A stretch of DNA of 49,326 nucleotides, from contig NZ_LSNE01000005.1 of the NCBI RefSeq assembly GCF_001565895.1, forward strand, positions 867,562-916,887. The letters run 5' to 3'. The DNA comes from Paraglaciecola hydrolytica. GTDB lineage: Bacteria > Pseudomonadota > Gammaproteobacteria > Enterobacterales > Alteromonadaceae. The notes under the pieces were generated by a model. It saw nothing but the letters and a program-made list of their open reading frames with translations. It was not told the DNA's origin and did no database searches. Position numbers and translations under genes: made by a program. Below are positions 1-49,326 of the stretch, in pieces (position 1 is the stretch's first letter; each line of letters opens with the position of its first letter).

Positions 1-351
1 AAAACAAAGTGAGAGCCATTCAATTTATTTAACAGGAAAGGAAAAGGCGATTTTTAAGCAAATCTGATTATACCTGTATAAAAAATCAGCAAGTGCTTAG
101 GGTAAATGATAATGACTGTTTTGTCTGATCTCCTGCCAGTCACGTTTGATTCATCGTATGCCGAGTATTTGCGCTTTGTAGCTCTTTAGATTACGGGCTG
201 CAATTACCTAAACTCCCCCTGAATAGTCACCACTAGAGATTCACAATAGTCATCGAAAATATTGCCAATAGATCTCAATCATTTGAATTACAATGAGAAC
301 TTGCATAATTTCGTCACAAAAAATCTCAATCAAACCAAGGAGCGTATAACC
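1..351. other. Leader region without a recognised gene
   Basis: I see no supported gene here. An in-frame extension of the downstream helicase begins at 262, but it lacks the strong ribosome-binding site seen at 337-342 and its extra 30 residues do not resemble the N-terminus of DEAD-box helicases. The stretch is A/T-rich and probably holds the helicase promoter and 5' leader. No clear -35/-10 pair could be assigned. Confidence 0.4.
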
Positions 352-1635
352 ATGTCATTTAGTGTTTTAGGCTTGGGTGATGAGTTGTTAAAAACCCTTG
401 TCGAACAAGGTTACACCCAGCCAACTCCCATACAGATTGAGGCGATTCCGGCGGTGCTAAGTCAGCGTGATGTGATGGCAGTGGCGCACACTGGCACGGG
501 TAAAACGGCGGCTTTTGCGCTGCCGATGTTGCAGCTATTGTCTGGCGGTTTAAGTCCAAAACCACAATCTGTGCGTGCCTTAGTTATTACTCCCACTCGC
601 GAGTTAGCTGCGCAGGTTGCCAGCAGTGTACAAACTTACAGCCAGCAAATGAATACTCGCTGTGGTACGGCGTTTGGTGGCGTGCGCATAGAGCCGCAAA
701 TAGCTCAGTTACAAGTAGGTGTAGATGTGCTGGTTGCCACACCAGGCCGTTTGCTTGATCTTTACCAGCAGCAGGCACTTAACTTTACACAGCTTGAGAT
801 CTTAGTTTTGGATGAGGCGGATCGCATGCTGGAATTAGGCTTTATTGACGATATCCGGCGCATTCAGTCGTTACTGCCCAAACAACGTCAGACCCTGATG
901 TTTTCAGCCACCTTTTCTGAGCAAATCAAATCTCTTGCCAAAGGCATGTTAAATAATCCACTTTTGATTGAAGTGGCTGCTACCACCCGCTCTCTAGATA
1001 GCATCAAACAACTGATTCATCCGGTAGATAAAAAACGTAAGAGTGAGTTATTGATCCACCTGCTTAAACAGCACAAGTGGTCTCAAGCATTGGTGTTTAG
1101 TGGTACTAAACATGGCGCGGATAGTTTGGTAATCCAGCTAGAAAATGCCGGCATTAGTGCTGTATCCATCCATGCCAACCGAACCCAACATGCTCGTACT
1201 CATGCTCTTGATGACTTCAAAAACGGTGATGTTAACGTATTAGTTGCTACCGATATTGCCGCTCGGGGCATTGATATTAATCAACTACCTTGTGTGTTTA
1301 ACTTCGATTTGCCTTATGTAGCAGAAGATTATGTGCATCGTATTGGCCGCACGGGGCGTGCTGGCAGTTCGGGTTTAGCGATTTCATTTTTTAGTGAAGA
1401 TGAAACTAAACAGTTACTGGCGATTGAACGTTTAATTGGCCATAAGTTTACACATGAAAGCATCCCAGGGTTTGCGCCTTCTACTAACACTAAAACCAGC
1501 GCCGCCCCAAAACTCTCTCCAAGTAAAAAACCAGTAGCCCCAGCTGATGATGACGAATATGGTAATTTCGAGCCAGATCCTAAATCCCAATACAAAGGTC
1601 AATCCCAAAAACCTCGAGGTCGCAGAAGTCGCTAA
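352..1635 (+). CDS. rhlE: DEAD-box ATP-dependent RNA helicase, RhlE-like
   Basis: A 427-aa cytoplasmic RNA helicase that unwinds or remodels RNA using ATP, probably in ribosome assembly or RNA decay. All superfamily-2 motifs are visible: Q motif (GYTQPTPIQ, residues 20-28), Walker A (AHTGTGKT, 45-52), PTRELAAQ, TPGR, DEAD (154-157), SAT, the second RecA domain, and HRIGRTGR (329-336). The tail after about residue 375 is short and polar (P/K/R-rich), ending in basic residues, as in RhlE. I start at 352 because AAGGAG lies 9 nt upstream and residues from MSFSVLGLGD onward are the conserved start; a longer ORF begins at 262. SrmB and DeaD are less likely given the short tail. No operon partner is evident. 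Confidence 0.85.
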   Translation: MSFSVLGLGDELLKTLVEQGYTQPTPIQIEAIPAVLSQRDVMAVAHTGTGKTAAFALPMLQLLSGGLSPKPQSVRALVITPTRELAAQVASSVQTYSQQMNTRCGTAFGGVRIEPQIAQLQVGVDVLVATPGRLLDLYQQQALNFTQLEILVLDEADRMLELGFIDDIRRIQSLLPKQRQTLMFSATFSEQIKSLAKGMLNNPLLIEVAATTRSLDSIKQLIHPVDKKRKSELLIHLLKQHKWSQALVFSGTKHGADSLVIQLENAGISAVSIHANRTQHARTHALDDFKNGDVNVLVATDIAARGIDINQLPCVFNFDLPYVAEDYVHRIGRTGRAGSSGLAISFFSEDETKQLLAIERLIGHKFTHESIPGFAPSTNTKTSAAPKLSPSKKPVAPADDDEYGNFEPDPKSQYKGQSQKPRGRRSR

Positions 1636-1838
1636 TTTACGTTTCACCCTGTTCTTTGGGCGTATGCCTATTAATAATTTTACTTAGTAAAGTGCTACAT
1701 GTTAGGTAATTTAAATGGTCGTATTGCTTGCAATTTACTGATATTAGGTTAGGTTGGTATCGATCTTTAAAACAGAGGGCTTGGGTTTACTGAGACTTCT
1801 ACATAATCTGTTGATATGTTTACTAAGAAGGTCCCTTT

Positions 1839-2111
1839 ATGTCTGTCAAAATTAATCACTACGCTCAACCCATTGAAACTAACATTAGAACGTGTATTGA
1901 AGCTGGTTTTATAGAGCTTTTTATTGGTCTTATTTGTGCGGCATTTGCCTATTTTACTTACAATGAATCCTTGGTTTTATTTGTGTCTACGGCCCTGATC
2001 GCTGTAGTCTGTTTTGGACTGACTCTCTTTAACCTTTATGGGGTTATCGATCATTTTAGATCGCAAAGACAGCAACAAGCTCTGCAAAACACGCTTAAAA
2101 GTGACGAATAA
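1839..2111 (+). CDS. Small two-helix inner-membrane protein, unknown function
   Basis: A 90-aa protein I do not recognise. A polar N-terminus of about 25 residues is followed by two hydrophobic segments (about 25-45 and 50-70), then a charged, Gln-rich tail. This predicts a hairpin membrane protein with both ends on the same side. The start is supported by AAGAAGG about 7 nt upstream of the ATG. It stands alone, convergent with yjbQ, and a hairpin (2125-2156) separates the two genes. Confidence 0.6.
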   Translation: MSVKINHYAQPIETNIRTCIEAGFIELFIGLICAAFAYFTYNESLVLFVSTALIAVVCFGLTLFNLYGVIDHFRSQRQQQALQNTLKSDE

Positions 2112-2124
2112 ATTAACCTAACAT

Positions 2125-2156
2125 CGAGTTGCTAGCCTCTATTTACTAGTAACTCG
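2125..2156. terminator. Hairpin between convergent genes (possible terminator)
   Basis: CGAGTTGCTAG (2125-2135) pairs with CTAGTAACTCG (2146-2156) with one mismatch across a 10-nt loop. It lies between two converging genes and overlaps the yjbQ stop codon. There is no T-run on either side, so it is not a textbook intrinsic terminator, though its position suggests a role in 3'-end formation. Confidence 0.35.
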
Positions 2157-2580
2157 CTTCTGCCTTACCTTGAATTGTCACAACCACTGTCCTCGCGCCA
2201 CCATGATTACGGTGTTCACACAAATAGATGCCCTGCCAAATACCCATATTTAATCTGCCGTTAGTGATAGGAATAGTCACGTTTGAACCTAATATGCTGC
2301 TTTTAAGATGGGCAGGCATATCATCACTGCCCTCATCTAAATGTTGATAATAAGGCTCATTTTCTGGCACTGCGTGATTAAAAAAACGCTCAAAATCACC
2401 ACGCACCGTGGGGTCGGCATTTTCATTAATGGTTAAAGAGGCCGACGTATGCTTAATAAATACTTGGATCAAACCTACTGATACCGAACGCAACTCGGGC
2501 AACTGGCGCACAATTTCATCGCTGATTAAATGAAAACCTCGAGGTTTAGCTTTGAGTGTTAGCTCTGTTTGATACCACAT
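2146..2580 (-). CDS. yjbQ: YjbQ/UPF0047 family protein (secondary thiamine-phosphate synthase-like)
   Basis: A 144-aa single-domain cytoplasmic protein of full family length. Diagnostic elements are VFIKHTSASLTINENADP (about 41-58), a central region with EPYYQHLDEGSDDMPAHLKSSILG, and the C-terminal GRLNMGIWQGIYLCEHRNHGG segment. The conserved His, Glu and Asp residues are those typical of the family. Members can show weak thiamine-phosphate synthase activity, but the physiological role is not settled. It is monocistronic and divergent from the DUF1289 gene. Confidence 0.85.
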   Translation of the reverse strand: MWYQTELTLKAKPRGFHLISDEIVRQLPELRSVSVGLIQVFIKHTSASLTINENADPTVRGDFERFFNHAVPENEPYYQHLDEGSDDMPAHLKSSILGSNVTIPITNGRLNMGIWQGIYLCEHRNHGGARTVVVTIQGKAEASY

Positions 2581-2806
2581 GTTAATTCCTCACTCTGTAT
2601 CAGAAAATTAAAGCTGAATATTATGCGGCATGAACAGTTGAATGGCTATGAGGCTTGAATCCGTGCGATTTATCATCAGAGGTGTTACTGAGCCCAGTGG
2701 ATTATGATTATACTCAGTACACGCTATGTAAGTTACATTCGACTCTGACCTTGCTTTGTTATTTAATAACTTACTGCATCTTGTGTTTATCGTTTTGAGG
2801 TGGGCT

Positions 2807-3052
2807 TTGAAACAAATTGAAATCTTTGAAATAACCAGCCCCTGCATTGGTGTATGCCAATCGGGTCCGTCTGGTTATTGCTTAGGTTGTTTCCGCTCAC
2901 GGGATGAACGTTTACATTGGACTAAGTTAGATCAGGATGTGCAAAGCAAGATCATCAAAGTCTGCGCCATCCGCAAAAAACGCCTAGCCACAACTAAACA
3001 AAAACCAGCTAACGAGCCAAAAAAACCACTGCAAAACGATTTTTTTGATTAA
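2807..3052 (+). CDS. DUF1289 family cysteine-rich small protein (YdhL-like)
   Basis: An 81-aa protein with the DUF1289 signature: SPCIGVCQ, then GYCLGCFRSRDE, then a W and a basic helix (KVCAIRKKRL). The four cysteines in CxxxC and CxxC arrangement probably bind a metal; the family function is unknown. The ORF can be extended to a TTG at 2756. I prefer the TTG at 2807, giving MKQIEIFEITSPC, because GAGG lies about 6 nt upstream and homologues begin shortly before the SPC motif. The C-terminus is Lys/Pro-rich. It seems to stand alone. Confidence 0.75.
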   Translation: MKQIEIFEITSPCIGVCQSGPSGYCLGCFRSRDERLHWTKLDQDVQSKIIKVCAIRKKRLATTKQKPANEPKKPLQNDFFD

Positions 3053-3071
3053 GCCAAATAACCTTACTTTT

Positions 3072-3971
3072 TCATTCGCAGCTTTTTGCCAAGTTGATAA
3101 TTTGCATGACAACATCCTGCTGAATTTCGACGGGAATAGTATGCCCCATACCTTGATAGCTCAGAAACTTAGCTTGAGGTATGGCCTTAGCTGTGGCGAT
3201 ACCACAGTCTAAGGGCAATAAAGGGTCGAGGCTTCCATGGATAACTAAGCTTGGGATCTTCAGCTTGGCTAAGTCGATAGTGCGATCGGGCGAGGCTAAA
3301 ATAGCCGCCAATTGTCGACTAATGCCCTGACCATTAACCCCACGTTGCCATGACAACTGTAGTAGCTCACTTATCTTTTTTGCATCAAAAGGAAAGTGAT
3401 CTGCATGCAGAATCCGCCAAATATTTAAACCACGTTTAACATAGTCTTCGGCATTTTTTGCAGGCGTGGTTAGGAGCTTTAACAACGTACTATTTTTGGC
3501 CCTTGGCAAAGCTCGATTACCGGTAGTAGACATAATCGACGTCAGGCTGATGACACGTTGTGGAGCCTGAATTGCCAGGATTTGAGCAATCATGCCGCCC
3601 ATAGAAGCCCCTACAATATGGGCACGTGGGATGTTTAATGCATCCATTAAACCCAAGGTGTCGGCGGCCATGTCACTTAGCTGATAGGCACTTTGGAGTT
3701 TTTTACCTGTCAGTATATTGAGTAAAAAAGCCAAACCACTGGGTGGATTGAGCTGAGTCATATGGGTACTTTTACCAATGTCTCTATTATCAAAACGCAG
3801 TACCCAAAAGCCCTGCTGAGCAAGTTGTCGACAAATATCGCTGTCCCAAAATATCATCTGAGTTGCCAAACCCATGATTAAAATAATAGCGGGATGAGCA
3901 GGGTCACCAAAGCTGTCATAGTTCAATTTGATATTGTTGCTCGCGATCTGCTGCTCGCTGATATACTGCAT
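3072..3971 (-). CDS. Alpha/beta hydrolase
   Basis: A 299-aa alpha/beta-hydrolase-fold enzyme. The nucleophile elbow is GASMGG (Ser about 123). An oxyanion segment IMGLATQM follows strand 3, the acid is in HGSLDPLLP, and the catalytic His is in GMGHTIP near the C-terminus, so the triad is complete. The family includes esterases, lipases and lactonases; the substrate cannot be told. I start at the internal ATG (MQYISEQQ) at 3971. A longer frame reaches 4022 but adds residues outside the fold. It is divergent from the HDOD gene, with the shared promoter region at about 3972-4102. Confidence 0.75.
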   Translation of the reverse strand: MQYISEQQIASNNIKLNYDSFGDPAHPAIILIMGLATQMIFWDSDICRQLAQQGFWVLRFDNRDIGKSTHMTQLNPPSGLAFLLNILTGKKLQSAYQLSDMAADTLGLMDALNIPRAHIVGASMGGMIAQILAIQAPQRVISLTSIMSTTGNRALPRAKNSTLLKLLTTPAKNAEDYVKRGLNIWRILHADHFPFDAKKISELLQLSWQRGVNGQGISRQLAAILASPDRTIDLAKLKIPSLVIHGSLDPLLPLDCGIATAKAIPQAKFLSYQGMGHTIPVEIQQDVVMQIINLAKSCE

Positions 3972-4102
3972 CGTGTTAATCCCTAACTTACTCATTGAGT
4001 GTGTGGCGATGCACAACAGCATATCAATCTTTATACCGGTTAATCGATAAAGAAACTCTCATTTATCACACCTTCTGTTTATACTACTTCCCATGTCTCA
4101 TT

Positions 4103-4969
4103 ATGCCTTATCAGAATATGCTGACCATTAACCCAAAAAATGTAGCCAAAATCGCCAGTCAGTCTTTTGTTTTACCGGATATATGTATACGCATCCGTGA
4201 AATGTTAGACAACGATAACGCCAGCATTGAAGATATCGGTGACTTGATAGCCTTGGATCCATCCCTCTCGTCTAAGTTACTCAAACTAGCCAATTCGTCA
4301 CTATTTCGATTTGAATCGCAGATTGATACCTTAAGTAAAGCGATTAGTGTGATAGGCGGCGAGGCCTTGTATAACCTGGTGATGGCAGAAACCGCCAGTT
4401 CAGCTTTTGAGCATTTTAGTAGCGATGTGATTAACTTAAACCGTTTTTGGCTACAAAGTGTCTATGCTGGTTTAGTCGCCAAACATCTCGCCAAAATTGC
4501 CAAGGTACGTGGCAGTGAACGTTTTTTTGTTTTGGGTTTATTGCATAACCTAGGTGAATTGTTAGTTGCGGTACAGGCTCCAGATTTGGCGATTGAATGC
4601 AGTAATTTTAGTGAAACTGTCAGTCCCTGGAAACGTCAACAACAAGTGCTTGGATTTAATTACGCCAGTTGTAGTGCCGAACTCATGCAAGCATGGCGTT
4701 TACCTTCACAGCTATATATACCGGTGATGCACATACATGATGAAAATAAAGCATTAAAAGATAAAGAAATTGCCATTATTTACTGTGCTGTCAGAGCCAG
4801 TATTGCCATGGCCACTGACGGAATGTATACGACTAATCAATTGATCCCACCGCTAGTATTAAGCTCCTTAAAATTAGAAACCTACGATGTCAACGCTGCG
4901 GTTAAATTTGCTCTCATGGAAGCGGACAATATTATTAGCATCATGCAACCAAAACCCAAAAAACGTTAA
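4103..4969 (+). CDS. HDOD domain-containing protein
   Basis: A 288-aa cytoplasmic protein that is almost entirely one HDOD domain, the non-catalytic relative of HD phosphohydrolases found in bacterial signalling proteins. Visible hallmarks are LIALDPSLSSKLLKLANSS, the helix with ISVIGGEALYNLV, and FVLGLLHNLGELLV. In the last, the HD pair of true hydrolases is HN, so metal-dependent hydrolysis is unlikely. The frame is open from 3995, but the conserved region begins near MLTINPKNVAKIA; the ATGs at 4103 and 4118 are both possible and neither has a strong Shine-Dalgarno. A hairpin follows the gene at 4997. Confidence 0.75.
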   Translation: MPYQNMLTINPKNVAKIASQSFVLPDICIRIREMLDNDNASIEDIGDLIALDPSLSSKLLKLANSSLFRFESQIDTLSKAISVIGGEALYNLVMAETASSAFEHFSSDVINLNRFWLQSVYAGLVAKHLAKIAKVRGSERFFVLGLLHNLGELLVAVQAPDLAIECSNFSETVSPWKRQQQVLGFNYASCSAELMQAWRLPSQLYIPVMHIHDENKALKDKEIAIIYCAVRASIAMATDGMYTTNQLIPPLVLSSLKLETYDVNAAVKFALMEADNIISIMQPKPKKR

Positions 4970-4996
4970 TTAATGCACCTGTAAACCAAATAAAAT

Positions 4997-5010
4997 CGGC
5001 TTTTTAGCCG
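4997..5010 (+). terminator. Probable intrinsic terminator after the HDOD gene
   Basis: CGGCT (4997-5001) and AGCCG (5006-5010) form a 5-bp stem with a TTTT loop, preceded by AAAAT and followed some 10 nt later by a short T-run. The stem is short, so the call is tentative. Confidence 0.4.
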
Positions 5011-5101
5011 CTCTAGGCATTTTTAACTTTGCACATTTATTCCATATGCCGATACAATGCCTTTTTGTTGTTAAAGTCGTTGTGAAGCACCTTATTTTGT
5101 A

Positions 5102-5893
5102 ATGAAAAAAATTCTCCTGTTAATCTTATTGGTATCCAGTAGCTGCCATGCTCAGATCAATATAATGCGCTCATTATATATGGCCGAAAAACCGGGTTAT
5201 GCAGTAGGCCAGGATAATGAAATGTCGATGATAGGTGAGTTTGGTTTGGTCGTTTCAGCAGGCAATACCAATACCTCCACCATGACCGCCAAGATCAATA
5301 CCAGTCAAGAATTAAAGTACTGGAGTTATCAGATTATCAGTGACCTGCTCTACAAACGCAGTACAACAGTAGTGAATGGTGAAGATGTAAAAGCCACCTC
5401 CGCGCAAAAAATGTTTTTGTCTGGTCAATTTGATTACAAACTAGAAGATCCCAGCAACCGGATTTTTATTTATGGTGAATACGAAGATAAACGTTTTAGC
5501 GGCTTTGATTATCAAACTTCTGTGGCGGCCGGTTGGACCTCAAGATTATGGCGCGACGACATCAGTGAATTAAAATACAGCGTTGGCCCTGGTTATACAG
5601 TGTCTAAGTATGAAGCTAAAAAAAACCTAGCTGATTTACAAGGTTTGATTGTCAGGGCAGCCTTTGAATATAAACATAAATTTAGCAAACAGGCGACCTT
5701 CAGACAGTTTGTCAGTGCCGAAGCCGCGACCTTTGCAACTAAAACCAAATCAGAAACGTCTTTGTCAGCAAAACTCAATGGCTCATTAGCCATGAAGCTT
5801 ACTTTTGTGATGAATCATGACTCTGGTGTGGGTGAAGACAGAGATGAACTTGATACCGAAACCGCAGTAACCTTGGTTTATCAATTTTTTTAA
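5102..5893 (+). CDS. DUF481 family outer-membrane beta-barrel protein, copy 1
   Basis: A 263-aa exported protein. The signal peptide (KK, a hydrophobic core, then SSSCHA) is probably cleaved before Q18. The mature part shows the DUF481 pattern of alternating beta-strands: EFGLVVSAGNTNTSTMTAKINTSQELKYWSYQI, a DYKLEDPSNRIFIYGEYEDKRF block, a GWTSRLW turn, and a last strand ending in ...VTLVYQFF, whose terminal Phe is typical of outer-membrane barrels. Family members (YdiY-like, 'salt-induced outer membrane protein') have no firm function. The next gene downstream is a paralogue in the same orientation. Confidence 0.75.
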   Translation: MKKILLLILLVSSSCHAQINIMRSLYMAEKPGYAVGQDNEMSMIGEFGLVVSAGNTNTSTMTAKINTSQELKYWSYQIISDLLYKRSTTVVNGEDVKATSAQKMFLSGQFDYKLEDPSNRIFIYGEYEDKRFSGFDYQTSVAAGWTSRLWRDDISELKYSVGPGYTVSKYEAKKNLADLQGLIVRAAFEYKHKFSKQATFRQFVSAEAATFATKTKSETSLSAKLNGSLAMKLTFVMNHDSGVGEDRDELDTETAVTLVYQFF

Positions 5894-5970
5894 TCTCGTC
5901 TTTGGCGTAAGATCCCATTAACGCCATCAGCCTAACGAAACAATTTCTACATTTTCAATAAGGATTTAAC

Positions 5971-6723
5971 ATGCAAAAAACATTATTAATAATCGGACTT
6001 TGCGCTTCAAGCACCGTATTTGCTGCCGACGAAGTCAAGCCCTTAACCATGGACGGAGAATTTGGTTTTATCTCCACCACAGGTAATACCGAAACCACCT
6101 CTTTTAAAGGCAAGTTGGCTGCCCATCAAGAACTAGAGATGTGGAGTAATGACTTTGTATTAGAAAGTTTATACAAAAAAGATGATGTGAATGGTGAGTC
6201 TAAAACTACCGCACAAAAATACTTTATGTCAGGCCAAGGTAACTACAAACTAAATAATCCAGATCATCGTTTGTTTGGTTTCGCTTCGTATGAAGATGAT
6301 AAATTTAGCAGCTATGATTATCAGGCAACACTTGCCGCGGGTTGGCAACAAAAGCTGTGGGAAACCAAAACTAGCAAATTTAACTACAGTATCGGTCCGG
6401 GTTATTCGTTTAGAAAAAACCGCGATACCCTTGATGCCGATGGTAATGTAGTTGCAGGTGAAACTGATAATGGCGCCATTGTCAGGGGAGCCTTGGATTA
6501 CCAATGGAAAATCTCTGATACAGCCACTTTCAAACAACTGTTTTCAACGGAAGTGGGTAGCGACAATACGAAATCTAAATCTGAGACTTCAGTGTCAGCG
6601 CAAATTAATGGTTCACTGTCGTTAAAAGTATCATTAATTATGGATCACAACTCAGAAGTTGCCGCCACTAAAGAAAACCTCGACACTCAAACTGCCGTGA
6701 CTGTGGTGTATACCTTTTTCTAA
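5971..6723 (+). CDS. DUF481 family outer-membrane beta-barrel protein, copy 2
   Basis: A 250-aa exported protein that is a close paralogue of the gene 77 bp upstream. The signal peptide is predicted to be cleaved after TVFA, before ADEVKP. It shares GEFGFISTTGNTETTS, the YKLNNPDHRLFGFASYEDDKFSSYDYQATLAAGW block, and the C-terminal DTQTAVTVVYTFF strand. AAGGAT precedes the ATG at good spacing. The pair probably arose by tandem duplication. This is the last core gene before the genomic island: its stop codon lies 22 bp from the left half of a palindrome whose other half is at 25524. Confidence 0.75.
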   Translation: MQKTLLIIGLCASSTVFAADEVKPLTMDGEFGFISTTGNTETTSFKGKLAAHQELEMWSNDFVLESLYKKDDVNGESKTTAQKYFMSGQGNYKLNNPDHRLFGFASYEDDKFSSYDYQATLAAGWQQKLWETKTSKFNYSIGPGYSFRKNRDTLDADGNVVAGETDNGAIVRGALDYQWKISDTATFKQLFSTEVGSDNTKSKSETSVSAQINGSLSLKVSLIMDHNSEVAATKENLDTQTAVTVVYTFF

Positions 6724-6744
6724 ACCCAAGGGTTTGAACAAAAC

Positions 6745-6755
6745 AAAACCGACAT
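6745..6755. repeat. Left arm of a split palindrome (candidate island attachment half-site)
   Basis: AAAACCGACAT here is the exact reverse complement of ATGTCGGTTTT at 25524-25534. Each arm lies a few bases past the stop codon of one of the two convergent flanking genes. Joined, they would form a bidirectional terminator with an A-tail, a stem and a T-tail. I infer that the island inserted in its loop. Confidence 0.5.
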
Positions 6756-6844
6756 TGTTCGAGTATATAGTAAAAAATATGTACATTCGCGAGTGAGTGA
6801 GTGAAAGACCTTTTATAATAAGGCTTTTAGTATGTTCCATTAAT

Positions 6845-6879
6845 GTACACACTATGTATATTAAGTGTGTACGTTTTTT
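6845..6879 (+). terminator. Strong intrinsic terminator near the left island end
   Basis: GTACACACT (6845-6853) pairs perfectly with AGTGTGTAC (6864-6872) across a 10-nt A/T loop, followed at once by GTTTTTT. It would stop transcription running from the DUF481 genes into the island. Confidence 0.75.
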
Positions 6880-7247
6880 AAAAATCATCGTATTTAACTA
6901 TCCATCTAATATTTTATATGGCTATTTACATTATAGGGGTGAGGGTCGGCTTTGAGCGATCAACGGTCATTCGGCCAATCGTAGTCGTCCGGCCGCTTTT
7001 CCCAAGGTAGCAGACGCATCTATTTATTGTCTAATGTCAGCTTCAAGCGAATTGTGAGTCATCAATTTATAATTGATGACGATTGGCAGTGCTAAGAAAG
7101 TACGCAACTATATAGTTGATTAGTATTGATGAGTGCTTGCCATATATGGAATTAAGGAAGAAAACTATGTATTAGTAACTTTACCTAATCTGAACCATGA
7201 TGAAACCGTAGGAAAGTTTAAAACTATAAGACTGATAGATATGAGTA

Positions 7248-7637
7248 TTACTCTTCAAGCAACTGCAATACCCCACACTCTTTAACTTTTCTATTATCTG
7301 TGCATGCCGAGGCCATCTCAGATAGGGTAAGCTTCAGCTCTTGAAGCTCTGCAATGCGATGTGTGACGTCAACCATATGTTGATGGATCAAGTTGTTCAC
7401 ACTAGAACAACTTTTATCGGGATTATTTTTTGTATCCAATAACTGTTTAATTTCAATTATAGTCAATCCTAAAGATCGGCATTGTTTAATGAATTGCAAT
7501 GTCCTTAACGATGAGGCGTCGTAAATTCTGTAGTTGCCTTCACTGCGATTGCAAGCTTCCAACAAATCCTGTTTTTCATAAAAGCGGATCGTCTGAATAG
7601 AACACCCACTCTTTTTTGATAGCTCACCTATTTTCAT
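7248..7637 (-). CDS. cadR: MerR-family metal-responsive regulator, CadR/PbrR type
   Basis: A 129-aa MerR-family regulator. The N-terminal winged helix (KIGELSKKSGCSIQTIRFYEKQDLL) is followed by a dimerisation helix and a metal-binding C-terminus. Counted from the start used here, cysteines fall at 77 (SCSSVNNLIHQH), 112 (ASACTD) and 121 (ECGVL). In Cd/Pb-responsive CadR/PbrR proteins, Cys77 and Cys112 are key ligands, so Cd(II), Pb(II) or Zn(II) is the expected signal. I start at the second ATG (7637), which has AAAGG at better spacing than the ATG at 7643. It is divergent from the CDF exporter, and its probable operator lies in the gap at 7659-7679. Confidence 0.85.
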   Translation of the reverse strand: MKIGELSKKSGCSIQTIRFYEKQDLLEACNRSEGNYRIYDASSLRTLQFIKQCRSLGLTIIEIKQLLDTKNNPDKSCSSVNNLIHQHMVDVTHRIAELQELKLTLSEMASACTDNRKVKECGVLQLLEE

Positions 7638-7655
7638 AAACATGCCTTTGTGCAG

Positions 7656-7686
7656 TTGACTCTATACTTGGTATAGACTTTACACT
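7656..7686 (+). promoter_or_regulatory. MerR-type promoter and operator with 19-bp spacer
   Basis: TTGACT (-35, 7656-7661) and TACACT (-10, 7681-7686) are separated by exactly 19 bp, the overlong spacer that MerR regulators untwist. Within it lies a near-perfect dyad, ACTCTATAC (7659-7667) and GTATAGACT (7671-7679), with one mismatch per arm around a TTG centre. It faces the CDF gene at 7719. The presence of a CadR-type gene on the other side makes regulation by that protein very likely. Confidence 0.8.
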
Positions 7687-7718
7687 GTGGCTACGGTATT
7701 TGGAATAAGAGTTAAAAA

Positions 7719-8354
7719 ATGAGTGGTTGCGGTTGCGAAGTAGAAATCAAAAATTCGTCACAAAAGCGCATTTTGTATTGGCTCCTAGGCATCAATGCGA
7801 CGATGTTTTTTATAGAGATAACTATAGGTATATTGGCTGATTCCACCGCTTTGATAGCAGACTCGCTGGACATGCTGGCAGACGCAACTGTGTACGGCAT
7901 AGGTATATATGCTGTAGGCAAATCTTTGCTTCACAAAGCCAACGCTGCTCAAATCAGTGGCTACTTTCAGTTATTGCTGGGCGTGATCATTCTCATTGAT
8001 ATTACCAGAAGGTTATTTTTGGGCAGTGAGCCTATCTCATCACTAATGATAGGAATGGGATTCATTGCACTAATTGCAAACGTCGCTTGCTTGATAATTA
8101 TTCGTAATCATAAAAATGACGAAGTACATATGCGAGCCAGCTGGATTTTTTCAGCCAACGATGTCATCGCCAACATGGGTGTCATCATCGCTGGTATTCT
8201 GGTGGTATGGCTTGATAGCCGTATACCCGATATTGTCATAGGTTGTATCGTATCAATAGTCGTACTACGCGGGGCATGGATGATCCTAAAAGACGCAAAG
8301 CAGGAATTGCTTAACAATGAACTGTCTAAAGACAATGTGAGAAGCTCCCTATGA
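7719..8354 (+). CDS. Short CDF-family cation efflux transporter
   Basis: A 211-aa inner-membrane protein of the cation diffusion facilitator family, without the usual C-terminal cytoplasmic domain. About six hydrophobic segments are visible. The metal site is suggested by DSLDMLADA (about 49-57) in helix 2 and SANDVIANMG in helix 5. The N-terminus MSGCGCEVE holds two cysteines that could receive metal. It is the first gene of the plus-strand metal operon, directly behind the MerR-type promoter, and probably exports Cd, Zn or Pb to the periplasm by proton antiport. Its stop overlaps the next start by 4 nt. Confidence 0.75.
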   Translation: MSGCGCEVEIKNSSQKRILYWLLGINATMFFIEITIGILADSTALIADSLDMLADATVYGIGIYAVGKSLLHKANAAQISGYFQLLLGVIILIDITRRLFLGSEPISSLMIGMGFIALIANVACLIIIRNHKNDEVHMRASWIFSANDVIANMGVIIAGILVVWLDSRIPDIVIGCIVSIVVLRGAWMILKDAKQELLNNELSKDNVRSSL

Positions 8355-8710
8355 AATACAACCAAGCTGTTAAGCCGCATATCGACTCCAAATTGACGGA
8401 CTACTCGGGCGCAATGTCAAATAACAATGAAAAACAAGCATTTTCTGCACTAGAGGACGCACATGTAATTGGTCAGCACTCTACTTATTATCATTGTTTA
8501 ATTCATTGTAAAATGCTGCAACATGGTCTTCGAAACAAAGATTGGAGAGCCGTTTTTGGACAAGTAATAAGAATAATTGGTGCTGCAACCAAAACCGCTA
8601 TCGGCCTTGTACCCAAAGGGAACACAGGTGGCACGAATATCAGTCCATTCAAACGACTACCGGTAAGTGCTGAAAATCAAGCTATATTGGACAAAATCAA
8701 CGATGCATAA
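8351..8710 (+). CDS. DUF3703 domain-containing protein
   Basis: A 119-aa soluble protein. The pattern FSALEDAHVIGQHSTYYHCLIHCKMLQHG, then GQVIRIIGAATKTAIGLVPKGNTGG and FKRLPVS, matches my recollection of DUF3703, a family often found inside metal-resistance clusters. The conserved His and Cys residues (HVIGQH, HCLIHCKM) could bind metal, but no activity is established. It overlaps the CDF gene upstream by 4 nt and the CzcD gene downstream by 8 nt, so it is translationally coupled to both pumps and probably assists them. Confidence 0.7.
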   Translation: MKYNQAVKPHIDSKLTDYSGAMSNNNEKQAFSALEDAHVIGQHSTYYHCLIHCKMLQHGLRNKDWRAVFGQVIRIIGAATKTAIGLVPKGNTGGTNISPFKRLPVSAENQAILDKINDA

Positions 8711-9581
8711 CCACAGTCACAGTGATAACAGCGCATCAAAACGCATTGGCTGGGCATTTTTCTTGAATGTCGTATTCACTATCATTGAATTTATAGGCGG
8801 ATGGCTGACAAACAGCACGGCTATAATGGCCGATGCAGTGCATGACTTGGGCGATAGTTTATCCATTGGCACTGCTTGGGGCTTAAATAAACTCAGTGAT
8901 AAAGAAGCAAACAATACATTTTCTTATGGCTACAAACGCTTCTCTCTTCTTGGTGCATTGATCAACGGGTTAGTGTTAACGACTGGCTCAATATGGATCT
9001 TATTCGAAGCTATCCCTAGGCTTTCAGCACCCGAAATGCCACAGGTGGAAGGCATGTTGTTGCTGTCAATTTTTGGCATCGCCGTAAATGGTTTTGCCGC
9101 GTATAAACTCAGCGAAGGGAATTCTTTAAACGAGCGTATCTTAAACTGGCACTTGTTAGAGGATGTATTGGGTTGGGTGGCAGTGCTGATCGTATCGATT
9201 GTGCTGATGTTCAAGTCATGGGCGATCTTGGATCCCATTTTATCTATTGGCTTTACATTATTCATTTTATTCAATGTCGTCAGAAATCTAAAAGAAACCT
9301 TATTGTTATTCTTGCAAGCCACGCCAGATATTACTCAGATGGAGGAAGTGCGTAAAGTGCTCATGTCAAACGCTGATGTGGCGGATATACATCATTTTCA
9401 TATTTGGTCGTTGGACGGTGAACATAGCGTCATGACCGTACATGTGGCGTTGAAAAAAGATGTTTCTGTTTCTCAATTGAGAACACTCAAAGACGAACTT
9501 CGCCACGGACTTGATGAGTTTGATTTTGTGCACACTACCATTGAAATTGAATTTGCCAATGAAGATTGTCGAGATGAGTAA
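8703..9581 (+). CDS. czcD: CzcD/ZitB-type CDF zinc/cadmium transporter
   Basis: A 292-aa full-length CDF exporter. The N-terminus MHNHSHSD is a typical His-rich loop. Six transmembrane helices follow, with HDLGD (metal ligands) in helix 2 and HLLED in helix 5. The C-terminal cytoplasmic domain has DVADIHHFHIWSLDGEHSVMTVHV, the usual ferredoxin-like metal-sensing fold. I start at 8703 rather than the upstream ATG at 8667, because residues from MHNHSHS match the family. It would carry Zn2+, Cd2+ or Co2+ from cytoplasm to periplasm and so feed CzcCBA. Confidence 0.85.
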   Translation: MHNHSHSDNSASKRIGWAFFLNVVFTIIEFIGGWLTNSTAIMADAVHDLGDSLSIGTAWGLNKLSDKEANNTFSYGYKRFSLLGALINGLVLTTGSIWILFEAIPRLSAPEMPQVEGMLLLSIFGIAVNGFAAYKLSEGNSLNERILNWHLLEDVLGWVAVLIVSIVLMFKSWAILDPILSIGFTLFILFNVVRNLKETLLLFLQATPDITQMEEVRKVLMSNADVADIHHFHIWSLDGEHSVMTVHVALKKDVSVSQLRTLKDELRHGLDEFDFVHTTIEIEFANEDCRDE

Positions 9582-9668
9582 TGTTAGGATTGAAATACTT
9601 TGTTGCGGTTGGTCGATTGGTCTTAGTTCGATAAGCTGTTAACATAAAAATGATGAGAGTAGATAGAT

Positions 9669-10064
9669 ATGTTTAGTGTGAGGGTGGCAAGTTACCTGTT
9701 GATTTCGCTGATTTTGTTTCAGTCGTTTTCGGCTGTCGCCAATTCCTTGGATTTTCATGCTATCGACTCGCAACATCTAAGCGAAATACACGAACATCAA
9801 GCGGGAGATAACACCGCTTCTGCGAATACGCATGTTCAATTACAATCTAACGAACAAGCCGATACTAATAACGTCACCGTAGATATTTCTCACAATCCCG
9901 CTGATTGCCACCACTGTGGTCATTGTCACGGAACCCATGCCCAATGGCTTGGAAACATCAATGGTATCGAACTCGATGCTGTTACCACCCATCACGGTTT
10001 CTATTACTTATCAAAAGTAATAGATGCACCGGTCACACAATTATTACGCCCACCTAAAGCATAA
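9669..10064 (+). CDS. His/Cys-rich periplasmic protein, CzcI-like
   Basis: A 131-aa secreted protein. An N-terminal signal sequence (VASYLLISLILFQSFSAVANS) is followed by a His-containing polar stretch and a compact CHHCGHCHGTH cluster at about residues 80-90, a clear metal-binding motif. The end, APVTQLLRPPKA, is similar in style to small periplasmic proteins placed in front of czcC. It lies directly upstream of czcC on the same strand. I infer a role in periplasmic metal buffering or in tuning the efflux system. Identity with CzcI is by position and motif style only. Confidence 0.55.
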   Translation: MFSVRVASYLLISLILFQSFSAVANSLDFHAIDSQHLSEIHEHQAGDNTASANTHVQLQSNEQADTNNVTVDISHNPADCHHCGHCHGTHAQWLGNINGIELDAVTTHHGFYYLSKVIDAPVTQLLRPPKA

Positions 10065-10135
10065 CCCTGAACTAATCAAACACCGTTCGCCAACAGTTTG
10101 GCGATATACATTTTTGATAATTTAGGAATAAAACA

Positions 10136-11458
10136 ATGATGAATATTTCATTGAATCGCCCTGTGCGTGTGCACGCTTGGGTGGTTTCCACGATGCTTGT
10201 CCTTTTGACAACACACACCGTGGTAGTAGCACAAACAAACAGTATCACCAATGGCGAAATGACGTTGCAAAGCGCCATACAGCAAACATTAACAAATTCG
10301 CCAGAATTGCATGAGTTCACATACAAGCAAGAGGCGATAGAAGGGGAAATTAAAACAGCTTCGCTCAAACCTGCTCTCAATGCAGGCATTGAAGTGGAAA
10401 ACTTTTTAGGAACAGGTGAGGTCTCCGGCATTAAAGGCTCGGAGTTAACTCTCACATTGTCATCGGTAATTGAATTGGGCAATAAACTCAACTCACGTAA
10501 GGCGTTTGCTAAAGCGCAATTCACCTTAGTCGAAGCGCAAAAACAAGTGCACACTTTGGATGTATTGGCTGAAGTGACACGTCGCTACATCGATGTATTG
10601 GCGCAACAAGCACTAATTGACGCGCAACAAGAGGCAGAAACTCTTGCTCGATATACCTATCAAGCTGTTACAAAGCGTGTGGATGCAGGAGCATCTCCGG
10701 TATTTGAACAGCAACGCGCTGAAGCAGCACTGGCAAGAGCCAGACTGGATGTGGTGACGGCACAGCAAACTAAGCAAGCCATGATAAATAGTCTGGCGAT
10801 TATGTGGGGGGAACAATATCCCACTTTTACCGATGTAGCGGGTGACTTATTTGCGCTGCAATCGTCACCATCTTTAACCGTGCTTTTCAACACCCTATTG
10901 GGCAGTCCCAATCTCGATGTCTATACGCAAGAAGCGAGATTACAGGCATCCCAAGTACGTCTGACCCAAGCAGCCAATCAGTCGGATTTAAGCTGGACAG
11001 CCGGAATCAGGCGCATGAATGGTATAGATGAAACAGCCTTTATAGCGGGAGTCAGTATGCCGTTATTTGCCGGTGAGCGAAATATTGGAGAGTACGAAAA
11101 ACAGCGAGCAATTCAGGCACAACTGGAGCAACAAAAAGAGTCAGCGACTCAAAGTCTATACCATCAGCTAAATATGGCATTGATGGTCAGAAATAATGCG
11201 TTGCTCAATGTGCAGACACTACAAAATTCTATTATCCCACCCTTAGTTCAAGCGCTCGAATTGGTAGAGCAAGCCTATATCAATGGACGATTCAGCTACC
11301 TTGAATGGGTGAGTACACGTCATGAATTGCTCAATGCCAAACAAGCCCTAATTCAATCAGCGAAGCAAGCTCATCAACGGGGCGCAGATATCGAATCACT
11401 GACTGCACAGCCCCTTGTGGATACGATCAACACCTCTTTTTCGAGAAAAACAAAATGA
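10136..11458 (+). CDS. czcC: CzcC-like outer-membrane efflux protein (TolC family)
   Basis: A 440-aa outer-membrane channel subunit. A signal sequence (TMLVLLTTHTVVVAQ) is followed by two repeats of long alpha-helical and beta segments typical of outer-membrane efflux proteins: MTLQSAIQQTLTNSPELHEF at the start of repeat 1 and the VEQAYINGRFSYLEWVSTRHELL region near the end of repeat 2. It forms the exit duct of the CzcCBA tripartite pump. Two adjacent ATGs (10136, 10139) are possible. Its stop overlaps the czcB start by 4 nt (ATGA), so the two are translationally coupled. Confidence 0.85.
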   Translation: MMNISLNRPVRVHAWVVSTMLVLLTTHTVVVAQTNSITNGEMTLQSAIQQTLTNSPELHEFTYKQEAIEGEIKTASLKPALNAGIEVENFLGTGEVSGIKGSELTLTLSSVIELGNKLNSRKAFAKAQFTLVEAQKQVHTLDVLAEVTRRYIDVLAQQALIDAQQEAETLARYTYQAVTKRVDAGASPVFEQQRAEAALARARLDVVTAQQTKQAMINSLAIMWGEQYPTFTDVAGDLFALQSSPSLTVLFNTLLGSPNLDVYTQEARLQASQVRLTQAANQSDLSWTAGIRRMNGIDETAFIAGVSMPLFAGERNIGEYEKQRAIQAQLEQQKESATQSLYHQLNMALMVRNNALLNVQTLQNSIIPPLVQALELVEQAYINGRFSYLEWVSTRHELLNAKQALIQSAKQAHQRGADIESLTAQPLVDTINTSFSRKTK

Positions 11459-12393
11459 ACAAAAAAATAGTAATCAAGAAGCAAAACACTATGTTAGTTT
11501 TCATTTTTTGCAGTGCGCTGGGATTTTTTTCAAGCACCACAATACAAGCATCAGAGGATGCACATGGCAATGTAGAAACCCATGAGGATGAACTCGTGCT
11601 CATGTCTGATAGCATGGCGCAAAAAATGGATGTAATGACGCAAAGTGTTCAAGCTGGAAGCCTTAATATTACCATCTTGGTCTACGGAAATATCGTAACC
11701 GACCCTGCTTCACTGAGTCATGTTCGTGCACGATTCGACGGCATGGTAACCAAGGTCAATGCAAATTTAGGTAACAAAGTTAAAAAAGGCGAGACACTGG
11801 CGGTTGTAGAATCCAATGAAAGCCTCAAAAGTTATCCTGTTACAGCCCCGTTTTCAGGCACGGTGATTGCCAGACATGCCAATGAAGGCGAGTTATCCAA
11901 TGGTCAAGTGTTATTTTCAATCGCAAACTATGATGACGTGTGGGCACAACTTAAAATCTTCCCTCAACAGCTATCAGATATTGCAGAGCAGCAACCCGTT
12001 CAGCTTAGCCTGTCAGGGGCAGCGTTAGACACCACTATCCAACATATTTTGCCCTCACCCGATGAAAAGCCTTATGTCTTGGCATATGCCAAAATAGCTA
12101 ATACCTCAGGTCGATGGCCGGTCGGTGCAGCTATTAAAGGGCTTATAACAATCAACAAACTTGATGTCGCCATGATGGTGCCTAAAACGTCGATTCAAGA
12201 GTTTGAGGGGGCTTCTGTCGTGTTTGTCAAAGAAGGTGACGAATACCGTCCTGTGCCCGTTACCTTAGGTCTACAAGACAGCTTCAATATCGAAGTGTTA
12301 TCAGGTCTGCACATTGCAGATGTGATTGTCAGCCAGAATAGTTATCTATTTAAAGCCGATTTGGAAAAGTCGGAGGCTGGTCATGATCATTAA
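11455..12393 (+). CDS. czcB: CzcB-like RND periplasmic adaptor (membrane fusion protein)
   Basis: A 312-aa adaptor that links the RND pump to the outer-membrane channel. After an N-terminal signal sequence comes a short His/Glu segment, then the lipoyl/barrel-sandwich halves: VRARFDGMVTKVNANLGNKV with KKGETLAVVES, and YPVTAPFSGTVIARHANEGE. A beta-barrel and a membrane-proximal domain follow. It ends GHDH, which could bind metal. It is shorter than CzcB of Cupriavidus (about 520 aa), having little alpha-hairpin and no large N-terminal metal-binding region. It overlaps czcC by 4 nt; czcA follows after 53 bp. Confidence 0.85.
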   Translation: MNKKIVIKKQNTMLVFIFCSALGFFSSTTIQASEDAHGNVETHEDELVLMSDSMAQKMDVMTQSVQAGSLNITILVYGNIVTDPASLSHVRARFDGMVTKVNANLGNKVKKGETLAVVESNESLKSYPVTAPFSGTVIARHANEGELSNGQVLFSIANYDDVWAQLKIFPQQLSDIAEQQPVQLSLSGAALDTTIQHILPSPDEKPYVLAYAKIANTSGRWPVGAAIKGLITINKLDVAMMVPKTSIQEFEGASVVFVKEGDEYRPVPVTLGLQDSFNIEVLSGLHIADVIVSQNSYLFKADLEKSEAGHDH

Positions 12394-12446
12394 TAACTTA
12401 ATGCCATCTACATGGTTAGACGTCTCGGTATTTGGGGGGCTAACAC

Positions 12447-15400
12447 ATGATTGAATCCATATTACGTTTGTCCATCGCGCGACGAGGTCTAATGCTGATG
12501 TTGATCTTCCTTGTGCTTGGCATGGGGATATTCAGTTATCAAAAATTACCTATTGATGCGGTACCCGATATCACCAACGTGCAAGTGCAAATCAATACAC
12601 AAGCATCGGGCTATTCGCCTTTGGAAACCGAGCAGCGGATCACATTCGTAGTAGAAACAGCGTTGGCGGGATTGCCTGATCTGTCCTACACCCGCTCATT
12701 ATCTCGCTACGGGCTATCTCAGGTAACAGCGGTATTTGATGAGGGCACTGATCTGTATTTTGCGCGTAATCTCATTAATACCCGATTGGGTGCAATCAAA
12801 AGTCAGCTACCTGAAGGGTTAGAGCCTGAAATGGGGCCTATCGCTACTGGATTGGGCGAAATCTATATGTATACCTTGCGAGCCAAGCAAAATGCCATGC
12901 AAAAAAATGGTGAGCCGTACAATGCAATGGCGCTTCGCGAGATACACGACTGGATTGTAAAACCGCAGCTCGCACTGGTTAAAGGGATCACTGAAGTAAA
13001 CGCCATTGGAGGCTATGTTAAGCAATACCATGTGAATCCTGAACCACAGCTTATGCTGAATTTTGACATTAGTCTAAGTGATATCCATCGTGCTTTGGCG
13101 CGAAACAACACGAATCAGGGAGCGGGGTTTGTTGAGCGAAATGGGCAACAAATTCTGGTGCGCTCACAAGGTCAACTCCAGACAATTAGCGATATCGAAA
13201 ATGTGGTGATAAAACGCATTAATACTGTCCCCGTTGCGGTGAAAGACATTGGCAGTGTCGCTATTGGCAAAGAGCTGAGAACGGGTGCGGCAACGCAGGA
13301 AGGTGAAGAGACCGTTTTAGGTACAGCAATGATGCTAGTCGGCGAAAACTCACGAGCCGTTGCCCAATCAGTTGCCAAAAAGGTGAAGGACATTCAATCC
13401 AGCTTACCTGATGGTATTGTCATTGAGCCAGTCTACGACCGCACCCTACTCGTCGATAAAGCGATTGACACGGTTCAGAAGAACCTTGTGGAAGGTGCGT
13501 TATTGGTCATCGTGATCTTGTTCATCTTGCTTGGCAATATTCGCGCTGCGCTGATTACTGCGGCAGTTATACCGCTAGCGATGTTGGCGACCATCACTGG
13601 AATGGTTAATACCGGTGTCTCTGCCAATCTGATGAGCCTTGGGGCATTGGATTTTGGATTAATTGTCGATGGGGCGGTGATCATCGTAGAGAACTGTATC
13701 AGGCGGTTATCCGAGTCTCAAAAACGCACAGGCGGAGTCTTACCCCTTAAAGAGCGGCTAGAACTGGTTTTTCAAGCAACCAACGAAGTCATTCGTCCTA
13801 GCTTGTTCGGTGTATTGATTATTACTGTGGTGTATATCCCGCTGTTCTCATTGACAGGCGTTGAGGGCAAGATGTTTCAGCCAATGGCCGCAACGGTCAT
13901 CATGGCGCTGATAGCAGCGATGCTGTTCTCCATTACTATTGTTCCGGCGGCAGTCGCGATGTTTATGGGCGGTAAAGTCAGTGAAAAAGAAAGCTTCATA
14001 ATTGTTGCAGCCAAATCCGCCTATCGCCCCATCATTCACCTTGCACTGAAATTACGCTGGATAGTGCTATTCGGTTCAGTCCTGCTGGTAGTGGGCAGCT
14101 TATGGTTGGCAACGCGATTAGGCTCTGAGTTTGTGCCCCAGCTTGATGAAGGAGACATCGCACTGCACGCCATGCGCATACCAGGAACCGGTATTGAACA
14201 AGCCGTTGCCATGCAAAAAACACTTGAATCTACCTTGATGGAATACGAACAGGTACTCACAGTGTTTGCGAAAACCGGTACCGCAGAAGTCGCTACCGAT
14301 GCGATGCCGCCCAACGTAACCGATACCTTTGTTATGCTAAAACCACGATCACAGTGGCCTGATCCTGACCTATCAAAAGCTGATTTCGTGGAAACCCTTG
14401 AGCGAGACTTGCAAGCGGTGACAGGCAATAACTATGAGTTTACTCAGCCTATCCAAATGCGCTTTAACGAGTTGATCAGTGGGGTAAGAGCTGACCTTGG
14501 TATAAAAGTATTTGGAGATGATTTAACCACGCTAGTTGCTTCTGCAAACGACATCTTAACCGTTTTGCAATCAATTGACGGCGTGGCGGATGCACGACTT
14601 GAACAGGTCGATGATATCCCTATCTTCACTATCAACCCTAAGCCAGTCGAGTTGGCACGTTATGGATTGGACGTCGCCGATTTGCAGGAATGGTTGGCGT
14701 CGGCCATCGGTGGTAATATCGCTGGCTTAATTTTTGAGGGAGATAGACGATTCGAGTTGCTTGTGCGATTTGATGAAGGTATTCGCACAGATTTAGATGC
14801 CATTGGCAGCACTCCTATCATTACATCCGATGGGGAATTTGTGCCATTATCAGAAGTTGCTTCGCTGGGTTACTCGTCTGTTCCCAATCAAATCAGTCGA
14901 GAAAACGGTAAGCGCAGAGTCGTGGTTACCGCCAATGTCAGAGAACGAGACTTGGGTAGTTTTGTTGACGAAGCAAAAATCAAAATAACCGAACAGGTTG
15001 CACTCCCAGCAGGCTACTGGCTAGATTATGGCGGCACATTTGAGCAGCTTGAAAGTGCCAGTCAGCGGCTGTCTATCGTGGTGCCAGCTACACTATTTCT
15101 GATATTGGTGTTACTGGTAGTCGTGTTTGGCTCAATTCGTGATGCCTTGATCATCTTCACTGGCGTGCCTTTGGCCTTAACTGGGGGTGTTTTCGCGCTC
15201 TGGATGAGGGACATGCCAATGTCCATATCAGCTGGAGTCGGATTTATTGCGCTCTCTGGTATTGCGGTGCTCAACGGTTTAGTGATGTTGTCATTCATTA
15301 GACAGCGAGTAATGGAAACAGGTGACCTAATTAACTCTATTGTCGATGGTGCTATCACAAGATTACGTCCGGTTTTAATGACGGCACTAGTAGCAAGTTT

Positions 15401-15560
15401 AGGTTTTATTCCGATGGCACTGAATGTCGGGACGGGTGCTGAAGTGCAAAGACCACTAGCAACGGTAGTGATTGGCGGGATCATCTCTTCCACCATTTTA
15501 ACATTGATAGTGTTGCCTATTTTGTATCGGATGATGCACTCGAAATCAACCAAAGTGTGA
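12447..15560 (+). CDS. czcA: CzcA-like heavy-metal RND efflux pump (HME family)
   Basis: A 1037-aa inner-membrane proton/metal antiporter of normal family length, with 12 helices in two halves. The proton-relay motif in helix 4, DFGLIVDGAVIIVEN, places D402, D408 and E415 at the same numbers as the essential residues of Cupriavidus CzcA. This is the divalent-cation type (Zn/Co/Cd), not the Cu/Ag type of CusA. The N-terminus (MIESILRLSIARRGLMLMLI) and the GVEGKMFQPMA segment are typical of the family. It takes metal from periplasm and cytoplasm and expels it through CzcB and CzcC. It is the last gene of the metal operon and is followed by a hairpin. Confidence 0.92.
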   Translation: MIESILRLSIARRGLMLMLIFLVLGMGIFSYQKLPIDAVPDITNVQVQINTQASGYSPLETEQRITFVVETALAGLPDLSYTRSLSRYGLSQVTAVFDEGTDLYFARNLINTRLGAIKSQLPEGLEPEMGPIATGLGEIYMYTLRAKQNAMQKNGEPYNAMALREIHDWIVKPQLALVKGITEVNAIGGYVKQYHVNPEPQLMLNFDISLSDIHRALARNNTNQGAGFVERNGQQILVRSQGQLQTISDIENVVIKRINTVPVAVKDIGSVAIGKELRTGAATQEGEETVLGTAMMLVGENSRAVAQSVAKKVKDIQSSLPDGIVIEPVYDRTLLVDKAIDTVQKNLVEGALLVIVILFILLGNIRAALITAAVIPLAMLATITGMVNTGVSANLMSLGALDFGLIVDGAVIIVENCIRRLSESQKRTGGVLPLKERLELVFQATNEVIRPSLFGVLIITVVYIPLFSLTGVEGKMFQPMAATVIMALIAAMLFSITIVPAAVAMFMGGKVSEKESFIIVAAKSAYRPIIHLALKLRWIVLFGSVLLVVGSLWLATRLGSEFVPQLDEGDIALHAMRIPGTGIEQAVAMQKTLESTLMEYEQVLTVFAKTGTAEVATDAMPPNVTDTFVMLKPRSQWPDPDLSKADFVETLERDLQAVTGNNYEFTQPIQMRFNELISGVRADLGIKVFGDDLTTLVASANDILTVLQSIDGVADARLEQVDDIPIFTINPKPVELARYGLDVADLQEWLASAIGGNIAGLIFEGDRRFELLVRFDEGIRTDLDAIGSTPIITSDGEFVPLSEVASLGYSSVPNQISRENGKRRVVVTANVRERDLGSFVDEAKIKITEQVALPAGYWLDYGGTFEQLESASQRLSIVVPATLFLILVLLVVVFGSIRDALIIFTGVPLALTGGVFALWMRDMPMSISAGVGFIALSGIAVLNGLVMLSFIRQRVMETGDLINSIVDGAITRLRPVLMTALVASLGFIPMALNVGTGAEVQRPLATVVIGGIISSTILTLIVLPILYRMMHSKSTKV

Positions 15561-15567
15561 TTATTGG

Positions 15568-15593
15568 GCACCGTATTGCATAAGATACGGTGC
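15568..15593 (+). terminator. Hairpin terminator after czcA
   Basis: GCACCGTAT (15568-15576) and ATACGGTGC (15585-15593) form a perfect 9-bp stem with an 8-nt loop just after the czcA stop. The downstream T content is low (TCTTCGT), so termination may be only partial. Confidence 0.6.
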
Positions 15594-16255
15594 TCTTCGT
15601 CTGGAGATTCAAAACAACTGATAATGACTACTGAATTGTGTATTCACCAATAAGAAGCTGATTGTCCGGAACGCTACAATTACCACCAACTCAATCAAGG
15701 TCGAATGAAGATCCGCAAATGACACAGAATCTCAGTCAGGGTTAACGCTCGACTGTCCGCTTAGGTTCACAGCTGCCTTCCAGAGAACTTCTACTCAACG
15801 GCTGCAAATGGCACTGAGACGACGGAAAGCTTCAAGTGAAGCAGTCATACGACTAGGGCCTGCTGATTGTGTCATAATAACACTAGATAGTGAAACTGTT
15901 AGAACCTCAAGCTGCTATAGACAAAATTTTAGCTGCAAATAAGCACATTTTGGATGAAAGCAAAGTGCAAAAAATGCACATTACTAATTCTGCAAGACCT
16001 CTGCAAAATTAGCCGTAGAAAGTGGTTTGTTCCAGTTGGAGCTGTTCACTCAAAAGTGCATCTGCTAATTTGATCAGTCACAAAGCTTATCTCGAAAGTC
16101 TTTCTCTGAAAGATAAAGGCAATATGCATAAAATGCATATTCGAAATATTCGCTGATGGCACTTTAAAGCAGGCAGTAATTGACTAAAAAAGTCCCAATG
16201 TTATACAAAATGCTTGATGAGGTTATCAGCATACAAACTGAGGTAACGACACTTA
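15594..16255. other. Intergenic stretch between metal operon and small cargo genes
   Basis: I see no recognisable gene. Two short plus-strand open stretches look coding-like but are unidentified: 15890-16012 (GTG start, about 40 codons, beginning VKLLEPQAAIDKIL) and an open frame ending at about 16154 (ending KGNMHKMHIRNIR). Two A/T hairpins lie here: GTGCA-AAAAA-TGCAC (15965-15979) and AATATGCAT-AAA-ATGCATATT (16121-16141). AGCTTCAAGTGAA at 15828-15840 matches a 13-mer at 7039-7051 with one mismatch. This looks like decayed cargo between two modules. Confidence 0.35.
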
Positions 16256-16267
16256 TCAAGTGTCGTT
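16245..16267. repeat. Perfect 10-bp hairpin over the stop codon of the 109-aa gene
   Basis: AACGACACTT (16245-16254) and AAGTGTCGTT (16258-16267) pair perfectly around a 3-nt loop. The stop codon of the minus-strand gene sits in the loop and stem. No T-run follows on the minus strand. It may protect the mRNA 3' end or be an element-specific repeat. Confidence 0.5.
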
Positions 16268-16585
16268 AAATCGAATGAGTTTGCAATCGATACCATTCGC
16301 TTTACTGCGTTCCACAATGTTATCGAGAACACAACCAGTGTAAAACGTAGTGCAATTTTCGTCTTCAACTCTTAGTTTATATATACTGCCGGATGTTTGA
16401 GGCCAAGTGATCACACCCTCGTGCAATTCGGCATCCTGGGGACTAAACGAGCCAGATGACATCTGCCACGTGTCTCCATCTAGATATCCCCCTCTCCATG
16501 TGCCAAAAATCTTGTAAAAAGTAGGCGTATCAACGGGCATAAATTTTACAATCACCCAGCCGTGTGGTTCACAAACTGCTGACAT
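16256..16585 (-). CDS. Hypothetical protein, island cargo (109 aa)
   Basis: I do not recognise this protein. It is soluble in appearance, with no signal peptide or membrane segment. It is rich in aromatic residues and glycine (TFYKIFGTWRGGYLDGDTW) and has three cysteines, suggesting a small compact beta fold. The C-terminal half (IYKLRVEDENCTTFYTGCVLDNIVE) reads like a real domain. A second minus-strand gene lies about 100 bp upstream, and the two may share a promoter. Its context beside a recombinase operon and an integrase remnant marks it as mobile cargo; any function is unknown. Confidence 0.5.
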   Translation of the reverse strand: MSAVCEPHGWVIVKFMPVDTPTFYKIFGTWRGGYLDGDTWQMSSGSFSPQDAELHEGVITWPQTSGSIYKLRVEDENCTTFYTGCVLDNIVERSKANGIDCKLIRFNDT

Positions 16586-16689
16586 AGGTCACTCCGTTAG
16601 CTATTTAAACAATCAAAATAGCAATTAAAATTTAATTTAGTGCTAGCCGTACATGAAAATACAAACCAAAAAAATCTTCAATCACTGGT

Positions 16690-16962
16690 TTAAAATATTT
16701 TGTTTTCTCGACCATGTTTTACTGAGTTTACAATTGTCACGCCATTAATCTTGTTGTTCACTTCAGCTATTGCTCCTAATGAAAGAGATGCAACATCTAC
16801 GGAATTGTTAATTAGGAACGCTCCTCCATAATAAGTGATAGTGTAGCCTTTTGTTGATACCAAAATTACGCCAAGAGCTTCTGGCACTTCGCCAGCAATC
16901 AATTCAAGATTTTCAGTCATTAACCCTCCTTTAGTCCGATTTTCGGACATTTTTAAATCCAT
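16690..16962 (-). CDS. Hypothetical protein divergent from an XRE regulator (90 aa)
   Basis: I do not recognise this protein. It has a hydrophobic beta-rich middle (ALGVILVSTKGYTITYYGGAFLI) but no clear transmembrane helix. There are two in-frame starts, each with a good ribosome-binding site: the ATG at 16962 (AGGAG, 6-nt spacing) and the ATG at 16920 (AAAGGAGGG, about 4 nt). A perfect GTCCGA-TTT-TCGGAC palindrome (16934-16948) lies between them. If the inner start is used, that palindrome is in the leader and could be an operator. The first start is only 15 bp from the start of the divergent XRE gene, so shared control is likely. Confidence 0.5.
   Translation of the reverse strand: MDLKMSENRTKGGLMTENLELIAGEVPEALGVILVSTKGYTITYYGGAFLINNSVDVASLSLGAIAEVNNKINGVTIVNSVKHGRENKIF
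16934..16948. promoter_or_regulatory. Palindrome near the divergent start codons (possible XRE operator)
   Basis: GTCCGA (16934-16939) and TCGGAC (16943-16948) are separated by TTT. It lies 29 bp from the XRE-family start codon and within the 5' part of the divergent 90-aa gene. The size and symmetry fit an operator for a dimeric helix-turn-helix protein, but it could equally be an RNA hairpin covering the second ribosome-binding site. Confidence 0.4.
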
Positions 16963-16977
16963 TGTATTCTCCTGGCT

Positions 16978-17235
16978 ATGAAATTCAAATCAATTTACGA
17001 CCCTCACTACAGGAAACTAGTCGCGACATTAGTCGAGGCAAGGAAGAATGCTGGAATAAGTCAAACCCAACTAGCAATAGAGCTTGGTTTAAACTCCCAT
17101 TCATATATTTCTAAAATTGAAAGCTGTGAGCGAAACGTCACTCTTCTAGATTATATTAGAATATGTAGAGTTCTAAAATTTGATCCTAAAGGAGGTATAG
17201 ATATCTTGATGAAGGCTTCTTCCAAAATGCGATGA
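16978..17235 (+). CDS. XRE-family helix-turn-helix regulator (85 aa)
   Basis: A small DNA-binding protein consisting of essentially one Cro/C1-type HTH domain: VATLVEARKNAGISQTQLAIELGLNSHSYISKIESCERNVTLLDYIRICRVLKF (about residues 15-68). It is the size of stand-alone control proteins found next to defence genes, prophage genes or toxin-antitoxin genes. Its start is 15 bp from that of the divergent 90-aa gene, which it most likely represses. No strong Shine-Dalgarno is seen, so it may be weakly translated or read from a leaderless transcript. Confidence 0.75.
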   Translation: MKFKSIYDPHYRKLVATLVEARKNAGISQTQLAIELGLNSHSYISKIESCERNVTLLDYIRICRVLKFDPKGGIDILMKASSKMR

Positions 17236-17467
17236 AAGTATCAATAAGAATATTGACGTCATCGATTACGTAATAATTCACCTACATCAATATTAAAGTG
17301 TTAGTACATATTAGTAATATAAAAATCATGAACGACCCCTTTATATTAAAGCAGTCATTCAAGGTCGTTTAATAGAGTTCACTTTCGGAGTTGATTTCTG
17401 TCATTTAATTTAAACAATTTTTTCAGTAATTAGGTGAAACTGGACGTTGAGTCCGGTTAGTTTACAT
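17236..17467. other. Non-coding spacer between XRE gene and integrase remnant
   Basis: A/T-rich with no gene. One structure stands out on the plus strand: AACGACC (17331-17337) pairs with GGTCGTT (17363-17369), with a smaller CTTTA-TAT-TAAAG hairpin nested inside. It may terminate the XRE transcript, but no T-run follows. Confidence 0.35.
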
Positions 17468-17748
17468 TTAGAACATTCTGTCTATAGGGCTTGTGGTTCC
17501 TGAAGAATGTTGTCCAATGACATGAGTGTATATTTGAGTTGTTTTCTCAAGTCGGTGTGTCCTAACAACTCTTGGACAGTGCGGATATCAGTTCCACTTG
17601 TGAGAAGTTGTGTGGCAAAAGAGTGCCTGAATGTGTGGGCAGTAATGTGTTTGTATATTTTTGACTTCTTCACTGCTTTTCTTAATATGTTACTTAGTGA
17701 AGTCCAGTGCAGATGATGGCTTATGGCACATTGACGCAGTTCGAATAG
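17468..17748 (-). pseudogene. intI: Integron integrase (IntI-type) C-terminal remnant, truncated and frameshifted
   Basis: Only about the last 95 codons of a tyrosine recombinase survive. The readable part is SHHLHWTSLSNILRKA, then HTFRHSFATQLL, then DIRTVQELLGHTD, with the box-II His-x-x-Arg and the Gly-His. After that the frame breaks in an A-run (17542-17545). In the shifted frame the sequence continues QIYTHVIGQHSSGTTSPIDR to a stop at 17468-17470. IYTHV supplies the catalytic Tyr, and GQHxxGTTSP is the C-terminal signature I know from Vibrio-type integron integrases. An in-frame stop at 17749-17751 and the lack of any N-terminal two thirds show that it is dead. No attI or attC was found beside it. 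Confidence 0.75.
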
Positions 17749-17776
17749 TTAAAATCCAACCCTAGATTTCAATAGC

Positions 17777-17893
17777 CTATTTAAAAGATGGTTTAGCAGG
17801 GCGCGAGGTGAGAAAGTCACTGTCATTGGCATTGTCTGCGCGTCGCAACTCGTCAACTGTCCTCATGTCCCGCAGGTTTAGCAGGTTTAGCAT
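17777..17893 (-). CDS. Possible small protein downstream of the helicase (38 aa)
   Basis: A short open frame beginning MLNLLNLRDMRTVDELRRAD and ending RPAKPSFK lies on the same strand, 39 bp beyond the helicase stop. The composition (charged helix, no stop in about 48 codons upstream of TAG) looks protein-like. The start is uncertain, because the frame is open further up to about 17926. It may be a real small gene or a remnant. I do not recognise it. Confidence 0.25.
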   Translation of the reverse strand: MLNLLNLRDMRTVDELRRADNANDSDFLTSRPAKPSFK

Positions 17894-17932
17894 CAAGAGG
17901 CTATCGCCCCTTAATAATCCCCATAGCGAATA

Positions 17933-20161
17933 CTACGATAGAAGTTGTGACAGATAACTTCTTCGACTATTGGAATTGCTGGGTGATTTTGTTATCTCGG
18001 CAAAGTCTGACGCACTACCTACAATATGAATTTCACTTTCAGCCCTAGTGATGGCAGTATAAAGCCATGCACGGTCAACGATACGACCCTTTTGCAGTGC
18101 AATGATTATACGTGGAAATTGCGACCCTTGAGCTTTATGAAGGGTTATGGCGTAACCCAGTTTCATACAATCAAGAACAGCTTGAGTAACTTCAATTTTA
18201 TCACCCGTATCGAGTGTCACTTCACCATAACTTTCTCCAGATGCAACAACACTTGTGAGGATACCAAGCGATCCATTCTGAATGCCTTTATCATAGTGAT
18301 TTTGCGTAAACAAAATGATGTCATTAAGGCGCAGATTTAGAAATAATTGCTCACCATGCATTTCAAACTCAAGCCTACTGCCTCTGTGATTCACAGCCTC
18401 TTGAGTGAGCGTGTTGATTTCATCAACCAATGCTTTGGTTGGTGCCATCACACGGCAGTTTTCAGGAGATTGCTGATACAATTTACAGCAGACTTGAGGT
18501 ATCTCTTTCTTGTCTGTTTCGTGGAAATGAATTGCGCCTGTGGTAAGACATTCTGGGATGTTGCCTTGATTGATTAGTTGTGAATACTCAGGGATACCTG
18601 TCGATGCCTCAGCACGTTTAACGATGTTCAAAGTGGTATTAACTATCGTCTTCGACTCAACGATGTCTGCTAACACCTTCCCACAGCCAATTGGCGGAAG
18701 CTGATCGGGATCACCTGCAAAGATAATGCGCACGTAGGGGTGAATGTGATTTACCAAGCGATACATGGTTGGTAAATCAATCATGCTGGCTTCATCAATA
18801 ACAAGCAGGTGTTTTTGTTCATCTGAATCAATAGGATCATCTCTCAGGAACTTGGCAATCGTTGACGTGATAAAACCAATTGACTCATGTAAGCGCATGG
18901 CCGCACGACCACTTAAGGCAACTGCATGTATTTCAAACCCCATTGTATGATAGGCACGCAATGCCGTTCTAAGAACTGTCGTTTTGCCTGTACCCGCACC
19001 ACCTGTGATGCAACTGACGGCGTTATCTAAACATGCTGTGATCGCTTCAACTTGTTTCTTTAATAGTTTGTAAGGCAGCTCACCTGCCGCTGAGCAATAT
19101 GCAGATTCTGCATAATCGTCATAGAGGTTTTTTTGAGTAGCGAGCGATTTAAGTCGTTTCGCGACGACATTTTCCATCAGCAACTGAGCTGTTGGATGGT
19201 AAGTGCCTGTCTCGTGATTTAAAAGGTATTGAGCCTTGTTATGACCCGCCTTAAACGCTTTGGCGACCAGCTCTTTGTCTTTGAGTAACTTAGTTAGGTG
19301 AGGACGTAAATTGTCTTGTACTGTATAGGTATGGCCTTTTTCAATCTCTTTGCGTATTGCTACTTCAAGGGCTGCGCTCAATCGTCTGTCATCATCTGTT
19401 GCGTCCTCAAGTTGCACTTGAGAAAGAGCATCCACCTCTGTAAAGCTCATACCGAAACCAATTAACACATAAGGATTCTGTTTAATTGCTTCAATGGATT
19501 GCTCAGCGTGATACTTCAGCAAACGCTGCTGAACACTGGCAGGTATCTTGTATTCGGACATCCAATTGCAGTATGCTAAATTCTTGTATTTAGCATACCC
19601 CTTAAATAATGCGATGATAGAATCTTCGCTCAGAACGCTTCTAAGTAGCCCCCTTGATTCTGGAGTATCATTACTCAAAGTTGTATGAAAATTTTTACCT
19701 AGAAGCTCCCAGAGTGCTCTCGCTTTACTTTCACCAACACCTTTAAAATCTCTTTCTTTGGCGATAAATTGGATAAGTTGCTCACCTGTTTCTGGCAAAC
19801 TACATTCAACATGCTCAGGTGACTGGTAAGTATGCTGCTGCATCACGTAATCACCCGTGTCCATGCTTTCAATTTGTCGATTCCCTTTGACTGACCAATA
19901 CTGACCGATTGCAGGCTGTGTAGGCAATGCGTCAGGATCTATCTTTATCGTGACATAGTATTTACCGCTGTTGACTCTGTAAGAGTTTTTCTTCAGCGGT
20001 GTGCCGCTGAATATCACCATGTTAGATGAACTGAAAGGGATACTGGTAACGCGAAATTGGTCTTCATGCAATTTCGCAACAGCTTGTTGCAAAATTGGGT
20101 TTCTCAATATTTTGGGATTTTGTCCGATAGCTTGTTGGACAATTGAATTATCACCCATCAT
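17933..20161 (-). CDS. RecD-like superfamily 1 DNA helicase in the gamma-mobile-trio operon
   Basis: A 742-aa ATP-dependent DNA helicase. The N-terminal about 370 residues contain helix-hairpin-helix-like segments (DFKGVGESKARALWELLG and PYVLIGFGMSFTEVDALS), as in RecD2. The motor follows: Walker A GGAGTGKT (387-394), GRAAMRLHE, DEAS (456-459), GDPDQLPPIG, a UvrD-C-like region with LGYAITLHKAQGSQFP, and YTAITRA. All ATPase motifs are intact. There are no RecB or RecC partners, so it is not part of RecBCD. Its ATG overlaps the stop of the preceding 145-aa gene (ATGA), making it the fifth gene of the recombinase operon. It may act in element excision or replication, or as defence cargo. Confidence 0.8.
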   Translation of the reverse strand: MMGDNSIVQQAIGQNPKILRNPILQQAVAKLHEDQFRVTSIPFSSSNMVIFSGTPLKKNSYRVNSGKYYVTIKIDPDALPTQPAIGQYWSVKGNRQIESMDTGDYVMQQHTYQSPEHVECSLPETGEQLIQFIAKERDFKGVGESKARALWELLGKNFHTTLSNDTPESRGLLRSVLSEDSIIALFKGYAKYKNLAYCNWMSEYKIPASVQQRLLKYHAEQSIEAIKQNPYVLIGFGMSFTEVDALSQVQLEDATDDDRRLSAALEVAIRKEIEKGHTYTVQDNLRPHLTKLLKDKELVAKAFKAGHNKAQYLLNHETGTYHPTAQLLMENVVAKRLKSLATQKNLYDDYAESAYCSAAGELPYKLLKKQVEAITACLDNAVSCITGGAGTGKTTVLRTALRAYHTMGFEIHAVALSGRAAMRLHESIGFITSTIAKFLRDDPIDSDEQKHLLVIDEASMIDLPTMYRLVNHIHPYVRIIFAGDPDQLPPIGCGKVLADIVESKTIVNTTLNIVKRAEASTGIPEYSQLINQGNIPECLTTGAIHFHETDKKEIPQVCCKLYQQSPENCRVMAPTKALVDEINTLTQEAVNHRGSRLEFEMHGEQLFLNLRLNDIILFTQNHYDKGIQNGSLGILTSVVASGESYGEVTLDTGDKIEVTQAVLDCMKLGYAITLHKAQGSQFPRIIIALQKGRIVDRAWLYTAITRAESEIHIVGSASDFAEITKSPSNSNSRRSYLSQLLS

Positions 20162-20595
20162 CTTGGCATGAACCCCATTTCTGATAAGGTTTCTGACAAT
20201 TCACCAAAGCGTTTAAGCTTACCTTCAAGCTCTTTGATTTTGGCTTTTAACTCGACATTCTCAGCCTCAAGTGACGATGAACGCTTTGAATCAAGCGCCT
20301 TGCGGTTCGCTGTATTGTCGTATTGCTTCGGCTTATCCGCTTCTTTTTTTGCGGTGTCTGTCAGTGGCGGCAGCACGCCTTTGTCACGCAGGTTGTCTTC
20401 CAGCATTTTTAAGTGCTTTCGTATGTCAGGATTTTGATTTAAGGCTGACTTACCAAAGCCTACAGCTTTTGCCACTTCGATACGATTTAGCTGACCTCTA
20501 AACGCAATCTGCCTGTAGTCATCATCAGTTTGGGTTGCAGACCACGCCAGAAACGCATCGAGGTTTTGCTGTGCTTTTTGCTGCCCACTTGCCAT
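20158..20595 (-). CDS. VPA1267-type gamma-mobile-trio accessory protein (145 aa)
   Basis: A small basic/acidic mixed protein with a helix-turn-helix-like middle (RIEVAKAVGFGKSALNQNPDIRKHLKML, about 37-64) and a C-terminal coiled coil (LEAENVELKAKIKELEGKLK, about 108-127). By size and place it matches the VPA1267 family that I recall directly after GmtX in gamma-mobile-trio islands. It resembles the small third protein (TnpC-like) of other tyrosine-recombinase transposons, which helps orient recombination. Its start overlaps the gmtX stop by 1 nt (TGATG), and its stop overlaps the helicase start by 4 nt. The function is inferred from context only. Confidence 0.6.
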   Translation of the reverse strand: MASGQQKAQQNLDAFLAWSATQTDDDYRQIAFRGQLNRIEVAKAVGFGKSALNQNPDIRKHLKMLEDNLRDKGVLPPLTDTAKKEADKPKQYDNTANRKALDSKRSSSLEAENVELKAKIKELEGKLKRFGELSETLSEMGFMPR

Positions 20596-21272
20596 CAGTC
20601 GTCAACCTCACCTAATAGCTTTCGCAAGCCAGTCACAAAGCCACGGGGAAATATTTCAGCGTTGTACTCCATATCTTTCACTTGACCTGCCTGCGTGGTT
20701 TGCCAGCCGTTCTTGTCCATACACTCATCGGAGATGGCGTAAGCCAGTGCTTTTTTCTCTGATTCGGTAAACACACCAGAAAGAGAAGGTAGCACTTCAA
20801 TGCTTGGCTCTGCGCTGGCATCAAACTGACGGACAGGTCGCTTATCAATGGTGATATTGGCATGCTGCTTAAGCAGGTTCACTTCTTTGCGGTAGCGGTT
20901 GCGCTCAGCAATGATTTGCCCAAATAAAGCGCGAACGGCAGGGTCTGGAATACGCTCTAGCAATTTATTATCAACGGGTACGGACTTTGAGCGAGAATGC
21001 GCCACCAATGGTTTTTTGGTGTTGGTCTTGCACTTTTGCGCCCATGCTTCAATCAAGGCGCGGTAATGCGTGTTACGGGTTGCTCTAAGTGCTTCATAAC
21101 CTGGGCCAGATTCGGCTGCCGAAATGCGTCCAATCTGGGTAATGGAGAAGTCCTTCTGACCTGAACCAGCATACGCTTTTAAGATAGTGTTGAGCGTATC
21201 TAAGTTTTGTTTGGTTCTCGGTACTTTACCGTCTTTTAAATCCTCAAGAATGACATCTATATCCAGCTCCAT
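20595..21272 (-). CDS. gmtX: Gamma-mobile-trio protein GmtX
   Basis: A 225-aa soluble protein, mostly helical, with no catalytic motif I can point to. The N-terminus (LNTILKAYAGSGQKDFSITQIGRISAAESGPGYEALRATRN) looks like a DNA-binding helical domain, a central ERNRYRKEVNLLKQHANI helix may be a coiled coil, and the C-terminus holds ESEKKALAYAISDECMDKNGW. The position as third gene behind two tyrosine recombinases, and the size, match GmtX (VPA1268 of Vibrio parahaemolyticus) as I remember it. It is separated from gmtZ by 1 nt. It probably acts with the recombinases in island mobility. Confidence 0.7.
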   Translation of the reverse strand: MELDIDVILEDLKDGKVPRTKQNLDTLNTILKAYAGSGQKDFSITQIGRISAAESGPGYEALRATRNTHYRALIEAWAQKCKTNTKKPLVAHSRSKSVPVDNKLLERIPDPAVRALFGQIIAERNRYRKEVNLLKQHANITIDKRPVRQFDASAEPSIEVLPSLSGVFTESEKKALAYAISDECMDKNGWQTTQAGQVKDMEYNAEIFPRGFVTGLRKLLGEVDD

Positions 21273-21273
21273 G

Positions 21274-23937
21274 CTATTTCTCCACTAGTGCAGGTTGGAT
21301 GAAATTTTCTAAGCTTAATACTTTACCTGTCAGGGCATTCACACCTGCACTGAACAGCTTGTTGTCAGTCAAATATTCACCCGCTTCGATGTAACTAGCC
21401 ACTTTACGGTAGCCCTCCATTTTGTCGTCAGGGTCGGCTATCTTTGCCATTTGGCGTAGCATGGCATTACCAGCGATTAGCTGTTGTTTTTCATCCATTT
21501 CCATAAAGATAGGCTCAAAGCCTTTCTTCATAAGCGCACGACTAAGCTGCATGGAACGCTTTTGGATAGCTGGCGTCTTGCGCAATTCATCCTGCAAGTC
21601 TGGAAAGAATTCCGCATCGTCACACAGCAGTGATAGATGCAGCAATTCAGAGTCTGTTTCAATGAATTTCAAGGCGTGGCTAATGTCACGCTCACCCCCT
21701 ACCGCAATCATTTTATCTTTCGTATCACCATTGCCTCTAGCTTCTTCAACATGAATAATTTTGCCGATTAACTCAAAGCAGGCTATCCAATCTTTGACAT
21801 ATTCATCAGCCTCCACTTGTTGCTTTTCATAGCGGCGTTGCAATACCTGCATGTCATCATGCTTGGTAAACGGCGTACCTTGCTCTTCACAGAAGAACTG
21901 CTTGTCTTTAAGCGCTTCCAGCTCACCTTCGATTTCAACCGATAGATTGGCGGCTTGGTACGCCTTGTAGCTGAGTTGATTAAACTGAGCATTAAGCGCT
22001 GGCAGGTATCGTGCTTCGGTGATAAACCAACGGCAACGGATGCAGTTTTCAGGGCCGTGCGGTACGCTGCTATAGACACGATTAGCGGAAGCACTTGAAT
22101 CTCTAATCAACTCTCCACCGTTCCAGCAACCGCCGAGCGTACTGATTTCATCGGATTTGACTGTGTTGCCTCCGACCAAACATAAGCCAGATGAGCGTTC
22201 TTCCCAACCGATGGGGTTACGGTTAATCAATGCTGCCTGAATGCTATCTTCTTTGTGGTAGACCATCTTGCATTGAATTTGCGCTAGTGAGGCATCTTTG
22301 AGAAAGTTGCGCACCGACTGCTGAGATTTACCTTTTAAGTGCCCTTCTGCTTCACTCATTTTTTCCGCCATCACGGATGGGGTAATTTTGTTGTAGTAGA
22401 TGGTCATTAGGATACGTGAGTGGCCTGCCAGTAGTTTGGATATGACAGGCAGGGGTAATTGGGTATCCATCGTGTAGGCGGTTATCAATGACACACGCAA
22501 ACTGTGTAGTGGGTGGTTCGTGGCAGCCTTATGGCCTTCTGGAGTGCCTTCTGGGTAATCCAAAACCAGTTTAAGTCGTTCGCCGTTATCAAGCGTATTA
22601 CCTTGCTCAGCGAGCTGCTCTTCTAGTGTTAGCAAGAGTTGATACCAGAAAGGAGTCATAGCCGTATTGCTAATTGGTTTTGAACGGTCAGCCCCTTTCG
22701 CTGATGCTTCCCGAAACAGAAACGCAATTTCACCCATGCTTTCTAACTGGGTTTGTGACTTCTTATCGCGAGTATGCTTAGCTAGCAACGTAGTACAGTC
22801 TGTCGGTCTCTCTATCGGGTTGTATTTTTCCTGCCAGTTACGCAACTTTTCCAGCCAATACAGTACCTCTTCGTTTTGCCAAGGAATAATGTAGCCGCGC
22901 TCTAGTTCCGATTTATTCTGGTCTGCGGTTTTGTTGGTGTTGACATACAAACCTGTTGAATATTGCCCTGTCATGGTGTCATGAATGCGGCGAAAGATAC
23001 CTTTACCAAAGGGGCGTTTTTCGCTACCGAGCGCAAAGTCATGCTTATCATTAAGCTTCCAATGACCACTTTCATAACGCCACGTATCCGCTTCACCACT
23101 GTCTAACATACGCACCTGATAGGTGCGCAGTGGCAGATGCAGCTTCATAAATATAACCATTGCTTTGACGGGTGACCAGATTTGGTGGAGGGTGGTTTTT
23201 TTACCATTTCTAGTCACTTCTTTAGTGCGCCACACGCAATCGGGGTCGGCTTTGTCAATCAGCTCAGACTCAACCTCGAACCAGTCTCCACTTCCACCTT
23301 TTTTACCTTGCCCTGACTGCTCTTGCGCCCACGCCCAATGCTTGAAATGGCGATAGTGATAGCTAGGCAGTAACGACTCACCTTGCGGTAGATTTTGCTC
23401 AATCACCTTCAGTTCCGCTTTATCTGGCAACGGGCATAGGATTTGGCGCTGGTCTTGGATGTACCGATACGGCAGTGGGTTACGCACGGTTTCAGTGTGT
23501 GAGCCTTGGGTCTTGATTTTGCTCAGCGGATTGCGAACCAGTGGCATTAAATTGCCACTATCATCTTCTTCAGATAAATGATGCTCAATGATGTAATCAA
23601 TGAAGTCACAGGGGTAGTTGATACCGTTTGATACTTCGTTGGGGTCGTTAATAGTTTTTCTCGTACTAGCTTCTAGCTCTTCAGTGGAGCAGATATGACC
23701 GCTGTACCCCTTGAAAAACAGACCAATATCAGTTGCATAGGGAGCGCACTCCAACAGGTAGGACTCAAAGAAACGGCTCAACGCCTTAAGCTTGTGGTTT
23801 ATTCCTGAATGTTGTGTCGCCATCCACTCAGCGGCTAGTTCCTGCCATTGCTCCCACTCAGGGCCAAGGGTGGTGAGCATCCATTTAAACGTTAAGTCCG
23901 ATGCACGCCCGTCATTTTTTCTACCTTTCGTTGCCAT
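21274..23937 (-). CDS. gmtZ: Gamma-mobile-trio integrase GmtZ (large tyrosine recombinase)
   Basis: An 887-aa protein with a tyrosine-recombinase core in its middle. H478 and R481 lie in HPLHSLR, H506 in LLAGHSR, and a Tyr pair in IYYNK puts the nucleophile at Y515, 9 residues after the His as in the family. The N-terminal part would bind DNA. The C-terminal about 350 residues include cysteine pairs (NCIRCRW) and long helices (LEALKDKQFF and following) that may mediate DNA or partner contacts. It is much larger than phage integrases, as expected for GmtZ (VPA1269 family). Its ATG overlaps the gmtY stop (TAATG), with GAGGT just upstream. It should cut and join the element ends together with GmtY. 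Confidence 0.85.
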   Translation of the reverse strand: MATKGRKNDGRASDLTFKWMLTTLGPEWEQWQELAAEWMATQHSGINHKLKALSRFFESYLLECAPYATDIGLFFKGYSGHICSTEELEASTRKTINDPNEVSNGINYPCDFIDYIIEHHLSEEDDSGNLMPLVRNPLSKIKTQGSHTETVRNPLPYRYIQDQRQILCPLPDKAELKVIEQNLPQGESLLPSYHYRHFKHWAWAQEQSGQGKKGGSGDWFEVESELIDKADPDCVWRTKEVTRNGKKTTLHQIWSPVKAMVIFMKLHLPLRTYQVRMLDSGEADTWRYESGHWKLNDKHDFALGSEKRPFGKGIFRRIHDTMTGQYSTGLYVNTNKTADQNKSELERGYIIPWQNEEVLYWLEKLRNWQEKYNPIERPTDCTTLLAKHTRDKKSQTQLESMGEIAFLFREASAKGADRSKPISNTAMTPFWYQLLLTLEEQLAEQGNTLDNGERLKLVLDYPEGTPEGHKAATNHPLHSLRVSLITAYTMDTQLPLPVISKLLAGHSRILMTIYYNKITPSVMAEKMSEAEGHLKGKSQQSVRNFLKDASLAQIQCKMVYHKEDSIQAALINRNPIGWEERSSGLCLVGGNTVKSDEISTLGGCWNGGELIRDSSASANRVYSSVPHGPENCIRCRWFITEARYLPALNAQFNQLSYKAYQAANLSVEIEGELEALKDKQFFCEEQGTPFTKHDDMQVLQRRYEKQQVEADEYVKDWIACFELIGKIIHVEEARGNGDTKDKMIAVGGERDISHALKFIETDSELLHLSLLCDDAEFFPDLQDELRKTPAIQKRSMQLSRALMKKGFEPIFMEMDEKQQLIAGNAMLRQMAKIADPDDKMEGYRKVASYIEAGEYLTDNKLFSAGVNALTGKVLSLENFIQPALVEK

Positions 23938-25394
23938 TATTTACCTCGTAATTTCGGATGTTTGCCTGTGAAATAGCCTTGCGGGTCAATATCGTCAAAG
24001 CCATGTTCGACCAATGATTTCCAATCTAGCGGTTTCACTTTGGACTCAGGATTTGCTAGTTGTAGCGTGGCCTTGTTGAGTTCATTGGAGATTTCCTGTT
24101 GCCCTTTGCCTGTGTAGGGAACTTGAGACTCCAATGATTTGTGGTGCATACAGCGACGAATGACTAACGGGTTAAGCCCTGAACGCTCTAATCGTCTGCC
24201 GTAGTTATGTCGATGTCCGTGAGGGTCTAACCCTTCCGCTTTATTCGGTGCTAACCCAATGCGTTTTAATCCTGCCGCATAGCCTTGATGAAAAGCGTTA
24301 AGCGTGTATGGGTTGCCGAGGGCGCTGTGATGGAATGAAATGAACGCATACGGGTGATGACAATCAATACTGGCTCGGTACTTTTGATAACTCTTCCACA
24401 ATAACATAAAGACCTTGCCAAACTCCGTGGGGAACCATTGCACTTGGATGTAATTATCACGATGGTCTACAACACGATTTTTCCAACCAATCCGCGATGT
24501 ACCCTGCATTTTGATGCGCGGTATACGGGCATATTCTTCTTTAAGATAGTCTGCTCTGGTATGCTTTCCACTTCGACTGCGCCAGCCATCAGGTGCTTTA
24601 CCATCAACTTCGTTGTATACCCGAACCACAGCATTATCTGGATTGTATGGGTCTTCAAACACGTCCGTCACCCAAATTAATAATGCTTCACTTTCTCGCA
24701 GACCACCGCCGTGCATTAGCAGAAGAATAAGCTTATCCCTCAGCGTCACTCTTGGGTCTGTAGCACCACCAATGCCGTCTTTGAAGAATGACTCCCAGTG
24801 TTTTTCTGGAAAGGCAATCGCATCGTCTTCCGTCTTGGTGAGTGGAGTGCGCCCCTTCATTGTTCTGGCTTTGCGAATAGTTTTATTGATGCTCTTGTCT
24901 TCGATATGCCCAAGAAAATCATGCTGGTTTTTACGAAACCATGCCGCATAATTTAAGCGTTGTTCATGCGGAGTCGCATCCCTCAAGGGATTCATTGGCT
25001 CAGTGCCTTGCTTATTAGCAATCCAGTCAGTAAAAGCTGTCAGCCTATGGATGTGTTTATTAACATGCTCTGTCGAGCTTGGCATCCAATATAAGCCAGA
25101 CGGATCGAGTCCATCTTCACCGATAGTGCCGCTATAAAGGCGCTTAGCAAAGGTTTGGAATAAAATTTTAGGGTCGTTGAACAAGTCCTTGTTCGCCTCC
25201 ATATATTCTAAAAGCAAAGAAACGACTTGAATGAATTGATTCATAACGGACGCACTGACACCGTTTGCCTCCATTTTAAGAAGGTAATCCGTTACAACAC
25301 TCAATTCGCCTTGTTCGGTAAGCAACACTGGCAGTTGACTTTTTATGCCCGTGTTATCTTCAATAATGGTGGCTTTTACTTTTACTGAAGACAA
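23937..25394 (-). CDS. gmtY: Gamma-mobile-trio recombinase GmtY (tyrosine recombinase)
   Basis: A 485-aa tyrosine recombinase and the first gene of the five-gene operon. The catalytic residues can be placed: R233 in GGGLRESEA, H392/H394 and R395 in PHGHRHNYG, H417/H418 in CMHHKS, and Y427 in QVPYTG, spaced as in active family members. The N-terminal about 170 residues form the usual SAM-like DNA-binding part (LLLEYMEANKDLF and following). Translation begins at TTG, with AGGGA about 8 nt upstream. A near-consensus promoter precedes it. By gene order and size I equate it with GmtY (VPA1270 of V. parahaemolyticus). It catalyses strand exchange at the island ends. Confidence 0.85.
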   Translation of the reverse strand: MSSVKVKATIIEDNTGIKSQLPVLLTEQGELSVVTDYLLKMEANGVSASVMNQFIQVVSLLLEYMEANKDLFNDPKILFQTFAKRLYSGTIGEDGLDPSGLYWMPSSTEHVNKHIHRLTAFTDWIANKQGTEPMNPLRDATPHEQRLNYAAWFRKNQHDFLGHIEDKSINKTIRKARTMKGRTPLTKTEDDAIAFPEKHWESFFKDGIGGATDPRVTLRDKLILLLMHGGGLRESEALLIWVTDVFEDPYNPDNAVVRVYNEVDGKAPDGWRSRSGKHTRADYLKEEYARIPRIKMQGTSRIGWKNRVVDHRDNYIQVQWFPTEFGKVFMLLWKSYQKYRASIDCHHPYAFISFHHSALGNPYTLNAFHQGYAAGLKRIGLAPNKAEGLDPHGHRHNYGRRLERSGLNPLVIRRCMHHKSLESQVPYTGKGQQEISNELNKATLQLANPESKVKPLDWKSLVEHGFDDIDPQGYFTGKHPKLRGK

Positions 25395-25408
25395 ATATCG
25401 TATCCCTA

Positions 25409-25457
25409 TACACTATAAACATATAGTACACTATAATCCCAAAAGATTTTTTGTCAA
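25409..25457 (-). promoter_or_regulatory. Promoter and possible operator of the gmtY operon
   Basis: Read on the minus strand, TTGACA (25452-25457) and TATAGT (25430-25435) are separated by 16 bp, close to the sigma-70 consensus. TATAGTGTA occurs twice (25427-25435 and 25409-25417), 18 bp apart, and TATAGT-AC-ACTATA forms a dyad across the -10. Such repeats over a promoter suggest autoregulation, perhaps by a recombinase or by GmtX. The -35 box overlaps the T-tract of the neighbouring terminator. Confidence 0.6.
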
Positions 25458-25481
25458 ATAAAAGGCAGATTTCTCTGCCTT
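25455..25481 (-). terminator. Intrinsic terminator near the right island end
   Basis: AAGGCAGA (25462-25469) pairs perfectly with TCTGCCTT (25474-25481) through a TTTC loop; on the minus strand it is followed by TTTTATTTG. It would stop transcripts leaving the outer-membrane protein gene and entering the island, mirroring the terminator at 6845-6879. Confidence 0.75.
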
Positions 25482-25523
25482 AATACACATTATACACAGT
25501 TAAATCACCTATATATAACTCCG

Positions 25524-25534
25524 ATGTCGGTTTT
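25524..25534. repeat. Right arm of a split palindrome (candidate island attachment half-site)
   Basis: ATGTCGGTTTT here is the reverse complement of 6745-6755 and is continued by more T residues to 25537. It lies 12 bp from the stop codon of the outer-membrane protein gene. Just inside it, read inward, GAGTTATATATAG resembles GAGTATATAG just inside the left arm, so short imperfect terminal inverted repeats may exist. Confidence 0.5.
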
Positions 25535-25546
25535 TTTATTCAACTC

Positions 25547-26764
25547 CTAATAAGACCAGCGGTATTGCAACACTGCCATGCTTTGTTGCTGCTCTATTTG
25601 TGGATCTTGTTTGAGCGATAAACGACTCGCCGCATAGTTACGATTAAAGTGCTGCTCCAATCCAAATTGCCACTGTGCATTAAAATCATAACGCCACGCC
25701 AGTGTCAGCGCTTCACCATGGCTGTCGTTCCAGTCCCAAGGAAAAACATCATCTTCAGTGACCTCAAACTTATCAAAACGCGCACTTAACCTATGAGGTC
25801 CTAATGTATGACTTAACAATATATACCAAGCGTCAAAATCAGCGGCGACATAACGTTTGCCCATCACGGTATCACCTGACATCCACTGGGCAACGGCTCG
25901 TGTATTGGCACTAAACTGATGTTGCATGGCTAAGGAATGAAAACGTGTACGCCAACCATATATACGCTGAGCATTGAGCTGATTGGGATCGGCTTGATTA
26001 TCGTAATAATAGTAACGCACACTGCTTTGTTTATAGTATTCAAGATGAGCTCCGACATAAAAACCTAAACGCCCATCAAATTCGTGAAAGGGCTCAACAT
26101 ACGCCGGGTGGTTGAGGCGATAAGCGCCTGTGACACTAGGATAGGCCGCCATCGGAATTTGTTCGTTGTATAGGCTCTGCCTGTCATGCATGGCAAAACC
26201 ACGCCAAGTTAACATTGCGCCCATGGGATCGTTGCCTTTAAAAAGCCCACCATGCAGTTCCCATGAAAATGCACTGTTGCGCACCCTACCAGGACTAAAT
26301 AAGGTCATTTCAAGCCCAGCTATACGTAACTCTTCACCCAACCAACTATTTATTGCCGATTGGGTATAACTATAAGGAGATAACCAGCCTTGCGCAGTGT
26401 TTTCCAGCGACATGGCGGGATAAAACAATCCGGCTCTAGCGCGCCAACGCACTGTATCTTGACTCAAGGGTTTATAACTGAGCAGGGCTTGAGATAAACC
26501 TATATTTTGCTCGCCCAAGGGATAATAGTTCGCCACTACTTCGTAACTCAGGCCAGAACTAAAACTATCACTGACATCTAACACTGCTTGTTGGATATTG
26601 GCACCACTGTGTGAATAAGCCAAAATGCCGGTATCACCTGCATACCATGAAGCTTGTTGGTCGGCATTAACGTAGTTTGCCTGCACCAGCACATTGATTT
26701 CTGCCGCTTGCAGACCAGATGTAAACGCAAAACTCGCAGCAAATAATGCCAAGACCTTTTTCAT
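25547..26764 (-). CDS. Outer-membrane beta-barrel protein (porin-like), unknown substrate
   Basis: A 405-aa exported protein. The signal peptide MKKVLALFAASFAFTSGLQA is cleaved before AEINVLVQ. The mature part is a succession of amphipathic strands with many aromatic girdle residues (VRYYYYDNQ, DAWYILLSHTLG, ALTLAWRYDF) and ends in a Tyr after VLQYRWSY, as in barrel proteins inserted by BAM. It follows a cupredoxin-like gene and a GGDEF/EAL gene with 2 bp of spacing, so it is the third gene of that operon. It may be a channel linked to the signalling system. It is the first core gene right of the island. Confidence 0.65.
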   Translation of the reverse strand: MKKVLALFAASFAFTSGLQAAEINVLVQANYVNADQQASWYAGDTGILAYSHSGANIQQAVLDVSDSFSSGLSYEVVANYYPLGEQNIGLSQALLSYKPLSQDTVRWRARAGLFYPAMSLENTAQGWLSPYSYTQSAINSWLGEELRIAGLEMTLFSPGRVRNSAFSWELHGGLFKGNDPMGAMLTWRGFAMHDRQSLYNEQIPMAAYPSVTGAYRLNHPAYVEPFHEFDGRLGFYVGAHLEYYKQSSVRYYYYDNQADPNQLNAQRIYGWRTRFHSLAMQHQFSANTRAVAQWMSGDTVMGKRYVAADFDAWYILLSHTLGPHRLSARFDKFEVTEDDVFPWDWNDSHGEALTLAWRYDFNAQWQFGLEQHFNRNYAASRLSLKQDPQIEQQQSMAVLQYRWSY

Positions 26765-26766
26765 AT

Positions 26767-29118
26767 TTATGCTTCCACCCGATGAAAGTTGTGATACCAG
26801 GTCTCAAATTGTGCCGCCGGTAAGGCCTTACTTAAATAATAGCCCTGAGCCTTGGTGCAATTAATACTTTGTAAAAACTCCAAAGTCGCTAAGTCTTCAA
26901 CCCCTTCAGCGACAGTTTGTAAGCTGAGGTTTTGTGCTAAGGAGACCAAGGTTTTGACCATAATTTGATCGTCTTTGTTGTTAGCTAAATCGAGTACAAA
27001 GGCTTTATCAATTTTGAGTTCATGTACCGGCATTTTTTTCAATTGAGCCATAGACGAAAAACCTGTGCCAAAATCATCTATGGATAAAATGACTCCCATA
27101 GAGCGTAAAGTATGCAAGGCTTTTAGGGCATTTTCTGGATTACCCATCACGGCGCTTTCGGTGACTTCTAAGGTCAATAAATCGGCGGCTAAATCATACT
27201 TACTGAGCAGTTTGGCAATGTAAGCGGGCAACTGCATATCCACTAAATCCATAGCCGAAATATTTACCGCCAAACTTAAAGTGATATTCTGACTCTGCCA
27301 GTTTTTTAACTGCATACAGGCCGTATTGAGCGCCCAGTGGGTAACATGCCGAATGGCTCCGGTTTGTTCCGCCAAAGGAATAAAATCATCAGGAGCAATA
27401 AAACCATGCTGGGGATGGATCCAGCGGATCAAACATTCGGCAGTTGTAATTTTATTGTCTGCAATGGCTAACTTGGGCTGATAATAAAGTTGCAGTTGAC
27501 CGGCGACTAACGCACCTTTTAACTCCGACATTAAACTTAAACGCATCACCGAATGTTTATTTAATTCAGGCTGATACAAGGCATAACGGTAATGCTGGTC
27601 TTTACAGCTATACATCGCAATATCAGCACATTGCAATAGTCCTTGCTCGTTAATGGCATGCTCAGGATAAACTGCCAGTCCGATACTCACATCAATGTCC
27701 AGATTCAAACCATCAACAGCAAAAGGCTGCTCAAATAACGCCACCACAGCTTGGGCAATCGCCTCAGGATCGGCCTTGCGACCTTCTTCATTCAAAGCCT
27801 CAATGATGATACCAAACTCATCACCACCTAAGCGGGCAAAAAAAGCCTTAGTACCTGTATAGGTTTTTAATCGCTGGGCAATCATTTGTAATAGGTGATC
27901 CCCCTTTTCATGGCTGATGGTGTCGTTAATTTCCTTAAAACGATCCACATCCATGGTTAATACGATAAGTTTAGCGGCAATGTTTTGCTCAATACTACGG
28001 GTGATATGCTGATGAAACTGGATACGGTTAGGCAAACCTGTCAGCTCATCAAAAAACGCCAGATGATTTATCTCTTTTTCTCTTTCAATAATGCCATTTT
28101 GCATGTCATTAATTGCCGCAGTCAGGGTCACAACTTCTTTTGTATTGGATTGTGGAAATTGTTGAACATATTTACCCAAGCTGATTTTTCTAGCGATAGC
28201 AATCAAGTCTTCTAATGGCCGTGTAATAGTGCGCGACATTACTATCGCACTAATTAGGGCTAACACCCCCGCCACACTCAAGATGATCACTAGCTGTTCA
28301 ATCAAACTTTGGGTAGACAAATAAGCCTTGGTTTCTTGAGTGGCCAACAAGGTATAAACCGGACTCTCGCCCCATCGCCCAAGCTGACTGCTGCCATAAA
28401 TGTAGTTTTCATCTGCCAGAGTTAGCTCGTGTAATGTTGGAGCGATAACAATCGTGTGACTGCCAAGCTCTGTCGCTAGTTGCGGGGCAAATGTTGATGT
28501 CAGAATAGTGGCGGTGTCTGGATGATAAACACTGATTTGCATATCAGTGAGGCTCACTAACTTTTGATCAAACAATCTATCAGCGCGAATCCCCATAATC
28601 AGCCAGGCATTGTTTTGTACTGAGCTTTCTACAAATTTAAGCGCTACGGCTTCTAACAAATAAAACTGCCCGCCATGTTGGTACCAATGCAAACCAGACT
28701 GACGCAGTTCACTTAGCGCGTTTTCATCCATCACACTGTTATCTTGAGAGCTCACGAGTGGCACATAATCAGCGTCTAATACCCAAAAAATATCGGCTAG
28801 GGAGCGTGCCTGAAAATTTTCCATCGCTGAATACAATGACTTTTTATCGTCAGCTGCCGTAGCGATTAATTGTTTGATACTGAAATCTTTCGCTAGGATA
28901 ATTAGGTTTGAGCGTAATACTGAGGCTGTGTTAGAGATTTTTTCTGCTACTACACTGGCTGAGGTTCTAACATGGGACTGCAATTGTTCAGTAGAGTGGT
29001 TATACGTTGCACGCCATACAAACAGCACTGTTACCAATACAATCAGTGTCAGCAGGCTCAAAAAAATCAAGGCCATACGCCGCTGTAAAGAAAAATGCCT
29101 GAGGGACGTTTTACTCAT
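26767..29118 (-). CDS. Membrane-bound GGDEF/EAL c-di-GMP signalling protein
   Basis: A 783-aa inner-membrane protein. An N-terminal helix (MALIFLSLLTLIVLVTVLFVW) and a second helix (IEQLVIILSVAGVLALISAIVM) bracket a periplasmic sensor of about 250 residues; a HAMP segment (SRTITRPLEDLIAIARKIS) follows. The GGDEF domain has the intact motif LGGDEFG (GGDEF at 431-435). The EAL domain has ECL in place of EAL (561-563) but keeps VNISAMDL, VTESAVM, IDDFGTGFSS and QTVAEGVED, so it may still degrade c-di-GMP. I start at 29118, where the ATG overlaps the previous stop by 8 nt; 29130 is also possible. It lies between a cupredoxin-like and an outer-membrane gene. Confidence 0.8.
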   Translation of the reverse strand: MSKTSLRHFSLQRRMALIFLSLLTLIVLVTVLFVWRATYNHSTEQLQSHVRTSASVVAEKISNTASVLRSNLIILAKDFSIKQLIATAADDKKSLYSAMENFQARSLADIFWVLDADYVPLVSSQDNSVMDENALSELRQSGLHWYQHGGQFYLLEAVALKFVESSVQNNAWLIMGIRADRLFDQKLVSLTDMQISVYHPDTATILTSTFAPQLATELGSHTIVIAPTLHELTLADENYIYGSSQLGRWGESPVYTLLATQETKAYLSTQSLIEQLVIILSVAGVLALISAIVMSRTITRPLEDLIAIARKISLGKYVQQFPQSNTKEVVTLTAAINDMQNGIIEREKEINHLAFFDELTGLPNRIQFHQHITRSIEQNIAAKLIVLTMDVDRFKEINDTISHEKGDHLLQMIAQRLKTYTGTKAFFARLGGDEFGIIIEALNEEGRKADPEAIAQAVVALFEQPFAVDGLNLDIDVSIGLAVYPEHAINEQGLLQCADIAMYSCKDQHYRYALYQPELNKHSVMRLSLMSELKGALVAGQLQLYYQPKLAIADNKITTAECLIRWIHPQHGFIAPDDFIPLAEQTGAIRHVTHWALNTACMQLKNWQSQNITLSLAVNISAMDLVDMQLPAYIAKLLSKYDLAADLLTLEVTESAVMGNPENALKALHTLRSMGVILSIDDFGTGFSSMAQLKKMPVHELKIDKAFVLDLANNKDDQIMVKTLVSLAQNLSLQTVAEGVEDLATLEFLQSINCTKAQGYYLSKALPAAQFETWYHNFHRVEA

Positions 29119-29755
29119 AGTCGTTGACATCGGCAGGCACAGCTTCGTATTGGTTTACATCTGGCAGCAAGGCTTGGTCTAGTTGAAAGTGCAAGCTTGT
29201 GTCGCCATTCACCACTATTATCTGTTCAAGATTTTTACTGTTTGCTTTGATACGTGGATGCCAGATATTCAAACGATACTCACCCTCGACCAAGTCAAAC
29301 TGTGTTTGCCCCTGACGATTGGTTTTTGCAAAATATGGAGTATCTACCACCAGTACATAACCCAGCATCCAATCATGAATATTGCAGCCTAGCTCGACTA
29401 TCCCGGTTTTACTGAACAATAAAGGGTTAGCGTCTAAGCCGCGATACAGTTGTAATTCAAAGGTCTTGGCGGGAGAAAACGAATAAACATGATGTTTGAT
29501 AGAATCAGAATTTGGAAAACGGATTTGACTATCTTTTTGCACCACCAAGATGTGAGGAGAAAACTGCCTATCGATCTGATCCATAATCGCTACGCTGTGT
29601 GGTGTAGATGGTGATAATGCCTTAGTTGGTGTGAGGTAGATCACGGCATTTGGCATCGCCTGATTATCTTGAGTATGCAATTCGATGTGCAACTCTGCCG
29701 CGCTAACGAGGCTGTTTAATTGAGTCAAAAAAAATAGTAAAAAAAACTTCTGCAT
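29111..29755 (-). CDS. Secreted cupredoxin-like protein (methylamine-utilisation-protein type)
   Basis: A 214-aa secreted protein. The signal peptide (KFFLLFFLTQLNSLVSA) is cleaved before AELHIE. The mature part has a blue-copper-like fold: a hydrophobic strand with FSPHILVVQKDSQIRFPNSDSIKHHVYSFS supplies the first His, and GIVELGCNIHDWMLGYVLVVD supplies the Cys and second His of a type 1 copper site. In databases such proteins are often called methylamine utilisation protein, though no methylamine genes are present here. It is the first gene of an operon with the GGDEF/EAL and outer-membrane genes. It may deliver a redox or copper signal to the periplasmic sensor of the next protein. Confidence 0.65.
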   Translation of the reverse strand: MQKFFLLFFLTQLNSLVSAAELHIELHTQDNQAMPNAVIYLTPTKALSPSTPHSVAIMDQIDRQFSPHILVVQKDSQIRFPNSDSIKHHVYSFSPAKTFELQLYRGLDANPLLFSKTGIVELGCNIHDWMLGYVLVVDTPYFAKTNRQGQTQFDLVEGEYRLNIWHPRIKANSKNLEQIIVVNGDTSLHFQLDQALLPDVNQYEAVPADVNDYE

Positions 29756-29985
29756 ATATTTCTCGTTATTATTTTTTTACTAATCAAAAGGATAGTCAAA
29801 AATTACGACTGGATAAAGCAAGACTACCATAGAAAAAAACTGATTAACCAGCGAGATTTATAGCCACTTAGCAAAGCAGACAGAATTAACTGTCAATTTC
29901 ATTCATTAAAATACACACACTAATATTGGCGAGTGGGATGAGAGGGGTTTTTGACCCTTAACTTAAGAGTAAAGTCCGTAAAAGT

Positions 29986-32900
29986 TTACAGGGTCGATAA
30001 GCTATTGAGGATGGTTTGCGCTTCTGACTTTTGTTGCTCGTTACCACTTTCAATCACTTCTTCAAGTAATTCAATGGCCGATTCGTTTTCACCAATTTCG
30101 ATATAAGCATGAGCCAGATCCAGTTTAGCGCCAATGCCACTGTCGCCGTCTACATCAACAGACTCTCCCTCGGCTGACTCTCCAAAAAACGCAGCCAAGG
30201 GAGCTGAGAGATCTAAATCTTTATCCGCGGGGGAATCATTATCTTCTGAGTCACTGTCATTTAATAAGGTTTCAACATCGAGAAAATCATCTTCATTGTT
30301 ATCTTGTGTGGACTCTTTAGCACTTTTACTCGGTGCGGCTTGTTCTGATACCTCTGGCTCTTCTGACAACAGGGCGCTGATATCCAAACCATCCAACATG
30401 GGATCGTCATTTTTATCATCCAAATCAATGGCACTGAGTAGTTCATCAAAGTTGGCTTCTTCAAGCTCATCAAGTAATGACTCGTCTTCATGGCGACTGT
30501 TGTTTTGCGCGGATTTTTTAGCGTTATCCTGTCCAGATGATTCACTTAGCCAGTCACCCAGCCCAGGCATATCATCTAGCTCATCACTTTCATCGTCATC
30601 GTCTAGTTCGTTGTCTTGCTCATCTAATTCGGCTAAAGCTTGTTCTAACAAAGCGTCATCAGGCTCTTCATCCGAGTCGTCTGTCTGAGCCGGCTCTGGC
30701 TTATTGTCAGCGTTTTTGTCGGTGGATTTATGCTGGACAAAATCCTCTGCGACCATGCCAAATTCTAAATCATCGAAAGAATCTAAGGACGAGGATTTAT
30801 TCGAAGTAAGGTCTTCTAATACCGCATCGAGTTCTTGTTTTTCAAAGTCTTCCAGCGCTTTTTCAAGTTGATCTTCATCTAAGCCGTGTTCATCTTTGCC
30901 ATGATTGCTGAGCTCTTGCTGATTTGACTCGTCGTCGGCTTCGCTGTCATCTTCGTCATCTAATTCATTTCTTTCGTGCAGGTCTGAATCAGCAAGTACT
31001 GTTTCTTCTTGTGGCGCTTCTGCTTCTGCTTCTGCTTCTGCTTCTGCTTCTGCTTCTGCTTCTGCTTCTGCTTCTGCTTCTGCTTCTGCTTCTGCTTCTG
31101 CTTCTGCTTCTAACACGTCATCGGTTTCGAGTTCGGCGTCAGCAAGCTCTAGTTCATCATCTTCTGACGTTTCTAAGTCCGCGTCTGCTAACTCTGCCTC
31201 AGGTAATAAGTCCTCTGCAGCTCCACTGATTTCTAATTCTTCTTCGTCATCTTGTTCGGGTGATACTTCATCACCTTCGACATCGACAACTTCACTTAAG
31301 TCATCCTCGCCAATGTCATTACTTAACTCAGATTGACTGGTTTCTCCTAGCTCATCATCTGCAAGTTCGTCATCTTCCAGTTCAGTTTCATATTCGGTAA
31401 ATTCGGCCAGGTTAGCTGGTGCAGGTTTATCATCTTGCTCATCAGCCACAGGTTCAGATGCAGCTGAAGAGGGACTTGATGTGGCATCATTTGGTGATTG
31501 CGCAGTATCGTCGTCTAATACATCAAGGAAATCGGGTTCAAAACCACCTTCTTCGTCAAACCCTTCTGCCAGTGAATCTTCATCCAGCTTTTTAATACTG
31601 GGCTGCACAATCTGATCTTGCTCGTCATCATCATCTCCATCATCGCCCATCAGATCGCGCATTTGCTCTACTTGCTCTAACTCATCAAGCAAATTGCCGG
31701 TAATATTGTCCAACTCAGCATTTTGTGCGGCAATTTCTTTATCGAGTTGCTGCAACATTTCTTCGTTGATTTCTTCGCCATCATCAGTAGTACCGCTGTG
31801 ACTAATCTTTGTGTCCGGCCCATCAAACAACTCTTCAATGCTGATTTCGGGTGGTTCTTCATGGTCGGTAACTTTAGTGATAACACTGGCTGCTTCTGCT
31901 GGTAATTCTGCGAGTTCAGGCTCAGCCAAGCTATCGAGCTCGTTTTCTTCTACAAGTGCGGTATCGATTAACTCGGCTTCACTGCCATCATCATCAACTT
32001 GTTCGGCTATATCGTCATCTTCGCCAAATAAACTATCAAGTTCACTTTGCTCTATTTGCGCAGAGCCTTCTTCAAACTCATCTTCTTGCTCTTCAGGCTC
32101 CAGTAAGTCATCGCCCAAGTCGTCAAAATTATCCAGTTCAGCTTCAAAGCTATCTTCAAGAGAGTCATCCAAGGCTTCATCTAAGGATTCACTTAATTCT
32201 TCAGCAAGGACATCGTCGATTAAATCATCTTCACCAAACAGATTATCGTCGTCTAGGTCTGTGTCATCTAATTCATCCGACAACTCATTACTCAGGGCAT
32301 CAGAGAGATCGTCCATCGCTGAATTATGACTATCTAGCTCAATATCATCATCCTCAACAATATTAACTGAGGTTTTGCTTACAGTGGAATTGCGGCGCAT
32401 AAGCCAATAAGCAAAACCACCTAACAGTGACAGCGACAACATGGTGCTAAGACCAATATACAACCACGCATCATCTAGCCAACTTGACTGGTTTTGTGTC
32501 TCTGTTTCTTGTTGTTGCATTGCATCTTGGGCGCGGGATTTGGCTAACAACTCTTCAATACTCTGCCCCATCTGGGTCATCTTTTGAGTTCTATCCTCCT
32601 CATCAGCGCGCATTTCATTGATATCGGTATTGACTTTATCCAGTCGCTCAAAAAGTTTTTGATTTTCGTCGAGGATCGCTTGGGCATTGGTAATTGATTC
32701 GGCAAATTGCTGCCGTATTGCCATAAACTGGCGAGTCTGTGCCTCATCGAGCGCACCAAGTTTTTGTTCGATAAGCTGTTTGGTTTCGGCAAATTCATTT
32801 TTACTGCTGTTTGCATTGCCACTTGCAGCAGATGCCATATTTTGTGCGGGAGTAGCACCTGTATTATCGGCAACTACATTGCTATTAGCCGTTTTTGTCC

Positions 32901-33387
32901 CATTGAGCTCTTTTAAACGTTGCTCGTCACGCTCGAAACGCAGCAGGGCATCGGCTTTATTAATGCTGGCGATATACCTTTCAGGCGGGAGCTCAAGCAC
33001 ATAACCATCTTTCATTAAATTCAGATTGTCATATTCAAAGGCATTAGGGTTGAGCTGGTAGATGGCATACATAACCTGATACATCGACAAATTTTTGTTT
33101 TGACGATGACGTCCAGCAATTTGCCACAGAGTATCGGCCGAAGTAATGGGGCCATAGGTAAATTCAGACAGCGTAATGCTGCCATCAGCATTAGTAATAG
33201 TATTGATATCGTAAGTACGATTGTTGCTATTGGCGTTATTGTTTGTATTACTAGAGCTTGTATTGTTAGCACTATTGTTAACAACAGGCTTACTGTTTTT
33301 TGGCCCCCTGACTTGCACTTCCGCCGAATAGGCAACAGACACAACAAAGCTAAGACAAGCCAACAGTGTTATTACTCTGTTTAGCAT
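29986..33387 (-). CDS. fimV: FimV-like pilus assembly / cell-pole protein
   Basis: An 1133-aa inner-membrane protein. The signal peptide (MLNRVITLLACLSFVVSVAYSA) begins at 33387; the longer open frame to 33522 has no support. Then come the LysM-like FimV N-terminal domain (YGPITSADTLWQIAGRHRQ ... MYQVMYAIYQLNP), a coiled-coil stretch, one transmembrane helix (AWLYIGLSTMLSLSLLGGFAYWLM), a very acidic region of about 600 residues, and the C-terminal FimV motif (KLDLAHAYIEIGENESAIELL). FimV links peptidoglycan to type IV pilus and polar signalling proteins. A perfect Ala-Glu run at about residues 760-790 is encoded by a hexanucleotide repeat. It lies in the conserved pdxB-asd-fimV order. Confidence 0.88.
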   Translation of the reverse strand: MLNRVITLLACLSFVVSVAYSAEVQVRGPKNSKPVVNNSANNTSSSNTNNNANSNNRTYDINTITNADGSITLSEFTYGPITSADTLWQIAGRHRQNKNLSMYQVMYAIYQLNPNAFEYDNLNLMKDGYVLELPPERYIASINKADALLRFERDEQRLKELNGTKTANSNVVADNTGATPAQNMASAASGNANSSKNEFAETKQLIEQKLGALDEAQTRQFMAIRQQFAESITNAQAILDENQKLFERLDKVNTDINEMRADEEDRTQKMTQMGQSIEELLAKSRAQDAMQQQETETQNQSSWLDDAWLYIGLSTMLSLSLLGGFAYWLMRRNSTVSKTSVNIVEDDDIELDSHNSAMDDLSDALSNELSDELDDTDLDDDNLFGEDDLIDDVLAEELSESLDEALDDSLEDSFEAELDNFDDLGDDLLEPEEQEDEFEEGSAQIEQSELDSLFGEDDDIAEQVDDDGSEAELIDTALVEENELDSLAEPELAELPAEAASVITKVTDHEEPPEISIEELFDGPDTKISHSGTTDDGEEINEEMLQQLDKEIAAQNAELDNITGNLLDELEQVEQMRDLMGDDGDDDDEQDQIVQPSIKKLDEDSLAEGFDEEGGFEPDFLDVLDDDTAQSPNDATSSPSSAASEPVADEQDDKPAPANLAEFTEYETELEDDELADDELGETSQSELSNDIGEDDLSEVVDVEGDEVSPEQDDEEELEISGAAEDLLPEAELADADLETSEDDELELADAELETDDVLEAEAEAEAEAEAEAEAEAEAEAEAEAEAEAEAPQEETVLADSDLHERNELDDEDDSEADDESNQQELSNHGKDEHGLDEDQLEKALEDFEKQELDAVLEDLTSNKSSSLDSFDDLEFGMVAEDFVQHKSTDKNADNKPEPAQTDDSDEEPDDALLEQALAELDEQDNELDDDDESDELDDMPGLGDWLSESSGQDNAKKSAQNNSRHEDESLLDELEEANFDELLSAIDLDDKNDDPMLDGLDISALLSEEPEVSEQAAPSKSAKESTQDNNEDDFLDVETLLNDSDSEDNDSPADKDLDLSAPLAAFFGESAEGESVDVDGDSGIGAKLDLAHAYIEIGENESAIELLEEVIESGNEQQKSEAQTILNSLSTL
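31016..31111. repeat. Hexanucleotide tandem repeat inside fimV
   Basis: About 16 perfect copies of TGCTTC (plus-strand reading), coding for an alternating Glu-Ala run in FimV. Since the unit is two codons, gain or loss of units keeps the frame and changes only the length of the acidic linker. Confidence 0.9.
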
Positions 33388-33849
33388 TAGCCTAGTCAAG
33401 CTTGATATCTCAATCTGGTTTGTGTCATGTATTTTGCTATTCCGCGCAGCACTGATAAATCCCATTATAAACCGGTGAATGTCAGTATGATGTCGCTCAT
33501 GAACGACTATAAACCTGACCAATGCAACGGATATTTATACTTATAATTCTGTTAGTTAGCGATAAAACAAGAGCTAAACCTGCGTCAAATAAGTGTCATT
33601 GCGCATCTTATTAGCACACCTAATTAACAAATACTTAGCAAATCACATTCCAACATTTGCTCATGCGCTAAAAATCATCCGCTTAACTATAAACCAGATG
33701 CGAATTGGGATCTAGAAAGCACAGAACTAAGTCTGCTATTGGTTCATCATTTTGCACAATGGACTATTAGGTAATCGGCATATCAGGGGAATTCATAAGC
33801 GCCGTATACTAGGATATATATGGCGCTTATGGGTTAAAACAGGTTTTAA
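33388..33849. other. Intergenic region between fimV and asd
   Basis: No gene is supported. The A/T-rich part next to fimV probably holds its promoter. A 9-bp inverted repeat, ATAAGCGCC (33795-33803) and GGCGCTTAT (33822-33830), lies just downstream of asd and may end or attenuate the asd transcript; there is no clear T-run. Confidence 0.4.
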
Positions 33850-34866
33850 CTACATGTAATCGCGGATCAACACTTCGGCAATCTGAATACTGTTAGTAGC
33901 AGCACCTTTACGTACGTTATCCGAGACTACCCACATGTTAATACCATTGGGATGGCTGATATCGTTGCGAATACGTCCAACAAAGACTTCGTCATGGCCA
34001 CTGGCATTACCAACTTGGGTTGGAAAATCTTCACGCTCTGCCAGCAATTTGACACCTGGGGCATTAGCCAACAAGTTTTTAACTTCTTGCGCATCGATGG
34101 GCGAACGGGTTTCTAAATGGATAGCTTCGCCATGACCAAAAAATACCGGTACACGTACGGCAGTGGCGTTAACCAAAATAGAGTCATCACCCATGATTTT
34201 TTGGGTTTCCCACACCATTTTCATTTCTTCTTTGGTGTAATCGTTATCCATGAATACATCAATTTGTGGAATAACGTTAAAGGCAATTTGACGACTAAAG
34301 GCTTTGGTTTGCACTTCTTTGCCACTGAGTAGAGCAGCAGTTTGGTGAGCCAGTTCGTCCATGGCTGATTTGCCAGCACCAGACACCGACTGATAAGTAG
34401 AAACGTTTATACGCGCAATACCCACTGCATCTTGAATAGGTTTTAAGGCCACCATCATTTGAATGGTTGAACAATTAGGGTTAGCGATAATATTACGGTT
34501 TCTAAAATCAGCTAAAGCGTGAGCATTCACTTCTGGTACAACTAAAGGAATATCAGCTTCGTAGCGATAGTGAGAGGTGTTATCGATAACCACACAACCC
34601 GCATCTGCGGCTATAGGGGCATACTTTGCAGATACACTGCCACCCGCCGAGAAAAAGCCTAACTGCACTGAAGACCAGTCAAAGGTCTCAGCATCCAGTA
34701 CCGTCACATCCTTACCTTTAAAAGATACTGTGCCACCAGCAGAACGAGAACTAGCTAAAGGATAAAGTTTGTTGATCGGAAAATTCCGTTGTTCCAGAAT
34801 TTCGATCATATGCTGACCAACTAAACCAGTAGCGCCAAGCACAGCAACATCAAAGGCACGAGACAT
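33850..34866 (-). CDS. asd: Aspartate-semialdehyde dehydrogenase
   Basis: A 338-aa cytoplasmic enzyme that reduces aspartyl-4-phosphate to aspartate semialdehyde with NADPH, the branch point to lysine, diaminopimelate, threonine and methionine. The nucleotide-binding loop is VLGATGLVGQHM (about 9-20), the catalytic Cys is C132 in NPNCSTIQ, and the substrate and His region is in FFGHGEAIHLETRSP. The active Cys distinguishes it from the inactive Usg paralogue. Full length. It lies 44 bp downstream of pdxB on the same strand, an order well conserved in Gammaproteobacteria. Confidence 0.93.
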   Translation of the reverse strand: MSRAFDVAVLGATGLVGQHMIEILEQRNFPINKLYPLASSRSAGGTVSFKGKDVTVLDAETFDWSSVQLGFFSAGGSVSAKYAPIAADAGCVVIDNTSHYRYEADIPLVVPEVNAHALADFRNRNIIANPNCSTIQMMVALKPIQDAVGIARINVSTYQSVSGAGKSAMDELAHQTAALLSGKEVQTKAFSRQIAFNVIPQIDVFMDNDYTKEEMKMVWETQKIMGDDSILVNATAVRVPVFFGHGEAIHLETRSPIDAQEVKNLLANAPGVKLLAEREDFPTQVGNASGHDEVFVGRIRNDISHPNGINMWVVSDNVRKGAATNSIQIAEVLIRDYM

Positions 34867-34910
34867 GTTAAAGGTACTCCTCTTAAAAATTTAAAGTAAA
34901 AAATAGCGAA

Positions 34911-36035
34911 TTATTCGCCCTTGGCAAATCCGAGGGCGTAGATTGCCTTTGATTGGGCAAAATTTCCAGTATTAACCTTGATCGCAGAAAACTCTCTTCT
35001 TATAGGGTAGTGTTTTCTGATATATCCAAACTGTTCGGCGCTGTTCACCGTCGCCATAAACTCTTGGTTATCACTGGCAATATTGTAGACTTCTAAGACT
35101 AATTGTTCGAAATTTTGCCAAGCACTTAACTCTGGCTTAATCGCCAAACAGTGGAGTTCCACCGGCAAATAATCACTGAGCTTTTTAGTGGCAGGCACTT
35201 GGTATAGTTCACACACGGCCTGATAGAGCATCTCGGTACCACGGGCTTTACCTTCTATGGTATGGCCAGCAATATGTGCCGTACCTAAGGCCACATGAGG
35301 TACAAGATCCAAATTAATATTGGGTTCGTTTTCCCATACATCCAACACTAAATTGAGCTTTTTACCTTGCTCAAATAAAGCCAATGCCCCAGCGTTATCT
35401 AAAACCTCTCCACGGCAGGCATTGATCAAAACTTGTTGTTCATTTAACTGTGCCAAACGTAAGGCATCAAACAGTTTAGCCGTAGGATATTTACCTTGGG
35501 TAACAAGCGGCACATGCAGGGTGATCACGTCACATTGCATGATGCTATCCATGTCAACAAAACTGCGCTGATCACCGGCATCTTGCAAAGGTGGATCGCA
35601 AAGTTGATACGCAATACCTAAGGCCGTCAGTTTTTGTTGTAAGGCAGTACCTACATGACCTGCCCCCACTATACCCACGGTTTTATCTTGCAGTTGCCAG
35701 CCAAGTTTATTAGCCATGATAAATAAGCTGCTTAAGACATACTCTGCTACCGCCACCGCGTTACAGCCTGCAGCTGATTGAAACGGAATACCCCGCTCTG
35801 TCAGATATTTTTTATCAACATGGTTGGTACCAGCGGTAGCCGTACCCACAAACTTTAAATTGCGAGTATGAGCCAGTAATTCAGCATTGACTTTGGTTGT
35901 TGAACGTACCAGCAGTACGTCGGCATCAGCTAACTGTTTGGCAGTAATCGATTTATGCGAAAACACCTGACAATCACCCAGATCAGCAAAAAATTCTGCC
36001 GCATAAGGCATGCTATCTTCGTAATAAATTTTCAT
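34911..36035 (-). CDS. pdxB: Erythronate-4-phosphate dehydrogenase
   Basis: A 374-aa cytoplasmic enzyme of the D-2-hydroxyacid dehydrogenase superfamily that oxidises 4-phosphoerythronate in vitamin B6 (pyridoxal phosphate) synthesis. The Rossmann loop is VGIVGAGHVGTALQQKL; the catalytic Arg is in INACRGEV, and the Glu/His pair lies in VWENEPN and AHIAGHTIEGK. The C-terminal about 90 residues form the PdxB dimerisation domain. I start at the second ATG (MKIYYEDSMPYA), three codons inside the longest frame, which matches family N-termini. It is the first gene of the pdxB-asd-fimV group. Confidence 0.93.
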   Translation of the reverse strand: MKIYYEDSMPYAAEFFADLGDCQVFSHKSITAKQLADADVLLVRSTTKVNAELLAHTRNLKFVGTATAGTNHVDKKYLTERGIPFQSAAGCNAVAVAEYVLSSLFIMANKLGWQLQDKTVGIVGAGHVGTALQQKLTALGIAYQLCDPPLQDAGDQRSFVDMDSIMQCDVITLHVPLVTQGKYPTAKLFDALRLAQLNEQQVLINACRGEVLDNAGALALFEQGKKLNLVLDVWENEPNINLDLVPHVALGTAHIAGHTIEGKARGTEMLYQAVCELYQVPATKKLSDYLPVELHCLAIKPELSAWQNFEQLVLEVYNIASDNQEFMATVNSAEQFGYIRKHYPIRREFSAIKVNTGNFAQSKAIYALGFAKGE

Positions 36036-36143
36036 GGATTTCATGGATAAGGCTGCCGTTCTTTATGCTGCAAAATAAAGGGCGCTAGTATGCCACGATG
36101 CAGCGTTAGGTAAAGTTTGCTGACACAATTTTTATAGAAATAT

Positions 36144-37052
36144 TCAGCTTTGAATACCCTGTAAAAAATCACGATAACAACGTAATACTTCATCGGGAGC
36201 TTCGAGTTGGGGATAATGCCCCACATCCAGCAAAGCCGTTTGTGCTTCGGGGATCACTTCAATATACCTATCGAGCATATGACGACCTGAGATTGGATCC
36301 TGTATACCATTAATAAAATACAGAGGCACTGTCGAAGTGATCATGGCTTCCACCCACCGTTCGCCCCACTGATAACGTTCATCGATATATCGCAGTATGT
36401 CAGGTATGACTAGGTGACCATCATTGTGTCGTAGCAATTGCCAAATCATGTCGATTTCTTGCTGCATGGGCGGGGTGTCTTTGCCAAAAATTTTAATAAA
36501 ACTTTTTTCCAGACTACTTTTGCTCAGATATTTCACTACCCATTTTCCCAACCAACTTTTTAATAAGCGCTGGGCTAACAAGGGGCGATGACAGGCTGGG
36601 AATATGCCGCCATTGAGAAAACACACTGACTTTAATCTAGCCTGTGGTAACTCTGTGTTTTCTAAACGTCTAGTCGCTTGCCGATACAGCAATTCTTGCG
36701 CCACCGAATCACCATAATCGTGGGCCATAATGTGATAATCACCCACGCCTTTTTCTTGTAACAAAGCTTCAAAAATATCGGCCTGTTCTGACAAGCTATA
36801 ACGGTGTTGACGGGGTTTAGCCGACAAACCAAAACCTAGCATATCGGCGCATAACAACGAATAATCCCGCGCCAAATACTTCCATTGATAATGCCAATCC
36901 CAAGACGCACTAGGGAAACCATGGATAAACAAGATAGTTTGTTGTTTATTATTGGCCGTCGCGTCATAAGATTGCCAATAGGCGATCTTATGACCGCATA
37001 ACAGACTGGTTTTAGCTTCTTGCTGATAACGTTCGAAACTGAGTGAGCTCAA
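36144..37052 (-). CDS. Alpha/beta hydrolase with aspartate nucleophile (epoxide hydrolase / MEST-like)
   Basis: A 302-aa cytoplasmic alpha/beta hydrolase. HGFPSASWDW forms the oxyanion loop. The nucleophile elbow reads AHDYGDSVAQELL, so the nucleophile is Asp, as in epoxide hydrolases, haloalkane dehalogenases and MEST-type proteins, not Ser. NGIQDPIS may carry the acid, and LDVGHYPQLEAP the catalytic His. The substrate cannot be told. It is encoded 3 bp downstream of the class II aldolase gene and is surely cotranscribed with it. Confidence 0.75.
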   Translation of the reverse strand: MSSLSFERYQQEAKTSLLCGHKIAYWQSYDATANNKQQTILFIHGFPSASWDWHYQWKYLARDYSLLCADMLGFGLSAKPRQHRYSLSEQADIFEALLQEKGVGDYHIMAHDYGDSVAQELLYRQATRRLENTELPQARLKSVCFLNGGIFPACHRPLLAQRLLKSWLGKWVVKYLSKSSLEKSFIKIFGKDTPPMQQEIDMIWQLLRHNDGHLVIPDILRYIDERYQWGERWVEAMITSTVPLYFINGIQDPISGRHMLDRYIEVIPEAQTALLDVGHYPQLEAPDEVLRCYRDFLQGIQS

Positions 37053-37055
37053 AAT

Positions 37056-37808
37056 TTACTGATCATATCCTGGGTACATACGGTCTAATTTACGCAAAAT
37101 ACCAGGCCATGCCAAGCCTCCACCGGCAGAACGTGTTACTTGCTGCGCTTGTGCCCTTATTCCCGCTAAAATAGTGTCAGGAATAGCTAACAATTCGCAG
37201 CCTGTCAATTGCGCTTTTAATTGAATTTCACATGCGCGCTCAAGTAAATACATAAACAAAAAAGCATCGGCAATGGTGGTAGCACAAGTTAATAAACCAT
37301 GGTTGCGCAAGATCATAAAGTTAGTTTGCCCTAAGTCAGCTACCAAGCGTACTTTTTCATCTTGGTTTAAGGCAACCCCCTCATAGTCGTGATAAGAGAG
37401 AGATGATAGTGCAAATAAGGATTGCTGGCTTATGGGTAACAAACCTTGTTTGGTAGCGGAGATAGCAATACCCGCCGCAGTGTGCAAATGCAATACACAA
37501 TGGGCATCTTCTCTGGCCTCATGTACCGCGCTGTGGATCACAAATCCGGCAGGATTTATATCAAAGTCCGAATGCATGACTTTATTACCTTGCAAGTCAA
37601 CTTTCACCAAACTCGACGCAGTAACTTCCTCAAACATCATACCGTAAGGATTAATCAAAAAGTGGTGTTCAGACCCAGGTACTCGAGCTGAAATATGGGT
37701 AAAAACCAAGTCATCCCAACCGTACATAGCAACAGCACGATAACAAGCGGCTAAATCAACTCTTAACTGCCACTCCTGTGCTGAGACTTGCTGTTTAACT
37801 GAATTCAT
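37056..37808 (-). CDS. Class II aldolase/adducin family protein
   Basis: A 250-aa cytoplasmic protein with the zinc-dependent class II aldolase fold. Visible features are DLVFTHISARVPG near the N-terminus, an NPYGMMFEEVTASSLVKVDLQG block, HLHT (two zinc-ligand His), and LRNHGLLTCA with the third His. I start at 37808 because GGAGAG lies upstream at good spacing; an ATG at 37823 is in the same frame. Relatives include fuculose- and ribulose-phosphate aldolases and many uncharacterised proteins. It is divergent from a Crp/Fnr-type regulator and is a plausible target of it. Confidence 0.8.
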   Translation of the reverse strand: MNSVKQQVSAQEWQLRVDLAACYRAVAMYGWDDLVFTHISARVPGSEHHFLINPYGMMFEEVTASSLVKVDLQGNKVMHSDFDINPAGFVIHSAVHEAREDAHCVLHLHTAAGIAISATKQGLLPISQQSLFALSSLSYHDYEGVALNQDEKVRLVADLGQTNFMILRNHGLLTCATTIADAFLFMYLLERACEIQLKAQLTGCELLAIPDTILAGIRAQAQQVTRSAGGGLAWPGILRKLDRMYPGYDQ

Positions 37809-37908
37809 ATTATCGCTCTCCATTGATTGTTAATTAATTGTCACCAACATAAGCGAAGAGCCCTATAATAAACTGTCGCCAAATAGACAATTGGATAAAC
37901 TAATCACT

Positions 37909-38616
37909 ATGGAATTTGATTTGCTGCTCCCTACCCTACAACAAAGCCAATGGTTTAGTAGTTTGCCCATTGAATTACAACAAACAATTGTGACAACAGG
38001 GACGACTAAACAGCTAAAACAAGGGCACTATTTGCATCGCAAAGGCGATAAAGTGGATGGTTTATATTGTTTAATAAGTGGCAAACTGCGTGTTAGTAAC
38101 CTAACACTCGCTGGACAAGAACTGATTTTAACTTGGCTACAAGTAGGTAATTGGTTTGGCGAAATATCGATGTTTGATGGTTTGCCCCGCACCCATGATG
38201 CTATTGCCGAACAAGACTGTATTTTATTGAAGTTATCCAATCAAGATTTCGAGCAATTGTTAGCTAAACAACCCAATTTATATCCTCATTTTATGCGTTT
38301 GCTGTGCCAACGTGTGCGCACAACATTCAAACTTATTGATGAAATGGCTAGCCTGTCATTAAAAGGGCAGCTCTGTCGGCGTTTGTTATTGTTAGCAGAA
38401 GGTTTGGAGCTGTGGCCTACAGGCAGTATCATAAGTGATGCAGGTTTATTTAAGCTCACAATTTCACAAGAGTCTTTAGCCCTAATGCTGCATAGCTCAC
38501 GACAGACAGTGAATAAAATATTGAAGGAGTTACAGGCTGAAGGCCTATTAAAAGTCCACTATGGGCAAATCACCTTATTTGATAAATCAAGGTTATTGAG
38601 TTTGAGCCAAGTTTAA
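37909..38616 (+). CDS. Crp/Fnr-family transcriptional regulator
   Basis: A 235-aa DNA-binding regulator. The N-terminal cyclic-nucleotide-binding-type beta roll has KQGHYLHRKGDKVDGLYCLISGKLRV and VGNWFGEISMFDGLPRTHDAIA; the C-terminal winged helix has LTISQESLALMLHSSRQTVNKILKELQAEGLL. The cysteine cluster of Fnr is absent, so it does not sense oxygen by an iron-sulfur centre. The bound effector is unknown. I use the ATG at 37909; a TTG at 37891 would add six residues. It is divergent from the aldolase-hydrolase operon and followed by a bidirectional terminator. Confidence 0.82.
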   Translation: MEFDLLLPTLQQSQWFSSLPIELQQTIVTTGTTKQLKQGHYLHRKGDKVDGLYCLISGKLRVSNLTLAGQELILTWLQVGNWFGEISMFDGLPRTHDAIAEQDCILLKLSNQDFEQLLAKQPNLYPHFMRLLCQRVRTTFKLIDEMASLSLKGQLCRRLLLLAEGLELWPTGSIISDAGLFKLTISQESLALMLHSSRQTVNKILKELQAEGLLKVHYGQITLFDKSRLLSLSQV

Positions 38617-38634
38617 TCATGACTTAAGAATCAA

Positions 38635-38662
38635 AAAAAGCCGTTCAATTGAACGGCTTTTT
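38635..38662. terminator. Bidirectional intrinsic terminator between the Crp/Fnr gene and fabB
   Basis: A perfect palindrome: A-run, then GCCGTTCAATTGAACGGC, then a T-run (A/T tails 38633-38639 and 38658-38662). It serves the plus-strand regulator gene and the minus-strand fabB gene, which converge here. It is a model for what the split island terminator would have looked like. Confidence 0.9.
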
Positions 38663-38684
38663 GAAATTCAAACACGCTAAAAAA

Positions 38685-39899
38685 TTACGCTTTGTATTTT
38701 TGCATCACCAAGGTTGCGTTAGTGCCACCAAAACCGAAGCTGTTTGACATTACTGTCGTCAATTCAGCTTGGCGAGTAGTGGTTACTACATCCATGCCGA
38801 CTGCTTGCTCATCTAGTGTTTCAATATTAATTGAAGGCGCAATGAAGCCGTGTTCCATCATCAAAATACTATAGATAGCTTCGTTAACACCCGCAGCACC
38901 TAAAGCATGGCCTGTCATGGCTTTAGTTGCACTCAATGGAGGTGTGTCATTGCCAAATACTTCACGGATAGCCCATAACTCTTTGACATCACCTACCGGT
39001 GTAGAAGTACCGTGAGTATTGATGTAATCGATAGGTTTATCTAAACCTTGCATGGCTTGTTGCATACAACGCACTGCACCTTCACCAGAAGGAGCGACCA
39101 TGTCTGCACCATCTGACGTTGCGCCATAACCAACAATTTCACAGTAGATTTTAGCGCCGCGAGCCAAAGCATGTTCGAGTTCTTCAACTACCACCATACC
39201 GCCGCCGCCAGCACCGACAAAACCGTCACGGTTAGCGTCATAGGTACGTGAAGCTTTGCTTGGATCATCATTGTACTTAGTCGACAAAGCGCCCATGGCG
39301 TCAAATTCTGCTGACAAGGTGAAATGTAATTCTTCACCACCACCAGCGAAAATAATATCTTGTTTACCTAACTGAATTTGCTCAAGGGCATTACCTATAC
39401 AGTGAGCACTGGTAGAACAGGCTGAACTAATCGAATAATTCACACCTTTAATTTTGAACGGTGTGGCTAAACACGCAGAAACCGTACTACCCATACAACG
39501 GGTAACCATGTATGGCCCAATACGCTTTACACCTTTTTCACGCAGGATATCAACAGCTTCAACCTGATTTTGTGAAGAAGCTCCACCCGAACCCGCGATA
39601 ATGCCGGTACGTACGTTAGATACCATGTCTTCGCTCAGGCCTGAATCTTCAATGGCTTGTTGCATAGCAACATAAGCGTAACCAGCGGCATCGCCCATAA
39701 AACGCTTAATTTTACGGTCAATAAGTGCATCAAGATCAATATTAACCTTGCCCCACACATGGCTGCGCATACCAGCTTGCTCAAACTCCTCTGAGTAAGT
39801 AATACCCGAACGCCCATCTCTAAGAGACTGTGTGACTTCTTCTTTATTGTTACCGATACTGGATACGATACCAAGTCCAGTGATTACCGCTCTTCTCAT
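38685..39899 (-). CDS. fabB: 3-oxoacyl-ACP synthase I (beta-ketoacyl-ACP synthase)
   Basis: A 404-aa cytoplasmic condensing enzyme of fatty-acid elongation, needed for unsaturated fatty acids. The Cys-His-His triad is visible: Cys161 in [10 protein letters not shown], His in [11 protein letters not shown], His in [15 protein letters not shown] lies near the C-terminus. I start at [10 protein letters not shown] (39899) with GAAGGG upstream; a longer frame to 39929 is unlikely. The sequence is close to FabB rather than FabF. In E. coli fabB also neighbours mnmC, and that arrangement is kept here (divergent). Confidence 0.93.
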
Positions 39900-40121
39900 G
39901 CTTAACCCTTCAACTAAAATTTGCCGCATATTTTAATGATTTTACCGTGTAAACTGGTCTGCTCTTTACTCGGCTGCTTTACCTACAGTTACTGATTCTA
40001 ACTGACATTGTCTTGTAATGATAATTTGTTGCAACTAACTCGATACCTTAAACTACCCCCACAGCTTAGGCTAAGCCGTATTTAATAGCATTATGATGAC
40101 AGTCAACAGGAAAAATAGTTC

Positions 40122-42152
40122 TTGAAAGTAATACACGCCGCTATTCATTTTAATCAAAATGGCACCCCTTTTGCGGAAAAATTTGATGATCTGTATTTCT
40201 CTGACTCATTAGGCATTGAAGAAACCCAGCACGTATTTTTACAGCATAATCAACTACCTCAGCGCTGGGATGATTGGCCTGCAGCCCAGTTTGTCATCGC
40301 TGAAACCGGCTTTGGTACAGGTTTAAATTTTTTAGTTACGCTGGCGCTTTATGCTCAACTGCACACTCAGAAAAATATTGCTGATTTCAAACTGCATTTT
40401 TTAACCGTGGAAAAATACCCACTTAAAAAAACGGATTTAATCCAAGCTCTAGCACTTTACCCAGAGTTAAGTCTGTTTAGCCAAGAATTGATCGAGCAAT
40501 ACCCCATCAACGTGGGTGGCTGTCATCGCCTTGAGTTTTTTAATGGCAAGGTAAGCTTGGATTTATGGCTAGGTGATGTGCATGACGTGCTACCCCAATG
40601 GTCTGCAGGTGAATTTGGCATAGTAGATTGCTGGTATCTGGATGGTTTTGCACCGAGTAAAAACCCAGAAATGTGGACTCAAGATTTATTTACGCAAATG
40701 GCTCGGCTTGCAAAACAAGATTGCACATACGCAACTTTTACCGCCGCGGGAGTAGTGAAACGAGGATTGCAGGATGCTGGTTTTTCAGTTGAAAAACAGC
40801 CTGGCCACAGTCAAAAACGCCATAATTTACGTGGTAAGCTAATCAGTAAATCAGCAATGCGCTGGCCCAAACCTTATTTTAATCGCGCTCCTGCTTACCT
40901 AAGCGACCTCAATAAAACCAATCAAGCCAAAATTGCCGTAATCGGTGGCGGTTTAGCCGCGGCAAATTGTGCTTATGCCCTGAGCCAACGAGGTCTTAAA
41001 TGTGATGTTTATTGTCAAGATGCAACCATAGCACAAGGCGCATCGGGTAATCATCAGGGCGCGCTCTACCCTCACCTTAATTCGGTAGCCAATACAGCCA
41101 GCCAATTTCATGCCTTAGCCTATTTATATGCCAGTCGGTTTTATCGGGCCTTGAACAAAAACGGCAACGCATCTGCGCCCCCTTCTTTTGCACATCAATG
41201 GTGTGGCGTGATCCAGCTAGCCTTTAGCGACAAGGTAGCCCAACGTTATCAAAATCTAATTGAACAAGGCGTGTGGAGCGAAGAGTTAGTACGTTGGTTA
41301 GATCCAGCTGAAGCCAGCAACATCGCCAATATTGAGCTGCCTTATGCGGGTTTGTTTTTCCCTCACGGCGGCTGGCTTAATCCTCCTGCTTTGGTTAAGT
41401 CATTGTTTCATCAAGCTAACACTGAAGTACATTGTGCCAAACAACTTCAGCATTTAACGCAGATAAACCAAGGTTGGCAGCTTAGTTTTAGTGATCAAAG
41501 TCAAGTAGACGCGGATATCGTGATCCTCGCTACCGGCAGTGATTTTGCGAATATTAAACAACTCAGCACCATGCCTCTCAACGGTGTCAGAGGTCAGGTT
41601 GAACACATAACGAGTAATGCCGAACTTAGCCCTTTAGCCACTGTTATCTGTCATAAAGGTTATTTAACACCGGCATATAACAATATCCATGCCTTAGGAT
41701 CGACCTACATCAAAGGCGATTACAATTGTGATTATCGGGTGACTGAACAAAGCACTAATCTGAATATGCATAAAAAGTCTCTTGCCTTAAGTGACTGGGC
41801 CCAACAAATTTCAGGGCAATGCCAAGGGCGCGCGGCTGTCCGTTGTGGCACGGCCGATCACTTACCCATGGTTGGTGCGATCCCCGATACAGCCAGTCAA
41901 CTACAACAATATCCTGATCTATATAAGGCCTTGCCTGCTCAGCGTTACCCCGTCGCTAAAGATTACACCAACCTTTACATGCTTAATGGATTAGGCTCCC
42001 GAGGGCTTACCACTGCGCCACTACTGGCAGAAGTTTTGGCGAGCCAAATCTGTGCCGAGCCTTTGCCCCTGCCTATCACAATACTTGATGCCCTCAATCC
42101 CAATCGTTTTTTGATCAGAAGCCTTATCCGGCGAGAGTTCGAAATTGACTAA
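40122..42152 (+). CDS. mnmC: Bifunctional tRNA wobble-uridine enzyme MnmC
   Basis: A 676-aa fused enzyme that completes 5-methylaminomethyl-2-thiouridine at tRNA position 34. The N-terminal methyltransferase part (MnmC2) has FDDLYFS, ETGFGTGLNFL and WYLDGFAPSKNPEMW. The C-terminal FAD-dependent part (MnmC1) has IAVIGGGLAAANCAYALSQ, then GASGNHQGALYPHL, and near the end NGLGSRGLTTAPLLAEVL. Order and length are as in E. coli MnmC. The start codon appears to be TTG, with AGGAAAA upstream. After the stop codon the same frame stays open for about 65 codons to 42355. Confidence 0.92.
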   Translation: MKVIHAAIHFNQNGTPFAEKFDDLYFSDSLGIEETQHVFLQHNQLPQRWDDWPAAQFVIAETGFGTGLNFLVTLALYAQLHTQKNIADFKLHFLTVEKYPLKKTDLIQALALYPELSLFSQELIEQYPINVGGCHRLEFFNGKVSLDLWLGDVHDVLPQWSAGEFGIVDCWYLDGFAPSKNPEMWTQDLFTQMARLAKQDCTYATFTAAGVVKRGLQDAGFSVEKQPGHSQKRHNLRGKLISKSAMRWPKPYFNRAPAYLSDLNKTNQAKIAVIGGGLAAANCAYALSQRGLKCDVYCQDATIAQGASGNHQGALYPHLNSVANTASQFHALAYLYASRFYRALNKNGNASAPPSFAHQWCGVIQLAFSDKVAQRYQNLIEQGVWSEELVRWLDPAEASNIANIELPYAGLFFPHGGWLNPPALVKSLFHQANTEVHCAKQLQHLTQINQGWQLSFSDQSQVDADIVILATGSDFANIKQLSTMPLNGVRGQVEHITSNAELSPLATVICHKGYLTPAYNNIHALGSTYIKGDYNCDYRVTEQSTNLNMHKKSLALSDWAQQISGQCQGRAAVRCGTADHLPMVGAIPDTASQLQQYPDLYKALPAQRYPVAKDYTNLYMLNGLGSRGLTTAPLLAEVLASQICAEPLPLPITILDALNPNRFLIRSLIRREFEID

Positions 42153-42621
42153 ATCTCTAGCCTATATGCAGCTACCGATGGTTTTAATGTTAATCGCTGT
42201 GCAAAAACAGAAGTGTCCGTTAATCGGTCGAAAGTTTTCATTGCAGAAGCGTACCAAGGTCAAATAGAAGCACTTAAACGCCAGCAAGAACTTGACGAAT
42301 TATTTATATCACAGGGCAAAAAACGCTTGTTAGCTGAACAAGAACTAGCGAACTGAGTTGACGTGAATTTGCCGCCAGCGTTACCAATATAGGTAACGAC
42401 GGAGGCACTATTGATGGCGTCAAGTTTATGTAATACCAACTCCATTAAATAACTGTACACTCAGCGAGAAATTAATGGAATTGGTATAAGTTGGGTGGGC
42501 TCTATTTGTTGGTAATGAGTTTTGAAGTAGAGGCAAGTTTAACGCTGAGTTCAGAGGGTACAACACTAATAGGTAGAATGTATGTTGACAGCAACACCTT
42601 TTTGGTGAGTTTATTTAAACG
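42153..42621. other. Stretch after mnmC: open frame remnant and a palindromic repeat
   Basis: The mnmC reading frame continues past its TAA with coding-like sequence (ending AYQGQIEALKRQQELDEL, then LLAEQELAN) to a stop at about 42353, but without a convincing start codon; it looks like a remnant of a small gene. Then comes a 55-bp inverted-repeat element at 42433-42487. I see no supported gene. Confidence 0.35.
42433..42487. repeat. MITE-like 55-bp inverted repeat
   Basis: ATACCAACTCCATTAA (42433-42448) pairs with TTAATGGAATTGGTAT (42472-42487), 15 of 16 positions, around a 23-nt middle. The form resembles small dispersed palindromes of Alteromonadales and Shewanella genomes. Only one copy is in this window. 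Confidence 0.5.
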
Positions 42622-42816
42622 TTAACGAGTGATGCGTGAATAGCTGTCAATCAGCGGATGAATTTCACTAACGGGTAAACCCAGAACTATAGCTAAATCA
42701 TCTTGCCTAACATGAATTTTATATTCATCAATAAGCATAAAAGCGCCAGTTTCGTCTTTGCCATCTGGAGCAAAACGCAAGGTTCCGTATTTGTTTATTA
42801 ATCCGTTAAAATCCAT
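42622..42816 (-). CDS. Hypothetical protein (64 aa)
   Basis: I do not recognise this protein. It is small, soluble and acidic, with a compact pattern (YGTLRFAPDGKDETGAFMLIDEYKIHVRQDDLAIVLGLP). GGGTAAG lies just before the ATG. It is a single gene on the minus strand between the mnmC 3' region and yfcL. The regular alternation of hydrophobic residues suggests a real folded protein, but it could not be assigned. Confidence 0.45.
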   Translation of the reverse strand: MDFNGLINKYGTLRFAPDGKDETGAFMLIDEYKIHVRQDDLAIVLGLPVSEIHPLIDSYSRITR

Positions 42817-42935
42817 GACTTACCCAACAATTCCGCAGAGACAAAAAACCAACAATAGCGTTTTTTTGTCACTTAGCAAGTTTTACAGACCAATAAATTA
42901 ACCGCCAACTTGTAAGTAAATATCTCAGTGATGCA

Positions 42936-43220
42936 TCAAGCCAACACAGATTCCAGAGAAAATAGTTGATCAACTAAGGTCTTAGTTTCGATTTGATCCT
43001 GTAGTTCAAGTTCTTGTTTCGCAAAAGCATTTTCTAGGCTTGCCAGTAAAACGGCTTTAAACTGCTCCACCGATTGCATATTTTGTTGGGCAACGGTAGC
43101 CAGTACTAATGAAAAATGGCCATGTAAATAACCAGCAATAAAAAGCTGCTGATCACTGCCCTTGTCTACTACATCACTAAAATAGGTTTCTGCGTGTTCT
43201 ACTATCGTTGTAATTGTCAT
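42936..43220 (-). CDS. yfcL: YfcL family protein
   Basis: A 94-aa helical cytoplasmic protein. The block YFSDVVDKGSDQQLFIAGYLHGHFSLVLA resembles the E. coli YfcL core ([20 protein letters not shown]), and the length agrees. The function is unknown. In E. coli yfcL also lies between mnmC and epmC, so gene order supports the call. It follows the ATP-NAD kinase gene by 15 bp on the same strand. Confidence 0.75.
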   Translation of the reverse strand: MTITTIVEHAETYFSDVVDKGSDQQLFIAGYLHGHFSLVLATVAQQNMQSVEQFKAVLLASLENAFAKQELELQDQIETKTLVDQLFSLESVLA

Positions 43221-43235
43221 TGGTGTTTCTACTTC

Positions 43236-44402
43236 TTAACTTAATTGCTTACTAGGTAAATTTTCGAGATCAGCCAGCGGGTAAAGCACCTGATCACGGT
43301 AACCGGTGATCACCGGCATCAAACCAGCCAACTCACGGTCCAACTGCATATCACCACTATCAGAAACTAATGCTTTGCCAGCCAGACTATTAAGTTTATT
43401 TTTAGTGGCAATCAACAAAATGTTTTCTTTACCCACAAAACGGAGCACAGCCGGACTGAGTTGCTGATTACCACGACCAAAGATATGGCCTTGACCACCG
43501 ATTAAAGTGATCACTAATTTTGTTGCTTGATTTTTTACGTAATCGAGTAATGTGTCGGCAGTCAAGTCACTGGCGATTAGCTGCCGATCCTTGACTAAAT
43601 CAACCCCCAGCAAGGTATTAGCAAGGCCAAGCTCCTGCATCACAAAATCCACGGTGGAGCCCGAACCCATAATAAAATAATGCTGTGGATGTTCAGCCAT
43701 GATATCGATTATGTGGGCGGCGATATCAGTGAGTACCAGTTCGTCTGATTCTTTGCCTCCCATTTTAACCGCCTGTATATAACGCAATTCTGTCGGAACT
43801 TGCATCTCGCCATATTGCCGCGCATTGACACGCCCTTGGCGGAAGAGATCCTCGTCGATGTCCATAACATCAGCTTGATTCAAACTAACTATTTGTCCTT
43901 GGATCACCTGAGACAATACTCGACCAGCCGCTTGTGGAGTAATGGCATAAACCCCTGAATGAATTTTACAACCTGCAGGCACTCCTAATACGGGAATATG
44001 CTGGTCAATAACATGGCAAATATTACGAGCTGTACCATCGCCACCGGCAAATAATACTAAATCTACGTGCTGAGCTAACAAAGCCTTTGCCGTGGCTTCG
44101 GTATCGCTGCCTTCGGTTTGTATGTTGTTACTCTGGTATACCAAGGTATAGGTAAACCCCATGGCTTTGGCTAAGTCTTCGCCCATTTCACCGGCCGCCG
44201 TCAATATATGTACCTTGTCTTTTAATTGGCTAATTTCGTCCAGTGCCAAACGGGTTTTGTCAGCGGCTTTTTTTTGTGCGCCTAACGCTAAAGCTTTGCT
44301 GCGGATCTCAGCACCATCACTGCCTTTTAATGCCAGCGCACCACCAATACCAGCATAGGGGTTAATAATCAGACCAAGTGTAAAGGGTTTGTCAGACATC
44401 AA
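43236..44402 (-). CDS. ATP-NAD kinase family protein
   Basis: A 388-aa cytoplasmic protein with the NAD-kinase/diacylglycerol-kinase-like fold. The N-terminal INPYAGIGGALALKGSDG and the LVLFAGGDGTARNI motif (the GGDGT loop binds the phosphate donor) are clear, and VLGVPAGCKIHSGVYAITPQAAG is also conserved. It is longer than housekeeping NAD kinase and belongs to the AcoX-like group, whose exact substrate is not well known. The start overlaps the end of epmC by about 11 nt, so epmC, this gene and yfcL form one operon. Confidence 0.82.
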   Translation of the reverse strand: MMSDKPFTLGLIINPYAGIGGALALKGSDGAEIRSKALALGAQKKAADKTRLALDEISQLKDKVHILTAAGEMGEDLAKAMGFTYTLVYQSNNIQTEGSDTEATAKALLAQHVDLVLFAGGDGTARNICHVIDQHIPVLGVPAGCKIHSGVYAITPQAAGRVLSQVIQGQIVSLNQADVMDIDEDLFRQGRVNARQYGEMQVPTELRYIQAVKMGGKESDELVLTDIAAHIIDIMAEHPQHYFIMGSGSTVDFVMQELGLANTLLGVDLVKDRQLIASDLTADTLLDYVKNQATKLVITLIGGQGHIFGRGNQQLSPAVLRFVGKENILLIATKNKLNSLAGKALVSDSGDMQLDRELAGLMPVITGYRDQVLYPLADLENLPSKQLS

Positions 44403-44937
44403 AATCTCGCTCTGTTGGTTTTGCTGTACCGTAAAAAGCGACTAAAGCATCGATAAATATTTGAGCTCTGGGAGGAAATCCATTCTGTATATAAGCGATT
44501 GCCTGTTGACGCACATTATGCGTAAAACCAATAACATCCACTGGCGCACCATTAAGATTGTCGGTGCTCACTCTGAAGTTTTTGCCACAAGCCACTGAAA
44601 ATGCCCACTCAATGGCCTGAGGCTTGATTTCGACTTGCTCAAATTCAACTTGTTGCTTTGCATCACGTCCATCCGGACTGTACCAGTAGCCGTAGTCTTC
44701 TAATAAACGGCGTGTTTTACCTGCTAAACACCAATGGGCGATCTCATGTAAGGCACTGGCAAAATAACCGTGAGCAAAGATGATGCGATGTTGCCGATGT
44801 TGTCTGTCAGCCGGCAAATAAATAGGTTCTGCCTCGCCTCTGACTAAAATGGTATTTTCGCTACGTGAAAATGTTTGGCCAAATAAGTTGATTAAATCCT
44901 GATAGTTAAATACTTGCTCTTTAACACCCTTATCCAT
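44392..44937 (-). CDS. epmC: Elongation factor P hydroxylase EpmC
   Basis: A 181-aa cytoplasmic enzyme that hydroxylates the modified lysine of elongation factor P, after EpmA and EpmB have acted. Family blocks are EPIYLPAD, RIIFAHGYFASALHEIAHWCLAGK (with HExxH), YGYWYSPDGRD and EVKPQAIEWAFSVACG. I start at MDKGVKEQVFNY (44937), which gives the same length as E. coli EpmC; frames open further to 45030 add no conserved sequence. It is the first gene of a three-gene minus-strand operon. Confidence 0.88.
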   Translation of the reverse strand: MDKGVKEQVFNYQDLINLFGQTFSRSENTILVRGEAEPIYLPADRQHRQHRIIFAHGYFASALHEIAHWCLAGKTRRLLEDYGYWYSPDGRDAKQQVEFEQVEIKPQAIEWAFSVACGKNFRVSTDNLNGAPVDVIGFTHNVRQQAIAYIQNGFPPRAQIFIDALVAFYGTAKPTERDFDV

Positions 44938-45149
44938 AAAACAAAGGGGTGCTGTAAGTTCAGCCAAGGACAAGCCGGATTCTCGTGATGATATGGGGTA
45001 ATTGTGTGTACTTCTCATAAGGGCGCGCATTTTAAACTGAAGCCCTGATGACTTCCAGCTATTGTTTTCAGAGTTATATTACGCCAAGCTATGGCAAGTT
45101 TTATAGGCTCACACCGAGTAGAGCTATCAATGGAAGTTATTCCTAGTCT

Positions 45150-45866
45150 ATGACGGATATTAGTAAACACATTCTACGTCACCTGCATAGCGTACATACC
45201 ATGCAGGAAATTGCCGAAAAAGCCGGTCTACTAAGTACTATCAGCGCGGTGCAAAGTTGGCAATGTCAGCGATTATTACTCAGCCATCAGGCGATTTATC
45301 AACAAAAAAATTACCAAGTCGCCTTGGATTTTTTTGTACATGAGTTATATGGCCCCAAAAATTTCAGCCAACGAGATCAGGACATAATACGAGTTGTGCC
45401 CAAGATGGCTTTGTTACTGCCTGTTAGCGCATTACAGTCTTTGGCTTCTGCCCTAGAATTAAATGCTTTAACTTATGAACTCGACTTTGCCTTAGCTAAA
45501 CAGCTGAAAGACCAAGCATTAGATGACATCATCATTAACCGTGAGACTTACCTTGCTGCGTATCGAGCCTGCAACAACGCCAATATGCGCCAGCAACAAA
45601 TTCATCTCATTGAAGTTATGGGCAAAGATTTAGCTCAAGCAGTCAATATACGTGGTGTTTCGAGTTTACTGATGTTATCCCGCAAGCCAGCCAAAATAGC
45701 GGGGGTTTATACCCTACATCAATTTATCGACTCTGGTTATAAAGCCTTTAAACCCATCAGCAATGTTGACGATTTTATTTTACCCATAGTACATTTTGAA
45801 CAAGGATTAAAAGATCAGATGTTTGACCTGAATATGCCTAACCCCTTGCCCACCCTATTGGCCTAA
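45150..45866 (+). CDS. Conserved protein of unknown function (FFLEE-motif-like)
   Basis: A 238-aa cytoplasmic helical protein. The segment ALDFFVHELYGPKNFSQRDQDIIRVVP (about 60-86) recalls a widespread proteobacterial family that databases call FFLEE-motif protein, for which no activity is known to me. No catalytic motif is evident. It ends 1 bp before the thioesterase gene, so the two are cotranscribed. It is divergent from the epmC operon. Confidence 0.6.
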   Translation: MTDISKHILRHLHSVHTMQEIAEKAGLLSTISAVQSWQCQRLLLSHQAIYQQKNYQVALDFFVHELYGPKNFSQRDQDIIRVVPKMALLLPVSALQSLASALELNALTYELDFALAKQLKDQALDDIIINRETYLAAYRACNNANMRQQQIHLIEVMGKDLAQAVNIRGVSSLLMLSRKPAKIAGVYTLHQFIDSGYKAFKPISNVDDFILPIVHFEQGLKDQMFDLNMPNPLPTLLA

Positions 45867-45867
45867 A

Positions 45868-46332
45868 ATGCCAGTACCACTTACACAACTTAACTGGCGT
45901 TATGCTCAACCTTTTGTCACCCAGTGGACGGTTACTAGCGAGCAAATCGATCATTATGGTCATGCCAATAACGTGGTTTATGTGAGTCAGTTAGAAAAAG
46001 TTGCCTGGGCACATTCTAATCAGCTAGGTTTAACCATCCAACAATATCAAGCCTTAGATCGTGGCATGGCAATTAGTCGCCATGAAATATCCTATCTGGG
46101 TGCAGCTTATTTAGCTGATCAAGTTGCTTGCGCAACTTGGATTGTAGAATGTGACCAAAGATTAAAACTAAGCCGTGAATTTCAGTTTATCCGCCTTAGT
46201 GATGGTCAAACACTGCTCAGCGCCCGTACTGATTTTGTATGCATCGCCTTATCTACCGGCAAAGCTAAGCGTATGCCTGCCGAGTTTGCGCACATTTATG
46301 GGCAGGCTAAAATTGCGGTTACGGTACAATGA
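45868..46332 (+). CDS. Acyl-CoA thioesterase, hot-dog fold (4HBT)
   Basis: A 154-aa cytoplasmic enzyme of the 4-hydroxybenzoyl-CoA thioesterase group. The catalytic motif is DHYGHANNVVYV (Asp28, His, Asn), followed by EISYLGAAYLADQVACATWI and the RTDFVCIALSTGKAKRMP strand typical of YbgC/FadM-like proteins. It hydrolyses acyl-CoA or acyl-ACP; chain length is unknown. It overlaps the next gene by 4 nt (ATGA), so it is translationally coupled to it. Confidence 0.82.
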   Translation: MPVPLTQLNWRYAQPFVTQWTVTSEQIDHYGHANNVVYVSQLEKVAWAHSNQLGLTIQQYQALDRGMAISRHEISYLGAAYLADQVACATWIVECDQRLKLSREFQFIRLSDGQTLLSARTDFVCIALSTGKAKRMPAEFAHIYGQAKIAVTVQ

Positions 46333-47486
46333 GGGGCCATCCTCTTTTATGGCTAATTTGTTTAGTGTCAGTGACATTAAACGTATATTTGATTTATGGC
46401 ATGACTTCAGCTTCAAAACCCTATACTCCCCCTAAAAACCAAGCAAGCCCGGCAGGCAATCAAACACCTGCTAATCATAACCTTGCACCTGATGAAAATG
46501 TACTTTCACATCAAAATGACAACATAACGACTTTAACTGCACAACGAAAATCAGTTCCGCAAAATGACAATCGAAGTGACCTGTTAGCGCAGGCTGCAAG
46601 TTTACTGCTTGAAGAAGATTACACTGAATTGCGCCTGTTACTACGTGACTATTTACAGCAACACCCCTTAGATATGGATTTTTTATTACTCGAAGCCCAG
46701 CTCAATGTTAAAACTGAATTGCTCAGTGATGCTATTGCTCATTATTACAGTCTAACTAAGCTACCAATGAGTGCGGCGCAATATCAGGAAATACACAACC
46801 GTATTAGCGAACTAAGTGGCCAGACGATTAGTCAGTTACAACGCGCTTACAGTTGGGATACTTTGGCAATATTTGTTGAACCGCTATTACAACTCGAACC
46901 CCAAAACCGCAGTTATATACTCGCCTTAGCCGAGGCTTATGCCCAGCAAAATCAATTTAATCTGATGGAAAACATTCTGGCGAGTCTTGATTTTGACGAC
47001 CCGGCATCAGAGCGAATTCGTCAACTAAATTTAACGGCTTCATCTGCCAATGAGTATGGTGGGGATGATTCAATGTCCGCCGACAGTACTGCCCACAAAG
47101 CCGCCAATATGAGCATTAAATTACTGCAAATAGGCGACCAATATATTGTTAACGGCCTATTGAGTGGCAATAACGTGGCCTTACTGATTGATACAGGAGC
47201 CTCAATTACCGCCCTCTCGCGACAATACTTTAATGGCTTAAGCAACCGCCATAAAGTCAATTTTGTTGGCCGCTTTAGTGTGAATACTGCGTCTGGGCCA
47301 GTATTAGCTCCCATGTATCAATTCAGTGAGTTGAAACTAAATCATGCTGTGGTCGAGAATATTTCAGTCGTCGTTTTGCCCATGCGTAACATAGATAACG
47401 TAAATGGCTTATTAGGTATGAACTTTTTGCGTGAGTTTGATTTTAAGATTGATCAGCGCAAATCACAGTTGTTACTCAAACGATAG
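46329..47486 (+). CDS. Membrane-anchored retropepsin-like aspartic protease with helical repeats
   Basis: A 385-aa protein. One N-terminal hydrophobic segment (LLWLICLVSVTLNVYLIYG) anchors it, with the rest presumably periplasmic. A Pro/Gln/Asn-rich linker is followed by TPR-like helices (about 85-220) and a C-terminal retroviral-type protease domain with VALLIDTGASITALS (Asp288) and GLLGMNFLREFDFKID. Such domains act as homodimers. The combination of repeats and protease suggests a periplasmic processing enzyme; its target is unknown. Confidence 0.75.
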   Translation: MRGHPLLWLICLVSVTLNVYLIYGMTSASKPYTPPKNQASPAGNQTPANHNLAPDENVLSHQNDNITTLTAQRKSVPQNDNRSDLLAQAASLLLEEDYTELRLLLRDYLQQHPLDMDFLLLEAQLNVKTELLSDAIAHYYSLTKLPMSAAQYQEIHNRISELSGQTISQLQRAYSWDTLAIFVEPLLQLEPQNRSYILALAEAYAQQNQFNLMENILASLDFDDPASERIRQLNLTASSANEYGGDDSMSADSTAHKAANMSIKLLQIGDQYIVNGLLSGNNVALLIDTGASITALSRQYFNGLSNRHKVNFVGRFSVNTASGPVLAPMYQFSELKLNHAVVENISVVVLPMRNIDNVNGLLGMNFLREFDFKIDQRKSQLLLKR

Positions 47487-47566
47487 TTGTCTATGCTCGC
47501 AATGAATTACGGCAAACATTTTACACTGTCTCCAATACTCACAATGTTCAGGAATAAGACTTAGTC

Positions 47567-48424
47567 ATGAAGTATATTTGGGCCATCGTATTTTTAATTT
47601 GTAGCACTTTACCAGCCTATCTTAGCCTTGATCTATTCAACTCTAATGAACACACTCAAACTAAACAAACCTTAGTCGTTGAAAACCTCGTCAATCAACA
47701 AATCTGGCCCAGCCTTACACTGCTAACAGAGCATAGTCCACCAGGTGGCTATCTGGATGATTCAGGGAAAGTTGCAGGTAACACTGTCGAACTGCTACGC
47801 ATTTTAAGTGAGCGTTTAGGCGAAAAAACCAATATCGAACTACTTCCCTGGGCTAGAGCACTTGAACTAGCTAAAACCCAAACTAACATTGGCTTGTTTG
47901 AAACCATCAGATCAGCAGAACGGGAAGACTGGTTTCATTGGGTAGGGCCACTCAAAATTTACGACATTGCTTTGTATGCACGGCAAGGCAAAATGTCAGC
48001 GCCACTCACTAAACAAAACATCAATAATAAACTCATTGCCTGCGCCAATCGCGGCTCAAGTTATGTAAAGTATCTTGAAGATCTGGGATTTCGTATTGGC
48101 ATTAATCTGGTGCAAACGGTTAACGAAGATAACTGCGCAAAATTAATGATCCAAGGAAAGGTAGATGTTGCACCCTATAATGAGCGCTCAATTGAAGATT
48201 TAGCGTCACAACTCGATCCACAAATAAAACTTATGCCCGTTTTTCCCCTATCGCAAATTTCCCTTTATTTGGCATTTTCCAAAGATGTCGATACCAAAAG
48301 GGTGCAACAATGGCAACAAGCTCTCGAACAAAGTTACCGCGATGGCACCATGCGCCGTTTATATACAGGTACTTATAATGAAAAGCAGATCAAACGCTTA
48401 GAAGATATCGTAAAAAAACATTAA
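47567..48424 (+). CDS. Periplasmic solute-binding protein, family 3-like
   Basis: A 285-aa secreted protein. An N-terminal signal or anchor (KYIWAIVFLICSTLPAYLSL) is followed by an amino-acid-binding-type fold: PPGGYLDDSGKVAGNTVELLRILSERLG, then LPWARALELAKTQTNIGLFETIRSAERE, and a hinge region ending in LAFSKDVDTKRVQQWQQALEQSYRDGTMRRL. No transporter genes are adjacent, and many Alteromonadales carry such orphan proteins. It may bind small amino-acid-like ligands for sensing. Independent gene; no terminator hairpin is obvious after it. Confidence 0.72.
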   Translation: MKYIWAIVFLICSTLPAYLSLDLFNSNEHTQTKQTLVVENLVNQQIWPSLTLLTEHSPPGGYLDDSGKVAGNTVELLRILSERLGEKTNIELLPWARALELAKTQTNIGLFETIRSAEREDWFHWVGPLKIYDIALYARQGKMSAPLTKQNINNKLIACANRGSSYVKYLEDLGFRIGINLVQTVNEDNCAKLMIQGKVDVAPYNERSIEDLASQLDPQIKLMPVFPLSQISLYLAFSKDVDTKRVQQWQQALEQSYRDGTMRRLYTGTYNEKQIKRLEDIVKKH

Positions 48425-48461
48425 CAGGAACAAGCCTCTCTGCAGGAGAAGATTAATCTCT

Positions 48462-48629
48462 TTTAGTAATTATATAGGTCGGCTACGTCAGTAGCACTTG
48501 GCTAATCGTTGCTTAGAGTCCTATGACGCAGTACTCGATGTTTGTAGCAAAGCTTGGAATAACTTTATTAGCGATCTAAACCACGTTAGCAGAATGTACT
48601 CTCGAGATTGGTTGGTGATCAACCATTAA
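48462..48629 (+). pseudogene. IS630-family transposase C-terminal remnant
   Basis: Translating this stretch gives NYIGRLRQ, a stop, then HLANRCLESYDAVLDVCSKA followed by WNNFISDLNH and SRDWL to a stop at 48627-48629. The pattern (L-R-Q, then LANR..ESYDA..D.C..AWN, then a final R.W) is that of the C-terminus of IS630-type transposases. An in-frame TAG (48492-48494) and the lack of the upstream DDE part show it is dead. No terminal inverted repeat could be placed. Confidence 0.55.
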
Positions 48630-48776
48630 GATGGGATGGTATTACGAGAATCTGTATTGTATAACACTTTATGGGTATGGTTGCCCTTTGGGATTTGCTC
48701 TGCGCGGCAGCGCTTAGAATGAAGTCACCTTAATCAAGTTCAATAAAGGCCTGTTGTTTTGCGACCATCAGAAACG
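48630..48776. other. Spacer between IS remnant and the rRNA-side terminators
   Basis: No gene or clear motif seen. Confidence 0.4.
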
Positions 48777-48804
48777 AAAAAAGCCACCCTATTAAGGTGG
48801 CTTT
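48777..48804 (-). terminator. Second intrinsic terminator downstream of the rRNA genes
   Basis: AAAGCCACC (48780-48788) pairs with GGTGGCTTT (48796-48804); on the minus strand the stem is followed by a T-run. It directly follows the broken 5S copy, as a genuine terminator follows the intact 5S gene. Confidence 0.8.
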
Positions 48805-48810
48805 GTTCTA

Positions 48811-48894
48811 ATTGGGAGCCTGGCGGTCGACTGCAGGGATGCAGGAGGTAGGGCGAAGCAGGATGCCAGAGCCGAGTGCTACTCTCACATGGGG
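48811..48894 (-). pseudogene. Broken 5S rRNA tail with a 48-nt insert
   Basis: ATTGGGAGCCTGGCGGT (48811-48827) and GTGCTACTCTCACATGGGG (48876-48894) are identical to adjoining parts of the real 5S gene end (49244-49279), where they are contiguous. Here 48 nt (48828-48875), containing two small hairpins, separate them. Past 48894 the match ends. It is a duplicated 5S 3' end that has received an insertion. Confidence 0.75.
48831..48875. repeat. Paired-hairpin element, copy A (inside the 5S remnant)
   Basis: CTGCA-GGGA-TGCAG (48831-48844), then GAGGTAG, then a weaker stem holding GCAGGATG, ending in CGAG-type sequence. It shares its plan with copy B at 48952-48997. Confidence 0.5.
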
Positions 48895-48951
48895 GTGAAA
48901 CTGGATTTTTTAGCAACGTAGTTGCGCCCAGTTGAACGGCACCACATGCGA

Positions 48952-48997
48952 CCACCATGGATGGTGGAAGGTAGAATAACGCAGGAGCAGTTATCGA
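48952..48997. repeat. Paired-hairpin element, copy B
   Basis: CCACCAT-GG-ATGGTGG (48952-48967), then AAGGTAG, then ATAAC-GCAGGAGCA-GTTAT (48976-48994), then CGAG. The stems differ in sequence from copy A while the linker (AGGTAG), the loop words (GGATG, GCAGGA) and the end (CGAG) agree, which suggests selection or copying of structure. A third GGATG-loop hairpin is CCGACA-AGGA-TGTCGG (49137-49152). Confidence 0.5.
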
Positions 48998-49206
48998 GAT
49001 GTTGTGACTGGTGCGCAACACCAAGGACGGGTTGTTACTTTGAAGTTTATGCACAACGATGCAACTTAGCAGTTTCCCGATGGGTATGGGTGAGGGCGGA
49101 GGCTTTTGCGAAGCGCAGCTTTGCCCGTCTGAACGACCGACAAGGATGTCGGGCTGGTTAGTTCACCAGGGAGGGCTTGATACTCGGAAGCCTAAATTTC
49201 TGGCAT

Positions 49207-49237
49207 AAAAAAAGGGCTACCCTTGCGGATAGCCCTT
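49207..49237 (-). terminator. Intrinsic terminator of the rRNA operon
   Basis: AAGGGCTA (49212-49219) pairs with TAGCCCTT (49230-49237); on the minus strand the stem is followed by seven T residues. It stands directly after the 5S gene. Confidence 0.85.
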
Positions 49238-49246
49238 AATCTAATT

Positions 49247-49326
49247 GGGAGCCTGGCGGTGTGCTACTCTCACATGGGGAGACCCCACACTACCATCGCC
49301 GCTAATGCGTTTCACTTCTGAGTTCG
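49247..49326 (-). rRNA. rrf: 5S ribosomal RNA, 3' part (gene continues beyond the window)
   Basis: On the minus strand this reads CGAACTCAGAAGTGAAACGC, then the GATGGTAGTGTGGGGTCTCC region and GTGAGAGTAGCACACCGCC to the end at GCTCC, which is the conserved 3' two thirds of gammaproteobacterial 5S rRNA. The 5' part lies outside the window. Its presence on the minus strand implies that a complete rRNA operon continues to the right. Confidence 0.93.

Follow-up and report, generated by a model that had tools for sequence, protein, structure and literature searches.

Islands of one gamma-mobile-trio clade probably insert at the dyad of host palindromes, most of them terminators

Comparison with described mobile elements

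Gamma-mobile-trio (GMT) islands, as represented in papers that cite the founding study (Mahata et al., 2024, doi 10.1038/s41564-024-01840-5), carry gmtY, gmtZ and gmtX together with a cargo island, and the same island is found at different places. The window's island has the three genes and a cargo, and relatives of it occur at many sites. The passages on Tn916 and Tn1549 in three papers (PMC5871717, PMC12084037, PMC11658703) describe a tyrosine recombinase that uses many sites with a non-homologous crossover of 5-7 nt, a target consensus in which 6 bp separate two inverted half-sites, a 17-bp inverted repeat at a hotspot, and a terminator near one end of the element, which serves as an insulator. 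The Tn916-like target is characterized there as AT-rich (TTTT-n6-AAAA), and a rule on terminators is absent from those passages. As far as they go, the GmtY clade of the present island is similar in its tyrosine recombinase, its 5-7-nt spacer, its inverted half-sites and the terminator-like hairpin at the element end, but differs in its hairpin targets with a GC stem, in the presence of GmtZ in addition to GmtY, and in the uniform polarity of eight out of eight insertions. In contrast to the AT-rich target of Tn916, the arms in the clade are C/G-rich between positions -7 and -11 relative to the element ends, and the conjugation module of Tn916 has no counterpart among the 15 ORFs of the window's island that were scanned with profiles.

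Integrons also combine a tyrosine recombinase, IntI, with a hairpin-forming site, attC, and single-strand exchange followed by replication would yield a fixed polarity. However, the hairpin is the target in the GmtY clade, whereas it belongs to the cassette in integrons. The uniform polarity is compatible with a folded single-strand substrate as used by IntI, but is no proof of it. Group IIC introns are mobile elements known to insert at terminators; they resemble the GmtY clade in their sites, but they are retroelements and the enzymes are unrelated. Tn554-type elements share the combination of two tyrosine recombinases with a third protein, but have, as generally described, a fixed target. 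A rule of insertion into palindromes or terminators was not stated in the literature searched, in which the founding GMT paper was represented by citing papers.

The island of Paraglaciecola hydrolytica

The window, i.e., the whole analyzed stretch of 49,326 nucleotides from P. hydrolytica, contains an 18.8-kb GMT island with its ends at positions 6761 and 25518. Its GmtY, GmtZ and GmtX all exceed the curated cut-offs. The gene for the tyrosine recombinase GmtY (23937-25394, minus strand; NF040693, 562.8 bits versus a cut-off of 340; PF00589) adjoins the right end. The genes for the integrase GmtZ (21274-23937; NF047926, 1048 bits versus 600; PF13009), GmtX (20595-21272; NF040692, 249.5 bits versus 40) and a VPA1267-family protein (20158-20595; NF040697, 199 bits versus 90) are also on the minus strand, as is a gene for a RecD2-like helicase (17933-20161), which scored under the RecD2 equivalog cut-off and had weak sub-cut-off matches to relaxase/helicase models. 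The cargo (7248-15560, assigned by Pfam) comprises a MerR regulator, two CDF metal transporters, a DUF3703 protein and an OEP/HlyD/AcrB-type RND efflux system. The XerA/integron-integrase model NF040815 reached 34.2 bits, under its cut-off of 220, and a PDB sequence search with GmtY returned one weak XerC-like match.

The island is flanked by an exact inverted 11-mer, AAAACCGACAT at 6745-6755 and ATGTCGGTTTT at 25524-25534. These arms had been recognized in an earlier, sequence-only reading and were verified, as was the intact terminator used there for comparison (AAAAAAAGCCGTTCAATTGAACGGCTTTTT, 38635-38662). The left arm starts 21 nt past the stop codon of an ORF at 5971-6723 (DUF481 by Pfam), and the right arm lies 12 nt from the end of a convergent ORF (25547-26764, minus strand), which had been called an outer-membrane gene and had no match in the Pfam scan. 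Taken alone, the 11-bp match is weak and proves little; the whole window contains 511 exact inverted pairs of 11-mers whose members are separated by more than 1 kb. The split arms are real, because both abut conserved element ends, about 6 nt outside of them, like in related islands.

On the left side, the conserved element end GAGTATATAGTAAAAA..GTGAGTGAGTG (6761-6803, plus strand) was found by a pattern search, and the pattern, with up to 3 mismatches, was present in 21 of the 25 genomes searched, the window's own genome included. It is preceded by TTGTTC (6755-6760, plus strand), which, by analogy with eight empty-site comparisons, would be a foreign coupling sequence, namely, the loop of the previous target. 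Further outside lies what is probably the left half of a host terminator hairpin split by the island, an A-tail and the stem arm AAAACCGACA (6745-6754, plus strand; the next base is ambiguous), which pairs with the right half, in line with the paired-end statistics. The right element end, TTATATATAG (read inward; 25509-25518, minus strand), was identified from the listing of right ends. It is followed by CTCCGA (25519-25524), probably the loop that the host hairpin had before the insertion, as judged from the retention of the target loop at this end in all eight empty sites, and by the presumed right half of the hairpin with stem arm and T-tail (25525-25534, plus strand). Short terminal inverted repeats had been suspected just inside the arms; the respective sequences, GAGTATATAGTA and TTATATATAG, are indeed the conserved left and right element termini.

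It had been predicted that the flanking genes would be neighbors in relatives, separated by a hairpin, and this is the case within the genus. They adjoin in 13 of the 18 other genomes having the outer-membrane gene, and in 11 genomes a hairpin, read by eye, lies between them. We infer the empty site of the window; the hairpin of the relatives at that place has another sequence.

Inward-facing hairpins are located at both island ends, a terminator-like one on the left (GTACACACT..AGTGTGTAC plus a T run; 6845-6879, plus strand) and a terminator hairpin on the right, between the host gene and gmtY (AAGGCAGA GAAA TCTGCCTT plus a T run; 25462-25481, minus strand). The right hairpin was detected in 20 of 22 islands and in 0 of 220 shuffles. 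The left one, which a repeat search also picked out in the window, was detected in 21 of 22 islands versus 3 of 440 shuffles with a relaxed scan, which permitted one mismatch and a longer loop after a strict version had given 4/22. As putative terminators, both would go on stopping flanking host transcripts.

Paired ends and natural empty sites

Within the GmtY clade 31 end pairs were compared. In 21 of them both ends are on the same record, 6 were joined between contigs in genomes having a single left end, and 4 were selected by arm match (L054, L055, L073 and L076, with the partner picked from two left ends). The 21 same-record pairs are independent of the selection by arm match and of the pairing across contigs. 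Their outer arms have a common run of 10.0 nt versus 5.15 nt in 420 mispairs, and a run of at least 7 is present in 17/21 pairs versus 66/420 mispairs. None of 20,000 permutations of these pairs reached the observed value; a chance match of the arms is ruled out by the permutation tests. For all 31 pairs the common run is 10.5 versus 5.4 nt, and it comprises at least 7 nt in 26 of them; 22 of these 26 runs stop 5-8 nt from the element, and 4 extend through the spacer. Direct target-site duplication was also ruled out, since the arms are inverted.

A clear arm pair is absent in L069, pMAO6 and L081 (run of 5 each), in the latter despite two correctly oriented ends on one circular plasmid, and the right end of L178 has no clear arm. 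The right arm of L181 was noticed first, and the left end, located later, matched over 9 nt; L185 (genome G533) was likewise noticed by its right arm, and a search for its left end was negative. The 31 pairs do not include L053, L056 and L079 (contig stops at or beside the end of the island), L062 (no right end), L068 and L178 (covered by the right end at most), L185 and the Vreelandella island L077 (search for the left end negative), L177 (gmtY without N-terminus), L078 (another clade), L089 and L104 (partnerless left ends), L171-L173 (the site of L113), and L180, L201, L204, L205 and the left ends of G535 and G413 (contig breaks at the element end). One right-end and one left-end pattern had no exact match in viral contigs.

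Eight natural empty sites were retrieved: eno/ygcG and crcB/cspE of Escherichia coli K-12, four on plasmids (IncC/traF, IncHI2, IncC/pKAZ1, pCAV1857), and the others in a relative of Shewanella ANA-3 and in Vibrio relatives. In these sites the hairpin is present, the insertion is at the dyad, and the crossover covers about 6 bp. The right, gmtY-side end retains the target loop in 8/8 comparisons and the left end has about six bases foreign to the target in 8/8, with the same polarity throughout. For V. owensii one base is off; its empty site comes from other species, whose loops vary among themselves. The spacer has 5-7 nt and is not constantly 6 nt long. An exact empty site of L067 was not found, the Alteromonas relatives carrying different hairpins at that place, and searches with the flank strings of the IncHI2 plasmid L108 and of pABW_S38a (L175) were negative.

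The sequence-only reading had placed the insertion in the loop of a bidirectional terminator. At the base level the empty sites bear out a palindrome loop, which is usually that of a bidirectional terminator, but the targets in IncC/traF, located between tandem genes, and in Thalassotalea (L063) have no A/T tail. Therefore, "palindrome" fits the target better than "terminator". These comparisons make it very probable that the recombinases of this GMT clade insert the circularized element at the dyad of a palindrome in the host, in most cases a terminator, and that the target loop stays at the right end.

Two other origins of the arms were considered. Their symmetry at both ends and their inverted orientation would also be expected of terminal inverted repeats of the element itself. 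However, the arm sequence varies among islands, whereas the element ends are conserved, and the empty sites hold both arms within one hairpin, which refutes this explanation and leaves it with hardly any credibility. A rearrangement could have placed two unrelated half-palindromes next to the island. This would suit the commonness of 11-mer matches in the window and the arms swapped between two islands of one Vibrio genome (the ends L101 and L076 on one contig of Vibrio sp. Isolate32 mismatch, with a run of 3, and each matches ends on other contigs), but the same-record statistic and the base-level empty sites make it exceedingly improbable.

The left spacer of the island at E. coli eno, ATACTT, is the loop of the IncHI2 hairpin, and the eno and IncHI2 islands share 99.94% identity across 11,232 bp. 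Related islands occupy many sites, a comparison among relatives and not of the window's island. In one Vibrio-genus genome the spacer CCCCCG is common to three of five left ends at different sites. The left spacer, foreign in 8/8 cases and traced to its origin at one site, matches the 5-7-nt coupling sequence of the Tn916 family, and from this one traced case it seems that the foreign bases record the donor site.

Target recognition and reach of the rule

In the proposed mechanism GmtY, probably together with GmtZ, would insert the circularized element at the dyad center of a host palindrome, usually a terminator hairpin with an A-tract, a GC stem of about 6 bp and a loop of 4-7 nt. The crossover would span about 6 bp at the loop, and each host half-stem would therefore end up outside one element end. 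The excised circle would take along the previous target loop, as Tn916-like coupling sequences do, and integration would resolve with a fixed strand polarity, perhaps by one strand exchange and subsequent replication. Aiming at intergenic palindromes would spare genes and offer many targets per genome.

As to how the palindrome is recognized, we lean slightly towards a reading of sequence, in which each arm would be a short duplex motif of an A-tract and a GC-rich half-site with a C beside the crossover, comparable to TTTT-n6-AAAA of Tn916, and hairpin formation would be unnecessary. Tyrosine recombinases normally bind inverted half-sites, and terminators would be hit because they offer two of them about 6 bp apart. 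In 28 arms a side, both arms are dominated by A at -13 to -17 and by C/G between -7 and -11, counted from the element end, and in 42/56 arms the distance between the edge of the A run and the dyad is 7-10 nt. However, a run of four A is missing in 11/56 arms, the IncC/traF and L063 palindromes lack the full motif, and ordinary bidirectional terminators have a similar A-run distance (23/26 at 7-10 nt, from 370 kb), so that no selection beyond "terminator" is seen.

It is possible, but rather doubtful, that the GmtY clade instead recognizes the palindrome extruded as a hairpin, either as a cruciform or as a folded single strand. One strand would be exchanged and replication would complete the reaction, as in integrons, except that the hairpin would be that of the host. 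Such a reading of shape would account for the varied arm sequences, the dyad-centered crossover, the tailless palindrome targets and the uniform polarity. The same ends could also flip the island in place, which would give identical spacers at both ends, as in L058 and L067; L054 and L076 are ambiguous in this respect, since each has a palindromic spacer and was paired according to its arm match.

Alternatively, insertion might be random or AT-directed, and only terminator insertions survive, since others harm genes. In a crude count, the longest open frame within 1 kb indeed faces the island on both sides in 16/22 cases. However, selection for harmlessness would neither put the crossover at the dyad with an offset of about 6 nt nor favor a tailless palindrome between tandem genes, as in IncC/traF, and we regard this explanation as very unlikely.

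On the sequences compared, palindrome insertion is confined to the window's GmtY clade, whereas right ends of other GMT islands are at ffs (4.5S RNA), tRNA genes or ORFs. The generalization that all GMT islands target terminators was therefore too wide and was dropped; the expectation that junctions of further GMT islands lie in hairpins largely stood within the clade and failed outside of it. In the tree all 35 clade members were labeled "palindrome", after removal of ten duplicate, contig-edge or fragment rows; the label includes L068, L077, L079, L178 and L185, which have at most a right end, as well as L069, L073, L081 and L179, in which the arm test failed or was weak.

Insertion at the palindrome dyad would be a simple landing rule for a class of cargo islands, including those of IncC and IncHI2 plasmids and of E. 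coli. It suggests how the islands of this clade leave genes and transcription borders unbroken. The previous address of an island may be legible in the six-base tag, and therefore moves from plasmid to chromosome could be traced by sequence alone. If it is true that shape rather than sequence is read, this would represent a novel mode of target choice by a recombinase.

The window island and its host site

Both 11-bp arms of the proposed split terminator are present in the window at 6745-6755 and 25524-25534, just outside the ends of the island (6761 and 25518). They lie 21 nt from the DUF481 stop and 12 nt from the end of the outer-membrane gene, and the terminator used for comparison (38635-38662) is intact. 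With 511 exact inverted 11-mer pairs separated by over 1 kb in the window, the 11-bp arm match is not significant by itself, and the case for a split hairpin had to come from related islands. The gmtY, gmtZ and gmtX genes of the gamma-mobile-trio (GMT) island all score above the curated cut-offs, gmtY adjoins the right end, and the trio is followed by a VPA1267-family gene and a RecD2-like helicase. The other family matches represent MerR/CDF/RND metal-efflux cargo. The region between cargo and helicase (15571-17930) has few clear genes, and two ORFs of at least 90 aa scanned there gave no family match.

Within the genus, 19 of the 22 genomes, counting that of the window, carry the outer-membrane gene. 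The sequence-only reading had predicted that in island-less relatives it would neighbor DUF481 across one complete hairpin. This applies to a majority: the two genes adjoin in 13 of the 18 other genomes, and a hairpin between the stops was read by eye in 11 of these 13, e.g., AAAAACGGCAACC..GGTTGCCGTTT. By eye, no hairpin was found between the two stops at locus L007, while at L020 the outer-membrane gene is fragmentary and its gap lay outside the hairpin reading. The same-genus hairpins are unlike the arms of the window in sequence, and thus we infer the window's own empty site rather than see it.

The element ends were examined at 28 GmtY loci of public genomes and three plasmid loci. The right end, TTATATATAGTAAC.., is common to nearly all of them and lies about 120 bp before gmtY, where conservation stops; the exceptions are L077 and L078, which are divergent, and L062, which is without a right end. 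A left-end motif of 43 bp, GAGTATATAGTAAAAA..GTGAGTGAGTG, occurs in 21 of 25 genomes. TATATAGTA is common to both termini in inverted orientation, which bears out the earlier suspicion of short terminal inverted repeats.

Matching arms and natural empty sites

The longest run common to the left-outer and right-outer sequences averaged 11.0 nt in 22 paired islands versus 5.6 nt in 462 mispaired combinations of ends from different islands, and 10.5 versus 5.4 nt (930 mispairs) after the addition of nine islands. Runs of at least 7 nt were found in 26 of 31 pairs versus 195 of 930 mispairs, and 0 of 20,000 permutations reached the observed run sum, the 31 pairs being not all blind (21 on one record, six across contigs of a single-left-end genome, four in which the arm match decided between two left ends). 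Taken alone, the 21 same-record pairs had a mean run of 10.0 nt versus 5.15 nt (420 mispairs), runs of at least 7 nt in 17 of 21 versus 66 of 420, and likewise 0 of 20,000 permutations reaching the observed value. Of the 26 runs, 22 stop 5-8 nt from the element, i.e., at the crossover spacer, and identity continues through the spacer in four (L054, L058, L067, L076). In 28 pairs the arms have an A-tract at -13 to -17, followed by a C/G-rich stem at -7 to -11; a run of four A is absent from 11 of 56 arms. Arm matching failed in L069, pMAO6, L081 and L073, and L101 and L076, the two ends of one contig of Vibrio sp. Isolate32, were unmatched (run 3). In this isolate (L073, L076, L101, L106) partners are swapped between two islands, the left arm of one matching the right arm of the other, which suggests recombination between islands. 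The target arms of L063 (Thalassotalea eurytherma), AACTTATCCACT, resemble inverted DnaA boxes, not a terminator. At the left ends L210 and L212 of genome G413, and at L069, the islands adjoin AAACCCTCGCCC / AAAGCCTCGCCC stretches that resemble each other and may represent a repeated target element.

The IncHI2 pair has a run of 6 nt, and its empty hairpin has been sequenced. In eight of eight empty-site comparisons the gmtY side retains the target loop (p = 0.008 versus even odds, two-sided). On IncC plasmids, the traF site of pKAZ3 reads TAAGCGCC-CTAAAT-GGGCGCTTA (right end CTAAAT, left end CTTCAA) and the site of pKAZ1 reads CCCTCC-TTCG-GGAGGG (right TTCG, left CCGGCA). The IncHI2 site (L109) is GCCAGC-AAGTAT-GCTGGC (right AAGTAT, left CTTTGT), and the comparison of pOX030688 with pCAV1857 gave CGCCC-TTAA-GGGCG (right TTAA, left CCTGCG). 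K-12 has AAAAATGCCAGC-CTCCGG-GCTGGCATTTTTT at the eno/ygcG site of E. coli O111:H8 (right CTCCGG, left ATACTT) and AAAACCCGC-TTAATCA-GCGGGTTTT at the crcB/cspE site of strain S1-CAM-01-A (right TTAATCA, left TTTATTG). A relative of Shewanella ANA-3 with a 98% identical flank has GCCGCC-TCAGTTA-GGCGGC (right TCAGTTA, left AGTGCT). For V. owensii (right GTTTG, left AAATTG), GGCAGC-GTTT-GCTGCC was found in four of seven sequences from other species of the genus, with flanks 79-89% identical and the loops GTTT, ATTT, GTTG and ATTA.

Loop polarity and coupling sequences

If both strands were exchanged across non-homologous spacers, the loop of the target would be expected at either end, according to which strand gave the surviving daughter. 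Its position at the gmtY side in all eight cases suggests a single strand exchange with subsequent replication, or else a fixed bias in repair. Identical, non-palindromic outer-to-inner spacers at both ends of L058 (ATGTTG) and L067 (CAAGTG), with a chance of about 1/4096 per island, are what an inversion of the island between its two ends would leave. L054 and L076 also have identical spacers, but these are palindromic and the pairing was chosen by arm match.

When read from the left, the IncHI2 hairpin has as its loop exactly ATACTT, the left spacer of the eno island. The chromosomal island at eno/ygcG (L110, E. coli O111:H8 TW05614) and that of the Salmonella IncHI2 plasmid pSE12-01738-1 (L082) are 99.94% identical over 11,232 bp (7 mismatches), and this 11.2-kb island carries multiubiquitin/ThiF/DUF6527 genes. 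Spacer and shared island together point to a move from plasmid to chromosome, with the circle bringing its previous loop along. When 30 islands are all compared with one another, about 0.2 spacer-to-loop matches are expected by chance. Besides the eno case, one non-self match was seen (CATATG, L054 to L075), which chance may explain. Genome G535 (Vibrio genus) has five left ends of related islands (L207, L211, L213-L215), three of which, at different sites, have the spacer CCCCCG in common, their right flanks being absent from the contigs. Tn916-like elements show the same coupling-sequence behavior; published reports describe a 5-7-nt heteroduplex and a TTTT-n6-AAAA target (PMC5871717), and a 17-bp inverted repeat in the Tn916 hotspot of B. 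subtilis (PMC12084037).

Target choice among GMT islands and terminal hairpins

It had been asked whether junctions of other GMT islands lie in terminator hairpins. Junctions in hairpins or other palindromes were found in the palindrome clade, the GmtY clade of the window's island. The right ends of other subfamilies lie at ffs, tRNA genes, a guaC-like 3' end (L186) or ORFs, the genes being presumptively identified from the sequence by eye. L078, L187 and L188 belong to a sister GMT clade with the right end at an apparent 4.5S (SRP) RNA gene, ffs, and L198-L200 are distant GmtY relatives beside apparent tRNA genes. The palindrome clade forms a single group in the GmtY tree, supported at 100/99. 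Its label was assigned by clade, so the tree demonstrates a separate clade but not the target of each member. The ffs/guaC clade adjoins it, with a join at 94/86, under the tool's star. GmtY was found at E 1e-60 or better in 21 of 158 genomes of the genus of V. owensii, and gmtY/gmtZ-like DNA in 10 of 5,426 E. coli genomes. In the literature search, no title or abstract opening contained the palindrome-insertion rule; the founding GMT paper, outside that search, may contain part of it.

At the right end, an inward hairpin with a T-run is present in 20 of 22 islands, mostly 37 bp inside (0 of 220 shuffles). For the left end, strict criteria yielded an inward hairpin in four of 22 islands; with one mismatch and loops of up to 12 permitted, 21 of 22 showed a GTACACAC..GTGTGTAC hairpin with a T-run at about +83 (3 of 440 shuffles). 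Tn916 has an insulating terminator close to one end (PMC11658703). With its inward hairpins, the GMT element appears to supply a substitute for the terminator that it splits.
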